Source of the DNA: Imbricaverruca yamaguchii
Lineage: Eukaryota > Arthropoda > Thecostraca > Neoverrucidae
Direction: 5' to 3'
Length of the DNA: 64,000 nt
NCBI GenBank assembly: GCA_034440575.1
Contig: JAOTOL010001620.1
Coordinates: forward strand, 1,707,001 to 1,771,000
Of this stretch, positions 1 to 64,000 are shown piece after piece. The translations under genes were made by a program, and so were the position numbers. The notes under the pieces are model-generated. The model was not told where the DNA came from. It did not search any database and saw only the letters and a program-made list of their open reading frames with translations. Every line of letters starts with the position of its first letter. Within the stretch, counting starts at the first letter, position 1.

Positions 1-584
1 CGACACGCGGGCAGTACACCATTGTGCATTGTGGATCGATGGTTGATGTACTTGCATGCCATTGCATAACGCCGACTGTTCATGCACTCACAACGGTCGA
101 TATAGGAAGATTTCGGAGGAGAAAGACCGATGTTAAATGTAAACTTAACGGCCAATGCATACCGGAGTTCCAAAACACCGTCACGTTTGGTTCTCTAAAT
201 GTTTTTACAATACGATGACAAACGCTGAACCACCAAGGCGAATTCGCGCCAGGTCAATGCTAGTTTAAATGAAGATCGTACTTGCGGTGTAAACATCCAT
301 TGTATATATACATATATCCGAGTAAGTGCGAAGGGTCCCAAATAGGAGCGCAATGTTTTGCTGCGGTCGCCAGTCTCGTCGTTCTAACGGAAAAACAGCT
401 GCTCTTCCTGTTCCTGGGTGCCTTATTTTTGTCAAACAAATTTGCACGATACAGCAAAATTACAAATTGTACTTCGTTTATGCCCAATAACTTTGCAAAG
501 TGAACTAAGAGGTCCAATCTACCTTTGCGATAGATCCAGGCGTATCAAATACCCGCACGATAGCTGATCCTACCCATTGTTTAC
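1..584. other. Intron or 3' flank; no gene recognised
   Basis: Lies downstream of the last POMGNT1-like exon seen. Short open frames on both strands show no family motif. The exon carrying the conserved 'HIWDLD.RG.HRGLW' C-terminus was looked for on the minus strand and not seen. Confidence 0.5.
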
Positions 585-792
585 CTTCGCGAGGGTTTTG
601 TACATTTCTGTATCCATCAACGTTTTCATGGCGAAGAAGAGGGCGTAGGTATTTCCTTGTCCGTCCAGTTCGAGTTCACAGGAGCCACCTCGTGGCGGCC
701 CTCCGCCCGATATCTTGAACTGTGCAGGACTGATGGCCTTCGCCTCGCCGATGAGCCGGATAATTTCCATCTCATAACGATCCTGCACCATG
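585..792 (-). CDS. POMGNT1-like: POMGNT1-like exon 10 seen
   Basis: 208 nt between CGTTGCAG and GTAAACAA. It encodes [19 protein letters not shown], a Gly/Pro-rich stretch with one Cys, then [12 protein letters not shown] and MYKTLAK. It aligns with the family segment 'YE.E...LL..A......C........G..Y..F..M........W..LAK'. The donor means at least one further exon follows; I did not find it in 1-580. Confidence 0.88.
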
Positions 793-3700
793 CTGCAACG
801 GACGACAGCCAGACTGTGTAGGAATGAACAGAACAGATGGGCTCTGTGTGCGAATCCACCGGCGGTGAATGAGCTCTGTGGGGATTCCCCGGCGGTAGAT
901 GGGCTCTGTGGGGGATTAGCCGGTCGCAGGCGGGCTCTCTGGGGAATTTGTTAGTGGCAGACGGACTCTGTGGGGAATCGGCCGACAGCAGACGGACTCT
1001 CTGGGGAATTTGTTAGTGGCAGACGGACTCTGTGGGGAATCGGCCGACAGCAGACGGCTACCGTAAAGATAAGATACATACTGGCAACAGACAAGTGGAA
1101 GGTGCGAATCAGAAGCGTTGGCCAGAAACGAGCTGTTGATGGATAGCCGAAAATATTTTACCGGCGAGGCTGCGAGTGCAATTGTTTGTGCTCGCCCCGG
1201 CATTGCGGCTGGCTGTAGTCAAACTCAGCCGGACACAAACGACTCAACGTCTGTGTCCACGTGATGTTGGGTCCCAGCCCGGCTACTTACTCTTCCACAT
1301 GGCTGAGGACCACGCCCGGCTGTGTGTTGATAACGTGGTCCGTGTAGTACCGCGTGTGGAGGGTGCTGGTGGAGTGGCTGCCAGCGATGCCGAAGTGGTA
1401 GGTGCGCGATATGTCCGGAATGATGCACTCGCGATCCTTGGTGTTGGTGTCCCACCTCATCCACACGTCCCAGCCGGAGTTCTGTCAAAGTGGCGCACCG
1501 TGGCAGATAAACACCTGTCACAGTGGCAGGTGGCAGGGCCACACCCGTCACAGCTGAAAGTCGCATGGCCACACCCGGAACAGTGGCAGGTAACAATGCG
1601 ACACCCGGAACAGTGGCAGGTCACAATGCCACACCCGGCACAGTGGCAGGTCACAATGCCACACCCGTCACAGTGGCAGGTCACAATGCCACACCCGGCA
1701 CAGTGGCAGGTCACAATGCCACCCCCGGCACAGTGGCAGGTCACAATGCACACCCGTCATAGCGGCAGATCGCAGGGCCACACCCGTCATAGTGACAGGT
1801 CACAGTACGGTGCACGGCTGTGCCATGCTGAGATGATGACCGGCGGTAGTACGATGTCGAGTACACACGAGCGACCATACCTGTTCTTTCGCCGGCCACT
1901 TATCCAGAAGTTCTTGAATCACACTTTTCTTCATCATCCAGCCGAGCCCTGGCATGAACTGAACTCTGCAGTAAACAAAATCATTCAGAACGGTGGCACT
2001 CGTATATACCAGTGTACGCTGCCGCGCAGGAAATTTTACCATTGCAGTATGTTATTCAGTAGCGTCTCTTAAACATTTAAAATTTCATCAATCACGGCAG
2101 CCTGATCTCGGCGGCCTGGTCTGGTTACATATACTACAGTTGTTGCGATACAATACGATTAAGAATAGGTATATATACAATTTAAGGTTAACGCATAATA
2201 TTCACCGGATTACGCCCACAGTGGGGCCGGTTTGGATGTGAAATAAGGCAGTACGGTGGGACTATCGTCAGAGCAGGGCAGGACTACAGGCACAGTGGGG
2301 CCGGTTTGGATGTGAAATAAGGCAGTACGGTGGGACTACCGGCAGAGCAGGGCAGGACTACAGGCACAGTGGGGCCGGTTTGGATGTGAAATAAGACAGA
2401 CAGACAGACAGACAGACTTTATTGAGGTCATCCACAATTGACTTGTGGCTATTACGACATCGCGTCAAATAGATAAAACAACACAGCACAAAAGGTAAAA
2501 AAGAGGGTCAAAATCACAGAATACAAGTTAAACTATAAAAAATATATATATAAAATAACAGCAAGTCGAGCAGTCTATCAGTCCGACACGGGTGGCACGT
2601 CAAGTAGATACTCCCGTAGGTGGCGACCAAAGATCGACACGGGAAGTCGCGTCAGCTCAGGTGGCAGTGAGTTGTACATGTGTGGCGCTCTGGAACTAAA
2701 GCGTCTCTTCCCCATCTCGGTGCGGGACCGGGGGACATACAAGTTGTGGTCTTGACGGGTGGTCCGGTCACGAATCTCCGCCATGGTGGTGAGATCGTGA
2801 GCCAGTGACTCTGGCTCACCATGGAGACGCACCTTGTGTATGAGGCGAAGGGTGTGATAACTCGCCTGGTTCTCCGCGCTGAGCCAGCCCAGCCTCCTCA
2901 GCAGATCCGAAACGTGGTCAAACTTTTTGCGGCCGAAAATTACCTTAGCCGAGTAGTTTATAATTTTTTGAATGCGAGATAGGTTCTTTTTGCCTCCGTT
3001 ACCATACACAGAAATACAGTAGCGGATCTGCGAGAAGATCAGAGCATTGACCAGCGCGGAGATGACGGCAGGTGGAAGGTGCCCCCTCAGATGCGACAGA
3101 CCACCCAGAACTCCGAAACAACGCCGAGTCAATTCTGAGACGTGCGAGTCCCAGCTGAGAGAGCGATCGAAAATAATACCGAGATTTTTACATTCCGAAA
3201 TGGTGGGTAGATGATGATCGCGAAATTTCACTACGGTGTACGGTAGTACGGTGGGACTACCGGTAGAGCAGGGCAGGACTACAGGCACAGTGGGGCCGGT
3301 TTGGATGTGAACTAAGGCAGTACGGTGGGACTACCGGTAGAGCATGGAAAGATAACGGCCATAGTAGGGCCGGTTTGTATGTGAAATAAGGCAGTACGGT
3401 GGGGCTACCGGTAGAGTAGGGCTGGATCGCTCTTGGTGATGTCGTAGCCGTGATCGTTCCAGGCGGAGACGCACCAGAGACTTGGATCAGCGTCCAGCAG
3501 GTGCGACGTCTGGCTGAAGAAACTGACCACAAGCACCGGGGACAACAGGGTCAGCGGCTTTGGCGTATTGTAGAGGGACCAATACTGCACCGTGTGCTTG
3601 AGAACCCGTATGCATAGCCGGTGAAAGCTCAAGTGAAACTCCAGGAATGCTCACTTCAGTTCAGCCCACCAGTCCTTCCAAAAATGCATTTGTTACCAGC

Positions 3701-6700
3701 ATGCTTGATATCGTTTAAAATATAAGGGGGTTCACCTTCAGCTGGTTAATGAATGCACCAAAAAAATAGTTCCACCACAGGTTTCAGGCGACCACCTCTA
3801 TGACTAACCTACCGTTCAGAAGCTGAGCCAGTATTTCGTTTTCCCGTACTTCGGACCTGACTCAGAGAGCCTGAAAACTGATGTAGTTTGTGTTGTGAAG
3901 AAATTCTATCTTTAGCTGGATAAAACATTAATATCTTTAATTCCATTCGAAACGGCTCACTTTTTAATTTCAAGTGGCTACCAAAGTGGTGTCTTTCCTC
4001 AGTGGCTTATAAATTCAGTTACTCCTCGTGTGGAACATCATACATAGGTTCCATGCAACTTAACCTCCACTGTAAGATCCAACATTTGAACAAGTGTGTA
4101 CGCAAAGAATATTCAGTCTTCGTCTATCTCCCAAACTTCATCGCCCCTTTGCGTGATACTCTGCTCTTGGCGCTGATAATTTTTCCATTATTGGGAAATG
4201 TAACAAAATGTTGGATCTGTCCGCTTAACTTCTGAAAGTGGTTCTGAAGGTGGTTTTCGATAGAGGTGAATAGTGTTTGTTCTGTCTGTATATTTCTGGT
4301 TGGTGTTCCTGTTCATGTGTAGGTATATGTCGCTCCCGGATATGCATATCGAAATGTGACGATCCACAAAAGCGGTAACCCATTGAGGCCTGTAATTTCT
4401 CAGGTCACAACCCCAACTTATAGACTAGCCAAAAGACTCAATAGTCTATTAAAACCATACGTACCTGCCAAACACTGCATTGATTCCGTCGATGAGTTTA
4501 TCGATATTTTAAGGGCTAAGTCCCCACGTGGACAGCTCGCAACCATTGACGTCAACAGTCTTTTTACCAACGTGCCAATGGAGACAACCATCAAGATCAT
4601 CATTGAGCAAGTGTATGTCAACACTAATCTGACGTTACCCCCGCTGCAGTTGTCGCCCAATATTCTTGCGACGCTGCTCCGTGCGTATACCATGGAGACC
4701 CCCTTCCGTGGGCAATGTGGGCAATTGTATCGACAAAAGGAAGGCGTCGCTATGGGCTCCCCATTAGGTCCTCTTTTTGCAAGCTTTTACATGTGCCACC
4801 TGGAAAACCATGTTTTATGTGACCCGTCTGTTGCGCCTCATATCTACTGCAGGTTTGTCGATGATGTTTTTGTTGATGTTAGGGACAGTGACCACCTCAG
4901 TGAACTTATCTCAAAATTAGAGGAACACTCAGTGCTAACTTTCACATCTGAAACACCAATCGATCGGAAGATTCAATTTTTAGATGTACTTGTAAGCCCA
5001 ACTGATCAAAAGTTTTGCACCTCAGTATACCGGAAACCATCGAATATTGGCTTAGTTATGAACGCAAAAAGTGAGTGTCCTGAAAGATACAAACAGATTG
5101 TCCTGCGTGCCTTTGTAAAGAGAGCAATTCGTAATTGTTCTTCCTATGAACTTCTTCATATAGAATTTGACCGACTAAAACAGATTTAGTAAACAATTGC
5201 TACACAAACACACAGGTTGATGAAGAAATTAAAAAAAAACATGAACAGGAACACCAACCAGAAATATACAGACAGAACAAACAGTATTCACCTCTACTAT
5301 CGAAATTACATGAACTCTGCTTATAAGGTGGATGAGAGAGTCATACAGGACATTATAACAAACAACATCACATGCACCAACAACAAAGATCAGCTAAAAC
5401 TCGTCATCTACTACAAAAACATGAATAGTTGTAATCTTGTAACGAAAAACAATCTTCAGGCCACCAAAGAAAAACTAAAACGTACCAATGTAGTTTACAA
5501 ATTCGCATGCCCATACGAAGACTGTAGGCTTCGTGCAGTAAGCTACATTGGTGCCACCACGACCTCCCTTTCTAGAAGGCTGACAATGCACCTTAGAGAT
5601 GAAGCACCAAAAGAACACATGACGAACTGCCACCAAACACCGCTAACACGAGAACACCTTACCAACAACACCACCATCATCACGTCTAGCCCGGACAGAG
5701 CACGTCTCATGGTGCTCGAGTCATTGTACACACGTGAACACACACCAGAAATAAACAAACAAGTCATCACACACGTCACATTCTGGAATAATGCATGACC
5801 AAAAAGCGGGGGGTGGGGTGTAAACACGTTTCGATGTAGATGCGGTGAATCCAGCGCTTTACGATTGTTGTAAATTGTCAGATGAGAATATGCTTGTTTA
5901 TGCGAGTGGCCCTTCAGGAATTAACAATAGGTGAGGTGATGTTGAGAGAATAGCTCTTGTGAAATCTGTGCTGAATTGATATTTTAAAGTGTACTTGTGT
6001 GTGTATATTTGTATTATGCAGAGCAGTGAATTTGAAAATGGATCAATGTTTATATCCGAAGCGTCAATAAACGAATATAACTGTACATGACACTAGGTGA
6101 AATAATTTACCAGCTATCAAACGAAACGAAGAAAACAATACGATCAATCGAAAACCTAGACAGAAAACTTGCTAAGAACGAAAACCACACAAAGCCATGC
6201 AATGTGCGCCGTACCTGACAAAGTCCGATGACACTTCCAGGTCTTCCTCGAGCACAATGAGCCGACTGGCGTCAGGGAAGTGGTGCCACACGCCGCTCAG
6301 GATCATGCGGTAGTGCTCGGTGATCCGCAGAGTCACGTCCTCGAGATCACTGGTCTGCCACGACACGTGCTGGTCAGTACCGTGACACGTGCCGGTCATT
6401 ACAGTGACACGTGCCGGTCAGTACCGTGACACGTGCCGGTCAGTACCGTGACACGTGTCGGTCAGTACCGTGACACGTGCTGGTCAGTACCGTGACACGT
6501 GCCGGTCAGTACCGTGACACGTGTCGGTCAGTACCGTGACACGTGTCGGTGAGTACCGGGACACGTGTCGGTCAGTACCGTGACACGTGCCGGTCAGTAC
6601 CGTGACACGTGCCGGTCAGTACCGTGACACGTGCCGGTCAGTACCGTGACACGTGCCGGTCAGTACCGTGACACGTGCCGGTCAGTACCGTGACACGTGC

Positions 6701-9700
6701 CGGTCAGTACCGTGACACATGCCGGTCAGCACCGTGACACGTGTCGGTCAGTACCGTGACACGTGCCGGTCAGTACCGTGACACGTGCCGGTCAGTACAG
6801 TGACACGTGCCGGTCAGTACCGTGACACGTGCCGGTCAGTATGACCGACCGTGACACGTGCCGGTCAGTACCGTGACACGTGCCGGTCAGTACCGTGACA
6901 CGTGCCGGTCAGTACCGTGACACGTGCCGGTCAGTACCGTGACACGTGCCGGTCAGTACCGTGACACGTGCCGGTCAGTACCGTGACACGTGCCGGTCAG
7001 TACCGTGACACGTGTCGGTCAGTACCGTGACACGTGCCGGTCAGTACCATGATCAGTAGTATACACTGCACTTGCTGGTCAGTACCAGCACGACACACGC
7101 TGCCGACTCGCCACCTAGTCGCAGGCAGCGTCAGACACAGCGAGCTTTTTCTTCACACCAGCTTAGCCTGAAGGTACTGCAGCTTTACGTGAATCAGCTC
7201 ATTCAAGTACTGAACTTTTGTGTATGTTGAACGTACCACATGATGGTGATATTGCAGTTTACCGGCATAGATTATCCCCCATGATCACAATATCGGCGAT
7301 CACAAATGTACTGAAATGCCTGAGGCAGATTAAATCGTCTCTGTTCAGTAATTGCGAACTGGACTTCCCGGGCCAACAAATAATGCGAACATTTAGGGGC
7401 GCAAGTCTACATCCAACCACAGTCAGCTCACGAAATCGGACTCCATCACACTACCAGGGACAAGCAGTCTAGTGAGGCTTGCACAAAGATGTTTGGTGCC
7501 CACCGGGTATTTTTTCCAGGACTAGTGAGATTGTAACGTATCGTAAGTCCTCCACACGAAGCCGCATGATGGCCTACCATGGGCTGGTGGCCGTCATCTC
7601 GTTAGCCGAGAGAAGGTCGGTGTTCTGGAACTGGAGCGGAACTCCGTCGGTGTTCCCAGATAGCGACGGTATATATCTTGTGCTGGTTGTGTTCATGCTG
7701 AGATAAACTCATCTGGTCAACTTGAGATTGAAAGCATTTCATTACATGAATACTGTTTTCAACGGACCCACCAAGCGGCAGTTGTTCGAATCTCAATGTT
7801 ATTTTTTCCGAAATCAGAAATTAAACGAAATTCCCTGCTCCGAAACCGTCGAAAAACAAGCGTTCTGGACCGGCTACTGTGGCAGTGTAGCAGGCGTTCT
7901 GGACCAGCCACTGTGGCAGTGTAGCAGGCGTTCTGGACCGGCCACTGTGGCAGTGTAGCAGGCGTTCTGGATCGGCCACTGTGGCAATGTAGCAGGCGTT
8001 CTGGACTAGCCACCGTGGCAGTGTAGCAGGCGTTCTGGACCGGCCACTGTGGCAGTGTAGCAGGGGTTCTGGACCAGCCACCGTGGCAGTGTAGCAGGCG
8101 TTCTGGACTGGCTACTGTGGCAGTGTAGCAGGCGTTCTGGACCGGCCACCGTGGCAGTGTAGCAGGCGTTCTGGACCAGCCACCGTGGCAGTGTAGCAGG
8201 CGTTCTGGACCGGCCACTATGGCAGTGTAGCAGGCGTTCTGGACCAGCCACCGTGGCAGTGTAGCAGGCGTTCTGGACCGGCCACTGTGGCAGTGTAGCA
8301 GGCGTTCTGGACCGGCCACTGTGGCAGTGTAGCAGGCGTTCTGGACCAACCACTGTGGCAGTGTAGCAGGCGTTCTGGACCGGCCACTATGGCAGTGTAG
8401 CAGGCGTTCTGGACTAGCCACTGTGGCAGTGTAGCAGGCGTTCTGGACCGGCCACTGTGGCAGTGTAGCAGGCGTTCTGGACCGGCCACCGTGGCAGTGT
8501 AGCAGGCGTTCTGGACCGGCCACCGTGGCAGTGTAGCAGGCGTTCTGGACCAGCCACCGTGGCAGTTTAGCAGGCGTTCTGGACCGGCCACTGTGGCAGT
8601 GTAGCAGGCGTTCTGGACCGGCCACTGTGGCAGTGTAGCATGCGTTCTGGACCGGCCACTGTGGCAGTGTAGCAGGCGTTCTGGACCGGCCACTGTGGCA
8701 GTGTAGCAGGCGTTCTGGACCAGCCACTGTGGCAGTGTAGCAGGTGTTCTGGACCGGCCACTGTGGCAGTGTAGCAGGCGTTCTGGACCGGCCACTGTGA
8801 CAGTGTAGCAGGCGTTCTGGACCAGCCACCGTGGCAGTGTAGCAGGTGTTCTGGACCGGCCACTGTGGCAGTGTAGCAGGCGTTCTGGACCGGCCACTGT
8901 GGCAGTGTAGCAGGCGTTCTGGACTAGCCACCGTGGCAGTGTAGCAGGCGTTCTGGACCGGCCACTGTGGCAGTGTAGCAGGCGTTCTGGACCAGCCACC
9001 GTGGCAGTGTAGCAGGTGTTCTGGACCGGCCACTGTGGCAGTGTAGCAGGCGTTCTGGACTAGCCACTGTGGCAGTGTAGCAGGCGGCAGGGATAGCGAT
9101 TCGTGCCTGGCTGATGCTCGCGATTCCCAGCAGGTGGCGGAAGCTAGTACCTGACTGATGCATTTGATGTCTAGCAGAGCGCAGAGGTCGTCGACCTCAC
9201 GGTGCTCCCCATCCACAAACACAACTACATTGGAGGAAATAATTCCACGATTTCTCAGTAATGAGTTCATCGACCTGAAAGTATACATCATGTAAAACAA
9301 CCTTCATTAATAAAACAAAACGGAATTAGTAGGACTTCCTTTGATTCCTTTGAACTTAAGTGAAAAAGCGTCCTGCGCGACATGGAAATAGGAAATGCAG
9401 GTTAAAAAGCAAACCACCAGATAAAAAAGCAAACCGAAACCACCAGATTTATGCCTATTACATTACTATGCTCCTATCACTTCACCCCAAATACCCCTAC
9501 AATACCAAGAAACAAAAACATTTTGAGTCACGTTATTCAATACCACAATCATGTTTTCAACGAACACATGAACAAATTCGGCCATTTCTGGTTCCAACTG
9601 GCACTGACGAGTATCGTAGACATGAACACTTAGTCGATGGCTGTTATCGGAGCAAGTCTGAACAGCTGCGGGGCCGTTCGTCTCTAGGCCACTACTGCTA

Positions 9701-12700
9701 GGGGGGCGTTCGGCTCTGGGCCACTACTGCTGCGGGGGCCGTTCGGCGCTGAGCCACTACTGCTGCGGGGGCCGTTCGGCGCTGATCCACCACTGCTGCG
9801 GGTTGCGGGAGGCAGAGGTGCGAGAGGAATACTGTGTGGCTGATGGAGCTGGCTGGTGCTCGGCACAGTCTCGTCATCGTCTCACCTGAAGAGCGCCTGC
9901 GGACGATTGCTGGCCACCACTGCGATGGGCACGTCCGTCAGGTTGTTGTTTGCCAGCTGTAAGTGACCAACTGATCGTTAATCGTTTCCATTGGTACAGA
10001 CAACTTTCCCGCGATATAAAAAAATACTTGGTACATCCAAGCAGTCCCCGCGGGTACCGATCACCCTTCCAATGGCATTATTTTGAGTAGATAACTGCAA
10101 GCAGCTACATCTTTTCGGTGGCGGCAGGAAACATCTGGGAGTATATATACATATATAATGTATATATGTATATGTATATAATATGTACATATATAGTGAT
10201 AACGAGAAAGAGAGAGAGAGAGACAGAGAGAGAGACAGAGAGAGACAGAGAGAGAGAGAGACAGAGAGAGAGACAGAGAGAGACAGAGAGAAAGAGACAG
10301 AGGGAAAGAGACAGAGAGACAGAGAGACAGAGAGAGAGAGAGAGGTGTGCATGAATATATGAATGTATGCATGCATGTGCATACGGATGGATGGATGGAT
10401 TTAGGGATTGATGGCCGAATAATTGTACTTGTACACAGCTATTAGCTGAGGTGAAACCCAAACTAAACTACTGGAGGAAATCCACCTTGCCTTCCTGCAA
10501 ACGGAGCTTGTGGATTTCGTACCTGTTCATGGTTCAGTGGCAAAAATTCATCATTCTTGCACCGACATAAGTCGCCGTAACCATCATACTTGAAGCAAAA
10601 CTTCTCTCTTGCCAGATTCTTTTGGGTCTTGATCCAGGGACACAGGATATCTGATTGACACAAAATCCACACGTTCAGTTCAACCTCCAAACGAAAGAAA
10701 ATGGTAAAAACATATGAATGTAGCAAAGCTTCCTGTGGGAGACACTTGACACACATAAATGTAACCTCTACTATCCTTCCGTTCATGTAACGGCAGGTAC
10801 CGCGACAGGAATAATCGGTCACAGCACCGACCGGTACTTGCTTAGTCGGCAGTCGCCGCCAGCCGGGCTGTCGAGGCCAGTGGCTATTGTGACTCCTCCC
10901 CTTCGGTCCTGTTGCACAGCTGACTCCCTGGCGCCGCCGGCCCCCGCTATCTTACGGATGCTGACCTGTCAGTGTCTGACATTGGATGTGACCGTCATGG
11001 ATGTAAAGTGATATGACAGCCAATTCCGGGAACCCTCTGGGAAAATGTGTATCTGTATACGTGTACGTGACAGCATGTAACATGTGTGCAAGTAGATGGG
11101 TAATATGACAGTTGTCTAACTGAACACGTGCGTGAGTATGGCTGAATGGAATGACAGCGAGATCACAGTAGTATGATTGTGATACGATGTCTCAAATGCA
11201 GGTGTCTGTGTAATGTCAGAAGTGGATGTTGTGTGTTCTGAAGGGTGAAGTGTGAACCTGAAATAGTAAGTGTGTCCAGAGTGCAGTGCAAGTGTATATG
11301 GGATGACATCGGTATGACAGACGTCATACCATGCGGTCAATGCCTGTGTTGCCAGGTGTAGGACAGGAATGTATGATGTCACGTGTGTTTTGCCTATATG
11401 TATCACTGCAGGTGTGCCTTGAATGTACGTCTATGGTTATGAATGTAATAGGGACGTGGAATGAACGACAGCTGAATGAATGTTCATGTGTATATGACAT
11501 GTGACAGTTGGGCTGTAGCGCCCAGAAATTCCCGGCTGCCTGTGTGCAGCACGATGCAGCATGTCCGACGGAAGTGGAACGGCCGGCGCTGTGACACCGG
11601 ACATGGCGCACGCGGAGTCAGCTTGGCTCTCGCGGGGCGGCCGAGGCTCAGAGATGTCTGAGCTGGCGGAATATCTCTGAGATAGACAGTGCGACCCGCT
11701 GGTGTAGTGCTTCGGGAACGGCATTGTTCTCGATAGTTCAGAGCTGCGTGACGATGATGTGGCCCTGGCATGGGGCCAAGGGCGGTGGCCCTGAGGTTAT
11801 ATAGTAGGGTGTGTCACGAAGGACCTTTTTTGGAAATTGCACTTTGCGTAGTGAAATTATCGTGCAGATCACCTTAAAAAACCTGTGGTCGAAACCAAAT
11901 CGAAATCAAACAATAAACAAAATATGCGACAGGCCGATAAAGAAACAAATTTGCCGGGCGTCCGGCATTGAAGTCTCCAGTGATGGCGCTCCATTGCGAT
12001 TGGCATCTAACACCACGCGTCCGGCCACCGTCGGAGCGCCGCCGCGGCGCTGTGACGAAAAATGCGGCAGTCGGTGCGGTGGATGACTGATGAATGGATT
12101 CTGGTGATGAAGCTCATTAATACAACTCAATGAAAGTGTTTAGTGGGGTAAAAGGCTTTTGATAAGCACCAGTCGCTTAATAAGTTGCCTGGATATCTGA
12201 CGCATGAAAGAAAGGTTCACTGTACGTCGCTTGTTCGTTCCGTTTTCAATCAGTAGATCTGTCGGCGTATAATGCTAATATTTTCACTTTTGAAAGCTTG
12301 AACATCTTCAAAATTCCTCGTCTGTTTACACCGAAGACCAATTAAATCATTCTGAGACACTTGATATCTTATTGTTATGACAAATAGAGCAGGCGAAATC
12401 GGCATCATGCTCCGTTCCACTAGAACCGAAGGAGACGGGCATACAGCGACGTCACCTTTTGTACGTGCGGCCACGTTTTTTGTACGAACTATCATTTTAT
12501 AACTGTACTACTTGTCTACATGCTCGACAGAAAACCCGACATGAAATCCTTTTTGCTGCTGAGCACTGGCATTGCTGACCTGTGTTTCAACTTCGCCACA
12601 ATGTAACCGTGGCGGCCTCTTCACCAATTACCTTCAAAGACGCCTTGGTCACCACTTTCACCATCCGTTCCACCGTCTGACTGTGCACGGGGTATGGCGG

Positions 12701-15700
12701 TACTTCGAGAGGACTCGCGATGATGTCTAGTAAGTCATCATCGGACAGTTGTTGCGTCAAGGGCGGCTCGGTTATCGCCTCATTACACCAATCAATCAGC
12801 TCCATGATGCTGTTTGCCCCCATATTCACTTTTGGAAGCTTGAACTTCCGCACTTCGTCAGTATCACTATCGACTTGAGTTATGCGACACTGCTGGATTT
12901 GAGTGACTGCCCTTTCCCGTGTGGCTTGATCTTGGCCCGCTGCCATTGCTAGCAGTACTGCCTCAGGGTGACACCAGTAGCTGTTGCGCTGCATTACCGG
13001 CTGCACCATGGCCGCTATCTCAGGTCGCAAACTTTTGAGAAGTTGCACGCTGTGCAGCGCATTGCCAGGACCGTCAGAACATTTCCAGTTCTTCTTGATG
13101 CAGAACCACATGGGAGTATAGTAGCACACGATGAACTCCGCTAGCATTCTCACACTGCCTGATGGCTGTTCGGTTGATATGTAGAGCCGGAGAATTCGCG
13201 CCGCCAGAGTCAGCCACCTGGAGTGGTTTAGTGGACCGATCTTCATTTTCGCAGTTCGGTCTGAGATACTGGACACTACGCGCCAGACTGTACAGAATAG
13301 TCTGATCTGAACTTAGGTCACTGAGAATCTCCTGCGTCATTTCTGAAACATTTCCGCCATCGATTGGCTCAAAATCGACCACTGGCAAGGTTTCTACTGC
13401 GCCTGCAGCAGCCCGGCCAATCAGCCCACTAAACGACTGGGTCCTGTTGTGACTCCATCTAACTGGCTAAATACTGCACGAAGATTAAGTTCATTTGCAT
13501 GAAGTTGGCACACAAACCAGTGGACGGGGCGTTTTTGTCCGAGCTCAAACAAACGGATAACACCACCTTTTTGGCCAGTATTAACTCTCGTGCCGCCACA
13601 GCCAAGCACAGAAACATCCGCACCAAACTCATATGCCACGGCGTTCAGGTCCTGAAAAATGTCCTCCGCTTTCCCAGTCTGTGGGGTAAAATGTCCTAAA
13701 TGTGCACTGTCTGGCTCGGATACAACCACAATGTGCTCTTCCGTCTTCTTTGAACTGGCTGTCACAAGCATGTCGTCTTTTCTACCATCGAAGTAGAGAC
13801 CAGATACACGACCTGCATGGTCCTCATTGCTCTGGGCTACTACCTCTCTTCTAATCCGATCTCTTGCTCGCCATACTTTTTTGCTATCCACTATGCAGTC
13901 CATATCGTCAGAAGCGATCCGACCAATGTCCACTTGGAAACCGCTTATGATCGCAGCACACGCACGATTAGACACTCCGTACCGATCTGCTGCTAGAGCC
14001 GTATTTAGCAGTTCGTCTGTGTTACTGTTCACCATATACTCTGACTCATTGACTACAGATGTGAGCGATGATGAATCTGTGGCAGAATCTTGGTCTGAAT
14101 TAGAATCTAGATGGGCCATTCCAGAAGGTCCCGGTTGTGGTGATGTGACTCTCTCGGCGGTCAGACGCCTCCTTTCGTCCATGGCGCGTCGACGAGTGGT
14201 TTCACGGATATCTGCGGTGCCGATTTGCATTTGGCGAGGTCCTCTCTGGTCTTGGACAAAGGGAAACTCCATTCGTGGCACTTTGTCGGCCATCGCACAT
14301 TTGCAGCTATCGATATCAGCACATTTTCGCGATATCGCGATATCACATTTCAGCACATCGATATCAGATATCAGCACGGCTCGTGTCGCCCTCGTTAATA
14401 GGTTGCCCCTACTGCTGATAATCCCAGTTTCCCTTGAAACTTGAGTAACTAAAAGGAACAGGAGACTTGGATTTACTAATAAAACATGGATGTATGGCAT
14501 ATTTTGCATATTTTGTGTCGTTAGTGCGTACGCAATTTATTCGAATGATGATTCATAGCACTGGGAAAGGTGGAGCACAGACAAAGGAAAGTGGAGCGAT
14601 CAGTCCTTCAGTGAATTTTAATCTTTACAATCAGATAAATCCCGGCTCCCCTGATCTGTTTTTGAATTACCAGAATCCATTCATAAGTCATCCACAGCAC
14701 CGACTGCCGCCTTTTTCGTCACAGCGCTGCGGCGGCGCTCCGACGGCAGCCGACGCGTGGTGTTAGATGCCAATCGCAACGAAGCGCCATCACTGGAGAC
14801 TTCAACGCCGGGCGCCCGGCAAATTTGTTTCTTTATCGGCCTGTCGCATATTTTGTTTATTGTTTGATTTCGATTTGGTTTCGACCACAGGGTTTTTTTA
14901 GGTGATCTGCACGATAATTTCACTAAGCATAAGACAAACCGTTCAGGCGACACACCCTATTATATAGACATCGAGCGAGATGGAGCTCACTCTCTCTTAC
15001 TGACTGGACGCCGGGGCTTGCGCCCGAACAGTTCGCTGCAGGGTGACTGGCCGGTGGCCAACCGCCCGGGCTAACCATTTGAGGTATGTCTGAGACTGAC
15101 TGTCTGAAATCGCTGTGACTGTTAAGAGGTAATCTTGTGAGATGAGAGTATGTTTGGTGACCGGTCTGTGTGCAAGTTAGAGATGGTGTGTGAACGCTGT
15201 TAACAAGAGATTGAGATGATGTGTCAGGCCGAGATGTGTGAAAACTTCAATGCGTACATGTGTGATATGGCCTGTTGAAGTATGCATGCAGATATTGAAC
15301 CTCTCTGTGCCAAACGAAGTTATCTGCGTTAATCAAGGCTGATTCACTAATTTGTCTACCACGCTGCACTATTGGAAACTGGAATATCTATCGCTATTTA
15401 ATTGCTAATTAAATGCGCATATGTTGCTGGATTTTGTGGTGCCGTCAAGAGACGAGTTGGAATCAGAGCTCTGAGATGGAGAGTTTTTGAAATTATACCC
15501 GGGGTTCTAAAAATCACAAATGTCGATGTCCTATAGTCTATTCACATGCCAAATGGAAGTGTAGCCAACATGTTGCGAAAATGTCTGACAAGGCTCTGGG
15601 GGAGCAAAACTTCCCTACATGAAGACGTGCAGACGCAAGTGACATTAAACAGAAGAACGACATAAAATTTTCGTTTCGCATCCATACCAAGTATAAATCC

Positions 15701-18700
15701 TAAGTGAATGTATTCTATTTCTTCTTGACTTACAGAACAGTCTGTGCCAATCTACCAACACCTACCAACATCTACCACCAGCACATTGAAGCAACGTTTG
15801 TAATGAGCCATCACATGGAGCCGGGTAGACTGATTTCATGGTGTCAATCAAAATGCTGTCTAATGTTTCGTACAAGGAATGGATGGTCTAATCGTGCGTA
15901 GTCAAAGGCAGCTTCACACATTTGTCTTTCGGAACCTCTCCATTGGCAGCATAGAAGTTCGGTGGATATTTTTGAATGATCCAAGCGGTTCTCTTGGATC
16001 ACTGAAAAATGAAAACACCCGGCTCGGGCACAAACCGTGATTACGACAGACGTGGCATATCACCGACATATTGCTCTTCCATGTTGTGTATTAGCAATGT
16101 CCCGTATTTAGACTAGGAAGCCAATATAGCACATATTGACAGCTCAACTAACCTGACTTCGCCCACAGAGGTCCGTTCAAGTTGAAAAGTCAATTTAGAG
16201 GTTACCTCACATAAATTGGCCAAGGTCGGTGATTTTCGACGACGCAAATATCACGATCGCCTACGAGACTGACACCAACATATTTATGCACCATATATAG
16301 CCGATGTAGGAACACGTAGGCACTCCATATTTTGTAGCCCTGGCCCAAGTGCTTCTTCCCTATCCAAAATATTTGCCAGGGACAGGAACTGCCCCTCTCC
16401 TGTTAGTGAAGAACACGACTGTGATCAGTAGGCTGTTGAGCTAGTCAACCACCCAATGATTATGTGACCCCGATCGTGGTCGGCCACACTGTGGCTGGCG
16501 GTGCAGCATAGTTGACTTGGTAGTCCAAGAAGCTTGATTGGCCTAGCTACGTTAAATCGCACGTGCACACAGCTACATATACTGATGCACACATTGCAGC
16601 TATCAGGTGGGGTCGGCGGTCGCGACCTGACCCCGACACTCCCTTGACGTGGGTCTGACCTTGGATGGCTGGCACGGGAACAGTGAGCGCGAACAGCAGC
16701 GGTTTCTTGTGTTGGTTCGATAAGTGCAAGATGAGCACAGGATTCTGCACATAAGTCTCGGCGAGCACGGCGCCGCCCTTGACACGCGCCAGGGCGTACA
16801 TGTCGGCCTCGTGCCGCTGCCGGAAGTAGCTGGCGCCCATCCGGTCCATGAACGCCACCGCCTCCGGGCTCCTCACGAGGGCCGGTCCGATCTCGCCCTG
16901 CCGGCCGGGCAAGTCCGACTCACGACGTCGCACATCTGAGCAGCTTCCGAGCCGGCAGCGTGGCGATGATTTCGCAGCAGTACAGTCCGGAACAGCCGGA
17001 CACAGTCGCAGGTCTATTGAGCGTCTGACGAGCCCCATGAAGCCAGTCAGAGATGCAAAAGTATCCATCGGAGAAGTGCGCAGTCCTGCTTCGGATCAGC
17101 ACAGGTCATACACCCGATTGGCAAGCCCCCGGTCGACGACACCTGCCCATGTGTCCACTGCTTGTCAGTTAGTTGGTTAGTTATTTGGGCTGTAGGGTGC
17201 ATCGAGCAAGCTGATCACATAGCGCCGATCAAGCTGCTTGTCGGACCGCCGCAACCGGATCCTAGGAAAAAGGAGTTCCTGAGGTCAAAGTACATCACGG
17301 TAGGCCTCGAGCCATCGTTTGCACAATTCACAACACCGAAACGTCCCTTCAGAACAAAGCACACCGGCGTTAATGTCAGCCAACTGGGAGATTGCCAGTG
17401 CGGGGACGGATAACCAAGGACCGACTATGTCAAGTACTCGGCACCGGTCACATCCACACTGCCCCGGCTGCCGGCCACACTGCCGGTCACACCCACACTG
17501 CCCCGGCTGCCGGCCACACCCACACTACCCCGGCTGTCGGCCACACCCACACTGCCCCGGCTGCCGGCCACGCCCACACTGCCCCGGCTGCCGGCCACAC
17601 CCACACTGCCCCGGCTGCCGGCCACACCCACACTGCCCCGGCTGCCGGCCACACCCACACTGCCCCGGCTGCCGGCCACACCCACACTGCCCCGGCTGCC
17701 GATCACACCCACACTGCCCCGACTGCCGGCCACACCCACACTGCCCCGGCTGCCGGCCACACCCACACTGCCCCGGCTGCCGGCCACACTCACACTGCCC
17801 CGGCTGCCGGCCACACCCACACTACCCCGGCTGCCGGTCACACACACACTGCCCCGGCTGTCGGCCACACCCACACTGCCCCGGCTGCCGGCCACACCCA
17901 CACTGCCCCGGCTGCCGGCCACACCCACACTGCCCCGGCTGCCGGCCACACCCACACTGCCCCGGCTGCCGGCCACACCCACACTGCCCCGGCTGCCGGC
18001 CACACCCACACTGCCTCAGCTCCCGGCCACACCCACACTGCCCAGGCTGCCGGCCACACCTGCCGGCCACACCTACACTGCCCCGGCTGCCGGCCACACC
18101 CACACTGCCCCGGCTGCCGACCACACCCACACTGCCCCGGCTGCCGGCCACACTGCCGGTCACACCCACACTGCCCCGGCTGCCGGCCACACTGCCGGTC
18201 ACACCCACACTGCCCCGGCTGCCGGCCACACTGCCGGTCACACCCACACTGCCCCGGCTGCCGGCCACACACACACTGCCCCAGCTGCCGGCCACACGCA
18301 CACTGCCCCGGCTGCCGGCCACACCCACACTGCCCCGGCTGCCGGTCACACCCACACTGCCCCGGCTGCCGGCCACACTGCCGGTCACACCCACACTGCC
18401 CCGGCTGCCGGCCACACACACACTGCCCCAGCTGCCGGCCACACACACACTGCCCCGGCTGCCGGCCACGCCCACACTGCCCCGGCTGCCGGCCACACCC
18501 ACACTACCCCGGCTGTCGGCCACACCCACTCACCACGGTGAAGAAGAGCAGGACGTCGCGCTGTCGCGAGTCGCGCACCAGCCGTCGCATGGCGTGGCCG
18601 GCGTCCATCGACATCCAGCCGGAGAGCAGGGCTTGCCCCTGCAGCCGCCCGGTGATCGGGTGCACCACCACCAGGAACAGGCCGCGACCCTGCGCGTTGG

Positions 18701-18752
18701 TCGGGTCGGTGGTGCTCGGGTGGTCTCGCGGGTCGACCGAGTGCCACCACGT
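585..18752 (-). CDS. POMGNT1-like: POMGNT1-like O-mannose beta-1,2-GlcNAc transferase gene (ten exons, both ends missing)
   Basis: Joined exons, in transcript order: 18752-18534, 16897-16660, 10650-10523, 9956-9886, 9274-9151, 6354-6215, 3522-3409, 1965-1881, 1481-1291, 792-585. They total 1,518 nt (506 codons). Every junction is AG/GT and every phase matches, which is strong evidence for one gene. Family knowledge: POMGNT1 is a Golgi type II membrane enzyme that adds GlcNAc to O-linked mannose, classically on dystroglycan. The order matches: a stem carbohydrate-binding (FAM3/ILEI-like) domain in the first two exons, a Cys-rich linker ([12 protein letters not shown]), then a GT13-type catalytic domain. 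The metal-site motif LEEDLE is intact, as are [21 protein letters not shown] and RECIIPD. The membrane-anchor exon and the final C-terminal exon are not identified; the last exon should lie left of position 1. Whether the acceptor is dystroglycan in this animal is unknown. Confidence 0.9.
860..1065. repeat. Tandem repeat, GGGGAATC/AGACGGACTCTGTG units
   Basis: Units of about 30-65 bp carry ACGGACTCTGTGGGG and CGGCCGACAGCAG. It sits ~70 bp intronic of the acceptor of the 585-792 exon. On the gene strand each unit contains CCCCACAGAG, which resembles a 3' splice site. Confidence 0.8.
1291..1481 (-). CDS. POMGNT1-like: POMGNT1-like exon 9 seen
   Basis: 191 nt between CTTTGACAG and GTAAGTAG. It encodes [19 protein letters not shown], then [15 protein letters not shown] and [16 protein letters not shown] and R.CIIPD.SR.YHFGI are the catalytic-domain C-terminal motifs of POMGNT1. 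The 30-bp array abuts the acceptor on its intron side. Confidence 0.92.
1505..1800. repeat. 30-bp minisatellite, ~9-10 units
   Basis: The core GTGGCAGGTCACAATGCCAC recurs every 30 bp. Because 30 is divisible by three, the array is open in several frames (for example [10 protein letters not shown], and a Cys-rich repeat on the other strand). It directly abuts the 1291-1481 exon acceptor. Confidence 0.92.
1881..1965 (-). CDS. POMGNT1-like: POMGNT1-like exon 8 seen
   Basis: 85 nt between TTTACTGCAG and GTATGG. After the split Arg it reads [15 protein letters not shown], then [16 protein letters not shown] and the K/EWP motif are family hallmarks. Phase is 2 in, 0 out. Confidence 0.92.
2225..3410. 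repeat. 74-bp minisatellite split by a LINE insertion
   Basis: Copies start TTTGGATGTGAAATAAGG at 2231, 2305 and 2379, and again at 3300 and 3374, exactly 74 bp apart within each block. The block between 2396 and about 3237 is a LINE. The unit carries GGACTACCGGTAGAGCAGGG, the complement of the exon-7 end plus its 5' splice site (CTCTACCG|GTAG). The array therefore arose by amplifying an exon-intron junction, or was captured by it. Confidence 0.93.
2396..3237 (-). mobile_element. 5'-truncated non-LTR retrotransposon (CR1/L2/Jockey-type), 3' end with (TCTG)n tail
   Basis: On the minus strand the frame from about 3237 to 2578 is open. It shows the post-RT thumb/C-terminal pattern of CR1/L2/Jockey-like LINEs: [48 protein letters not shown] and YNSLPPEL. 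A short 3' UTR follows, with AATAAAG directly joined to a (TCTG)n run at 2396-2417, which is a typical microsatellite 3' tail. Reverse transcriptase palm and endonuclease are absent, as expected from 5' truncation. It is inserted inside the 74-bp array. Confidence 0.88.
3409..3522 (-). CDS. POMGNT1-like: POMGNT1-like exon 7 seen
   Basis: 114 nt between GTGGTCAG and GTAGCC. With the preceding AG it reads [15 protein letters not shown], then [13 protein letters not shown] and DPALLY(R). Family knowledge: 'S.SAWNDQGYE....DPALLYR' is one of the best conserved POMGNT1 stretches. The last ~15 exon bases and the donor are themselves part of the 74-bp tandem repeat that fills the following intron, so the intron holds several extra copies of CTCTACCG|GTAG. 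Confidence 0.92.
3820..4235 (+). pseudogene. Old Penelope-like element fragment (linker plus GIY-YIG start)
   Basis: In three frames the + strand gives [17 protein letters not shown], then [12 protein letters not shown], then [15 protein letters not shown]. This is the order of the PLE linker ('PYFG..S.KL...') and of the GIY-YIG endonuclease start ('VYKF.C..C...YIG.T'). Frameshifts and stops break it. It differs from the PLE that follows, so it is a separate, older insertion. Confidence 0.75.
4255..4318. repeat. Inverted copy of an internal PLE segment
   Basis: This ~64-bp stretch is the reverse complement of 5239-5305. Both contain ATGAACAGGAACACCAACC and CAGACAGAACAAACA. I see one substitution and one 3-base difference. 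It lies just upstream of the RT frame, so the element carries a short inverted repeat between its 5' flank and its RT-endonuclease junction. Confidence 0.9.
4356..5189 (+). pseudogene. PLE reverse transcriptase
   Basis: The 277-residue frame has the PLE RT blocks in order: [19 protein letters not shown], then [13 protein letters not shown] (block A with DVxSLFTNVP), [17 protein letters not shown] (block B), [10 protein letters not shown] (catalytic VDD in block C) and IQFLDVLV. The N-terminus upstream of the first block is missing, as this frame starts mid-protein. The frame ends with two adjacent stops, TAG-TAA, at 5187-5192. Reading one base later gives [14 protein letters not shown], the usual continuation, so a frameshift rather than a true stop is likely. 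Confidence 0.92.
5217..5798 (+). pseudogene. PLE GIY-YIG endonuclease domain
   Basis: In the frame, [19 protein letters not shown] (linker) is followed by [30 protein letters not shown] and [21 protein letters not shown]...C...SYIGATT is the GIY-YIG core; the Arg/His of RRLTMH and the Glu of LESLYTREH are the later catalytic positions. The first ~30 residues are out of frame, since the neighbouring frame at 5190-5300 reads better. So two compensating frameshifts separate RT and endonuclease. Confidence 0.9.
6215..6354 (-). CDS. POMGNT1-like: POMGNT1-like exon 6 seen: metal-site exon
   Basis: 140 nt between GTGGCAG and GTACGGC. The peptide contains [19 protein letters not shown] and [14 protein letters not shown]. 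The EED acidic cluster is the GT13 metal/UDP-GlcNAc site (the DXD equivalent), so this copy keeps the key residues. The acceptor lies in the last unit of the 22-bp CACGTG array, which fills the intron directly upstream. Confidence 0.92.
6359..7053. repeat. 22-bp minisatellite, ~31 units, each with CACGTG
   Basis: The core CCGTGACACGTGCCGGTCAG recurs every 22 bp with few substitutions (CACGTGTCGG and CACGTGCTGG variants; one unit is interrupted at ~6842). Each unit has the palindrome CACGTG (E-box/CLEAR type). The left edge is the 3' splice site of the 6215-6354 exon. Confidence 0.95.
7054..7849. other. Intron sequence; nothing recognised
   Basis: Mixed-composition sequence between two arrays. 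Open frames of 60-85 codons on both strands show no domain motif. Confidence 0.5.
7850..9086. repeat. 34-bp minisatellite, ~36 units
   Basis: GTTCTGGACCGGCCACTGTG recurs at exactly 34-bp spacing, with C/T and A/G variants (GACCAGCCACCGTGG, GACTAGCC). Since 34 is not divisible by three and the unit has no stop on the minus strand, all three minus frames stay open. They form a 34-residue protein-level repeat of three DNA units each. This is not a protein gene, but the long frame does run into the real exon at 9151-9274. Confidence 0.97.
9151..9274 (-). CDS. POMGNT1-like: POMGNT1-like exon 5 seen
   Basis: 124 nt between ACTTTCAG and GTACTAG. The peptide is [15 protein letters not shown], then [20 protein letters not shown] and IKCISQ. 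The family pattern 'L..LL...G.....V.VFIDG...E..DV..LF.....' is plain. The 34-bp array begins ~65 bp into the following intron and does not contain this donor. Confidence 0.9.
9287..9689. other. AT-rich intron; nothing recognised
   Basis: A-rich + strand sequence with short open frames and no motif. Confidence 0.5.
9690..9800. repeat. Short ~33-bp GC-rich repeat, 3-4 units
   Basis: CTGCGGGGGCCGTTCGGCGC and close variants recur about every 33 bp, ~90 bp intronic of the donor of the 71-nt exon. Confidence 0.8.
9886..9956 (-). CDS. POMGNT1-like: POMGNT1-like exon 4 seen: start of catalytic domain
   Basis: A 71-nt exon between CACTTACAG and GTGAGACG. It encodes [20 protein letters not shown] and ALF. 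This is the first beta strand of the GT-A fold, with the 'VP.AV.A.NRP..L' motif shared by MGAT1 and POMGNT1. It ends in phase 2 (AG), and the next exon starts with the G that completes Arg. It is too short to find without the splice reading. Confidence 0.87.
10137..10345. repeat. (TA/TATG)n followed by a (GA/GACA)n microsatellite
   Basis: An ATATATA/TGTATATA run at 10140-10195 passes into a purine run of GAGAGAGAC and GACAGAGA at 10204-10345. Flanked by TGCATG/GATGGATGG runs to ~10400. Confidence 0.95.
10523..10650 (-). CDS. POMGNT1-like: POMGNT1-like exon 3 seen: Cys-rich linker
   Basis: 128 nt between TCAATCAG and GTACGA. The peptide runs ILCPWIK..., then [16 protein letters not shown] and LPLNHEQ. 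The C..W...(R)FC...GYG..C.C pattern is the conserved linker that precedes the catalytic domain in POMGNT1. The DNA transposon at 11805-14959 lies in the ~6-kb intron upstream of this exon. Confidence 0.87.
10651..11796. other. Intron sequence before the DNA transposon; nothing recognised
   Basis: Includes a G/T-rich stretch (11000-11480) with many ATGACAG/GTGTG words. No gene or repeat family recognised. Confidence 0.5.
11805..12105 (+). repeat. Left terminal inverted repeat of the DNA transposon
   Basis: Pairs with 14669-14959. The outer ~25 bp differ more (CACGAAGGACC against CGCCTGAACGG after the shared TAGGGTGTGTC) than the inner 240 bp. Confidence 0.92.
12106..12586. other. Transposon 3' non-coding region
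   Basis: Lies between the left TIR and the end of the coding frames; no motif. An AT-rich tail of the element. Confidence 0.6.
12587..14509 (-). pseudogene. Transposon-encoded protein (RNase-H-like DDE candidate), two frameshifts
   Basis: Three minus-strand frames join end to end: 14509-13421, 13420-~13260 and ~13276-12587. Segments in order: an acidic Ser/Asp-rich N-terminal part, [110 protein letters not shown], and near the end [19 protein letters not shown]. From memory of unnamed proteins widespread in aquatic invertebrates, the third-listed block usually ends in DGR+DD, the GCGGT block usually reads GCDGT, and the last reads HTQ.VER.VK.VTEAS. D...D...E would then be the catalytic triad, with the second Asp replaced by Gly here. 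The frame breaks at ~13420 and ~13265 make this copy non-functional unless they are sequencing errors or introns. Confidence 0.8.
14669..14959 (-). repeat. Right terminal inverted repeat of the DNA transposon
   Basis: Reverse complement of the left repeat with scattered substitutions and small indels near the inner GCGTCCGGCC/GCGTCGGC site. Confidence 0.92.
14968..16546. other. Intron sequence; nothing recognised
   Basis: Mixed sequence between the transposon and the stem-domain exon at 16660-16897. No array and no open frame with a known motif. Confidence 0.5.
16660..16897 (-). CDS. POMGNT1-like: POMGNT1-like exon 2 seen: stem domain, second half
   Basis: 238 nt. It starts in phase 0 after GGCAG and ends with one extra base before GTCAGA. 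The peptide has [14 protein letters not shown], then [18 protein letters not shown], matching the family pattern 'A..FL..LGS.......RD.WAFVG.KGG' at the end of the stem domain. The single trailing G plus the AT that opens the next exon makes GAT (Asp), so the junction reads PAIQ-DILCPW. No array touches this exon. Confidence 0.85.
17158..17242 (-). mobile_element. Headless mini-retroposon (67 bp) with CTGCTTGTC duplications
   Basis: Insert 17167-17233 is flanked by the 9-bp repeat CTGCTTGTC (17158-17166 and 17234-17242). The insert carries TTAGTTATTTGGGC, TGTAGGGTGCATCGA and ATCACATAGCGCC. Strand is set by analogy with the tRNA-headed SINEs, whose tails look alike when both are read on the minus strand. 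Confidence 0.8.
17445..18533. repeat. 27-bp minisatellite, ~38-40 units
   Basis: CCACACTGCCCCGGCTGCCGG recurs mostly every 27 bp, with some units shortened or carrying an inserted CACTGCCGGTCACAC. It is open in several frames on both strands (for example GHTHTAPAA repeats) because 27 is divisible by three. The right edge is the 5' splice site of the 18534-18752 exon. Confidence 0.96.
18534..18752 (-). CDS. POMGNT1-like: POMGNT1-like exon 1 seen: stem domain, first half
   Basis: 219 nt, 73 codons. The core [18 protein letters not shown] and later RDVLLFFTV match the start of the stem (GG/FAM3-like) domain, where a beta strand follows 'QGRG' in the vertebrate enzymes. The donor is GTG|GTGAGT at 18533. 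The acceptor (AG at 18754-18753, before ACGTGG) is my choice and less sure, because the frame stays open upstream to about 18840. The 27-bp minisatellite starts at the donor itself: the first intron bases, GTGAGTGGGTGTGGC, are a variant of the array unit. Confidence 0.75.
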
Positions 18753-18982
18753 CTGCGCGGCACACGCGACGGCGTCGGTCAAGGTCGGGTCATCGGCGCC
18801 GTCAGGGGAGCGGCAGTGGCGGCAGCACGTGACACGCAAACAGTCGCGCTACTTGAGCTAGCGACGTACGAAAGGCGGCCACCAACAGCTTGCTGAAAGG
18901 AAGCTACTGCAGTCCACGGACAATGTGTTGGCTACGTTTCAGAAGGTTACTGCACGTTAATGTTTGTACTCAATATCCTCAG

Positions 18983-19189
18983 ATTTAGCACGGAAAAAGA
19001 AGAACCTTGGGTTCTTTTACGACGCATTCAACCTGTAGGTCACATAGCGTCGCCAACCTCTCATGCGAGTGGTCGCAGGTGGACTCGGTAAATTTCGTCG
19101 GCTGTGAGATTCGAACCCACAATCTTGCGATCAACAGTCCGACGCTCTACCAACTGAGCTATCTCGACCCCTGGAAATTCAGCACGGAA
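18983..19189 (-). mobile_element. tRNA-derived SINE, type 1 (181 bp) with target duplication
   Basis: Insert 18996-19176 between ATTTAGCACGGAA and ATTCAGCACGGAA (12 of 13 match). On the minus strand the head starts GGTCGAGATAGCTCAGTTGG (A box). It has GTTG in the anticodon-loop place and GGGTTCGAATCTC (B box), so it is tRNA-like, closest to tRNA-Asn by anticodon GTT. The tail ends ...GTCGTAAAAGAACCCAAGG. Confidence 0.9.
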
Positions 19190-20021
19190 TACTATGGCGC
19201 CCACCACGGTTGAGAGCATCAAGGCTAATACATGTATTGCCTCGAATACATTCCATGAAGATTATCTCGCATCGCTTCAATTCGCCATGCAGCTGATGAA
19301 CAGTCCTTAGACCGAGGATGACGATGATGAAGAAGATGATATTCGGCTTCGATATGGTACTGAGTACGCCCTCGAGCAACAATTATGTCAGGATCGTCCA
19401 CCGCATGCGCACGATCTAATGGGTAAATGACTTGACCTGCTGCCAAATATTGACAGCATCACACCAGTCAGCCCTGGACGGAAAATCCTACTGAGTTGAC
19501 ATTTGTTGAAATCAAAATATGTTGGATCCTATTCGGACCCGGATCAGATCTCGGCCCTGGCCATCAGAATTCGGTGCGGCTGGAAGCGGGGAAGGGTGGG
19601 ACTGAGTTATCTTGCATACGCCAAGCTGAGCACGTTAGCTTTCAGCGAATTCACCAAACTTCCAGCAGACTTATCAGCCTTCCAGCAGGCTCACCAATCC
19701 TCCAACAGACTCACCAATCCTCCAACAGACTCACCAGCCTTCCATTGACATGCACAGTGGCGTTGCGGTTGTTCGAGGAGATCTCTATTAAGAGGTGTCG
19801 TTGTTTGACGGTTTTCGTCAAGACGTGAGAGCTCCTCTTACCCGGCTCAATAATATCTGCAATATACGCACAAATGTTGGATGAAAAAGCATAGCAATCC
19901 AGCATGGATAATGAATAAGTATGAGCTAAGACTTGTCAGCCGCAATCGCATATGCGGTTGATGTTAAACTACCCATGTAAATGGCATGACTAAAGTTGTT
20001 GCAAGGGATGTTTATATATGA

Positions 20022-20070
20022 CGGGTTGGTTGGTTATTTGGGCTTAGGGGCGCATCGACTGCTTCGGTGG
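20022..20070 (-). mobile_element. Mini-retroposon tail, ends unresolved
   Basis: GGTTGGTTATTTGGGCTTAG and GGGGCGCATCGACTGC match the headless family. No clear flanking repeat was found. Confidence 0.5.
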
Positions 20071-20266
20071 ATAGTAGGTAGTAGCATATAATGGTAAGGC
20101 TCGCTTCGATACCAGTAGCTCAGAGGCGCGGAAACTGTCCGAAAGTTGTTAAGTGTCAAGTCAGTTGTTAAGTCAACTGTCGTGGGGCATTTTGAAGTCG
20201 AACTTTTCATGCAACTTCCATAAGGGCTAAGTACATCATAGGGCTAGTATTCAACTCGTCCAAAGT

Positions 20267-20452
20267 TGTGGGGAGGGGTTGGTTGATTGGTTATTGGTTT
20301 TACGACACATCGACCGTTGAGTCATGTAGCGTCGCCAATCTCACGCCGATTGGTCGCGGGCGAAGAGTAGCGACAGGTGAGACTCGAACCCACCACCTTT
20401 CGACTGTGAGACGAGCAACTTACTAGACTACTCGTCCCCTGTGGAGAGGGGT
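20267..20452 (-). mobile_element. tRNA-derived SINE, type 2 (160 bp) with target duplication
   Basis: Insert 20280-20439 between TGTGGGGAGGGGT and TGTGGAGAGGGGT (12 of 13). The minus-strand head is GGGGACGAGTAGTCTAGTAA, B box GGGTTCGAGTCTC. The tail has CGACGCTACATGACTCAACG and GGTCGATGTGTCGTAAAACC. The head differs from type 1; the central and tail parts are shared. Confidence 0.9.
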
Positions 20453-22254
20453 GTTGCTGCCCTTGGTGCCCCTCGGTTTGTACGCTCATGTATGGGATAT
20501 CCAGACGAGAACAAATTAATTCATCAAGGTTCAAGGATGACCAAGCCAGTTCTTACAATCAAACGTGATCAGACATTTTGCATAATGTTGTCAGGGTAAA
20601 TATAAGTCGTGCCGTCAATGCAGGCGCTAGGTGCCTGACCATTTTAACTTAATTCGTTTCCCAATTTACATCCTGATCTTATTCTGTTACAGTCTTGGTG
20701 CAAATGAATTGACCGGACTGAGTTCACAGCAACATAAATAAATGGGTTGATAGCATCCAAATTTAACGAGAGGGGGAAAGCAATATATCACCCTCCACTG
20801 TCTCAGCATAGCTCCTAAATAGCTGAGCTAAGCAGATGGTCAATGACCTACATTTTGTAAATGTTTTCAGAAGTCAACTGCGAATTTTTCGGTAGCAAAA
20901 ATTTGTGTCCGGTTACTTCATGTCGCGGAGCCAAATGAGGTCGAAGTTAGGTCATCGGCTCCGAGAAGTGTTGTTTTTAGTGTAATTTCCCAATGGCTGT
21001 CATCAATCCAGTTTTAAAAGTAAGCAAAAGATCTTGCAGTGGTGGATAATCGATGGACAAGTCATGTTTTGATTGATCTGAAGTGAGACCACTCGCTGAG
21101 GTTAGGGTAATAACTTACTTCTGGTTTCTGTTTGACATTTCGAGCCCGAGTAGTCCTCATCCTAAAAGGACCTATCCTAAGTCAATGGCCTAGGTAACCT
21201 GGTATGGCATGCTGATCTGTATTCCAATTTGTTGGTGTTCCTTATCCAAAGCAATGCCAACTTATAGGAATATGGCATCGGTCGTCACAGGTGATTGTCC
21301 TGGAGGACTTGACGTAGCTTACATTGGCTTGTGTTTGTGGTAACTGAACCTCCATGGTTCTTTTTGGCGCGGAATTCGAACTCAACGCACTTATATAGCC
21401 AGATAACATCCAAACTACAACAATACGTCATTCCAGGTTAGTACCCTCGGTTACCTGGTCTGGTAGGATGACCATTTTGCAGGAACTTGACATTCAGGGT
21501 GTTGTCGGCCGTTGAATCCCAGTTCGGCGACCTTTCTCATCACAACAATGCACAAACTCCACAAATGGCACATGGAGCTCACAGAAGTTTGTAGCACACG
21601 TCACCGATCGTCACTATTTAATTTTTGATCCAAGTCTTGGTCACCATAGTTGGCACCTCATTGTCCCAAGTCTGTATGTTTGATGTTGGAAGTTACGGTA
21701 ATATTGCACTCGTATGCATGAAACCATACCTTTTTCCCACGCCCTCTACGGGTGACCTTGACCTTGAATTTGAGGCTCAAGAGCACCGACAAATCCACAA
21801 GAAGCTGAGCCGTCCATCTACTTTACATTTCCCCGAAAACTATGCTGCTACCGATCAGAAGCTTGATACCGGCGGCATAGGCCAATTGGTCGCGCGCGGC
21901 CAGGAATTCAACCCATTTGACTTGGCCTGGATGGAAAATCGTAACAGGAAGACAAAAGTTATCTACATCCTGGGACAGTTCTAGGATGTGGCGACGTCCT
22001 AGTGAAAACCAAGTTTTTTTCTGGGTAGTACAGAACGGACGTTATCGGGGCGGGGTGCAAACCCCCCTCCGGCCGAACAAGGAGGAATTGATTGCGATTG
22101 GACAAAGACAAAGACGCATATTCAGGCAATCCACAATAGACCCGTGACTAATACAGCCGATTGTTGAGCATCAAAACAATGGTGATAAGTAAATAAGGGC
22201 CGTCACAGGTGCACATGAAAGCATTACAATTACTCATACCAGCGGCACGGAGAG
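20453..22254. other. Intergenic or intronic; nothing recognised
   Basis: No array, RNA gene or recognisable coding motif. The longest open frame (21625-21984, +) has no family motif that I know. Confidence 0.45.
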
Positions 22255-22335
22255 AGCCGCAAGTACGATGAGAAGTCACCAAGTACGATCGGAAGTCAGG
22301 AAGTATGATTGGAAGTCAGTAAGTAGGATCAGAAC
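22255..22335. repeat. Short ~20-21-bp repeat, 4 units
   Basis: AAGTACGATCGGAAGTCAGG and variants repeat four times, just 3' of the LINE remnant on its strand. Confidence 0.75.
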
Positions 22336-22900
22336 AGTCAGTCCAGTCCCACGCACAAATGCCGCCTGAGGCGGCGACTGAACAGGTGGACTGGCAGTCG
22401 CATCAGCTCGTGCAGCAGCTCGTTATACAGGGCAAGGTCTCGAGAGAAGCAAACACGGCGCCTGCCCATCTTCGGCTGCCATCTGAGGTCGTGCTGGTGT
22501 CCGCCCTGACGGGTGTGGCGGTCACGGTGCTCGGCTGCGGTGGTAATGGTACCTGCTAACGAAGCCGACTCCTGCAGATGGCTCACCTTGTGAAGCAGGC
22601 ACAGCGTGTGGTACGAGACCAAGTTATCCGAGCTCATCCAACCAAGGCGCAAAACATGGTCACATTTAGTTCGCCCAAAGATGCCATTTGCTCCATAGCT
22701 AATCATTAAAAAAATCCGAGACACATACTTTGGGTACTATTACCGTACACCGAAATGCAGTCCCGGATCTGAGAGAGGACCAGGGCATTGACGAACACTG
22801 AGATGACAGATGGTGGCAGGTGTCTTCTGAGATGCGAGAGACCGGCCAGAGTTCCGAAACATCGTCTGGTAATGCGAGAGACTTACGACTGTCAGCTGGG
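22336..22900 (-). pseudogene. Degraded copy of the CR1/L2-type LINE
   Basis: Minus-strand frames give YHTLCLLHKVSHLQESASLA and LMRLPVHLFSRRLRRHL, then, in another frame, matches to 'HLRRHLPPSVISVFVNALVLSQIRDCISVYG'-type residues around 22740-22880. It is clearly related to the 2396-3237 element, but with frameshifts and no (TCTG)n tail. Confidence 0.8.
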
Positions 22901-23500
22901 GTGCAATAAAAGTGAGCCCTAATTTTTTTTTTACTTCAGAGCAAGGGAGCAAATGTTAATCATGAAACATCACCGTGAGGTTGGGAAGATTGTGTAAATT
23001 GTGTTGGTTGCCGAAGACCATAATCTGGTTTTCTCCGCAGCTACTTTTAGACTTTCCGCGGAACCGAATGTCGAAGTAGGGCAGAACGTGTTCCAAGTCA
23101 CAAGTGACACTTTGGATGAGAGTTTTGTTTCCGGTGACCAAAAGGTGTGTGCGTCATCTTGTTCAGCATGCGACACGGAAAATGGATGCAATCCAGTGAT
23201 GGCGTTTTGATACTATGATTTTTATAGAACAGAAATTGGGTGTTGTCCCATAAAGCTATGAACAAACGTTCCCCCACTTCAAAAATAAAAATCCTCAGAA
23301 TATCCTGGCTTGGAAAGTAATGGTAATCTACGCCACAACTTTTACTATTTTAAAAATCCTATTTGGATTGGTGTCTGGATCAAAGTCTCCTAGGCCAGCA
23401 AGATTCAGGCTTCGATTAATTTTAAATGATGCATATATATATATATATTGACACTCAAAACTGGGCCGCTGGTCTCCCTCTTTCCTGTTTTGCAACTCAC

Positions 23501-23597
23501 CGTTATGGATTGTGCCATCCTCATGCACTCGCCCTGGCATGGCGTCAGCTGCGGTCAGACAGCACAGTAATGCTAGGATCACACCACGAAGCCGCAT
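23501..23597 (-). CDS. Candidate first exon with signal peptide
   Basis: The minus-strand ATG at 23597 opens MRLRGVILALLCCLTAADA, with a short basic start, an 11-residue hydrophobic core, small residues and a plausible cleavage site after ADA. MPGRVHEDGTIHN follows, then a good donor G|GTGAGTTG at 23500. It ends in phase 1. It lies on the same strand as, and upstream of, the POMGNT1-like exons, but the phase does not fit the exon at 18752. Either an exon is missing between them or this is another gene. The frame also extends upstream of the ATG. Confidence 0.35.
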
Positions 23598-24600
23598 ATC
23601 GCCTGGCCGACGGGTTCTACTGAGGTTCGTCGGCCGGACGGTGGTGAGCCGGGGAATCTGGCAACCGCCCACAGCATCTCAACAGAGTTCATCCACCCCG
23701 GCTCATCGCCGGCTGCAAGCTGGCATCGCTGTTAATAGGTGGCAGCAGCAACAACCGACCGGCGGAGGACAGCACCAGCGGGGAATGCCCAGTTTGGGTT
23801 TGATCCTCGTCGGTTATTCTACCCTCAATGCTGTGCAGGTCCATGGGTATATAATATTCCACCGAATTATTCCAGCATAGGCGTACAGTACTCGACTGAG
23901 CCCGCTCAGCCTTGCGGTAATTACCCGGCAGCGTGCAAAAGCTGTCTGTCAACAAAAGAAATTCGACATGTTTGCTTCTCTAAGTCCTTCCCCAGTGTAC
24001 GGCCCATCGGCAGACGAAAGCGGAGGCGACGCCACACCAATAATCCTGCCGTATAATACACGCTGTCTCGGCTCATCCCCATTCAGTGATATTGCATTTC
24101 ACATTCATCATCCTTCGCTAGCCTATCACATCGGGTTCTTGATGAATCCTTCCACCCATGGTCGACACGACAGGGAAGCGACACATCAGGGGTGTCGGTT
24201 CACATACGCCTGAAGGCACTGACCTCCTCAAACATGCGGCCCATCTAATCAGACCGAAGCTGAATTATTGAGCCTTTGTGTGTGCACTAGATTGAAAAGA
24301 TGATGTAGTGCGACAAGCACGACACCCGAGCGCCTTCCGACATGTCACAATCCTTGGCGGAAACAGGATGAGGGAAACTGGGGAATGTGCCCCTGACAGA
24401 GATGTGGTACCCCCCCCACGACTGGACAAATGCACCCCTTCAGGATGCTCCAGTGTACTCTTCCCGCGCTCAACGAGTTTTTTGTTCAGCCCATGGCGTC
24501 CCCCTAGAGTATAAAAGGGCCCCCATCCGGATAAATTATGTCCCTCCAGGATAAATGCCTCTCGCGCAATCAGAATTTCTGCACACGCTCTTGGTTCAAG
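23598..24600. other. No gene recognised
   Basis: Open frames on both strands lack known motifs. Confidence 0.45.
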
Positions 24601-24619
24601 CTCAGCCCAAGTAGCTGCA

Positions 24620-25051
24620 CATAATGCCTGCATTTCGATAGAGTAATGACGTGATAACATTGTCTCTTATGCTATGCTTCTCCCGCCGTTTGAATCGTCC
24701 CTGAGCCAGGATTCCATTTTGCATCCCTGCAATGCTGGCTGATGCAAGGAACGCTACACAGTACAAGTTAATTCCGCTTGCACTGGCGTGGCGTAGCCTC
24801 AGGTTTTTTCCACGACAACGCCTGTGCTCTGATGTCGCATGCCATTATAGGCTTAGTAATGCCAATGGGCATAGCTCTCCTATGCCCATCCTGGCTCGGC
24901 CACAATGAAAACGGCGGGAGAAGCATAGCATAAGAGACAAACCGGTGACGTTTCGTCCTACGCTGAAAGCTCAAAACGTAAAAGACTGGCGCAGCGCATC
25001 CAAAAGGTGTCTGTTATCACGTCATTACTCTATCGAAATGCAGGCATTATG
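24620..25051. repeat. Nested inverted repeat (39-bp and 31-bp arms)
   Basis: Arm A (24620-24658) is the exact reverse complement of A' (25013-25051). Arm B (24661-24691) is the exact reverse complement of B' (24909-24939). Order is A-B-loop-B'-A'. A and B are 2 bp apart, while B' and A' are 73 bp apart. The 217-bp loop adds GAGCCAGGAT against ATCCTGGCTC. I could not assign an element family. Confidence 0.93.
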
Positions 25052-26064
25052 TATGTTTCTGGTCAGATCCTGAAACCCCGTCTCGGGGGGGGGGGGTCCT
25101 TAAAAAACCCCAGTCTAGTTTTCAGACTAAGCGTTGCACGAAAACGCACGAGGTGCCACCAGAAAGCCCTCGATGAATATTGTCGCAAAATGGCGTTACT
25201 TTATATGTTTAGATAATCTTGCAACTCAAAATGGTAGTTTTTAGAAAAATATATTTATAAAAAACACTTCATATCTGCATACACTACTCGTACATTACTC
25301 ATGGCACATAATTCCATGGAGCAACGTGCATGCCCAGAAAAATGCAATTTTCAGCTCTTAATTATGAAGAACCGGGACAAATACTTAGAAAACTGAATTG
25401 CATGGAAAAATGTTGATGCGAGAAAGTGGACCCTGTGAGACTTTGGAACATAACGGCACATAACTTCTTTAACCTCTTGGGATTCGGCATGGCTGAACTT
25501 CTTACGATTTGCTCAAAAATATTCCCGGTGGAGTAGCGTTACGTCACATATGTCCAATAATAACGTGATATACCAAATCGTTAATGGTACTGATTGGGAA
25601 TGGGAGCACCTGGTCCCATAACTACACAGAGCTTCCAGATTTTGGTGTGGCTGAACTTCTTACCGTTTGTTCAAATGTCTTCTCTATATAGTACAGGTAC
25701 ATCACATGGGTCAAATATGTACAGGGGCGGTCCGTGGCACCCAAATTAGATGGGGCAGAACAAAATCACCAGATTTCGACCAGTATTTTAGTATTTTATA
25801 TGATAAGTACCCATTATTATTTTATGGTAAGATGAGTATCAACAACTTAATTTGGCACTGCAAAGTGTCAAACCTATCGCCATCGTTCCGAAGTCAGTGG
25901 ATTTCAACCCTATCCCTCCTGTTCAAATGCTTCCGAAATTTCGGGGAAGTTTAAATATATATATAAAATGTCACATATAAAATGTCGGGAAATAAAATAC
26001 TATATTCATATCATTAAGGCTTTCATATATGTCCATTTCATAATCCGAAATGGCTGGCATACAC
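25052..26064. other. AT-rich; one diverged ~158-bp duplication
   Basis: TGGCTGAACTTCTTAC occurs near 25490 and 25648 inside a longer, weakly similar stretch. Also a G-run at 25086-25096. No gene. Confidence 0.45.
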
Positions 26065-26088
26065 ACACACACACACACACACACACCT
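26065..26088. repeat. (AC)n microsatellite
   Basis: About 12 CA repeats, followed by AT-rich sequence. Confidence 0.95.
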
Positions 26089-28250
26089 ATTGTATACATA
26101 ATTATTATATTATGCACATATATACTTAAATATTATTATTATTGTTACTATTATTGTTGATTATTTGGGTCCAAAATACATGAAGTTAATTAAAAGCCCC
26201 ACATTCATTTAGTGGATTCTAAATGGTACCCCATGATAAAAGTATAAATTATTCGTGGACAGGGCTAACATTGAGAGGTCACTTGCCCTTCAAAATATAA
26301 AAAAGAACACCCTGGTCTAGACGTATATGAATTAAAAATGGAAAACAATCCTGAAAACCAGCTACAGGCTCCGTATCTGCAAATGGGTGATAAGGGCGTG
26401 CTATTTCAGCCAGTATAGGTACATCAGCCGGTAGCCTAAACATAATGTTGGCGCCTTTTCCTGGCCGGAGGGGTTCCACCTTCCCATGTGGGCACATGCC
26501 CCCAGTACCCCCACCCTTGTTTACGCCCCTGCACCGGGTGGGGATGAATTATGTTGCAACAGTTCTCTTACTTGCTCCCACCCCTTCTTCCGGCCGTGAT
26601 CTTCAGTTGGCCTGTCTCATCACACTGCTACTACCCGTGGCACCGCGCGATTCCTGCGGCACTAGACATGAATGGAGCCAGCGTGGGTCCAAGCGAAAAA
26701 TCCTCGTGCAAGGGAAAACACGGCTCATATCCGTGGACAAGATTCTTCAAGCTTTCAAATGAACCAGATTTTCCCCATTCGATGGTATTTAAGATCGGAA
26801 ATGTCGTGTGGAAAACACGGAAGTTTTGCTGGAGCGCCTATGGGACTGAGCAATCGTCCAGCCCATGTGACGTCACCGATTGCGAAACGATGTTGGTGGG
26901 CCCCGGCCTACCCTGCACTTGTTATGAAATGAAAACTCACTATATGGCGAAATGTGCGAGAGGCTAGCCTCTGCAGACCGGTGATAGAGCTGTTTGGAAG
27001 ATAATATACAAATGATGTAAATGTAAGTGAACTTCAATTTTCGCCACAAATATGAGTCACCAATGCATATTTGTTTCAAGTTTTTCAAATGTTCTATGTT
27101 CCAGTGGATGAAAGCGTCATTTAATAAATAGCATACAACAATACTTCCCAGCTCTACTCAGCTGAGGCATTGCCTTAGTGCCTTACATGGGCCGACCCCC
27201 ACTGCATCTTCGACTGCGTCTGCTAAATTGGCATACTCTGCTTCTCCGTCATCAAGGTTATTCGACTTCTTTCTCTGTTGGGGCTTTGTGTTCATAGGCA
27301 CCCATGACCGATAAGTCTAACAGCTCAGTTATCCAGGCAGCAAAAACACAAATACAATATCAGAAGTGTCTCACACATCAAGAGTTCTTAACATCGTTGA
27401 CGAATGTTCCGCTAGGTTATGATCATTTGCTCCTTGCCGCATTCCAACGCGAGGGGTACGCAGTTGGATTAGCTTCCAACACTCGACGATAAGGCACCTC
27501 CGACTTATTGGGGCTGAAGAACTATGTGCCGCAGAATTCGTCTGATACAGCCGCAGGTAGCCTCTCAGCGGCACGCGGCGTGGCCACCCATAGCCGACGG
27601 CCACAGTGGGACGACCAAGAGTTGGCGACAGGTGACGTACGGCAGACCCGACCGTGTGGCCACCTTGGTCCCGTGCGTGATGCCGCGCCTCCGGAGCTGG
27701 TGTGGCCGTCCATGGACGTCGCCGGAACTTCACACTGTGGATGGCTGGATTGTCGGCACAGGGTGCGACACAAGGGTTTGGCTACATCAAACGATCTCCG
27801 TTGATCCTCCGAGCACCCTTCACTGCTCGATTCAACCTCTCGCTCCCTAGCATTCCACATGTTTGTGGAGAGCGTGCTGAACTGAACGCCCGCTTCTCCT
27901 CGAGCCCTCGAGTTCACGCAGCTCCACTAACAACAGTTGCGAACCATCGTCAGAAATCAGCCCATCGTGGGCGCATTCCCTGGAAAATGCCGCATGGAGA
28001 TGGAGAAAACCGATTACCACAATGGCCATCACATCCGGGCACAGCGTGACTTCAGGTCACAGACCGTGCATGCCAGGAGGATGCCGTGGCGCTCCTTCAC
28101 CAGACCTGGAACCGGTCCGATCAAGTCAGTCATCAGTCTCTTCCACGGACCTGTTGTGGACAGGGGATGACTGCTGCGGACGGCGACAGACCGAAGCACG
28201 CACATCGCACCGAGAGCACACCGAGCGCTCAGTGAGTAGTGGACGACGGA
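26089..28250. other. Upstream region of the DEG/ENaC gene; nothing firm
   Basis: Composition rises in GC towards 27500-28250. Open frames of 60-140 codons on both strands lack known motifs. The promoter and 5' UTR of the channel gene may lie here, but no element was identified. Confidence 0.4.
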
Positions 28251-28251
28251 G

Positions 28252-28764
28252 GTGCGCGTCGGCATCCCTCTCCGGCCACCGGGATCCCTCTCCGGGCTCC
28301 CTCATCCGCTGCTCCAACTACGCTACGCTACCAACTACTGCAGTGACGTCACACCGTCTACACCAATCACCGACAACACATATCGTGCGTCGGCCGAACC
28401 CAGCTCCGGCCAGCGCGCATTGGACGGCCGCCAGAACCAGCCGGCACTCGTTCGCCGGCTGGCAATCGCGGCGACGATTGCCGCGGCGCCGCTGAAGTCG
28501 GCCGAGCCGCTGAAGATGGCGGAGCTGCTGAAGACGGTGCCGGCCGCCGACGCTCTGGACGTCCAGCTGGGCCACATCAGCATCCGGGTGCACCCGGACC
28601 TGCGGCGGTGTGCGCTGGCGGCGCGGCCGACGCCCGCGGTCGGCGACGATGGCTCGTGGAGCATCCCCGGCATAGACGTGATCCGCGACGGCCACAACGG
28701 CCACCTGCGACGCCTGATCTGGCTGCTGGTGCTGGCCTTCTGCGTCGTCAACATGCTCGTGCAG
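28252..28764 (+). CDS. DEG/ENaC exon 1: cytoplasmic N-terminus and TM1 (5' limit uncertain)
   Basis: The frame is open from 28252, but the true start may be a later Met, for example the one opening MAELLKTVPAADALDVQLGH. Before TM1 it reads SWSIPGIDVIRDGHNGHLRR, then LIWLLVLAFCVVNMLVQ, and the donor CAG|GTAGGC at 28765. The family gating motif just before TM1 is normally His-Gly; here it appears as Pro-Gly (SIPGI). The exon is very GC-rich. Confidence 0.82.
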
Positions 28765-31700
28765 GTAGGCTAGCGTCGTCCGACCGGCCGTCTGTACACG
28801 ACCGGCCCTCGGCAGCGACGCAACCAGGACTTTCTTAAGGGATCAGGAACCCCGCCCCCAAAACAGGTGAAATAGAGACCGTTTTCAGCGAGTGAATCGC
28901 ACCAAAATGACTGGTTTAAAGTGGTGAAAATCTCAACATGTCTTGTTTGATCTAGTGTATTTGTGGGTGCAAAGGGGAGGAAAGAGCCCGGCTCGCCCCC
29001 CCCCCCCTGGATGCGCCACTAGCCCGACAGCCAGTCGGCCACTGCCAAACACATCTGTGTGATAACTTCGGCTATGTCCATGGCCAGACGCCGACTATAG
29101 GGTGCTAGACAGTAAGCTTCATTCTAAACTTCATTAAGATTTTGGATAGTTATTTGGGCTTACGGGCGCATCGACTGCGTTGGTATTACGTCAATAAGAT
29201 TTTGAATGCATCTGGTTGCATAGCAGTGACACACTGCAACGTCACACTGCAGTGTCACACTGCAACGTCACACTGCAGGTGACAGACGCAACATCAGCCT
29301 AGCGCGTCAGTCATTGAAACCGCTGGACGAACACAGGAAAGAGGCAGACTATACGACACACGTGCCGCAAACACAGACGCTGGCATCACGTCGCTGCGGG
29401 GGACACTTGTGGACCGGCCATTCCTGCCCTCTCCACTCTCCTTCAATGAGCGCGACGCCCTCCCCCCCCCCACAGCCACTCTCGTAAAACAACAACTATG
29501 ATCCATGCATCTCAAGCATGAATGCACCGTGGCGAATTATCGACATGCCGGCGTGTGAGGGCGCGGCTGGTCGTGGTGCGCTCGTCTCGCGGAGCTCCTG
29601 CTGCTCCTGAGCTCCTCCTGTTGTTCTTCAGAGCTCCTGCTACTCTTGAGCTCCTCCTGTTGTCCTCCAGAGCTCCTGCTGCTCCTGAACTCTTCCTGTT
29701 GTCCTCCGGAGCTCCTCCTGTTGTCCTCCTGAGCTCCTCCTGTTGTCCTCCAGAGCTCCTGCTGTCTCCTGAGCTCCTCCTGTTGCCCTCCGGAGCTCCT
29801 GTGTTGGGCACACTCGACCGCTCGTCACAGCATCCTGTGCTTCACTGGCGTTTGCGCCGGTTGATCTCCCGGCCACGCGCCATATAGGTCACGTCAGATG
29901 CCGTACCACGTGACCGCCGGCTGGCCGACCTAGCACGGCAAGCTGGAAGGAAGTGTCGTCCCCGTAGATCCCTCTCCTTGAACGGGATCACGTGCGGATC
30001 TTGCATTCCCCTTATTGCTGCTTTAGCGTTCCGTGCTGACATCTCAGCTGCTCCTCTGGCTGCGTATGTCTGTGTGTCCGTATTTTGTATGTCATTGTTA
30101 TTTGGAAATAAATGATCAGCACGGACGCTATGTAGAGCAACTTGTTTTTCCCCTCGATGCCAACTCTTTCAGGGCAACTATAAACAAAGGCTTTGGACAA
30201 ACGACTGGCTCCCCTGGGCTGTGGAATAACAGCATGAACCGTTTTCCCTGGGCGAGCTTTTTTGCGCCAAATAAGTTCCGATGACTGGTCAGTATGCGTC
30301 GTCGCACGTAATGATTATGGATTGAAAGGAAACGACACGTACCAAGGCAAAGTGGTAGCCGATGTGACCCGTGCTGCAAGTAACAGCCATGGAGGCAGGC
30401 ACCGTGTGTGCTTCCCATTATTATTGGCTTTTGATGGATAGCAACAACACAGTGTGTTGGAATGCTCAAATCCCCCGACGCCTAAATGAGTCATTATAGA
30501 GGCGCTTAGTTGGCACACTGGCGCATGGGCGTATCCAGAAGCGCCAGCTGGACGGGCAGATCACGATCAGAAACAATTTTCCGATTTCAAAACCTCCTCA
30601 TATTAAAATATCCAACACTCGTCGAATCTACTTATCACAGTATTTCTTGCATGACATGTTTTTAGATTTCGAGAAAAAGTTATTTTAGTGCACAACTTCG
30701 GAAAAAATTGGCATCTGACGGGGAGTGGATGACTCTTGTGGGCCCTCCTTAAATCGATCAGTACAGTGGTGACCTCACGGATTACCAGCACTGCAAGGAG
30801 GGAGGAACATTGGACATAATTCCCGCATCATCGATGCCTGTGATGTGTTCTACCAACCCGGAGAACATTTGATGGGAAACCGGTGGCGCAAATGAACTTG
30901 AACCCCACCAGTGATGACTCCAGAATTTGGCTAAGAGGGTCATCAACGTCTCTGGTATCCCTACACGTTAGTGCCCCTTTCCTCGCAGTGTCCCTGCAAA
31001 TTGCGCTCCACCCCCTGAAATCGATGGCGAATGTCCGGAAGAGGCGTCGCGAAGCAGCGTACCGTGACTCGCACAAGTCACACAGAGCGAGGCGAAGCAG
31101 GAAGAAGCTCAACCAAAGTATGGCAAAGGCGTCGACGAGACGCACCGGCAGCAAATATTTTTTTCCGCACTAAAGTACCAGATCTAAAGCGCTGATTTGA
31201 ATCGCTGAGGCTCGCACCCAGAATGAAGTATACAGAGTAGGTGGCAGTAGCCGGGCTTGGGGCTGCTGTTTGCTCCCATATCTGGCAGGCTCAGCAGCGA
31301 TATAGTGAACAGAGCTGCCACGCTGAATGATCAGTCATTAGGAACGACAAGTAAGTGCAGTTTTCACCACAATTTCCGTACCTTTCTTTCGGCGATGCTT
31401 CTTAAATCAGAAGAATGAAGCGCATGAACACCAGCGAATAGGAATATGGGCTTATGTCGAGATGCAGGTTAAATTTTCTCCTTAAAATTTTGTGCTCAGT
31501 TTTCAGCTTTTAATTTCAGTTTTCACTCCGCGAATTTGTACTCGGTGGCACGCCACACCTCCCCATCTCACCCGGCCAACAGAATACTTACCGACGGAGA
31601 CCCAACTTCAAGTATATTCCTACACATATGCCCTTGGCTGTTTCAGCGTGCCAATCATGCATCAGCCTCGTCGGAACAACAACCCATTCACGTTTCGTGT

Positions 31701-34700
31701 ATCAAGCTCGAGAAAATGTGCCGCCTTCTTCCCGTTGCAGGTGTCCATTGCAGTCGTACGCTACACCGATCACCACGTGATGACGTCGTGGACAACCATT
31801 TCCGGCCAGCAACTGCAATTTCCTGCTGTCACTGTATGCAGCAACACGCCTTGGAAGGACAGCTTCCTCGCAGAGTACCAAGGCGCGGAGGTGCCGAGTG
31901 TACCCCGGCCGCGAATATTGCGGATATTCCGATTCGGAGACGATGATATGGCTAGCTTCTTCTGGTAAGTGAACGGTTGCTTCTACTGGTAAGTGAAGGG
32001 TTGCTTCTACTGGTAAGTGAAGGGTTGCTTCTACTGGTAAGTGAAGGGTTGCTTCTACTGGTAAGTGAAGGGTTGCTTCTACTGGTAAGTGAAGGGTTGC
32101 TTCTACTGGTAAGTGAAGGGTTGCTTCTACTGGTAAGTGAAGGGTTGCTTCTACTGGTAAGTGAAGGGTTGCTTCTGCTGGTAAGTGAATGGTTGCTTCT
32201 ACTGGTAAGTGAATGGTTGCTTCTACTGGTAAGTGAAGGGTTGCTGGAGGGACGGCGTGGTCAGAATACGTCAATTAGTGGAAGAGCTTTGGATGGACCG
32301 CAACCTTTAGCTCCGTATGCAGCGCGTCTGTATTGCCACGACGAGATGAGTGGGTTAGAGTAAATTTCAGCTTGATTTTGTGAAAAGGTAGAATGCTCCC
32401 ATTGCTGCTTGCAGTGTTGATATAATGTTAATAAAAAACGACCTTTTCACCCAATCTATTCTCGCCACAATTGTTCGATGTCCGCAGATATATGTTCTCG
32501 CAACAACGAATGGGTTGAACTTGAGACTAGACAGGAATAGATCAGCATGAAATAACGAGGACGGGGATAGAATACGTTAAAGACCACATACCGTGTAATG
32601 GGAGGTTAGCTCAATCTTGCAGGGAGCAAAATTAGGATACGTGAGAGACAAATAAATAAAGATGAGATAAAATAAATGCAGACAGCTAGCAAAGCGGCTA
32701 GCTGTTCTGGAATCGAGTTAGCACCAACTGGGACGAATGACCCGACCACGAAGTACTCGGCTGGGAGGTGGGGGATCAATGTAACCGCCGCAACTGTATC
32801 ATGTCGGGGATAGGGGAAGGAAAGGTCAGAACCGTTACGGAAAGGTCAGACGGGCAGGCGGGTCCACTCGTCGAGTACGACGCGGGGCACGGTGACGAAG
32901 ATCGCGAGGGAGACCCGCCAGACGGACCTGTACCTGGACCGTCGGGCCAGTCCATTCAGCCGACTCAGATGTCGCCGGATACAGCCACTGGGACACGTCA
33001 GGAAGATAGCGTATTTTCCTGAAGCTTGCTAACTTTCAAGGTGGGATCGGACCCCATGGAAAAATGATCAGGTGGTGCCCGAACCCAGAGGACCCCAGAG
33101 ATGGCAACGCCCATGACCAGTATGGCGTGTTTATTATTTACCTTCTCTGGGCACGTAGTACATTCCTTCTTTATGGTGCATGCGCTTGAGCAAATGCTTT
33201 ATTTTACGGCCTTTGTGTAGGTCTTGTCACGGATGTTTTGCCTGAGATTTTGCAGTAAATTGCATCTCGCCACATACCGAATGAGGCAGCAATTTCCTCA
33301 CATCTGGGCTTTCTGGTACACTAACTATCAATGACACACTGATCGTGCTATCGATGGTGTGCCGATTCACTATCAATGACACATTAATTCCACTATCGAT
33401 GGCGCACTGTTGCACCATCGGTGTCACTCTCATGCACCATCGATCGCACAGTGATGCAGTATCGATAGCACACTGATGCACCGTCGACGGCAGACCAACG
33501 CAGAATCGATGGCAAACTGATGCATTGTCGGCGACAGCCTGATTGCACTATTGATGGCACACAGATTGTATTATCGATGGCACACTGATGCACAATCAAA
33601 GGCGTACTGATGCACTTTGGATGACACACTTGTTCACCATCAATAACACACTGGTGCCGTATCGATGACACACTGATGTAGCATCCATGACATTGATGCA
33701 CCATCGATAGCACACTGATGCGCCATCGATGACACACTGATTCAGTATCGATGACACACTGATGCAGTACCCATGACACACTGATGCAGTACTCATGACA
33801 CACTGATGCAGTATCGATAATACACTGATGCACCATCGATGACGCACTGATGCACTATGGATGACACTGATGCAGTATCTATGAGTAAATGATGTGGCAC
33901 CAACGACTGACCTGCGCGGCTCGCTGACGTGTATCACCCTGGACACAAGCCGCTACCAATCATCTCCCGACAGGAACGCGTCTCTTCACGCCGACGACAT
34001 GCTCGACCGGTGCTTCTACAACGACCAGCCGTGTGACAGCTCAACCGTGGAGACATTCGAGACACAGGTCGGTGCACCTGTTAAGTGTATTTTGTATTTC
34101 ACGCGCAGTGGATAGTCCCTGCTCGAGGTGGACTGCGGAGGAGGGGCCGCAATGCGATTGCAGGAGGGCTGCTGTGGTGTTCTCCACATTGCCCTAGGAT
34201 TTCGAGGACTAGTGGAGCTGGCGATGTGAAGTTCTCACGGAGGACAGAGCTGAGTCCTCTAACAGGACTTTAACGGATTGATAGGGTCAAGCCATCCTAT
34301 TTTCCCGGTTGCCAAGCCGCGATTATGGATCAGTTGACATAATCCATGAGTCCACGTGACTTCATCTTCAGCTACTTTAACTTGCATTTACATTCGTACT
34401 TCAACATACATTAACACGCCTTAACATGGCATGACGGAATGCTCCAAACAAATCGAAATGCTCGGACATCCCACCGAGCAGAGCGTCACCAACCCGCCCG
34501 ATGCCATCTGCATCTGCCCTGCTTTGTACCGCATAGAATATGCTTACGCTTACAAGTCCACCACGTGGGTGATAAGAGACCGTTCATGTGCATCTGCTCG
34601 CACGCACACCTGCACCGGGCCGAGCAGCAGGAGGAGGGCAACTACTGCTTCAGCCTGCTGGCGCGACAGCCGCCGGCCGTGTCGTTCGCGCAGCCCCAGA

Positions 34701-37700
34701 TGCTGCTGTTGCTGCGCGCCGCCCAGCCGGGCGGCGAGCGTCAGTCTAACGCCGGCTGGAGGCTCTACGTGCACGCCCGCGAGGTAAACAGCTGACGAAC
34801 TGAGACCACCACTCGGCTGAGTGCAGCGGCGACGGAACGCTTCCAAAATAACGAGGGAGGAGGAGGAAACATGAGTATACTATGTCATTACTTACGTCAA
34901 TACAACGTCAATGCAACGTCAATAGATCTCATGTGAAGCCAGAGGGACATCCCCCAGAAAAGTATGATAAATTGTGTGCGCGTGTGCGTGCATATGTGTG
35001 TATCGATGTGTATGAGTGAGTGTGTATGAGTGAGTGAGTGTGTATGATGTGAAGCAGGCTTATACCATTTCATTCACCTGAAACACGCACTTGCCCCTCA
35101 TCCGGCATTGTCTCCCAGTGTGCCCAGTAGCCCAGAGTCTACTACCTCAGCATCCACTACCTCAGCATCCACTACCTCAGCATCCACTACCTCAGCATCC
35201 ACTACCTCAGCATCCACTATCTCAGCATCCACTATCTCAGCATCCACTACCTCAGCATCCACTACCTCAGCATCCACAACCTCAGTGCCCCCCTCCCCCT
35301 GCCCCACCCCACCGGGGGCGGACATCACGCGCGGTCGGCCGGCGCCGGCAGGTGCCGTTCCACCAGCCGTGCATCGCCGCCGGCTGGTACACGGAGCAGC
35401 TGCTGCCGGCCAGCGGCCACATGACCACCATCACGGTGCGCCAGCGCGCCTTCAGCCGGCTCGAGTGGGGCTCGGCGCGCCGCGGCGGCGCCTGCGCAGC
35501 GGCCGCCACCATGGCAGACTTCGTGCGCTGCGTGCGGGCGTGTGGCTTCCGCAGCCTGCTGGCAGACTCGGGCGCCGCCTGCCGGCTGCCGCAGATGACG
35601 TCAGAGTTCAGTCAGCTGGCCGCCTGCGCCAGCTGGCGCGACGTGGAGCCCATCGAAAGACACCAGCTGCAGGTCAAGAAGTCCGAGGTGGTGGCCAGCC
35701 GGAGCATGCGCGCGTGCAACTGCACCACGCCGTGTCACACACAGGTAATGGGCAGATAGTGAGCTGCTAATGAGCAGGTAATGAGCGCCATGCCGTGTCA
35801 CACAGGTAATGACCACCACGCCGTGTCACACACAGGTACTGACCACCACGCCGTGTCACACACAGGTAATGGGCAGGTAATGACCACTAACCCATGCCGC
35901 ACACAGGTACTGACCACCACGCCGTGTCACACACAGGTACTGACCACCACGCCGTGTCACACACAGGTACTGACCACCACGCCGTGTCACACAAAGGTAA
36001 TGGACAGGTAATGACCACAACACCGTGTCACACACAGGTAATGACCACCACGCCGTGTCACACACAGGTACTGACCACCACGCCGTGTCACACACAGGTA
36101 ATGACCACCACGCCGTGTCACACACAGGTACTGACCACCACGCCGTGTCACACACAGGTACTGACCACCACGCCGTGTCACACACAGGTACTGACCACCA
36201 CGCCGTGTCACACACAGGTAATGGGCAGGTAATGACCACTAACCCATGCCGCACACAGGTAATGACCACCACGCCGTGTCACACACAGGTAATGACCACC
36301 ACGCCGTGTCACACACAGGTAATGGGCAGGTAATGACCACTAACCCAGGTCGCACACAGGTAATGGGCAGATAGTGGGCTGGTAATAAGCAGGTAATGAG
36401 CACCACGCCGTGTCGCACACATGTAATGGGCAGGTAATGAGCACCACACCGTGTCGCACACAGGTAATGGGCAGGTAATGAGCACCACGCCGTGCTGCAC
36501 TCAAGTAATGAGCACTACGCAGTATTACAAACATAATGAACAAGTAATGCGCATGTAATCAGCGAGCGCCATGTCGTGTCGCTCATTACATGCCATACCG
36601 TGTCGCTCATTACACAGAGGCAATGAACAGGTAATGTTCATTACCTCTGCGTATGAGGTAATGAACATCACCTGTTACCACGACTACCACGGGGAGTCGC
36701 ACACAGGTAATGAGCAGGTAATGAACAGACAATGAGCACCACGCCGTATTGCACACAAGTAATGAGCACCACACCGTGTTTCACACGTAATGAAAAAGTA
36801 ATGAGCAGGTAATGACCACTACGGCATGTCTCAGCTGCTAGCTGGTTGCATATTCCCATGCCCGAGCGGACAAGTATTGCAAAAAATGCGTGCTTTTGCC
36901 CTTCGGGCTATTGACGATTGATTTGTTTGTGGAGGACTGAATATTCATTAGAGTGAAGGAACGGGCATCGCTTGGTAAAGCAGATTCATGATAAACAATA
37001 CGTTCTCTAGACCGGCTGAAGGCACGTTAGGTAATTCGCTGGAAGCATTCATACACGATTGAATTTCCCAGCAGTGTCGTGAAATTCAATTGTCTCATCA
37101 AACAAGTTGATGAGGAACAAGGTAACTACGTGAGCTGTCCTAGCCATCATCCTAATAAAACCAGATCAGTCGTCTCTTCGACACCAATCGACACAATTTC
37201 TGCCGTTTGCATCTGATCTGGTTCACTTCACGCTTCCAAAAACCGCCTCGGTTGCGGTTTTGTCGATAGTAATCGGCTATAGCGCTCGGTTCGAGAGTGG
37301 CAGGCCCTTGACCAAAGTCTAAGCCCGGCTAGACTTTCCCGGCTGGATCCTACCCAGGGGACGGCCCCCGGCCAGACTTTCCCGGCTGGATCCCACCCAG
37401 GGGACAGCCGCCGGCCAGACTTTCCCGGCTGGATCCTACCCAGGGGACGGCACCAGCTGGAGAGTGTGCTGCGGGACTAACGCCGACCGACCGACGCCCT
37501 CGGCGGCGGGCTCACGGGCATGATTCGTCCGAGAGCAGACCAGCAGGTCCGGCGGCACGGCCCGAGAGCAGACCAGCAGGTCCGGCGGCACGGCCTGAGA
37601 GCAGACCAGCAGGTCTGGCGGCACGGCCTGAGAGCAGACCAGCAGGTCCGGCGGCACGGCCTGAGAGCAGACCAGCAGGTCCGGCGGCACGGCCTGAGGG

Positions 37701-38549
37701 CGTGCCTCGCCTCATGTCACCGGGCACCAGTAATCGAGACAGTTGCGCCGCGTGCCCACCGCGCCGCTGCGGGAAACTGGGAGCAGGCGGGTGAATAGGA
37801 CTGTCCCCCAACGGTGCCGGAACATGAAACATCCGCCGTGTACATAGTGTGTGCACATGTCCAAATGTGTGTACTGCAAAAATCACCAAGTAGTGGACTA
37901 AAGAAAAGATGTGCTTTTCGGCAAAGAATGGACACAAAAACGAAAATTTTAGACTGCTTTAAAAATCGTTTGTATGCTGCGGCTTTATTCATCTATTTCC
38001 CCGTTTTTCGGAGATGCCAAAATCCCACTTTCAGACACGAATTAGCACGCCAACTAAGCTTGATCAAAGTCTGGACTATGGTGCGCAAAGGCCTGGCCAA
38101 TCTGCGCCGAATTCCCGTCCTTTAATATTCGAATGCGTTCAGTTGATGCAGCGCCGGCAGGAATAGCTCTTCAGCACCAACACACACCGCCAGCGTCGCA
38201 TGCCGCCGCGACCAGCTGGGCCGAACCGCCGTCAGCGCGCCGGTGTGCTCGGCAGGACTACATGCAGATCAAGACGGTGACCCAGTCGCCGGACGAGATG
38301 CCGCTGTTCGACGGGACCGTGCACCGGCTGCGCGGCCAGCCGGTGGCGCTGATCGGCATCCAGCTGTGGAACGAGCGCACGGCCATGGTCGAGGCGTGGC
38401 TGTACACGGCCAACCAGCTGATGTCCGACATCGGCGGCCACCTGGGCCTCATGCTGGGCGGCTCCGTGCTCACGCTGGTCGAGCTGATCGACCGGCTCGG
38501 CTCACACTGCGCCGCCGCCTACCGCAGGCGGAGGCGGGTCGGCCGCTGA
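28252..38549 (+). CDS. DEG/ENaC amiloride-sensitive sodium channel gene (six exons)
   Basis: Exons: up to 28764; 31741-31964; ~33.9 kb-34067; ~34625-34783; 35352-35744; 38256-38549 (stop). The junctions exon 1/2, 3/4, 4/5 and 5/6 are compatible in phase; 2/3 is unresolved. Family knowledge: DEG/ENaC subunits form trimeric, sodium-selective plasma-membrane channels with two membrane segments and a large Cys-rich ectodomain. Seen here: TM1 (RRLIWLLVLAFCVVNML), the FPAVTVCSNTPW motif after TM1, CFYNDQPC, the AGWRLYVHARE palm strand, a 131-residue Cys-rich exon ending ACNCTTPC, and the pre-TM2/TM2 block SDIGGHLGLMLGGSVLTLVE. The total of ~510-580 residues fits the family. It is arthropod pickpocket-like in style; I cannot name the subfamily. 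Confidence 0.92.
29135..29204 (-). mobile_element. Headless mini-retroposon (50 bp), TAAGATTTTG duplications
   Basis: Insert 29145-29194 sits between two copies of TAAGATTTTG. It carries TAGTTATTTGGGCTTACGGG and GCGCATCGACTGCG. It lies in DEG/ENaC intron 1. Confidence 0.8.
29575..29805. repeat. ~36-39-bp GAGCTCCT repeat, ~6 units
   Basis: GAGCTCCTCCTGTTGTCCTC, alternating with GAGCTCCTGCTGCTCCTGA, in DEG/ENaC intron 1. It is open on both strands and not a gene. Confidence 0.88.
29806..31740. other. DEG/ENaC intron 1, 3' part; nothing recognised
   Basis: Mixed sequence. The open frame at 30883-31173 (+) is Arg/Lys-rich without a known motif. A polypyrimidine tract and CCCGTTGCAG end the intron at 31740. 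Confidence 0.5.
31741..31964 (+). CDS. DEG/ENaC exon 2: post-TM1 segment
   Basis: 224 nt, phase 0 in and phase 2 out. It encodes VSIAVVRYTDHHVMTSWTTI, then LQFPAVTVCSNTPWKDSF and ends FGDDDMASFF(W/C). FPAVTVC..NPW is the family signature after TM1. The exon ends GCTTCTTCTG|GTAAGTGAA and is followed at once by an array that repeats that junction. Confidence 0.92.
31952..32245 (+). repeat. 24-bp array that repeats the exon-2 5' splice site (~12 units)
   Basis: The unit is GCTTCTACTGGTAAGTGAAG plus GGTT, 24 bp, nearly uniform (a few AAGTGAATGG and TTCTGCTGG variants). The first unit overlaps the exon end GCTTCTTCTG|GTAAGTGAAC. Each unit thus offers TG|GTAAGT, a near-ideal U1 site. Confidence 0.97.
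32246..33310. other. DEG/ENaC intron 2; nothing recognised before the next array
   Basis: Mixed sequence. The frame 32768-33022 (+) is acidic/Gly-rich and unassigned. Confidence 0.5.
33315..33885. repeat. ~22-24-bp degenerate repeat, ~25 units
   Basis: Variants of CATCGATGACACACTGATGCA repeat up to the start of exon 3. Many units hold GATGCAGTATC. The proximal units lie directly upstream of the exon-3 acceptor region, making that acceptor hard to place. Confidence 0.9.
33894..34067 (+). CDS. DEG/ENaC exon 3 (acceptor uncertain)
   Basis: The frame gives SRYQSSPDRNASLHADDMLD, then RCFYNDQPCDSSTVETFETQ, with donor CAG|GTCGGT at 34068. 'L..C.F....C....F' after the post-TM1 segment is the usual first Cys pair region of the ectodomain. 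An in-frame TGA at 33882 limits the exon start to its right. A phase match to exon 2 is possible at the weak acceptor ACACAAG|C near 33950, but a missed exon is also possible. Confidence 0.7.
34625..34783 (+). CDS. DEG/ENaC exon 4: palm/beta-strand segment
   Basis: It encodes EEGNYCFSLLARQPPAVSFA, a Leu-rich stretch QMLLLLRAAQPGG and NAGWRLYVHARE, with donor GAG|GTAAAC at 34784. It fits 'G.CYTFN.....L....G...GL.L.L......AGF.V.VH...E'. The start could be after CGAG, CAG or CAGCAG (34625, 34628 or 34631); all keep phase 0. Confidence 0.8.
34970..35045. repeat. (TG)/(GAGTGTGTAT)n microsatellite
   Basis: TGTGTGCGCGTGTGCG, followed by repeated GAGTGAGTGTGTATGA. Confidence 0.85.
35129..35285. repeat. 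15-bp array CCTCAGCATCCACTA, ~10 units
   Basis: Fifteen is divisible by three, so frames stay open (SASTT repeats). Each unit contains ACCTCAG|C, a 3'-splice-site-like word, ~70 bp upstream of the exon-5 acceptor. Confidence 0.95.
35352..35744 (+). CDS. DEG/ENaC exon 5: Cys-rich ectodomain
   Basis: 393 nt (131 codons), phase 0 at both ends, after GCCGGCAG. It encodes VPFHQPCIAAGWYTEQLL, HMTTITVRQRAFSRLEWG, a Cys-rich run and finally SRSMRACNCTTPCHTQ. The T-x-I-x-V strand and the closing C.C..PC are family features of the thumb/palm region. The exon ends CGCCGTGTCACACACAG|GTAATG, and that junction is then repeated in tandem. Confidence 0.92.
35724..36515 (+). repeat. 30-bp array that repeats the exon-5 end and its 5' splice site
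   Basis: Units read ACGCCGTGTCACACACAGGT then ACTGACCACC or AATGACCACC, 30 bp, with some units extended by GGGCAGGTAATG. More than 15 copies of CACACAG|GTA(A/C)TG follow the real donor. Beyond 36340 the units are more diverged (GTAATGGGCAGGTAATGAGC). Confidence 0.96.
36516..37320. other. DEG/ENaC intron 5; nothing recognised
   Basis: The first part still holds scattered GTAATGAGCA words from array decay. The rest is unremarkable. Confidence 0.5.
37322..37700. repeat. Two adjacent arrays: 43-bp x3 and 33-bp x5
   Basis: 37322-37445 repeats AGACTTTCCCGGCTGGATCC every 43 bp. 37515-37700 repeats GAGCAGACCAGCAGGTCCGG every 33 bp. Confidence 0.93.
38256..38549 (+). CDS. DEG/ENaC exon 6: TM2 and C-terminus
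   Basis: 97 codons plus TGA, after TGCTCGGCAG. It encodes DYMQIKTVTQSPDE, a middle strand segment ALIGIQLWNERTAMVEAW, then LMSDIGGHLGLMLGGSVLTL and VELIDRL. The SDIGG.LGL.LG.S.LT.VE block is the pre-TM2/TM2 signature, with the GxS selectivity filter as GGS. The C-terminal tail is short and basic (AAYRRRRRVGR). Confidence 0.95.
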   Translation, partial: DYMQIKTVTQSPDEMPLFDGTVHRLRGQPVALIGIQLWNERTAMVEAWLYTANQLMSDIGGHLGLMLGGSVLTLVELIDRLGSHCAAAYRRRRRVGR

Positions 38550-38559
38550 GCGCGCCGGC

Positions 38560-39535
38560 TCGCCGTGACCCTGACCTCTGACCATGACCTCTCCCCATGA
38601 CCTCTGAGGTGGTGACCTCTGATCATGACATCTGAACACTGGTGGTGACCTCCGACCATAACATCTGACCACTGATGGTGACCACTGATGGTGACCACTG
38701 ATGGTGACCACTGATGGTGACCACTGATGGTGACCACTGATGGTGACCACTGATGGTGACCACTGATGGTGACCACTGCTGGTGACCTCTAACCGTACCC
38801 TCCGACAGTGACCTCAGACAGTGACCTCAGACAGTGACCTCAGACAGTGACCTCAGACAGTGACCTCAGACAGTGACCTCAGACAGTGACCTCAGACAGT
38901 GACCTCAGACAGTGACCTCAGACAGTGACCTCAGACAGTGACCTCAGACAGTGACCAGACAGTGACCTCAGACAGTGACCTCAGACAGTGACCTCAGACA
39001 GTGACTCCTGACAGTGACAGACAGTGACCTCAGACAGTGACCTCAGACAGTGACCTCAGACAGTGACCTCAGACAGTGACCTCAGACAGTGACCTCAGAC
39101 AGTGACCTCAGACAGTGACCTCAGACAGTGACCTCAGACAGTGACCTCAGAGCAGTGACCTCAGACAGTGACCTCAGACAGTGACCTCAGACAGTGACCT
39201 CAGACAGTGACCTCAGACAGTGACCTCAGACAGTGACCTCAGACAGTGACCTCAGACAGTGACCTCAGACAGTGACCTCAGACAGTGACCTCAGACAGTG
39301 ACCTCAGACAGTGACCTCAGACAGTGATCCCCGACAGTGATCCCCGACAGTGATCCCCGACAGTAACCTTGTGATCGTGACCTTGTGACCGTGACCTCTG
39401 ATCGTGACCTCTGACCGTGACCTCTGACCGTGACCTCTGACCGTGACCTCTGACCGTGACCTCTGACCGTGACCTCTGACCGTGACCTCTGACCGTGACC
39501 TCTGACCGTGACCTCTGACCGTGACCTCTGACTAA
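38560..39535. repeat. Three adjoining 13-bp arrays
   Basis: 38560-38800: TGACCACTGATGG. 38805-39325: TGACCTCAGACAG, ~38 units. 39365-39535: TGACCTCTGACCG, ~13 units. All have a 13-bp period and share TGACC. A few indels (38954, 39006, 39150) shift the register. The arrays begin ~20 bp after the DEG/ENaC stop codon, so they may be in its 3' UTR. A possible polyadenylation word AATAAA lies at 39936. Confidence 0.95.
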
Positions 39536-39539
39536 CCTC

Positions 39540-40160
39540 AGCCAAGCTGGCCCGGTCGCACGAGCACAGTGGTGCACGCGGTCGGCGGTGCGTGTGCACC
39601 AATATGTCACATTGTGCACCCCATTACTGTGTGCAATCGCTTTGCAGACCTCATCTTATGTCATGATGCAGTGCTCTTCCTCTATTGCATGAGTTACATA
39701 GACGTAGGTTCATATACGAATGGGTCATCACTTGAACCCAACTACAAAAGTTGAGCCTACATGCAGACCCAACTTTTCCAAACATGCTATCATTTGAATT
39801 AATGATACCAAAGAAAATCATCGCATCCAGGAGTGAATGTATGAATGAATGAATCTGCCTCATATTGCATGGAAGCAAAACAGAAAAGGAGACATTAAAG
39901 TAGGTTCCCAATCCTGGTAGAAGCAGAACACTTGCAATAAAAATCAATTTCCGCATGTCATACACCAAATTACAAAAGCGAAGAGAAGCTGAAAATGCAT
40001 CATCAGTTCCATTACGTTCTGGTTTGCGCTTGATTACCATATTAGGATGTTGTGGTGTATAGATCTGATATTGGTACGTAAGTACATACATGGAACATAT
40101 GATAATGGTACATTAGCATATCAGACATTGGTACGAATTGGGCTTTCACGACAAATATTT
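39540..40160. other. AT-richer flank; nothing recognised
   Basis: No gene motif; contains the possible AATAAA for the channel transcript. Confidence 0.45.
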
Positions 40161-40161
40161 C

Positions 40162-40347
40162 ACCTTCCAACTTGGTTGTTCATTAGGTTTTACGACACGT
40201 CGACTGTTGAGTCATGTAGCGTCGCTAATATCTCACGCCAATTGGTAGCGGGCGAAGAATAGTGACAAGCGAGACTCGAACCCATAATGTTTCGATTGCG
40301 AAACGGGCAACTTACCTCTAAGCTCCTCGTCCCCTTACCTTCCAACT
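40162..40347 (-). mobile_element. SINE type 2 (164 bp) with ACCTTCCAACT duplications
   Basis: Insert 40173-40336 sits between perfect 11-bp repeats. B box GGGTTCGAGTCTC on the minus strand; the head GGGGACGAGGAGCTTAGAGG is more diverged in the A box. Confidence 0.9.
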
Positions 40348-42590
40348 AAATTAGTACCATAATGTCACAAAATACAAGGCGTGGACCAGTTGGGAAAATC
40401 TGGTCGTAATATATGGACGACGATGTTAATAGGCTAGGTTAGATTGTTATTTTTATTCATCCTTGAGCACATTACGGTCTATACTTTGGCAAAATGAGTA
40501 TGCGAAATTGAGTAGAAAATGAGTAGGCCCACACCGCCAATTCTGAAAAGTAGCGATTTGTACAGGTCAATTTTTTCGGTGTCCCCCAAGCTTCAGCTAC
40601 CTGAGTATCATCGCCGTAAAACTCTATTTAATCATTTATAAAGTGAAGATACGAATGCAAGAGTATCACCACTAAAAGCCGATTAGCCAATCAACGAGTT
40701 TCACAGGATATCTGTCGTCACAAAATCTCCGAATGGTACATCAGCAAACGTTATAAATGTCTGCATCCAGGCCATTCTTGAATAACGTGAAACTTGGCCA
40801 TCTTCTGTTTTCGCTTGGGTGGAAAATTATGCTCTGCTGGGCAATAAATTCGCATCATCGCAAGGCTTTGCACGTCTTATGCTGCATTCCCCTACTCATA
40901 TATTGATATATCTTAAATGTGAAGATGCCCTTCTACCCTGTTCAAACTTGTCACGTCCCTGGTTTGTCCCCCCAATTTAGAATCCATGGTTACACTCATG
41001 CTTGCATCTACACTTGCATCTTCACCAAGTTGCAGTTATGATGGGTATACGACTGTGCGGTTCACTATCCACCATAAGTATGTGTTTAAAATAGATTTGC
41101 CTGGAATTGCGCTACGAGATGTTCATGTATCACAGGTCGTAATTGTGAGCATAAGCATCATACTTATACACGAGACGATGCTGGAAGCGAGGCGCAGGCA
41201 CCGTAAATACAAATCAAGCAACAGGATGACGTTGCGTCCTAGAAAAGGATGTCTGTTCAGTGTTCAGGACGTGGTAAACACATGACACACTATTTATGGG
41301 TCGGTATGAGATCTTAGCTGATCCGTCCTTCGCATGACCTGTGCCCGTGCTACGCCTTGCAGGCCAGGATGTTCAGGAGTGCCTGCACGCGAGTCTGGTA
41401 ATTATCGCTACGCCGTATTCACGACCACGCGCTGTGTCGCTCAATCACAGACAATGATTGCTTATTCACGCCCAGCCGGCTAGCAACGTCCGCTGCTATC
41501 CAAACATCACCGGTGCACTCGGCCACCGTGATTGGTCATGGCGTGATCACAATAATCAGGGCGTGGTGACGTCACAAAGTGACGTCACAATGATGTCACA
41601 AAGCACACGTACAATTTTCTCACAGCTTGCTTTATTTGCATGGCAGCATAGCTCACACAGCTTGCTGCTGTGGAGCAATATTCAGTGGTGAATCATAATT
41701 GTTGACAATCAACAACCTTCGTGAGATAGAAAGGATGCAAAAACAAATATTTCCGTATTTTGTGATTAGCAAGCGATGTACTTCAGATTTCGTAGCTCTG
41801 TTAGCTCGTGATGCAAGCGAAATGTCACCTTTACAAACAATACAAACTGTGTATTCGCACTGGATTCGGTGTGAATACACCGCTTGCGAGTTTAGTGAAA
41901 CTGGCTTCCGCCTGTGACAATGTCTGGAATTTGGCCAGCTGAATTGTGGAATCCGCCTCCGCGTTTCCAGCTAATGTCAGACCTGAGTGCCTCCTCTGAC
42001 CGTGCGAAACTTGGTAACAAGCGTAGCTAAAAAAGCACGAAATTGTATGTTCATATCATGTCTTAAGTCCATACAGAGCACACATTCCTAGCAAGTGTTT
42101 CAATCGGCGGGCGGGACGAAAAGCAACAATCGGGGGTGCGAGAAAAGTGGCAAGGAGGGCGAAACTGACCATAAATTCTGGATGGTTTTACCACCGGATG
42201 CACTAATTATATAGGAAGTCTACAATTCCCAACTCGAAAGTTTGATTTCGATGAAATTTTGTTCACCCACACGTTGATAGGCTGGGTCAAAACTGTGAAA
42301 AAGCAAGCAAGCAAGCTAATTGAAACATTCATAGAGAGTGCTTTTGGGTCGGACGTGCACTATTGCCAAGACATGGTAAAGAACAAAAATGAGAAATGCG
42401 TTTTGAAAACAACACCGAAAAGCGTTCACTATATGCTCTATGGCAATAGTTCTATGGCAATATCACTATATGGCAAAAGCTCGGCAACCAAGTCTGTTCA
42501 GTGTCCAGGAAGCATGAAAGCAGGCACAACACCTGTACACTATTACACTATGCCGTTGCATTGATTATACCGCACGTGTAACTCAACCGT
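40348..42590. other. AT-rich intergenic; nothing recognised
   Basis: No array and no coding motif. The 40986-41285 frame (+) is unassigned. Confidence 0.45.
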
Positions 42591-42716
42591 GTGGGACATG
42601 TATACATACATACATACATATATACATATTATATATATATATGCATATGTACACATATATATACATATATATGCATATGTATACATATGTATACACATAT
42701 ATATACATATATATAT
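42591..42716. repeat. TATA/CATATG-rich microsatellite with self-complementary stretches
   Basis: Alternating ACATACATAC, ATATATATGCATATG and GTATACATATGTATAC, much of it palindromic. Confidence 0.9.
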
Positions 42717-43960
42717 CGTTTGGTTCACGTACCGATTGCTTTTCGTCAAGCAAACAGAACTGCGCGACCCGCAGGCGCGACCCCATGGAAGCAAAGTTAC
42801 CGTTTTGAAAGCTGCCTGAACGAGTATGCACGTTTCTGCACGGTGAGGGCAAAATAGACACATAACTGTGCTAGTAGCTGCACATCAGTTCCGTAGCAAA
42901 CTTCTCCCCGAATGAAGCTTACCATATTTACCGTGAACGATCTCAGTCGAGTCAAGAACCTCAGCCGTGTGGATAAAAATATTCAAGGCGATGCCAAGTC
43001 CATGACGCCAAAACACGACCGTTTATCCCCCAGGAATTGACGTAGAACGACAGAGCACGGGCGCTACCTGACCAATGCAGTCGATGCGCACTAAAGCCCT
43101 AATACATAACGACCGTGCGGGCTTTCCAGTCTTCAGTTGAAAGAAAGTGTTAGCGAAATAGGTGCAAAGTGACCTAACTTAATGCTCCTTTTTCTTTCAT
43201 TATTACCACACAATTATGCTGCAGCTAAAACTTTGAGCTGAAAATGTGCACGCAAATGACGCCGACGCCGACATCGGGCGGTCGCAATGTTTGCGTGGAG
43301 AGATTGTGTGCTCGACCGTCGACGGTCGCACCTGGTGGGCAGCAAAATCAGGACCCCCCAGGTGTTTCGTCGTTAATAACACATGGCTCACAAGCAATAG
43401 CGCTCCCGACTGTTCGGCCGGCTGAAATGCAAAATATCCCTCAATGGTTATTAAGAGGTGCGTAGTAAAATGGTAAGTGTTGTTGATCTAGCGCTAACCA
43501 GTTCCAATTCAAAGACAACCTAACGAATCTCAATCAATGGTACCCTCACTTCAGGGCCCAATGGTCTCAATTATCTTATCCAAATTATGAAATGCCACTC
43601 ATATCAAACGAGTCAATTTAACATAGTGAAAGTGGATCTCTGTACTGGATTCGTTGAGTTAGCTTGATATCAGTTGGATGCATCGCCTATTTTATCCATC
43701 GCACATATTAGTTAGTTAGTTATTTGGGCTTTAGGGTGCACCATGTTGATCACATAGCGCCCATAACAGTACTCCTTTCTACCTAGGCTTCAGGTTATGG
43801 CCATGTTTACTTCTAAGTGTAGGAAGAATGCACCATGCCCAAACCAGTGCAATGCCTTTACCTCACTGGATAGATGACAGCAAATCGTATTTGTGAAAGA
43901 AACTCGAGCAGTCGCCCACTCTGAACCACATGTGATCAGTCACCTATAATATTTGCCATG
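42717..43960. other. No gene recognised; one headless mini-retroposon-like tail
   Basis: At 43708-43768 TTAGTTATTTGGGCTTTAGG, then GTGCACCATGTTGATCACAT and AGCGCCC match the headless family. Flanking repeats are not clear. Confidence 0.5.
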
Positions 43961-43989
43961 GTCATCGTAGACACCTTTCTTCCAAGGTA

Positions 43990-44265
43990 TCGTCATCGAT
44001 GGGCTGAGAAACGAGGGCACACCTTAAGAACATGCCGCCCTGTCAGCGGGATATCACGAGCACAAACTAGTTTTTCCTCATTCCGCGGCAGGTAGCCGTG
44101 GGTGGCATAGGTGTGTCCATTCCGCATCCTGGCGAGTACCACCTCCTCCTCTAATGAAACTCTGAAGAATGACTCCCAGCGCCCCAGACTTGACTGGATG
44201 TTTCTCAGTTTGCATTCGTCATTCGAGTCCCAAAGTTGTTGCCACTTTTCCCGGGAAAACACCAT
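43990..44265 (-). pseudogene. I-clade ORF2 C-terminal domain
   Basis: W.....KL.NI..SLG.W (KLRNIQSSLGRW), then LEEEVVLARMRNGHTYATHG and CARDIPLTGRHVLKVCP. It is the conserved end of I/Jockey ORF2 ('EVVL.RLRIGHT.LTH...L...C..C...LTV.HIL..C'). Confidence 0.85.
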
Positions 44266-44317
44266 TGATTGTACCATTGATTGTCTGGCCAAGGTGTGCT
44301 GCTGGGGAGGAAGCGCA

Positions 44318-44480
44318 CGGGTGTATTGGCTCAGAGCAGCGCACGGGCAGCGCATCGTATTGGCTCAGAGCAGCGCACGGGCAGCGCATCGTATTGGCTC
44401 AGAGCAGCGCACGGGCAGCGCATCGTATTGGCTCAGAGCAGCGTACGGGCAGCGCATCGTATTGGCTCAGAGCAGCACGC
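44318..44480. repeat. 34-bp array, ~4 units, inside the LINE
   Basis: AGCAGCGCACGGGCAGCGCA plus TCGTATTGGCTCAG repeats. It arose between the RNase H and C-terminal domains of the I-clade element. Confidence 0.93.
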
Positions 44481-44511
44481 TTTGCTGATTGGTTAGCCAA
44501 TTAATTCCCGG

Positions 44512-44860
44512 CTATTTCGACATGACTGGGTATCCAACAGTGTTATATTTTCCCCTTTGCTTAAGATTAGTTAGGCGTAGTAAAACATCTTGCGCGATAG
44601 GGGCATGCGGAAAAAAATGTCTTATTGCACGAAGGCTACTCCGGGAGTCTGAAAGTATGACATGGTCGACATCGTTCCCTACTTCGACGAAGGACAAGGC
44701 CTTCGTGATTGCCATGAGTTCAGAGGTGTAAGCTTATGCGTGAGGAGGAAGCGTAAACGATCTGGTCGTGGCTCCGCTTATAAAAGCACAACCCACACCA
44801 TTGGGAATTTTAGACCCACCGGTATCAGTGGCAGTCGGTGTGTGGTAGATGTCCACGTGT
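44512..44860 (-). pseudogene. I-clade RNase H domain, frameshifted
   Basis: HVDIYHTPTATDTGGSK (normally TDGSK), then VGCAFISGATTRSFTLP, then in another frame MAITKALSFVEV and VILSDSRSSLRAI. These are the first Asp, the ELMAI-type Glu helix and the SDS block of RNase H. Confidence 0.82.
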
Positions 44861-45610
44861 TGCAGAGCTTTCATCTGAAACAATTCTGGGACAAGTTCGT
44901 CCTTGGAGGTCACAGACAGAGTCGCGTCCACTGACGGCTGTTCCAATCCCAAAGGGGGAACTGGTAGCGATAACATCCTTCGAATGCTGCGAATCTGAAT
45001 ACCGCTCCCTTCCACCAGCTCACGTAACCGCACACAGAAAGGACGCAGAATATTCAGACATGTAACGAGAAACATCGCAAGCGTACGGTGTCCGAACAGG
45101 GCATTGTATGCCGGATTCATGAGGGACTGTCTCACCCTGCAGACATACCGCAGTCCCAGTTTATCCAGTCTCAGGGCGAACGATGCTTCATCAGCCCCTG
45201 CCAGAAGGCAAGGAGAGGTGCCCAATGCTCCTGTGACTATGCGCAAGGCGGCATGGTGGACAGTGTCGAGAATTCGCTTGTTGGAGGCCCTGGCACAGCC
45301 ATAGACAAAACAGCCATAGTCCAGTTTCGAGCGAATGAGCCACGGTACAAGAGTAAAAGTGTAGCCCGGTCTGTACCACAGGTATTGCGAGTGATACACA
45401 TCATAATATTCAACGTTTTCCAGCACATGTCCCGCAGCGTTGTCAGGTGGTTCTTGTAAGTGAGTCGGGAATCAAATAAAACATCTAGAAACTTCGCTGA
45501 TGACTGGAAGTGGATCTGGTCTCCGTAGTGGTGAATTGTCGGATCTTGACGAGTGCGGCGGCGACAGACTCCCTGGAACTCGTCCGTGATGCCCGGCCAG
45601 ACGCGCCCAT
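44734..45610 (-). pseudogene. I-clade RT C-terminal part
   Basis: IHHYGDQIHFQSSAKFLDVL, FDSRLTYKNHLTTLRDMCWK and TLNIMMCITRNTCGTD are followed, after a frameshift near 45370, by LIRSKLDYGCFVYGCARASN, LDTVHHAALRIVTGAL and YVCRVRQSLMNP. This is the RT thumb region ('FLG..FD..L....H'). Confidence 0.85.
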
Positions 45611-46236
45611 GTCGGGCGCCCCTCGGCGGACTTCGACCGTGAGACGTGGTCGGGTCGCTGGAGGAGCGACCACTAGTACTCATCGAGAGGTCACACCGGG
45701 CTCCTCCGAACTAGTTACAAGGGGTTGGTGAGTTGGGGTGGTTTTGGATGATATAGGGATGGGCTGGGCTGGTGTGAGATCGGTGGAGGTGGTGGGGAAG
45801 GATTCCGGGTGGTTATCGGAGGGCCTGGCGGGCCCTCCGATAATGGCGGGTCCAGCTCTTAGTTGGCTGTACTCGTTGCAATTTCTCCAGAGCTGCATCT
45901 GGTGACGGTGGTGTCACGATTTCAGAGGCGAAGGCGAAAGGACGCGCATTGCTGCCTCTAAGGGGGCCTCATTCACTTGGTTTTGTGGTGTCGTTGGCGA
46001 GACATCAGGTACGCCGAAGGAGCGAAGGGAGCACGCACAGTTGCACGATCAGTTCGTTGGTTATATTTACCTCTGTCTGGTGTGTGACTGACGTGGTGGT
46101 TCTAAATTTAGACGCATAGGATGTTCTACAGCTAGACTGGCCATATATGTCCCTAGCCTCACGGAAGGTTATTTTCTGGAGTGTTTAATTTGTTAAAATT
46201 TATTTGATTTATACATTTCCCTTTCCTTGATGCAAG
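45611..46236. other. Gap in the I-clade element; nothing recognised
   Basis: Expected to hold endonuclease and RT palm; neither is visible. Confidence 0.5.
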
Positions 46237-47480
46237 TCAGACAAGTACGGTCAGAAGAAGCATGAGGAACCTGTCCTCGCGCACAGTTTGGTGTCTCGGA
46301 GGTGCACTACGCGGCGACATGTTCAGAAGAAGCGCATCTACTACACGGTGGATGATTCCTGCAAAACGAGTTTGTATGTCCATACCTCTGGCATTGAAAA
46401 CACCACATCGGGCTGAGAAGGCACACACGTACCTCGACACGAAGATAGCCCACGTGTGTAGACTCCGTAGTGTAGACTCCGTGGGTAGGCTTCGCAGTGT
46501 AGGCTACGTGTCCCTGCTTGCTTGCGAACCCAATACTCCGGGCTTCAGTTATTGTATCTACGGCACAATCTCCCCGGTATTCGGCCCGGTCACAGCCGGA
46601 TAGCGCGCCGCACCCACAACCTCTCGGCATCGTGTCCCGGGCCCGACCCCGGCTCCTCCACCAAGGCGACCCGAGGTCACCACCGCATGGCCCCGGGCGC
46701 GCCGCCGCAGAGGCACACTCAGTACAGCAGCACGTGCGCACAACACGTGGCGCCCGCTGCACCGCCGGGCGCGCCCACACCGCTGCTGCTCCCCTTGCGT
46801 GAGCCCGGTCATCATGCCGCATACCGCCGAGCACGGGCGGAGGCGCGCCACAGCCACCTTACACTTGTATCTCAGACGGCAATTCTGCCGTATTGGAAGT
46901 AAAATTATGTTGTTCGTCGTAATCACCTCTGCGCCTTTCATGTCCATCTTTCTCGCTCTCGTTACTGCAAACTTACACAACCAGTCAATAATCTCCTCCT
47001 TTGGCACGTCCCTGAAGTCATAACAATTTACTACGCCCCGCGACGTGTTCTTGGTTTGATGCGATTCTATTTTTATTTGCATTCTCTCGTCCACCCTCTT
47101 AACATCCCTTTTACACCGCATACAAACTCGGATGCATGCAAAGCTCTCTCCACCTCCTACGGGCGCTACATGGCCGAAGTAGTTGATGGGCCCTAAAGCC
47201 CTAATAATCAACTCTCTCCACCTCCATCGCTACCGCGAATTCCACATCCAAAGAGCCATCCCTCAACTTCTCAACGAACGGTCTTCCCGACCCTGTCACA
47301 ACCACCCAGTCTTTCAAACGGGGAAAGAGCGGCGGGGTTTTCCGTCTGTCAGCGAAAAATAAAAATGCGTATGGGAAAGTATGGGAGACTTGGTCTCCGT
47401 AGGCACCCGAGTAAGTGTCGCTCCTGTCAGAGCCGAGTGAGCTAGTGGTCTGGTCACCGCGAAAGTGACCAGGAGTTGTT
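46237..47480 (-). pseudogene. I-clade ORF1 (gag-like) with CCHC knuckles, interrupted
   Basis: The 5' part reads MAFKKQLLVTFAV, FYFSLTDGKPRRSFPRLKDW and VVVTGSGRPFVEKL. After the 54-bp insert comes ESHQTKNTSRGVVNCYDFRD, then VPKEEIIDWL. After a ~400-bp GC-rich insert come GYLRVEVRVCLLSP and MWCFQCQRYGHTNSFC..CSRC. 'NTSRGV......EEI' and 'RCF.CQRYGH....C' are the I-element gag pattern. Confidence 0.85.
47144..47225 (+). mobile_element. Headless mini-retroposon (54 bp) in LINE ORF1, 14-bp duplications
   Basis: Insert 47158-47211 lies between two perfect copies of CTCTCTCCACCTCC. It carries GGGCGCTACATGGCC, GTTGATGGGCCCTAAAGCCC and TAATAATCAA. This is the only copy in the window in the opposite orientation. 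Removing it restores the LINE ORF1 frame. Confidence 0.93.
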
Positions 47481-48385
47481 TTTTGAATGCCATGTAGTGT
47501 GTCTTGGTTTCAGTTCCTCAGGCGCCCCACCACATAGGGGCCCTACCGAGTGGACGCCCGGGCCCCACGGACGGGAGGACGCCAGGCCCCCCCCGAGGAT
47601 ATACGGAGTAGGCAACGCCGTCACCTGGCCGGGAGAGAGACTCACCACCCAGACCGGGATCCAGCGCCCCCCCCCCCCCCACCCCTCGACCCCGGACGGC
47701 TGGCCGGCCCGGCGGGCACTGGGAAAGAGGCGACCAGCCACATGGCCCGCGTGAGGCCCCACAGGTACGTCCGACCCTCCGGGATATCGGGACCAAAGAG
47801 GCGTGTTCGTCCCCGTCACAACTAGCACCGTGCGACGGGGAACCTCAACCTCCAGGACTCGGGTCAACACGGGGAGGGGAGGGGGCGGGGGGGCGAGGGG
47901 GCGTGACCATTCCGATAAAACCGAGCTGGAGGGCAGGACCGGGGAAGTTATCTTGCTTGCTCGTAGTTGGGAGAGTTGGTATTGCAGGGCTAGGCGAAGG
48001 ACATTGGATGTTGGGCTGGGGTGGGCATTGGAATGGGAGCATATGGATGGAAGGATGAGTGAGGCACTCTTCGTCTGACACCTCACCGGTAAGTTGGTCG
48101 TCGGTTCATTGGGGCACGCAATCTCCCACCACGGAAAAGTGGTTCCGGGGTGGGGGCATCGGTCCTCTACACAATAATACAGTCGGGTGGTCATTAACGA
48201 ATGCCTACGTAAACTTGCGCGACCGGTCGCATCCCTGGCAAACCAGCGGGAGAAACTCCCCGCCGCTGAATGCGCATAGGAACATCGGTACAGCAGCCTG
48301 ACGAGAAACGTCTTCATCCCTTAGTGGCATGTCGGGGAACAGGTATGCCACCTTCGTGGGGATATATCGAGCACTCATGAGCAAC
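47481..48385. other. GC-rich stretch with G/C homopolymers; possible 5' region of the I-clade element
   Basis: Contains CCCCCCCCCCCACC and GGGAGGGGAGGGGGCG. It lies 5' of ORF1 on the element strand. The open frame over it has no motif. Confidence 0.4.
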
Positions 48386-48471
48386 ACAGGCGAAGGTGTC
48401 CGAGTGTGTGGTTAGGGTTTTAGGGCGCATCGACCATCGCAGATCATTTAGCGCCCACAGGTGAAAGTGTC
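48386..48471 (-). mobile_element. Headless mini-retroposon (56 bp), imperfect 15-bp duplications
   Basis: Insert 48401-48456 between ACAGGCGAAGGTGTC and ACAGGTGAAAGTGTC (13 of 15). It carries TTAGGGTTTTAGGGCGCATC and ATCATTTAGCGCCC. Confidence 0.85.
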
Positions 48472-48599
48472 GTGTTCCACGCTCCCGTTCGCTGCTCAGC
48501 AGCCCACCGTTTCACTTCTCCTTCCACGCCGTCACGCCCTCGCTCCAAATTGCAAACGCGCATTCACTCTGTTGCCCTTGCTGCATCCAGTCTGTATTT

Positions 48600-50660
48600 C
48601 CTCACTCCCTGCGCCGACACGCCCCGCGCACACAGCATCGCCAGAGCGCCGCGCTGTTAAAGCTGTGTGTCGCATCGGCCCTGGGCGCCCGACCGGAGCC
48701 GTGGGGCAGCCGGCCCCCGCTCCGGGGGGCCCGGGGCGCGCGCGCGCATAAACTCTGCAACCATCAACAACGCATAGACCTGCCCGTTGACTCGCTCCCG
48801 GCGCGTCGCGCGCAACAGCGCCTCGGCCGGCCGCCTCCGGGCGGCGCCACTATCGCGCCCACAGGTGTCGCCACCAGCACGCCGCTAGTCGGCCACTATT
48901 TACACACACACGCACACTCACGAGTCCTGCACGCCGGTGGCGTCGCAGGCGACACGGCAGTCGCATGCTGCTCAAATCCGAGAGCGACCGCACAGTGCGT
49001 CCGACCACAAAAACCTGTACAAAAATAACGCCGCCGCGCCGCGCAGCGCCGCAGGAAGGTGACTGAGATGCCGGGCGGACGGCCGCCGAGGGCGCCCCGG
49101 CGGCCGGCAGCCTCTCCAGCGGCCGATCGGCCGGTCCGGCGACGTCTCGACGACCGCCGCCGCACAGAAACCGCAGCGCGTGCACGCCGCGAGGCTTCGG
49201 CCGCCGCCGGGGAAAAGTCTCGGCTCGCGTCGGGCGCGGTTCGCAGGCAAGCGCGTGGAATGACTTTTGATCGGCTTTGCCGTCGCGGCCGCGATCGGCG
49301 CGGGCTCTCGGGGTCCTGCCGGCCGACCGTCCGTCTCTGCGGCGGCTGCGGCGCTCTAGCGGCAGCGTCGTCGCCGCCGCCGCCGCCGCCCGCCGGCGGC
49401 CAAGGCAGCGTAGCGCAACGTAGGCACACAATACCAGTCAATCACAGGACACGCGCACAGTTCCGCCGAGACGACCCCGACCCGCAAACACACACTCGCC
49501 CTATGTACACGATCGTGTCTCGCGCCGCGCCTGCCACCTGGCGGCGGGCCGCCCAACCTTGGTCACTGGCCGGAACACCGACCGGAGGCGTGCTCCCACT
49601 CCACGCGTCTCGTATTAAAATAGTCCCCGGGTTCTGACTGGAGGTACGTGCAAACAAGGCACCATGTGAAAGAAACATTCGGAAAGAAGGTGGCATGCGA
49701 GCATGCCGGGCAGGCCTCCCGCACAAGCGCACATCGTCCGGTGTCCCCAGGTCGCCCCGAGAGTACACTTTCTGACAGCGCGGCCGCGACACAGTTCACT
49801 GCCGGACAACGCAACCACGGGCAGTCCCGGGCGCTCGTTCGGCGGCCGGTCAGGAAGGGGAGGGGCATGCAAAAGCTGTACAAAACATCAAACTAAGCCG
49901 GGGTCGTTCTGCACGCGGTGGAATGTCAGCAGGTCGTCGGTGACGTCACACGTGCCGGCGGTGACGTCAGAGCGCGTGTGGCCGCGGCCGCTGTCGGCGA
50001 CGGCCCTCCTCCGGTTCGGACTTTCGCCGGCAGATGTCTCGCCGGTCGGACCGCCTCGTCAGCCGGCGCTCGCCTCCATTTAAAACGCGACGACGACGCC
50101 GACGCCGAATTGCGACGGCAGAATTTCGTCCGCGGCGGCAGGCGGGCGGGCGCACGTGCTCCTCGGCTGGACTAAAACTTAACAAACGCGCGCGGACCGG
50201 ATCAAGAGGCCAGTCTCCCGTTTGGCATCCGTTCCTGAGCAACAATCCAGTCTAGCCCATCTACAGGCGGCTCCGCGCGCCGGCTGAACGCTGCACAAAC
50301 CCTCTGAGCAGGGGCCACCGTCGCCTCGCCTCGCCGCGCCTCGCGTCTCGCCTCTTGCGTCTGCCTCTGGCCCCCAGTAAGCTCGCTTCTCGCAGTGCGC
50401 AGACCGCCGGCCTACGCCCTCCGTGTATGTACACAAGCATGATCTGAAACGGAAGAGCACACTGTCACAGAGCGGCGGCGGCGGCGGCGGCGGCGCACCA
50501 TCCGTCTGGCAGCACCAGCACGCACCGTGCTGCCAGACACGGGCACCAGAAAACGCTGGCGACGGCACCTGGCTCGTTCACGCGCCAGCAGACACGTGCC
50601 ACGTGTTCCCACGCACAACGGACAGCGGTGGCGGTGCGGCACGTGAGCTGCATGGTTTCA
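48600..50660. other. CpG-rich, GC-rich block; gene not recognised
   Basis: Very high GC with many CG dinucleotides, CGCGCGCG at 48738, a (CGG)n run at 50472-50492 and GCCGCC runs at 49370. It looks like a CpG-island-type promoter/5' UTR or coding DNA. Several overlapping Arg/Pro/Ala-rich frames exist on both strands, as expected by chance at this composition; none shows a motif. Confidence 0.4.
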
Positions 50661-51560
50661 GACAACCACGCCAACAGCCGCCGCTGGGCAGACGGTGGGC
50701 ACGTATCCTTACCTGGCTTCAGCCTGACCAGCAAATAAACGCCTGCATTGAGGGACAGTTTGAAAAGCGCAAGCATCCGGCCCACAGAACGCCCGTGACG
50801 ACGCACCAGCTCATGAATGCGCCGGCAATGCACGGCGTGACTGCTGCAAATGTGCGCAACTGCGCCGCACCCTCGGCACGGAAACGAAGCAGTCGACACT
50901 CACGGTGGGTGCATTAATCATCAATTGCGAACTCGGCACGATTCAAGGCTATTACAATCGGTTATAAAATCGGAGCTACGAGAAGAAATCGACGCTTGTC
51001 CACGACGCGAGCATTTGACGTATATGATGAAAGCGCGCGGCATCCAGGAGTCGTGGTATATCCAGGGGAGGGGACACGTGGTTCATTTGGCGCACATTTA
51101 GGCGCGATACTCGCAGCGGACTGAATATGGTGGGCAGGTGGCAAAATGCGCGCCCTTGAACCACCGTGATACACAACATTGGCTGCCGTGCCCCACTGAT
51201 AACAGGACACTACATTATCGACTTGGTGAGGCAGGGTCTTCGCCGCGATGGGACGCTTCTTCATGTTTTTACACTTGATCGTGCATAGACGCCACGACAC
51301 AAAAAAAATCAAGTTATTGACCGAGTTTCACACAAAGCTGGGGGTTACAAGGCTTAGAGGCCGGCCCAGCTCGCTTCACACAACCATCGTTTCGAAAAGC
51401 GTGGACATAAGACAAATTATCGGGGAAAAACACTTTTCAGAAACAAAGCATCTCGTGAGGGAAGTTCGCATTCCAGAAATACTGAGCAGGGTCATACGTT
51501 ATCAGGCACAGACATTGCACGTGCAAAGTCCACCCCAGTACAGCCTTCAACGATACGGCC
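50661..51560. other. No gene recognised
   Basis: Transition from the GC-rich block to mixed sequence. The frame 51248-52201 (+) is mostly array further right. Confidence 0.45.
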
Positions 51561-51574
51561 GCATGAGCAGGTCA

Positions 51575-51905
51575 GCGGACAACTGGTGGAGGTGGCGGTC
51601 AGCGGACAACCGGTGGAGGTGGAGGTGGCGGACAGCGGACAACCGGTGGAGGTGGAGGTGGAGGTGGAGGTGGCTGAGAGCGGACAACCGGTGGAGGTGG
51701 AGGTGGAGGTGGCGGACAGCGGACAACCGGTGGAGGTGGAGGTGGAGGTGGCGGACAGCGGACAACCGGTGGAGGTGGCGGTCAGCGGACAACCGGTGGA
51801 GGTGGAGGTGGAGGTGGCGGACAGCGGACAACCGGTGGAGGTGGAGGTGGAGGTGGAGGTGGCGGACAGCGGACAACCGGTGGAGGTGGAGGTGGCGGAC
51901 AGCGG
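51575..51905. repeat. Compound (GGTGGA)n / GGACAGCGGACAACC array
   Basis: Runs of GGTGGAGGTGGAGGTGG of 2-5 hexamers alternate with CGGACAGCGGACAACC, ~10 units of unequal length. Confidence 0.93.
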
Positions 51906-52019
51906 CTGACCGGGGGAGGAGCCAACATACACAACAACGGTCACACGTCGGTCCAGGTGGAGCGGCAGCGCCGTGTGGACAACACGGTGCTTGCTGGCCT
52001 AGCGCGCAGGTTACACCGC

Positions 52020-52140
52020 TGCAGGCTATCAAGCCTCGCCAACCCCTCACGCCGATTGGTCGCGGGCGGAGAGTAAGGACAAGCGGGTTTAGAACCCGCA
52101 ACTTTTTCGTTGCGAGACACCTGACCACCGGACTGCTGCC
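52020..52140 (-). mobile_element. SINE type 2 fragment
   Basis: CTCACGCCGATTGGTCGCGG and GTTGCGAGACACCTGACCAC match the central and head parts of type 2; the tail is missing. No target duplication was resolved. Confidence 0.65.
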
Positions 52141-52211
52141 CCCGCACAGAGTGCGACGTCGGCCGGTGCCGTGGCTACCTCGTCAGTTCACGGGTTACTA
52201 GGGGGAGGGAG

Positions 52212-52431
52212 GTTGCCAATGGGTGGTGGTGCCAATGGGTGGTGGTGCCAATGGGTGGTAGTGGTTGTTGGTTTTACACGTCGGCCGTTAAGCATGTAGC
52301 GTCGCCAATCTCTCACGCCGATTGGTCGCGGGCAAAGAGTAGCGATAGGCGAGACTCGATCCCACAACCTTTAGATTGCGAGACGAGCGACTTACCCCTA
52401 CTCATCCCCCCCAAATGTTGCCAATGGGTGA
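52212..52431 (-). mobile_element. SINE type 2 with possible 14-bp duplications
   Basis: GTTGCCAATGGGTG occurs at 52212 and at 52418. The left copy is followed by two more tandem copies of GCCAATGGGTGGTG before the SINE tail at ~52262. B box GGGATCGAGTCTC on the minus strand. It lies just 3' of the RBMS-like stop codon, so probably in the 3' UTR. Confidence 0.8.
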
Positions 52432-52496
52432 GTCACCAGACAGTATCCGACTCACCTACGGTCGAGGCCGCGGCACGGCCGGCTGCGGCGCGCCGC

Positions 52497-53067
52497 CTAG
52501 TCGTCCACGCCGTTGGTTAGCGCCTCGGGCTCCACCATCGAGATGGGCACCATGTGCGGGTGGTGGTGGTGGTACATGGGCGCCATGCCGGCGGCCGGGT
52601 GGTAGCCGGGCGCCGGCGGCGGCGCGTAGCCGGCGTACGGGGGCGCCGGCGCGCCGTAGCCGGCCGGCGCCCCGGCCGGCGCGCCGCCGCCCACGTGGAT
52701 GTGCTGCATGCCCTGGATCAGCTGGTACATGTCGACGTCCATCGGCGTGACCGGGCCGCCGATCATGACCGACTGCGGCGGCCAGGCGGGCGCCGACAGG
52801 TAGGACAGCGGCAGCTGGTACTGCTGCGCGGCCGCCAGGCCGGCCATCGACGAGCCGGCCATGCCCGCGTGGTGCAGCGTCGCGTCGAAGCCGTTGACCC
52901 GCTGGCCGGCCGCGTCGTGGTCGCGCCACCGCTGGTCGTACGACTTGAGCTGCTGGCGCTTCTTGTTGCCGTCGGCGAACTTGACCACCAGCTTGAGGCT
53001 GTGGCTGTCCAGCTGGTGGCCGTTCAGCGTCTTGATGATGTTCTCGCACGTCTCGGGCGATTCCATT
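52497..53067 (-). CDS. RBMS/alan-shepard-type RNA-binding protein, last exon
   Basis: 571 nt after CCCCCTCAG at 53068, ending in a TAG stop at 52499-52497. It starts RMESPETCENIIKTLNG, then LKLVVKFADGNKKRQQ, the end of RRM2 and the 'KFADG..KK+' linker typical of RBMS1-3 and Drosophila alan shepard. A low-complexity tail follows: Gln/Met-rich (DVDMYQLIQGMQHIHVGG), Ala/Gly/Pro/Tyr-rich, HHHHPHMVP, and the end EALTNGVDD. Such proteins bind A/U-rich single-stranded RNA or DNA in nucleus and cytoplasm. GC content is very high. Confidence 0.92.
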
Positions 53068-53145
53068 CTGAGGGGGAGGAGCGGTGCGGTTAGTTCGGCG
53101 CGTTCGATGCGGGTGCGGAGAACACGAGCAGTCGCGACATTGTGC

Positions 53146-53240
53146 GATACGTACTGAGTCAGTTAATTATATTCGGACTTTAGGGCGCATCACACTATGT
53201 TAATCATATAGCATAGCCTCAATAACTGATTCGTACTGAG
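53146..53240 (-). mobile_element. Headless mini-retroposon (69 bp), 13-bp duplications
   Basis: Insert 53159-53227 between GATACGTACTGAG and GATTCGTACTGAG (12 of 13). It carries TTCGGACTTTAGGGCGCATC and AATCATATAGC. It lies in the last RBMS-like intron. Confidence 0.85.
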
Positions 53241-53829
53241 CTCGACATTCATGCAGCAGCAGCTTTTTAAAATCACAAATTACGCTTCGTGACTGCGATG
53301 AGGAGAAAAGGTAGCACACAATCCGCCTCACCTGGCTCCACGGAACAAAACTCCACCCACTGACCGAGCGTGCCACCCGGCTCCAGGGACCGCAACGCGG
53401 CTCAGAGGTCGGGTTTTCCCTCGCCAAGTCCCCATCGCTCGGGCATGACTGTTGGAAAGGCTCGCGACTGCTGCGCAGTTGCACGTGCCAGCATTCCTGA
53501 CGTGCGGAGCCGACTTGACATCGCCGATCGCAGCTCCACGCGCGCAACCGCACCTGCACCGTCTTCAGGCGGTGCAGGTGAGGCTGGTTGAGGTGGGATA
53601 CCACCGCTTGCCCCGCTGAATCCGGAAATTCCCTCTCCCTAGATCAGTCATTGGGGCCTACCTGCGACGTCAACAGTTACCAAATCGAACTCTCCGAGTC
53701 CCCGTTCCACACCGCCTCAGCAGCGCTCGTGCAGTGAGGGTGTGCGACATGACTGGGGGTGGGCGCGGTCGGCATGCTAGCCACGGGGCGGGTCCGGCCT
53801 CAGGACCGGCTCTCGCCCGAGGAGCTCAC

Positions 53830-54079
53830 CTGGCGAAGCCGACGCCGCGGCTGGTGCCCCTGTCGTCGCGCAGGATGCGCGTGCTGATGACGGTGCCGTG
53901 CCGCTGCAGCAGCGCCTCCAGCTCGCACTCGGTGTAGCTGGGCGGCAGGTTGGTGATGTACAGGTTGGTCGGGTCCTGCTCCTGCTGGCGCGCCATCTGC
54001 GCCTGGATGTTCTTGGTCACCAGCTGCTTGACGGCCTTCTGCGCGCCGTCGGCCGTGTCGAAGTCGACGAAGCCGTAGC
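53830..54079 (-). CDS. RBMS/alan-shepard-type protein, RRM1 end and RRM2 exon
   Basis: 250 nt between CCCGACAG and GTGAGC. It encodes [20 protein letters not shown] (RNP1 end of RRM1), [20 protein letters not shown] (inter-RRM linker and RNP2 of RRM2) and [20 protein letters not shown] (RNP1 of RRM2). The linker 'QMA+[14 protein letters not shown]' is diagnostic of the RBMS/shep family. Splicing to the last exon joins AG+A (Arg) in GFAR-MES. Earlier exons (start of RRM1) are upstream, not found in the window. Confidence 0.95.
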
Positions 54080-54133
54080 CTGTCGGGCACAGACGAGCAC
54101 GACGGGGTCAGAGCCGGCGGCGGAAACGGCGCA

Positions 54134-54205
54134 TGTGCGTGCACTTGTTGGAGTTTGGGGGCGCATCGACTGCATCGGTCGTGCAACGCACTGTGCGTGC
54201 ACTTG
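54134..54205 (-). mobile_element. Headless mini-retroposon (44 bp), perfect 14-bp duplications
   Basis: Insert 54148-54191 between two copies of TGTGCGTGCACTTG. It carries GTTTGGGGGCGCATCGACTG. It lies ~55 bp upstream of the RRM2 exon. Confidence 0.88.
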
Positions 54206-54220
54206 GACAACGAGGCGTGT

Positions 54221-54412
54221 CTTTGGGGCCATAAGAACCCCGGGTCTTTCTACGACGCATTGAACCGCTAGGTTATATAGCATCGCCAACCTCTCACGCC
54301 GATTAGTCGCGGGTGCACTCGGTAAATGCCGTCGGTTGTGATAATCGAACCCACAATCCTGCGATGAAGAGTACGATGCTCTACCAACTGAGCTACCGCG
54401 GCTTCGGGACCA
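54221..54412 (-). mobile_element. SINE type 1 (170 bp)
   Basis: Insert 54232-54401 between CTTTGGGGCCA and CTTCGGGACCA (9 of 11). Minus-strand A box TAGCTCAGTTGG and tail GTCGTAGAAAGACCCGGGG. The B box GGGTTCGATTATC is damaged. Confidence 0.85.
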
Positions 54413-54419
54413 GGACGGA

Positions 54420-55019
54420 GTAGAAATAGGTCTGCGTCAGAGCAGGGGCTCGTTCAGGAAAAATTTGCGCTCTGCACGTTGCATCTTTATTATATTGTAT
54501 TATCTGATTATTATATTTTACTTTCCTGCATTATTGTCATCCTACATAGCTTACTCTCTTCTGCCTTTGTTTTGGCTAGGGGAAAACTAAACAGAAATAG
54601 CAACGAGGAAGTGAAATAAAAACGAGCGGTTCAACTTTGGGTATTAGCTTAATATTTGAGGGCAAGGTTGCGTCACAATTAACTCTTGTCCCTTTGCTAC
54701 GATGTCTTCGCGGAGTGCCAACCCCTCCATACATACATACGTAGCGCTATCGATAAACACGGCCTGTTGAAAAATCGCCGTCGCATAGGAAGTGCACAAC
54801 ATTCCTGATTTGGTCTCGGTCGATGGTTCCCTCCGATAACCTGCAGCAAGTGGCATGGCTTCGGGCATCGAGCCCTATTTTTGGCGTATATTCGACACGA
54901 GTAGCCAGAATATGTTTCCATAGCATCACTAACTGATTTACTATACAGCGACCAGAGGAGGGTGCATAAGGTTCAAAATGCAAACAGGTCCTAGATGAAA
55001 TCACTCAGCAGGCAATCGA
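54420..55019. other. No gene recognised
   Basis: AT-rich to mixed sequence upstream of the RBMS-like exons. The RRM1 start exon was looked for on the minus strand and not seen. Confidence 0.45.
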
Positions 55020-55024
55020 GGCCT

Positions 55025-55280
55025 CAAATGCCACTACATGTGGCAGCCGGATGCAAAGGCATCTGGACGTGGGAGTAGGCTACACATGCAGTTGCACGTG
55101 AGAGGGGGCTACAAATGCAACTGCACGTGGAATGAGGGCACAAATGTCCCTACACGTGGGAGAAGGCTGCAAATGTCACAGCACATGGGAGTAGACTACA
55201 AATTCCTCGGCATGTAGCGGGAGACTACACATGTCCCAGGATATGTGAGGAAACAAGTGCCGCCGCACGTGGGAGGAGGC
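55025..55280. repeat. Degenerate ~35-40-bp repeat with CACGTG
   Basis: Words GGCTACAAATGCAACTGCAC followed by GTGG/GTGAGAG recur about six times. Most units hold GCACGTG or ACACGTG followed by GGAG. Confidence 0.8.
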
Positions 55281-55554
55281 CACGCCGACGCTATCAGACA
55301 CCTGGGAACGTAGGCGTCAGCGGGGAGCGGATCGATGCGACCGGAAGTGGCCCGTTTCCGGCCGAGTCGACTGCCGCGGGCGGAATGCCAAACGGGCGGC
55401 ACACAGCTGAAAGTTCTCTGTGTCCGACTGTGGTTGAGACGCAGCACCGCTGCGGGGCGACTCGGTCCGCCGTGGCTCGGGTCATTGGACCGTAGCGCGA
55501 AGCATTGCGGCTAATCAAATGGGCTACATGTCTGAGGAATCCCGACAGCACCAC

Positions 55555-55632
55555 ATATAGGCAGTTCATGTATACATAAATAGACATGGTATATGATATA
55601 TAAACATATATAAACATATTATATATATGCAT

Positions 55633-55692
<60 letters not shown>
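55555..55692. repeat. (AT)n microsatellite with TATA flanks
   Basis: About 27 uninterrupted TA repeats at 55639-55692, preceded by ATATAAACATATATAAACAT. Confidence 0.97.
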
Positions 55693-55695
<3 letters not shown>

Positions 55696-56100
55696 GCATG
55701 CCCGCATTCACTAATAAGTTTCAAGCTGATATCTGGCTGAGCACAAATGCTACCCAGTAGCACTTTGCTTCCTAGGGCAGTTGTGCAAATACAAGTGTCG
55801 TTGCCAAATGCAGACCGCACTCCTCGACTTTAGCCCAGCCTACTTTGTATCGCGTCTCATTTCAGCTCGTCGGCTTATTCGCATCGATTCATTGATCAGC
55901 TACATCCTAGCCATCGTATCGAATAAATCCCAGAGTATCTACGTGGGAGACCAGTGTGCAACTACTACACTAACCATGCCCTTCCGCTCGGTTCACCAAC
56001 AGTGAGCCGAGCTGTTCAGTGTTTAACTTCAGTTTGTGATTGTTGTTTCGATGGCTGGGCGGAGGGCACTGTTGGCCGGCCGGCCGACCGGGGCCGGACG
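55693..56100. other. No gene recognised
   Basis: Short open frames only. Confidence 0.45.
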
Positions 56101-56237
56101 TCGAGCATCGGCTGCTGGCAGCGCTGGTCACGTGACCAGCGTCGGCTGCTGGCAGCGCTGGTCACGTGACCAGCGTCGGCTGCTGGCAGCGCTGGTCACG
56201 TGACCAGCGTCGGCTGCTGGCAGCGCTGGTCACGGGA
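56101..56237. repeat. 34-bp array with an 18-bp palindrome, 4 units
   Basis: Units carry the perfect palindrome GCTGGTCACGTGACCAGC, centred on CACGTG, joined by GTCGGCTGCTGGCA. The last unit is broken (CACGGGACC). Confidence 0.95.
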
Positions 56238-56870
56238 CCGCGACAGCCGCTGCCTGCGGTACGCTCTTGGAGGCCCGGCCGGGCCGACCGCCACAGGTGC
56301 ACCGCACACACCTGCTCGAGCTCACTCGCTGCCTGCGGTACGCTCTTGGAGGCCCGGCCGGGCCGACCGCCACAGGTGCACCGCACACACCTGCTCGAGC
56401 TCACTCGCTGCCTGCGGTACGCTCTTGGAGGCCCGGCCGGGCCGACCGCCACAGGTGCACCGCACACACCTGCTCGAGCTCACTCGCTGCCTGCGGTACG
56501 CTCTTGGCGGCCCGGCCGGGCCGACCGCCACAGGTGCACCGCACACACCTGCTCGAGCTCACTCGCTGCCTGCGGTACGCTCTTGGCGGCCCGGCCGGGC
56601 CGACCGCCAAGGTGCACCGCACACCTGCTCGGCTCCTCGCTGCCTGGGTACTCTTGGCCCCGACCGCCACAGGTGCACCGCACACACCTGCTCGAGCTCA
56701 CTCGCTGCCTGCGGTACGCTCTTTGAGGCCCGGCCGGGCCGACCGCCACAGGTGCACCGCACACACCTGCTCGAGCTCACTCGCTGCCTGCGGTACGCTC
56801 TTGGAGGCCCGGCCGGGCCGACCGCCACAGGTGCACCGCACACACCTGCTCGAGCTCACTCGCTGCCACC
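56238..56870. repeat. 79-bp array, ~8 units
   Basis: Each unit has TGCCTGCGGTACGCTCTTGG, AGGCCCGGCCGGGCCGACCG and CCACAGGTGCACCGCACACA; period 79. One unit near 56610-56670 has several deletions. It is open in many frames and not a gene. Confidence 0.96.
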
Positions 56871-57900
56871 CGAACGCATTCCAACTGGTTGCCGGCCGAG
56901 CTGATGCGGCTTGCCGTGTCACCTTCGGTCATCACCTACGGCGGCACCTGTCTGACGTGCCGCCCGAGCAGGACTCGTTCGCTGGTTTCCTGCTGCTGCA
57001 ATTCATAATGACATGCGCAACCATCAGTGTAACTGTTCTTTGATTTTGGCCTTCCCTGCCTTGCTGTTTTAGGATATTAACGAGCGGTTGTAATGGCAAG
57101 AAGTTCATTGTGGATTACCTCAATACAAGTCTATCTGCATATCTGCATATAAGATGACTATTTCATCGCGCGACATTGCATTCAATGCTACATGTGTGCA
57201 TGAACATGTGGTATGCTTCGCCATGTGTGTTATCACCTGGCAACTGCCATCAGAGTCACCAGAAAACAACGAGGAAAGCTGCTCCACGCCCTTTGTGTCA
57301 TTTTAGCACTTCAGCTAATGTTCAAATGTTATTTTCAAGCACAGTGCATCAATACGCAAGGAGTATGGTGGGAGAAACCCCGATGATGGATACACTAACA
57401 AGACAATCCATTTTACATTGCGTGCCAATAAGCCTGGACGAAACATTGCCCTCGACGGATTCGCCATTCTAACAAAATGCGACTTCTGTCCCATTTCTGA
57501 TCAAATGAGACAATCCCAATTTCCCACCTGAAACTCTCCTAAGCCCGCCAAAATGGGATATTTTCTGAGTTAGTTATTGTAGTGTGGGCTGCATAGGTCA
57601 TACTGCGCCTGGATATTTCCTGATGTTACCAAAACATCATCATCTGGTATCAGTCTTGTCAGCCATATTTCGCTCACGTTCTATAATGGATCTGTTCGCG
57701 CCGGCCGACCAGGACCGGTGCGAGCTCGAGCTAGAAGCTAGTTTCATTTCAGCGACGAGCTAGAATGCGCCAGAGGGAGGGGGGTAACGCGAGCAGTGCG
57801 GGCAGCGATAGCGGCAGACCAGTGGCGAACGAATCGGAAATGGTACCGATAGCGCCGCGCCACCAGCAGCCAGTGGTGTGCCGGCTGGCAGAGGAGAACC
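56871..57900. other. No gene recognised
   Basis: Mixed to AT-rich. No array, RNA gene or coding motif. Confidence 0.45.
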
Positions 57901-57904
57901 GGAC

Positions 57905-58430
57905 GTGTCACGAGGTCCGACAGTGGGGGACAGCAAGGGGCGACGTCCGGCCGTGGGACGGCAAGGGGCGACGTCCGACAGTGGGACGGCAAGGGGCGAC
58001 GTCCGGCAGTGGGGGACGGCAAGGGACGAGGTCCGACAGTGGGGGACGGCAAGGGACGAGGTCCGACAGTGGGGGACGGCAAGGGGCGAGGTCCGACAGT
58101 GGGACGGCAAGGGGCGACAGGAGGCGAGGTCCGGCGGTGTAAGTAGCGGAAGGAGAGGAGGGGAGGAGACTAGGTCGGACGATGCGAACAGAGGGAAGGG
58201 GACGAGGTCGGACGACGTGATTAGAGGAGACTAGGTCGGACGATGTCACAAGATGAGAGGGGAGGGGATGTGACGAAGTAGGACGATATGACCAGAAGGG
58301 ATGGAGACAAGGTCGGACGATTTAACCAGAGGAGGAGTGGAGGCTAAGTCGGACGATGCAACCTATATGAGGGGAGGGGATGAGGTCGGACGATTCGACT
58401 AGGGGAGGGGAGGGGATGAAGTCGAACGAT
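57905..58430. repeat. ~29-30-bp GGACGGCAAGGGGCGA array passing into a decayed GAGG/GGTCGGACGA repeat
   Basis: 57915-58120 has 6-7 clear units with GTCCGACAGTGGG. 58140-58430 holds looser units around GAGGTCGGACGAT. Confidence 0.88.
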
Positions 58431-58437
58431 TAGACCA

Positions 58438-58615
58438 GAGGAGAGGATGGAAGAAGAACCTTGGGTTCTTTTACATTCAACCGCTAGGCTCTCGCGCCGA
58501 TTGGTCGCGGGTGGACTCGGTAAATGGCGTCGGTTGTGAGATTCGAACCCACAGACTTGCGATCTGAGCTACCGCTGAGCCAACTGAGCTACCGCGGCCC
58601 CGAGGAGAGGATGGA
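58438..58615 (-). mobile_element. SINE type 1 (150 bp), perfect 14-bp duplications
   Basis: Insert 58452-58601 between two copies of GAGGAGAGGATGGA. A box TAGCTCAGTTGG is followed by a short internal duplication (GAGCTACCGC repeated on +). B box GGGTTCGAATCTC intact. A ~20-bp gap removes part of the tail. Confidence 0.92.
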
Positions 58616-58935
58616 GGAGCGAGCTGAACTAAACAGTGGAACGGCCGTCGGGGAGGGCAGGGTAAAGAAAGCCGACAGGATGCGGTGGACAACACAAGAT
58701 TGTGGTGGCACGGCACTGACGAACGACTGCGGACAATGCTGTGGCGGGGACGACTCGGTGAACTCGGGGACATCTCCACCACGGCCGGTCGAGTGCCCCG
58801 GTGGCTGGCCGCGCTCGGCCCAGTGACACTGACAGTCACGTCCGGAGGCCGCCGAGCCACCGGAAGTGGCGCATCAGCTTGAGGGTGCTGTTCAAACGAC
58901 GACCTCTCGCCGAGAAACTGGAGCGGCCAGCTACG

Positions 58936-59132
58936 GCGTAGAACCGGCTGGTTGGTTATTGGCCTTTACGACACATCGACCGTTCAGTCATGCAGCGTCG
59001 CCAACCTCTCACGCCGATTTGCCGCGGGCGGAGAGTAGCGACAGGTGAGATTTGAACCCACAATCATTCGGTTGTGAGACGGGCAACTCATCATTCGGTT
59101 GTACCCAAAGACTACTCGTCCCCAGCGTAGAA
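58936..59132 (-). mobile_element. SINE type 2 (181 bp), GCGTAGAA duplications
   Basis: Insert 58944-59124 between 8-bp repeats. The head carries a short internal duplication of CATTCGGTTGT. The B box GGGTTCAAATCTC is altered. Confidence 0.88.
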
Positions 59133-59140
59133 TCTGGGAG

Positions 59141-59203
59141 GGGAGGTAGCGAGATATTGGGGTTTAGGGGTGCATCGACCACAATGGGCAGAGGGAGGTG
59201 GCG
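59141..59203 (-). mobile_element. Headless mini-retroposon (41 bp), 11-bp duplications
   Basis: Insert 59152-59192 between GGGAGGTAGCG and GGGAGGTGGCG (10 of 11). It carries TTGGGGTTTAGGGGTGCATC. Confidence 0.75.
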
Positions 59204-60640
59204 TCACATACGCCTCATGATGCTGCGTAGAGAGATTCGACCCACAAATGGTTTGAAAGTGTCTCCAGGCTCCCGGTAGTGTCATCACTGATAATTTCGG
59301 TTTCAAGTGCATATCCTAAGAGGCCGCTCATGAAGTCGGACGACGATATTACAACGCACTATGACCTTGCACAATTTAACGGGACTCCCACTTCGAATCG
59401 TGTGACAGCTCGACATGCTGATGTTGTGAACAGTATGTAATTATGACGATTATTGGGTTTTTATGGCGCGTCAAGAGTATGTAATTACATTCAATGTAAT
59501 TACAGTTAATGTAATTAAAAAATAGGCTGGACATTTGCTTTGTGCTGGATTCATTTTAGTTCAAATCAGCAGTGGATGAAGTGCTAATTATACTAGTATT
59601 ATAGCGTACGGTGTACGCCCATTTAAGCAGGCATGGATGAAGTTGGAAAATTATTGATAGGACACTCAATCAACGTGTACGCTACGTGAGATCGAGTGAA
59701 CAGGGCTAGACAAATAGTGTTAATTAGTGTTTAGTATGTTGGTGGATAATTCCTTCATAACCCAGGATTGGTATTTGTTGGGGTGTTGAGCATCTTTTTA
59801 TCCAGGCCTACAGTGTCTTCCCTTTGCAGACTTGACCCAGATGGCCCATGCGGCTTTTATTAAGTCGGAACAATTTCTGACTATGACTTCATGACTTAAA
59901 CCGGTCCTACGGAATATGAAGTCGTCAACCCTCTGCTGCAGGAAAAGACTCGGATACAGGTCAACCACGGATACGGTGCAAAGTTGGAAGGATTCACACA
60001 CCGTTTGCTGAAGATGAAGATGCTGAAGTGCAACACAATCAGCCACCAAATCGTGGTGAAACACGGAACACCAACCGAACCTCAACAGAACCGGATTCTG
60101 GGGTGGATGCTTGGCGGATTGCTTGGTATGTTCCAGTACCACTAATCCCTATATATCTGGGCACTAAGTAATCATGCTTTAGTCGAAGCGCCCTCGAGCT
60201 CAAATAACTAACCAAATCCGATGGATTGATGGCACAATTGAGAAGATTGAGTGTCTGGCCCATGCAGCAACAGTTGAAAATGACTTGTAAATCGAATTCT
60301 TGGAGAGGGTGGACCAAAGAAGGTCCCAAATTCGAGTCTCCTTATTCGATGAGCTCGACCGATCTGAGGGGACCACGCCCTGCCACAAAGATCAGAAGAT
60401 GCACCATAAATCTGATCGGATCATGCACCCGATTACTGGTCGAATTCGAAGCCACCACCCGATGGATGCCACGAATCAAGACCGGACCGGCTCCGACTGA
60501 GTACCGACGCTGGGTCGGACATCTCACACGTGGTCGGCTTCCGGACCCAAACTGAATCAGGTTCGACATCGGATCGGTCGCCTCGACCTCGCACCGGCTC
60601 CAGGAAACCACCACAGCCTGGCGATGCCGCCTAACCACTC
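59204..60640. other. No gene firmly recognised
   Basis: AT-rich then mixed. Around 60222-60500 (+) the frames read KIECLAHAATVEND and IEFLERVDQRRSQIRVSLFD, with a stop between. This could be part of a decayed mobile-element gene, but I cannot assign it. Confidence 0.4.
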
Positions 60641-60641
60641 G

Positions 60642-62070
60642 GCCACTCGGCTGAACTGCCGGCCACTCGGCCACACGGCTGAACTGCCGGCCACTCGGCC
60701 ACTCGGCTGAACTGCCGGCCACTCGGCCACACGGCTGAACTGCCGGCCACTCGGCCACACGGCTGAACTGCCGGCCACTCGGCCACACGGCTGAACTGCC
60801 GGCCACTCGGCCACACGGCTGAACTGCCGGCCACTCGGCCACTCGGCTGAACTGCCGGCCACTCGGCTGAACTGCCGGCCACTCCGGCCACACGGCTGAA
60901 CTGCCGGCCACTCGGCCACACGGCTGAACTGCCGGCCCGGCCACTCGGCTGAACTGCCGGCCACTCGGCACGGCTGAACTGCCGGCCACCCGGCCACACG
61001 GCTGAACTGCCGGCCACTCGGCCACACGGCTGAACTGCCGGCCACTCGGCCACACGGCTGAACTGCCGGCCACTCGGCTGAACTGCCGGCCACTCGGCCA
61101 CACGGCTGAACTGCCGGCCACTCGGCCACACGGCTGAACTGCCGGCCACTCGGCCACACGGCTGAACTGCCGGCCACTCGGCCACACGGCTGAACTGCCG
61201 GCCACTCGGCCACTCGGCTGAACTGCCGGCCACTCGGCCACACGGCTGAACTGCCGGCCACTCGGCCACACGGCTGAACTGCCGGCCACTCGGCCACTCC
61301 ACTCGGCTGAACTGCCGGCCACTCGGCCACTCGGCTGAACTGCCGGCCACTCGGCTGAACTGCCGGCCACTCGGCCACACGGCTGAACTGCCGGCCACTC
61401 GGCCACACGGCTGAACTGCCGGCCACTCGGCCACACGGCTGAACTGCCGGCCACTCGGCCACACGGCTGAACTGCCGGCCACTCGGCCACACGGCTGAAC
61501 TGCCGGCCACTCGGCCACGCCACGGCTGAACTGCCGGCCACTCGGCCACACGGCTGAACTGCCGGCCACTCGGCCACACGGCTGAACTGCCGGCCACTCG
61601 GCCACACGGCTGAACTGCCGGCCACTCGGCCACACGGCTGAACTGCCGGCCACTCGGCCACACGGCTGAACTGCCGGCCACTCGGCCACACGGCTGAACT
61701 GCCGGCCACTCGGCCACACGGCTGAACTGCCGGCCACTCGGCCACACGGCTGAACTGCCGGCCACTCGGCCACACGGCTGAACTGCCGGCCACTCGGCCA
61801 CACGGCTGAACTGCCGGCCACTCGGCCACACGGCTGAACTGCCGGCCACTCGGCCACACGGCTGAACTGCCGGCCACTCGGCCACACGGCTGAACTGCCG
61901 GCCACTCGGCCACACGGCTGAACTGCCGGCCACTCGGCTGAACTGCCGGCCACTCGGCCACACGGCTGAACTGCCGGCCACTCGGCCACACGGCTGAACT
62001 GCCGGCCACTCGGCTGAACTGCCGGCCACTCGGCCACACGGCTGAACTGCCGGCCACTCGGCTGAACTGC
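60642..62070. repeat. Composite 28-bp/20-bp minisatellite, ~52 units
   Basis: The core GGCTGAACTGCCGGCCACTC is followed either directly by the next unit (20 bp) or by an extra GGCCACAC or GGCCACTC (28 bp). Unequal unit lengths and rare indels keep all minus frames open, giving apparent ORFs of ~470-570 codons that are not genes. Confidence 0.97.
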
Positions 62071-62079
62071 CCTGATCAG

Positions 62080-62268
62080 CTGACAACGGTTATGGTCGGT
62101 TATTGGCTTTACGACACATCGACCGTCGAGTCATGCAGCGTCGCCAATCTCTCACGTCGATTAATCGCGGGCGAAGAGCAGCGACAGGTGAGGCTCAAAC
62201 CAACAATCTTTCGATTGTGAGACGAGCATCTTGCCCCTGGACCACTCGTCCCCCTGACAACGGTTATG
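62080..62268 (-). mobile_element. SINE type 2 (159 bp), perfect 15-bp duplications
   Basis: Insert 62095-62253 between two copies of CTGACAACGGTTATG. Head GGGGACGAGTGGTCCAGGGG. The B box GGTTTGAGCCTC is decayed. Confidence 0.93.
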
Positions 62269-62780
62269 ATCAGTGATCAGGTGCCAGCGGTATTGATCGG
62301 TGATCAGCCGATAACGGTTCTGACGCGGTGATCAACTCACAACCGTCCTGACCGATCATCAGCTGACAACCGTTCTGATCAGTAATCAGCTGACTCCGTA
62401 CCAGACCCAGCTGGCTACAGCTAGAGGGTGGACGGACTCCTCAACAACGTCCTGGAGATGAACGAACGACACGAAAGACGAAAACAAATTAAGTGAACCC
62501 GTCAAATGCACTAGGCAATGCAGTAGTCGGCTGTTATTTTCCTTCCAGGGGGTCGTATCTCTCACGTCACCGTTGATGAATAAATCCGGCAATTCATTCC
62601 AGTCAAGTCATTCCCCGATTGGTCAACGACCGGCTCGTCCGCGTGAAGTGCACCGCGACAATCCGGGATCATCGCAGCCGGTTCGCCATTCCTGTCCGTT
62701 GGTTAATCAGGTTTTGGGGTGCACCGGATTCCACAGCCAAATTACGTCTATCCGCCTGTCCGTGCGCCAGAAGCCGCCAC
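62269..62780. other. Decayed CTGACAACGGTTATGATCAG-type repeat, then unassigned sequence
   Basis: To ~62400, words GATCAGCTGACAAC and CCGTTCTGATCAG recur loosely. The rest shows nothing recognised. Confidence 0.5.
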
Positions 62781-62782
62781 CG

Positions 62783-63175
62783 GCCGACCTCTGAAGCATC
62801 CGACACCGCCGGCCGACCTCTGAAGCCTCCGACACCGCCGGCCGACCTCTGAAGCCTCCGACACTGCCGGCCGACCTCTGAAGCCTCCGACACCGCCGGC
62901 CGACCTCTGAAGCATCCGACACCGCCGGCCGACCTCTGAAGCATCCGACACTGCCGGCCGACCTCTGAAGCCTCCGACACCGCCGGCCGACCTCTGAAGC
63001 CTTCGACACCGCCGGCCGACCTCTGAAGCCTCCGACACCGCCGGCCGACCTCTGAAGCATCCGACACTGCCGGCCGATCTCTGAAGCACTGACACTGTCG
63101 GCCGACCTCTGAAGCCTCAGACACCGCCGGCCGACCTCTGAAGCCTCTTACACTGCCGGCCGACGCCCGAAGTCT
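62783..63175. repeat. 29-bp minisatellite, ~13 units
   Basis: GCCGGCCGACCTCTGAAGCC plus TCCGACACC at 29-bp spacing. All minus frames are open; not a gene. Confidence 0.96.
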
Positions 63176-63534
63176 ATTTATTTTGTGTTTAGTGGGTGGC
63201 TCTCGACGCACTTTATGCACGACCCCAGCTTATGGCACCGCCCATTCTGTTTCGCCGGTGAGTGTTGACCCTGGGACCTTCAGCACCCACAGCTCAACAC
63301 CAACCACTCTGCCATCCCCGCCCCCGCCCCCGCCCCCGTCCCAGTCCGAAGTCTGGCCGGCTAAGTCGGCGGGGCGGCCGTCGACTCGGCGGCGGCTCGG
63401 CCAGTCGGCTCACGTACGCGGATCGGTCGCCCGGAGACCGGTCGCGGCGATTACCCGGCCAGGTTTCCGGCCCGCTACCGAGAAAAACGGCCACCGGCTG
63501 GCGCTGCTCCGCCGGCTGCGACCCGCCGCTGAGC
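63176..63534. other. GC-rich, no gene recognised
   Basis: Contains a (CCCCCG)n run near 63315-63340. Confidence 0.5.
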
Positions 63535-64000
63535 AAGCCGCTACCGAGCTACCGGCTACCGAGCTACCGGCTACCGAGCTACCGGCTACCGAGCTACCGG
63601 CTACCGGGCTACCGGCTACCGAGCTACCGGCTACCGAGCTACCGAGCTACCGAGCTACCGAGCTACCGGCTACCGTAGCTACCGGCTACCGAGCTACCGG
63701 CTACCGGCTACCGAGCTACCGGCTACCGAGCTACCGGCTACCGAGCTACCGGCTACCGAGCTACCGGCTACCGAGCTACCGGCTACCGAGCTACCGGCTA
63801 CCGAGCTACCGGCTACCGAGCTACCGGCTACCGAGCTACCGAGCTACCGAGCTACCGGCTACCGAGCCGAGCTACCGGCTACCGAGCTACCGGCTACCGA
63901 GCTACCGTAGCTACCGAGCTACCGGCTACCGAGCTACCGGCTACCGAGCTACCGGCTACCGAGCTACCGGCTACCGAGCTACCGGCTACCGAGCTACCGG
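63535..64000. repeat. 15-bp/9-bp array GAGCTACCGGCTACC, reaching the window end
   Basis: ~30 units; some shortened to GAGCTACC or joined by an extra GTAGC. It continues past the right edge, so its length is unknown. Confidence 0.96.

Follow-up and report, generated by a model that had tools for sequence, protein, structure and literature searches.

Minisatellites that repeat exon–intron junctions in the barnacle Imbricaverruca yamaguchii, weighed against a repeat-rich genomic background

Do the tandem arrays that abut exons in two neighbouring barnacle genes betray a process aimed at exon borders, or do they reflect a genome in which arrays lie nearly everywhere? The question is raised by a 64,000-nucleotide stretch of Imbricaverruca yamaguchii DNA (the window, meaning the whole stretch analysed), which lies within a 2.8-Mb contig of an assembly of 767 Mb in 1430 contigs. 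A preliminary description of this DNA had proposed that minisatellites begin at many exon ends of two unrelated genes, that each junction amplified on its own, and that slippage at junctions or selection for redundant splice sites acts at exon borders throughout the genome.

We predicted exon edges from homology, GT-AG signals and splice phase. The joined minus-strand exons match the human POMGNT1 structure (PDB 5ggf, E 3.2e-78), and the barnacle Amphibalanus amphitrite supplies their best protein match (79% of the query aligned at 59% identity). On the plus strand lies a DEG/ENaC channel gene, whose joined exon model matches PF00858 with E 1.3e-24. In the following models, the six POMGNT1 exons from 1291 to 9956 were each placed by homology, splice phase and the 5ggf alignment.

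585..792, minus strand: POMGNT1 exon, from splice phase and the 5ggf alignment of the joined exons
1291..1481, minus strand: POMGNT1 exon
1881..1965, minus strand: POMGNT1 exon
3409..3522, minus strand: POMGNT1 exon, donor repeated in an array
6215..6354, minus strand: POMGNT1 exon
9151..9274, minus strand: POMGNT1 exon
9886..9956, minus strand: POMGNT1 exon
10523..10650, minus strand: POMGNT1 exon, from homology
18534..18800, minus strand: probable POMGNT1 stem-domain exon, donor end at 18533 defined, upstream end not
31741..31964, plus strand: DEG/ENaC exon, donor repeated in an array, from splice phase and the PF00858 joined model
33974..34067, plus strand: DEG/ENaC exon, from splice phase and the PF00858 joined model
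34628..34783, plus strand: DEG/ENaC exon, acceptor picked by phase
35352..35744, plus strand: DEG/ENaC exon, donor repeated in an array, from splice phase
38256..38549, plus strand: last DEG/ENaC exon, with stop codon, from splice phase and the PF00858 joined model
52497-54079, minus strand: third gene, encoding an RNA-binding protein (RRM_1, PF00076, E 6.8e-15)

The probable stem-domain exon reached only E 1.6 in tblastn and had no match in a Pfam search; it is 92.5% conserved in a second copy of the locus (see below). An exon start formerly placed at 33885 was rejected, the DEG/ENaC exon beginning at 33974. Past the DEG/ENaC stop codon, 13-bp arrays start after 17 bases (38566-39532). The third gene, which we take to resemble RBMS/shep, has no array within 900 bp of the three edges tested, and open reading frames in the remainder of the window gave few Pfam matches. 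An insertion in a POMGNT1 intron (4219-6179), presumably Penelope-like from its look, carries a reverse transcriptase ORF (RVT_1, E 3.3e-9) followed by a second ORF. A tRNA-like repeat at 19000-19170 (Rfam tRNA, 39.4 bits) has relatives elsewhere in the window (54233-54395, 58454-58600) and in seven of the 60 sampled loci, and is probably a tRNA-derived SINE; ARAGORN found no tRNA gene in the window and left this repeat uncalled.

To relate arrays to junctions, we measured the distance from the first intron base to the nearest array found by Tandem Repeats Finder (TRF), at predicted exon edges, and compared the 40-mer of each junction with the array in 14 rows of 300 shuffles each (lowest attainable p=0.003).

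2217..3421, minus strand: 74-bp splice-donor array whose unit holds ∼14 exon bases and the donor; junction 3409, compared with two arrays, scores 28 and 30, p=0.003
31955..32245, plus strand: 24-bp splice-donor array by TRF, 12 units, GT kept in all; junction similarity p=0.003
35742..36793, plus strand: 30/41-bp splice-donor array by TRF; junction similarity p=0.003
17444..18529, minus strand: 27-bp array starting 4 bp inside donor 18533; score 17, p=0.003
6362..7052, no strand: array of a 22-bp unit in 31 copies, with acceptor 6355 at a distance of 7 bp; score 14, p=0.010
1511..1804, no strand: array of 30-bp units, with acceptor 1482 at a distance of 29 bp; score 11, p=0.08
837..1057, no strand: 31-bp array, not junction-like, 44 bp from acceptor 793; p=0.11
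7860..9086, no strand: array of a 34-bp unit in 36 copies, with donor 9150 at a distance of 64 bp; p=0.99
9665..9802, no strand: 33-bp array, not junction-like, 83 bp from donor 9885; p=0.71
33324..33883, no strand: 22-bp array, not junction-like, 90 bp from acceptor 33973; p=0.99

TRF found an array at every place that the preliminary description had named. Three of these arrays cross a predicted splice donor and hold exon sequence within the unit. Specifically, donor 3408 lies at 0 bp from array 3245-3421, which is broken at ∼2400-3244 by an insertion and resumes at 2217-2399; donors 31965 and 35745 likewise lie at 0 bp from arrays 31955-32245 and 35742-36793, the latter keeping GT in 14 of 18 analysed 30-bp units, with decayed units at its end. 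The claim that the unit is the junction itself or a close variant in at least four cases (3410, 18533, 31952 and 35724) stands as similarity, all four reaching p=0.003, but only three span the donor, the unit of 17444-18529 being a loose copy of the donor region of the 18.5-kb exon. The unit of 6362-7052 contains no acceptor AG and its junction match is weak, and the resemblance of 1511-1804 to its acceptor is weak and not significant. We rejected the arrays at 837, 9086, 9802 and 33883 as junction arrays, as they lie 44-90 bp off and show no junction similarity; p values at junctions 792, 1881, 9151, 9886, 33974 and 35352 ranged from 0.11 to 0.99. The row for the stop codon (38549) gave p=0.007, a match that is not specific, because another junction outscored it on the same array. 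The units, described earlier as differing in length and sequence, mostly do differ, but 8 of 45 pairs have more words in common than shuffled sequences do (p<0.02), 1511 and 7860 among them. In the spanning cases the repeated sequence is that of the adjoining junction itself, in support of the earlier view that each junction seems to have amplified on its own.

The arrays match the structure of the ‘mirages’ of amphioxus, minisatellite-like tandem copies of exon–intron boundaries at 5′ and 3′ edges, which the available portions of two papers describe in Adh3, the globin genes BflGb6 and BflGb9, troponin C and PGBD5, together with normal mRNA and somatic instability (PMC3087553, PMC3902484). 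As far as those portions go, the likeness extends to a unit that spans the boundary (in three window donors and in 11 of 128 other predicted edges, see below), to both 5′ and 3′ boundaries being hit, as on both sides of one kinesin exon (L046), and to the retention of AG/GT by many, though not all, units. In amphioxus the arrays differ in length between haplotypes; the barnacle arrays do so between diverged gene copies that may be alleles or paralogues. The barnacle arrays differ in belonging to another phylum, in coming with a frequency (the same 11 of 128) and a background load, and in being known from DNA alone. They also resemble ordinary intronic minisatellites (VNTRs) in their homogenised units of ∼20-80 bp and in copy numbers that vary between copies, unlike which some founders take in an exon end and splice site. 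A further parallel is human UBC and the DSS model of intron creation, in which, according to the text available, coding repeats hold AGGT sites used both ways (PMC10809524): AG/GT lies within the unit in nine of 15 junction arrays, but the barnacle repeats are intronic and AGGT is common at other junctions too. It occurs at 32 of 64 donors and 11 of 64 acceptors in our sample, so that its presence in nine arrays is not clearly above background. The portions seen of the open-licence PMC literature searched held no report of mirages outside lancelets; those of the barnacle genome papers treat repeat content and not junction arrays, and that of a Daphnia tandem-repeat paper makes no statement on splice sites.

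Diverged gene copies offered a view of array dynamics. Contig C1413 holds a second copy of the POMGNT1 locus with exons 88-100% identical and main non-coding blocks ∼77-89% identical; it covers ∼25 kb of the region (C1413:2617501-2667500, L007-L011) and may be a highly divergent haplotype or a segmental duplicate. No counterpart of the DEG/ENaC gene turned up in the examined 50 kb of this copy. Arrays 837, 1511, 2217-3421, 6362, 9665 and 17444 are all present there with other copy numbers, 17444 being shorter. The insertion at ∼2400-3244 is missing from it, a 67%-identical relative lying elsewhere in the copy region; where the window has the 4219-6179 insertion, the copy has ∼570 bp of different sequence. 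Array 7860-9086, with 36 copies in the window, is represented in C1413 by a single 34-bp unit with a CAGGCG word on either side; the two words are spaced by 34 bp, which reads as a classical slippage seed. Likewise, two kinesin copies on contig C1362 (L046 and L047), ∼570 kb apart and 94% identical in their longest block, have junction arrays of unequal repeat number, the difference being about one unit in one case and two in the other. Copy numbers thus differ between diverged gene copies, which may be alleles or paralogues.

Does the proximity of arrays to exons in the window exceed chance? Arrays with a period of at least 7 take up 19.9% of the window and 20.9% of its non-coding part, as against 26 of 3310 modelled exon bases. 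When arrays were shuffled within introns, four lay within 10 bp of an edge versus 0.8 expected (p=0.005); we rejected this yardstick because it forbids straddling. Rotation of the arrays over the window gave five of 29 edges within 10 bp versus 6.0 expected (p=0.67) and 12 within 100 bp versus 7.7 (p=0.12). Raw coverage alone was also rejected as a yardstick, because each added unit swells intronic coverage. The fairest null reduces each array to one founder unit, since extra units inflate coverage yet are no extra births; under it, five edges were observed versus 3.0 expected (p=0.16). Because arrays cover 20% of the window, closeness to exons there is at the level of blind placement. From the window by itself no excess at exons can be established, the test being not significant under two of the three nulls.

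We therefore turned to other genes of the same assembly, locating exons by Pfam profiles: 30 matches each for myosin and kinesin, taken with 1.5-kb flanks, and a replicate of 20 kinase exons with 0.5-kb flanks (31 edges), namely the first in the list that were free of stops and had both ends within the domain. Each edge was predicted as the best splice signal near a match end. L047 was dropped beforehand as a near-duplicate of L046; of the remaining 152 raw match ends we kept the 128 with a suitable splice site no more than 20 bp away (64 donors, 64 acceptors). L051, a copy of L049, was kept and adds no count within 25 bp. In the 60 myosin and kinesin loci (196 kb), arrays cover 17.9% overall and 2.4% of matched exons. 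An array spans the junction, with at least eight bases on each side, at 11 of the 128 predicted edges (6/64 donors, 5/64 acceptors). In a myosin gene (L037), for example, the exon end CCCAGCAG with the adjoining GTGAGGAG recurs as 39-bp units, 20 of which were analysed; in L046, 74-bp units run across the acceptor of a kinesin exon, and 57-bp units across the donor of the same exon; and in a kinase gene (L084) the exon end coding the HRDLK motif recurs in the intron as 33-bp units.

Across the 128 edges, 22 array starts lay within 25 bp of exons versus 11.2 under the founder-unit null (p=0.0005-0.001), and 17 within 10 bp versus 8.9 (p=0.005). The excess was stable at TRF thresholds of 50, 80 and 120, a gene bootstrap over 49 clusters placed its ratio at 1.33-2.71, and the 152 raw match ends pointed in the same direction (25 versus 15.2 within 25 bp, p=0.003). 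With the window and L047 included, the density of array ends in DNA outside arrays falls from ∼7 per kb at 1-10 bp to ∼0.9 per kb beyond 100 bp. An early founder-collapsed profile, with a three- to fourfold excess, was rejected because short flanks biased its far bins, and per-flank simulation was used instead. The kinase subset alone was not significant (4 versus 3.5 within 25 bp, 3 versus 2.9 within 10 bp). Raw array bases show no pile-up at exon edges: in the first 99 edges, coverage was 13% for the nearest bases (0-10 bp), then 26% (50-100 bp), 22.5% (200-500 bp) and 17-19% (farther out). The excess of array starts beside exons is probably real, and moderate rather than strong.

These counts bear on a mutational process specific to exon borders, such as fork stalling, R-loops or template switching, by which junctions would amplify far more often than other sequence. 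The roughly twofold excess of starts within 25 bp over 128 independent edges, the drop in array density within ∼100 bp and the junction arrays on both sides of the L046 exon are what such a process would leave. Raw coverage at edges, however, is no higher, and a second copy within 600 bp (score at least 20) was found for only 13 of 99 junction 40-mers as against 85 of 396 intronic control 40-mers. Moreover, neither the kinase subset nor the window is significant by itself, and the excess weakens once 40% of the flank is assumed to be unable to form arrays. We consider such a process unlikely.

The assumption about flanks also bears on chance alone: with arrays this dense, some would have to touch exons, and array-poor insertions and other exons might dilute the deeper flanks and so mimic a twofold excess. 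The rotation test in the window accords with this, as does the figure of at least 40% repeats that the accessible portion of one paper gives for a related barnacle (PMC8270832). When 40% of the flank was taken as inert, the excess within 25 bp was no longer significant (p=0.07), but it persisted at 0-30% (p 0.001-0.02), which makes a purely fortuitous origin rather improbable.

Might selection maintain the repeated splice sites, either as spare donors or as decoys that bind U1 and aid splicing? GT is kept in 12/12, 14/18, 19/20, 5/6 and 8/8 units of five donor arrays, and core AG mismatch in three acceptor arrays is 0, 0.067 and 0. Splice-site columns vary less, and so stay nearer consensus, than other columns in nine of 11 arrays (mean mismatch 0.062 versus 0.091, Wilcoxon p=0.04); three of these arrays, however, have just two or three units, two acceptor arrays show the opposite, and the 17444-18529 unit does not keep the donor as a donor. 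Use of the next donor would preserve the frame in five of nine donor arrays and would be both in frame and stop-free in only two, so that the copies do not look built for use; the first decoy would shift the frame or hit a stop in the other seven. In L046 and L084, splicing at the next donor would extend the protein in frame by a peptide free of stops. Arrays that lack splice sites are equally common nearby. Selection for redundant splice sites, as formerly suggested, has the column variation in its favour and seems very improbable as the main cause.

We favour, at a probability of about 60%, the reading that the arrays are by-products of a very repeat-prone genome, mainly blind in origin, with a modest excess at exons. 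Minisatellites would begin as local tandem duplications, in line with an array load of ∼18-20% of the sampled DNA, and some founder duplications would by chance cross an exon–intron junction. One intact copy would stay at the exon, presumably preserving the splicing of the gene, and surplus copies would accumulate on the intron side, homogenised and lengthened as a VNTR, as array structure and copy-number differences suggest. Selection would remove exonic arrays, which could account for their near absence from exons. The roughly twofold greater density of array starts within 25-100 bp of exons than in deeper intron of the sample may come mostly from slippage seeds at splice sites (AG/GT, pyrimidine tracts) and from older DNA flanking exons that is less diluted by insertions. 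Against a blind origin stand the excess over the founder-unit null, steepest at 1-10 bp, and the lower variation of splice-site columns, which hints at some selection. Since blind array formation and the purging of exons would yield most of the pattern, a process aimed at borders is possible but not needed. Collectively, the pattern described from the window is confirmed beyond it, in junction-spanning arrays and in array starts at about twice the null, and the causal inference drawn from it is partly supported.

Amphioxus junction minisatellites have been described gene by gene, and the idea has been put forward that new introns may arise from them. We suggest only tentatively, and with more doubt than belief, that minisatellite birth has a general hotspot at the exon borders of this crustacean, with about one in ten splice junctions amplified and births exceeding those in introns at least twofold, a supply sufficient for introns to be gained or to slide and for new in-frame repeats to form in exons (cf. 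L046 and L084). With arrays at ∼9% of sampled junctions, this barnacle would allow study at scale of how the spliceosome deals with rows of identical sites, of any special mode of mutation at exon borders and of a possible conversion of arrays into introns. For annotation, the arrays carry a warning that in such genomes an exon end may be repeated many times within the intron.
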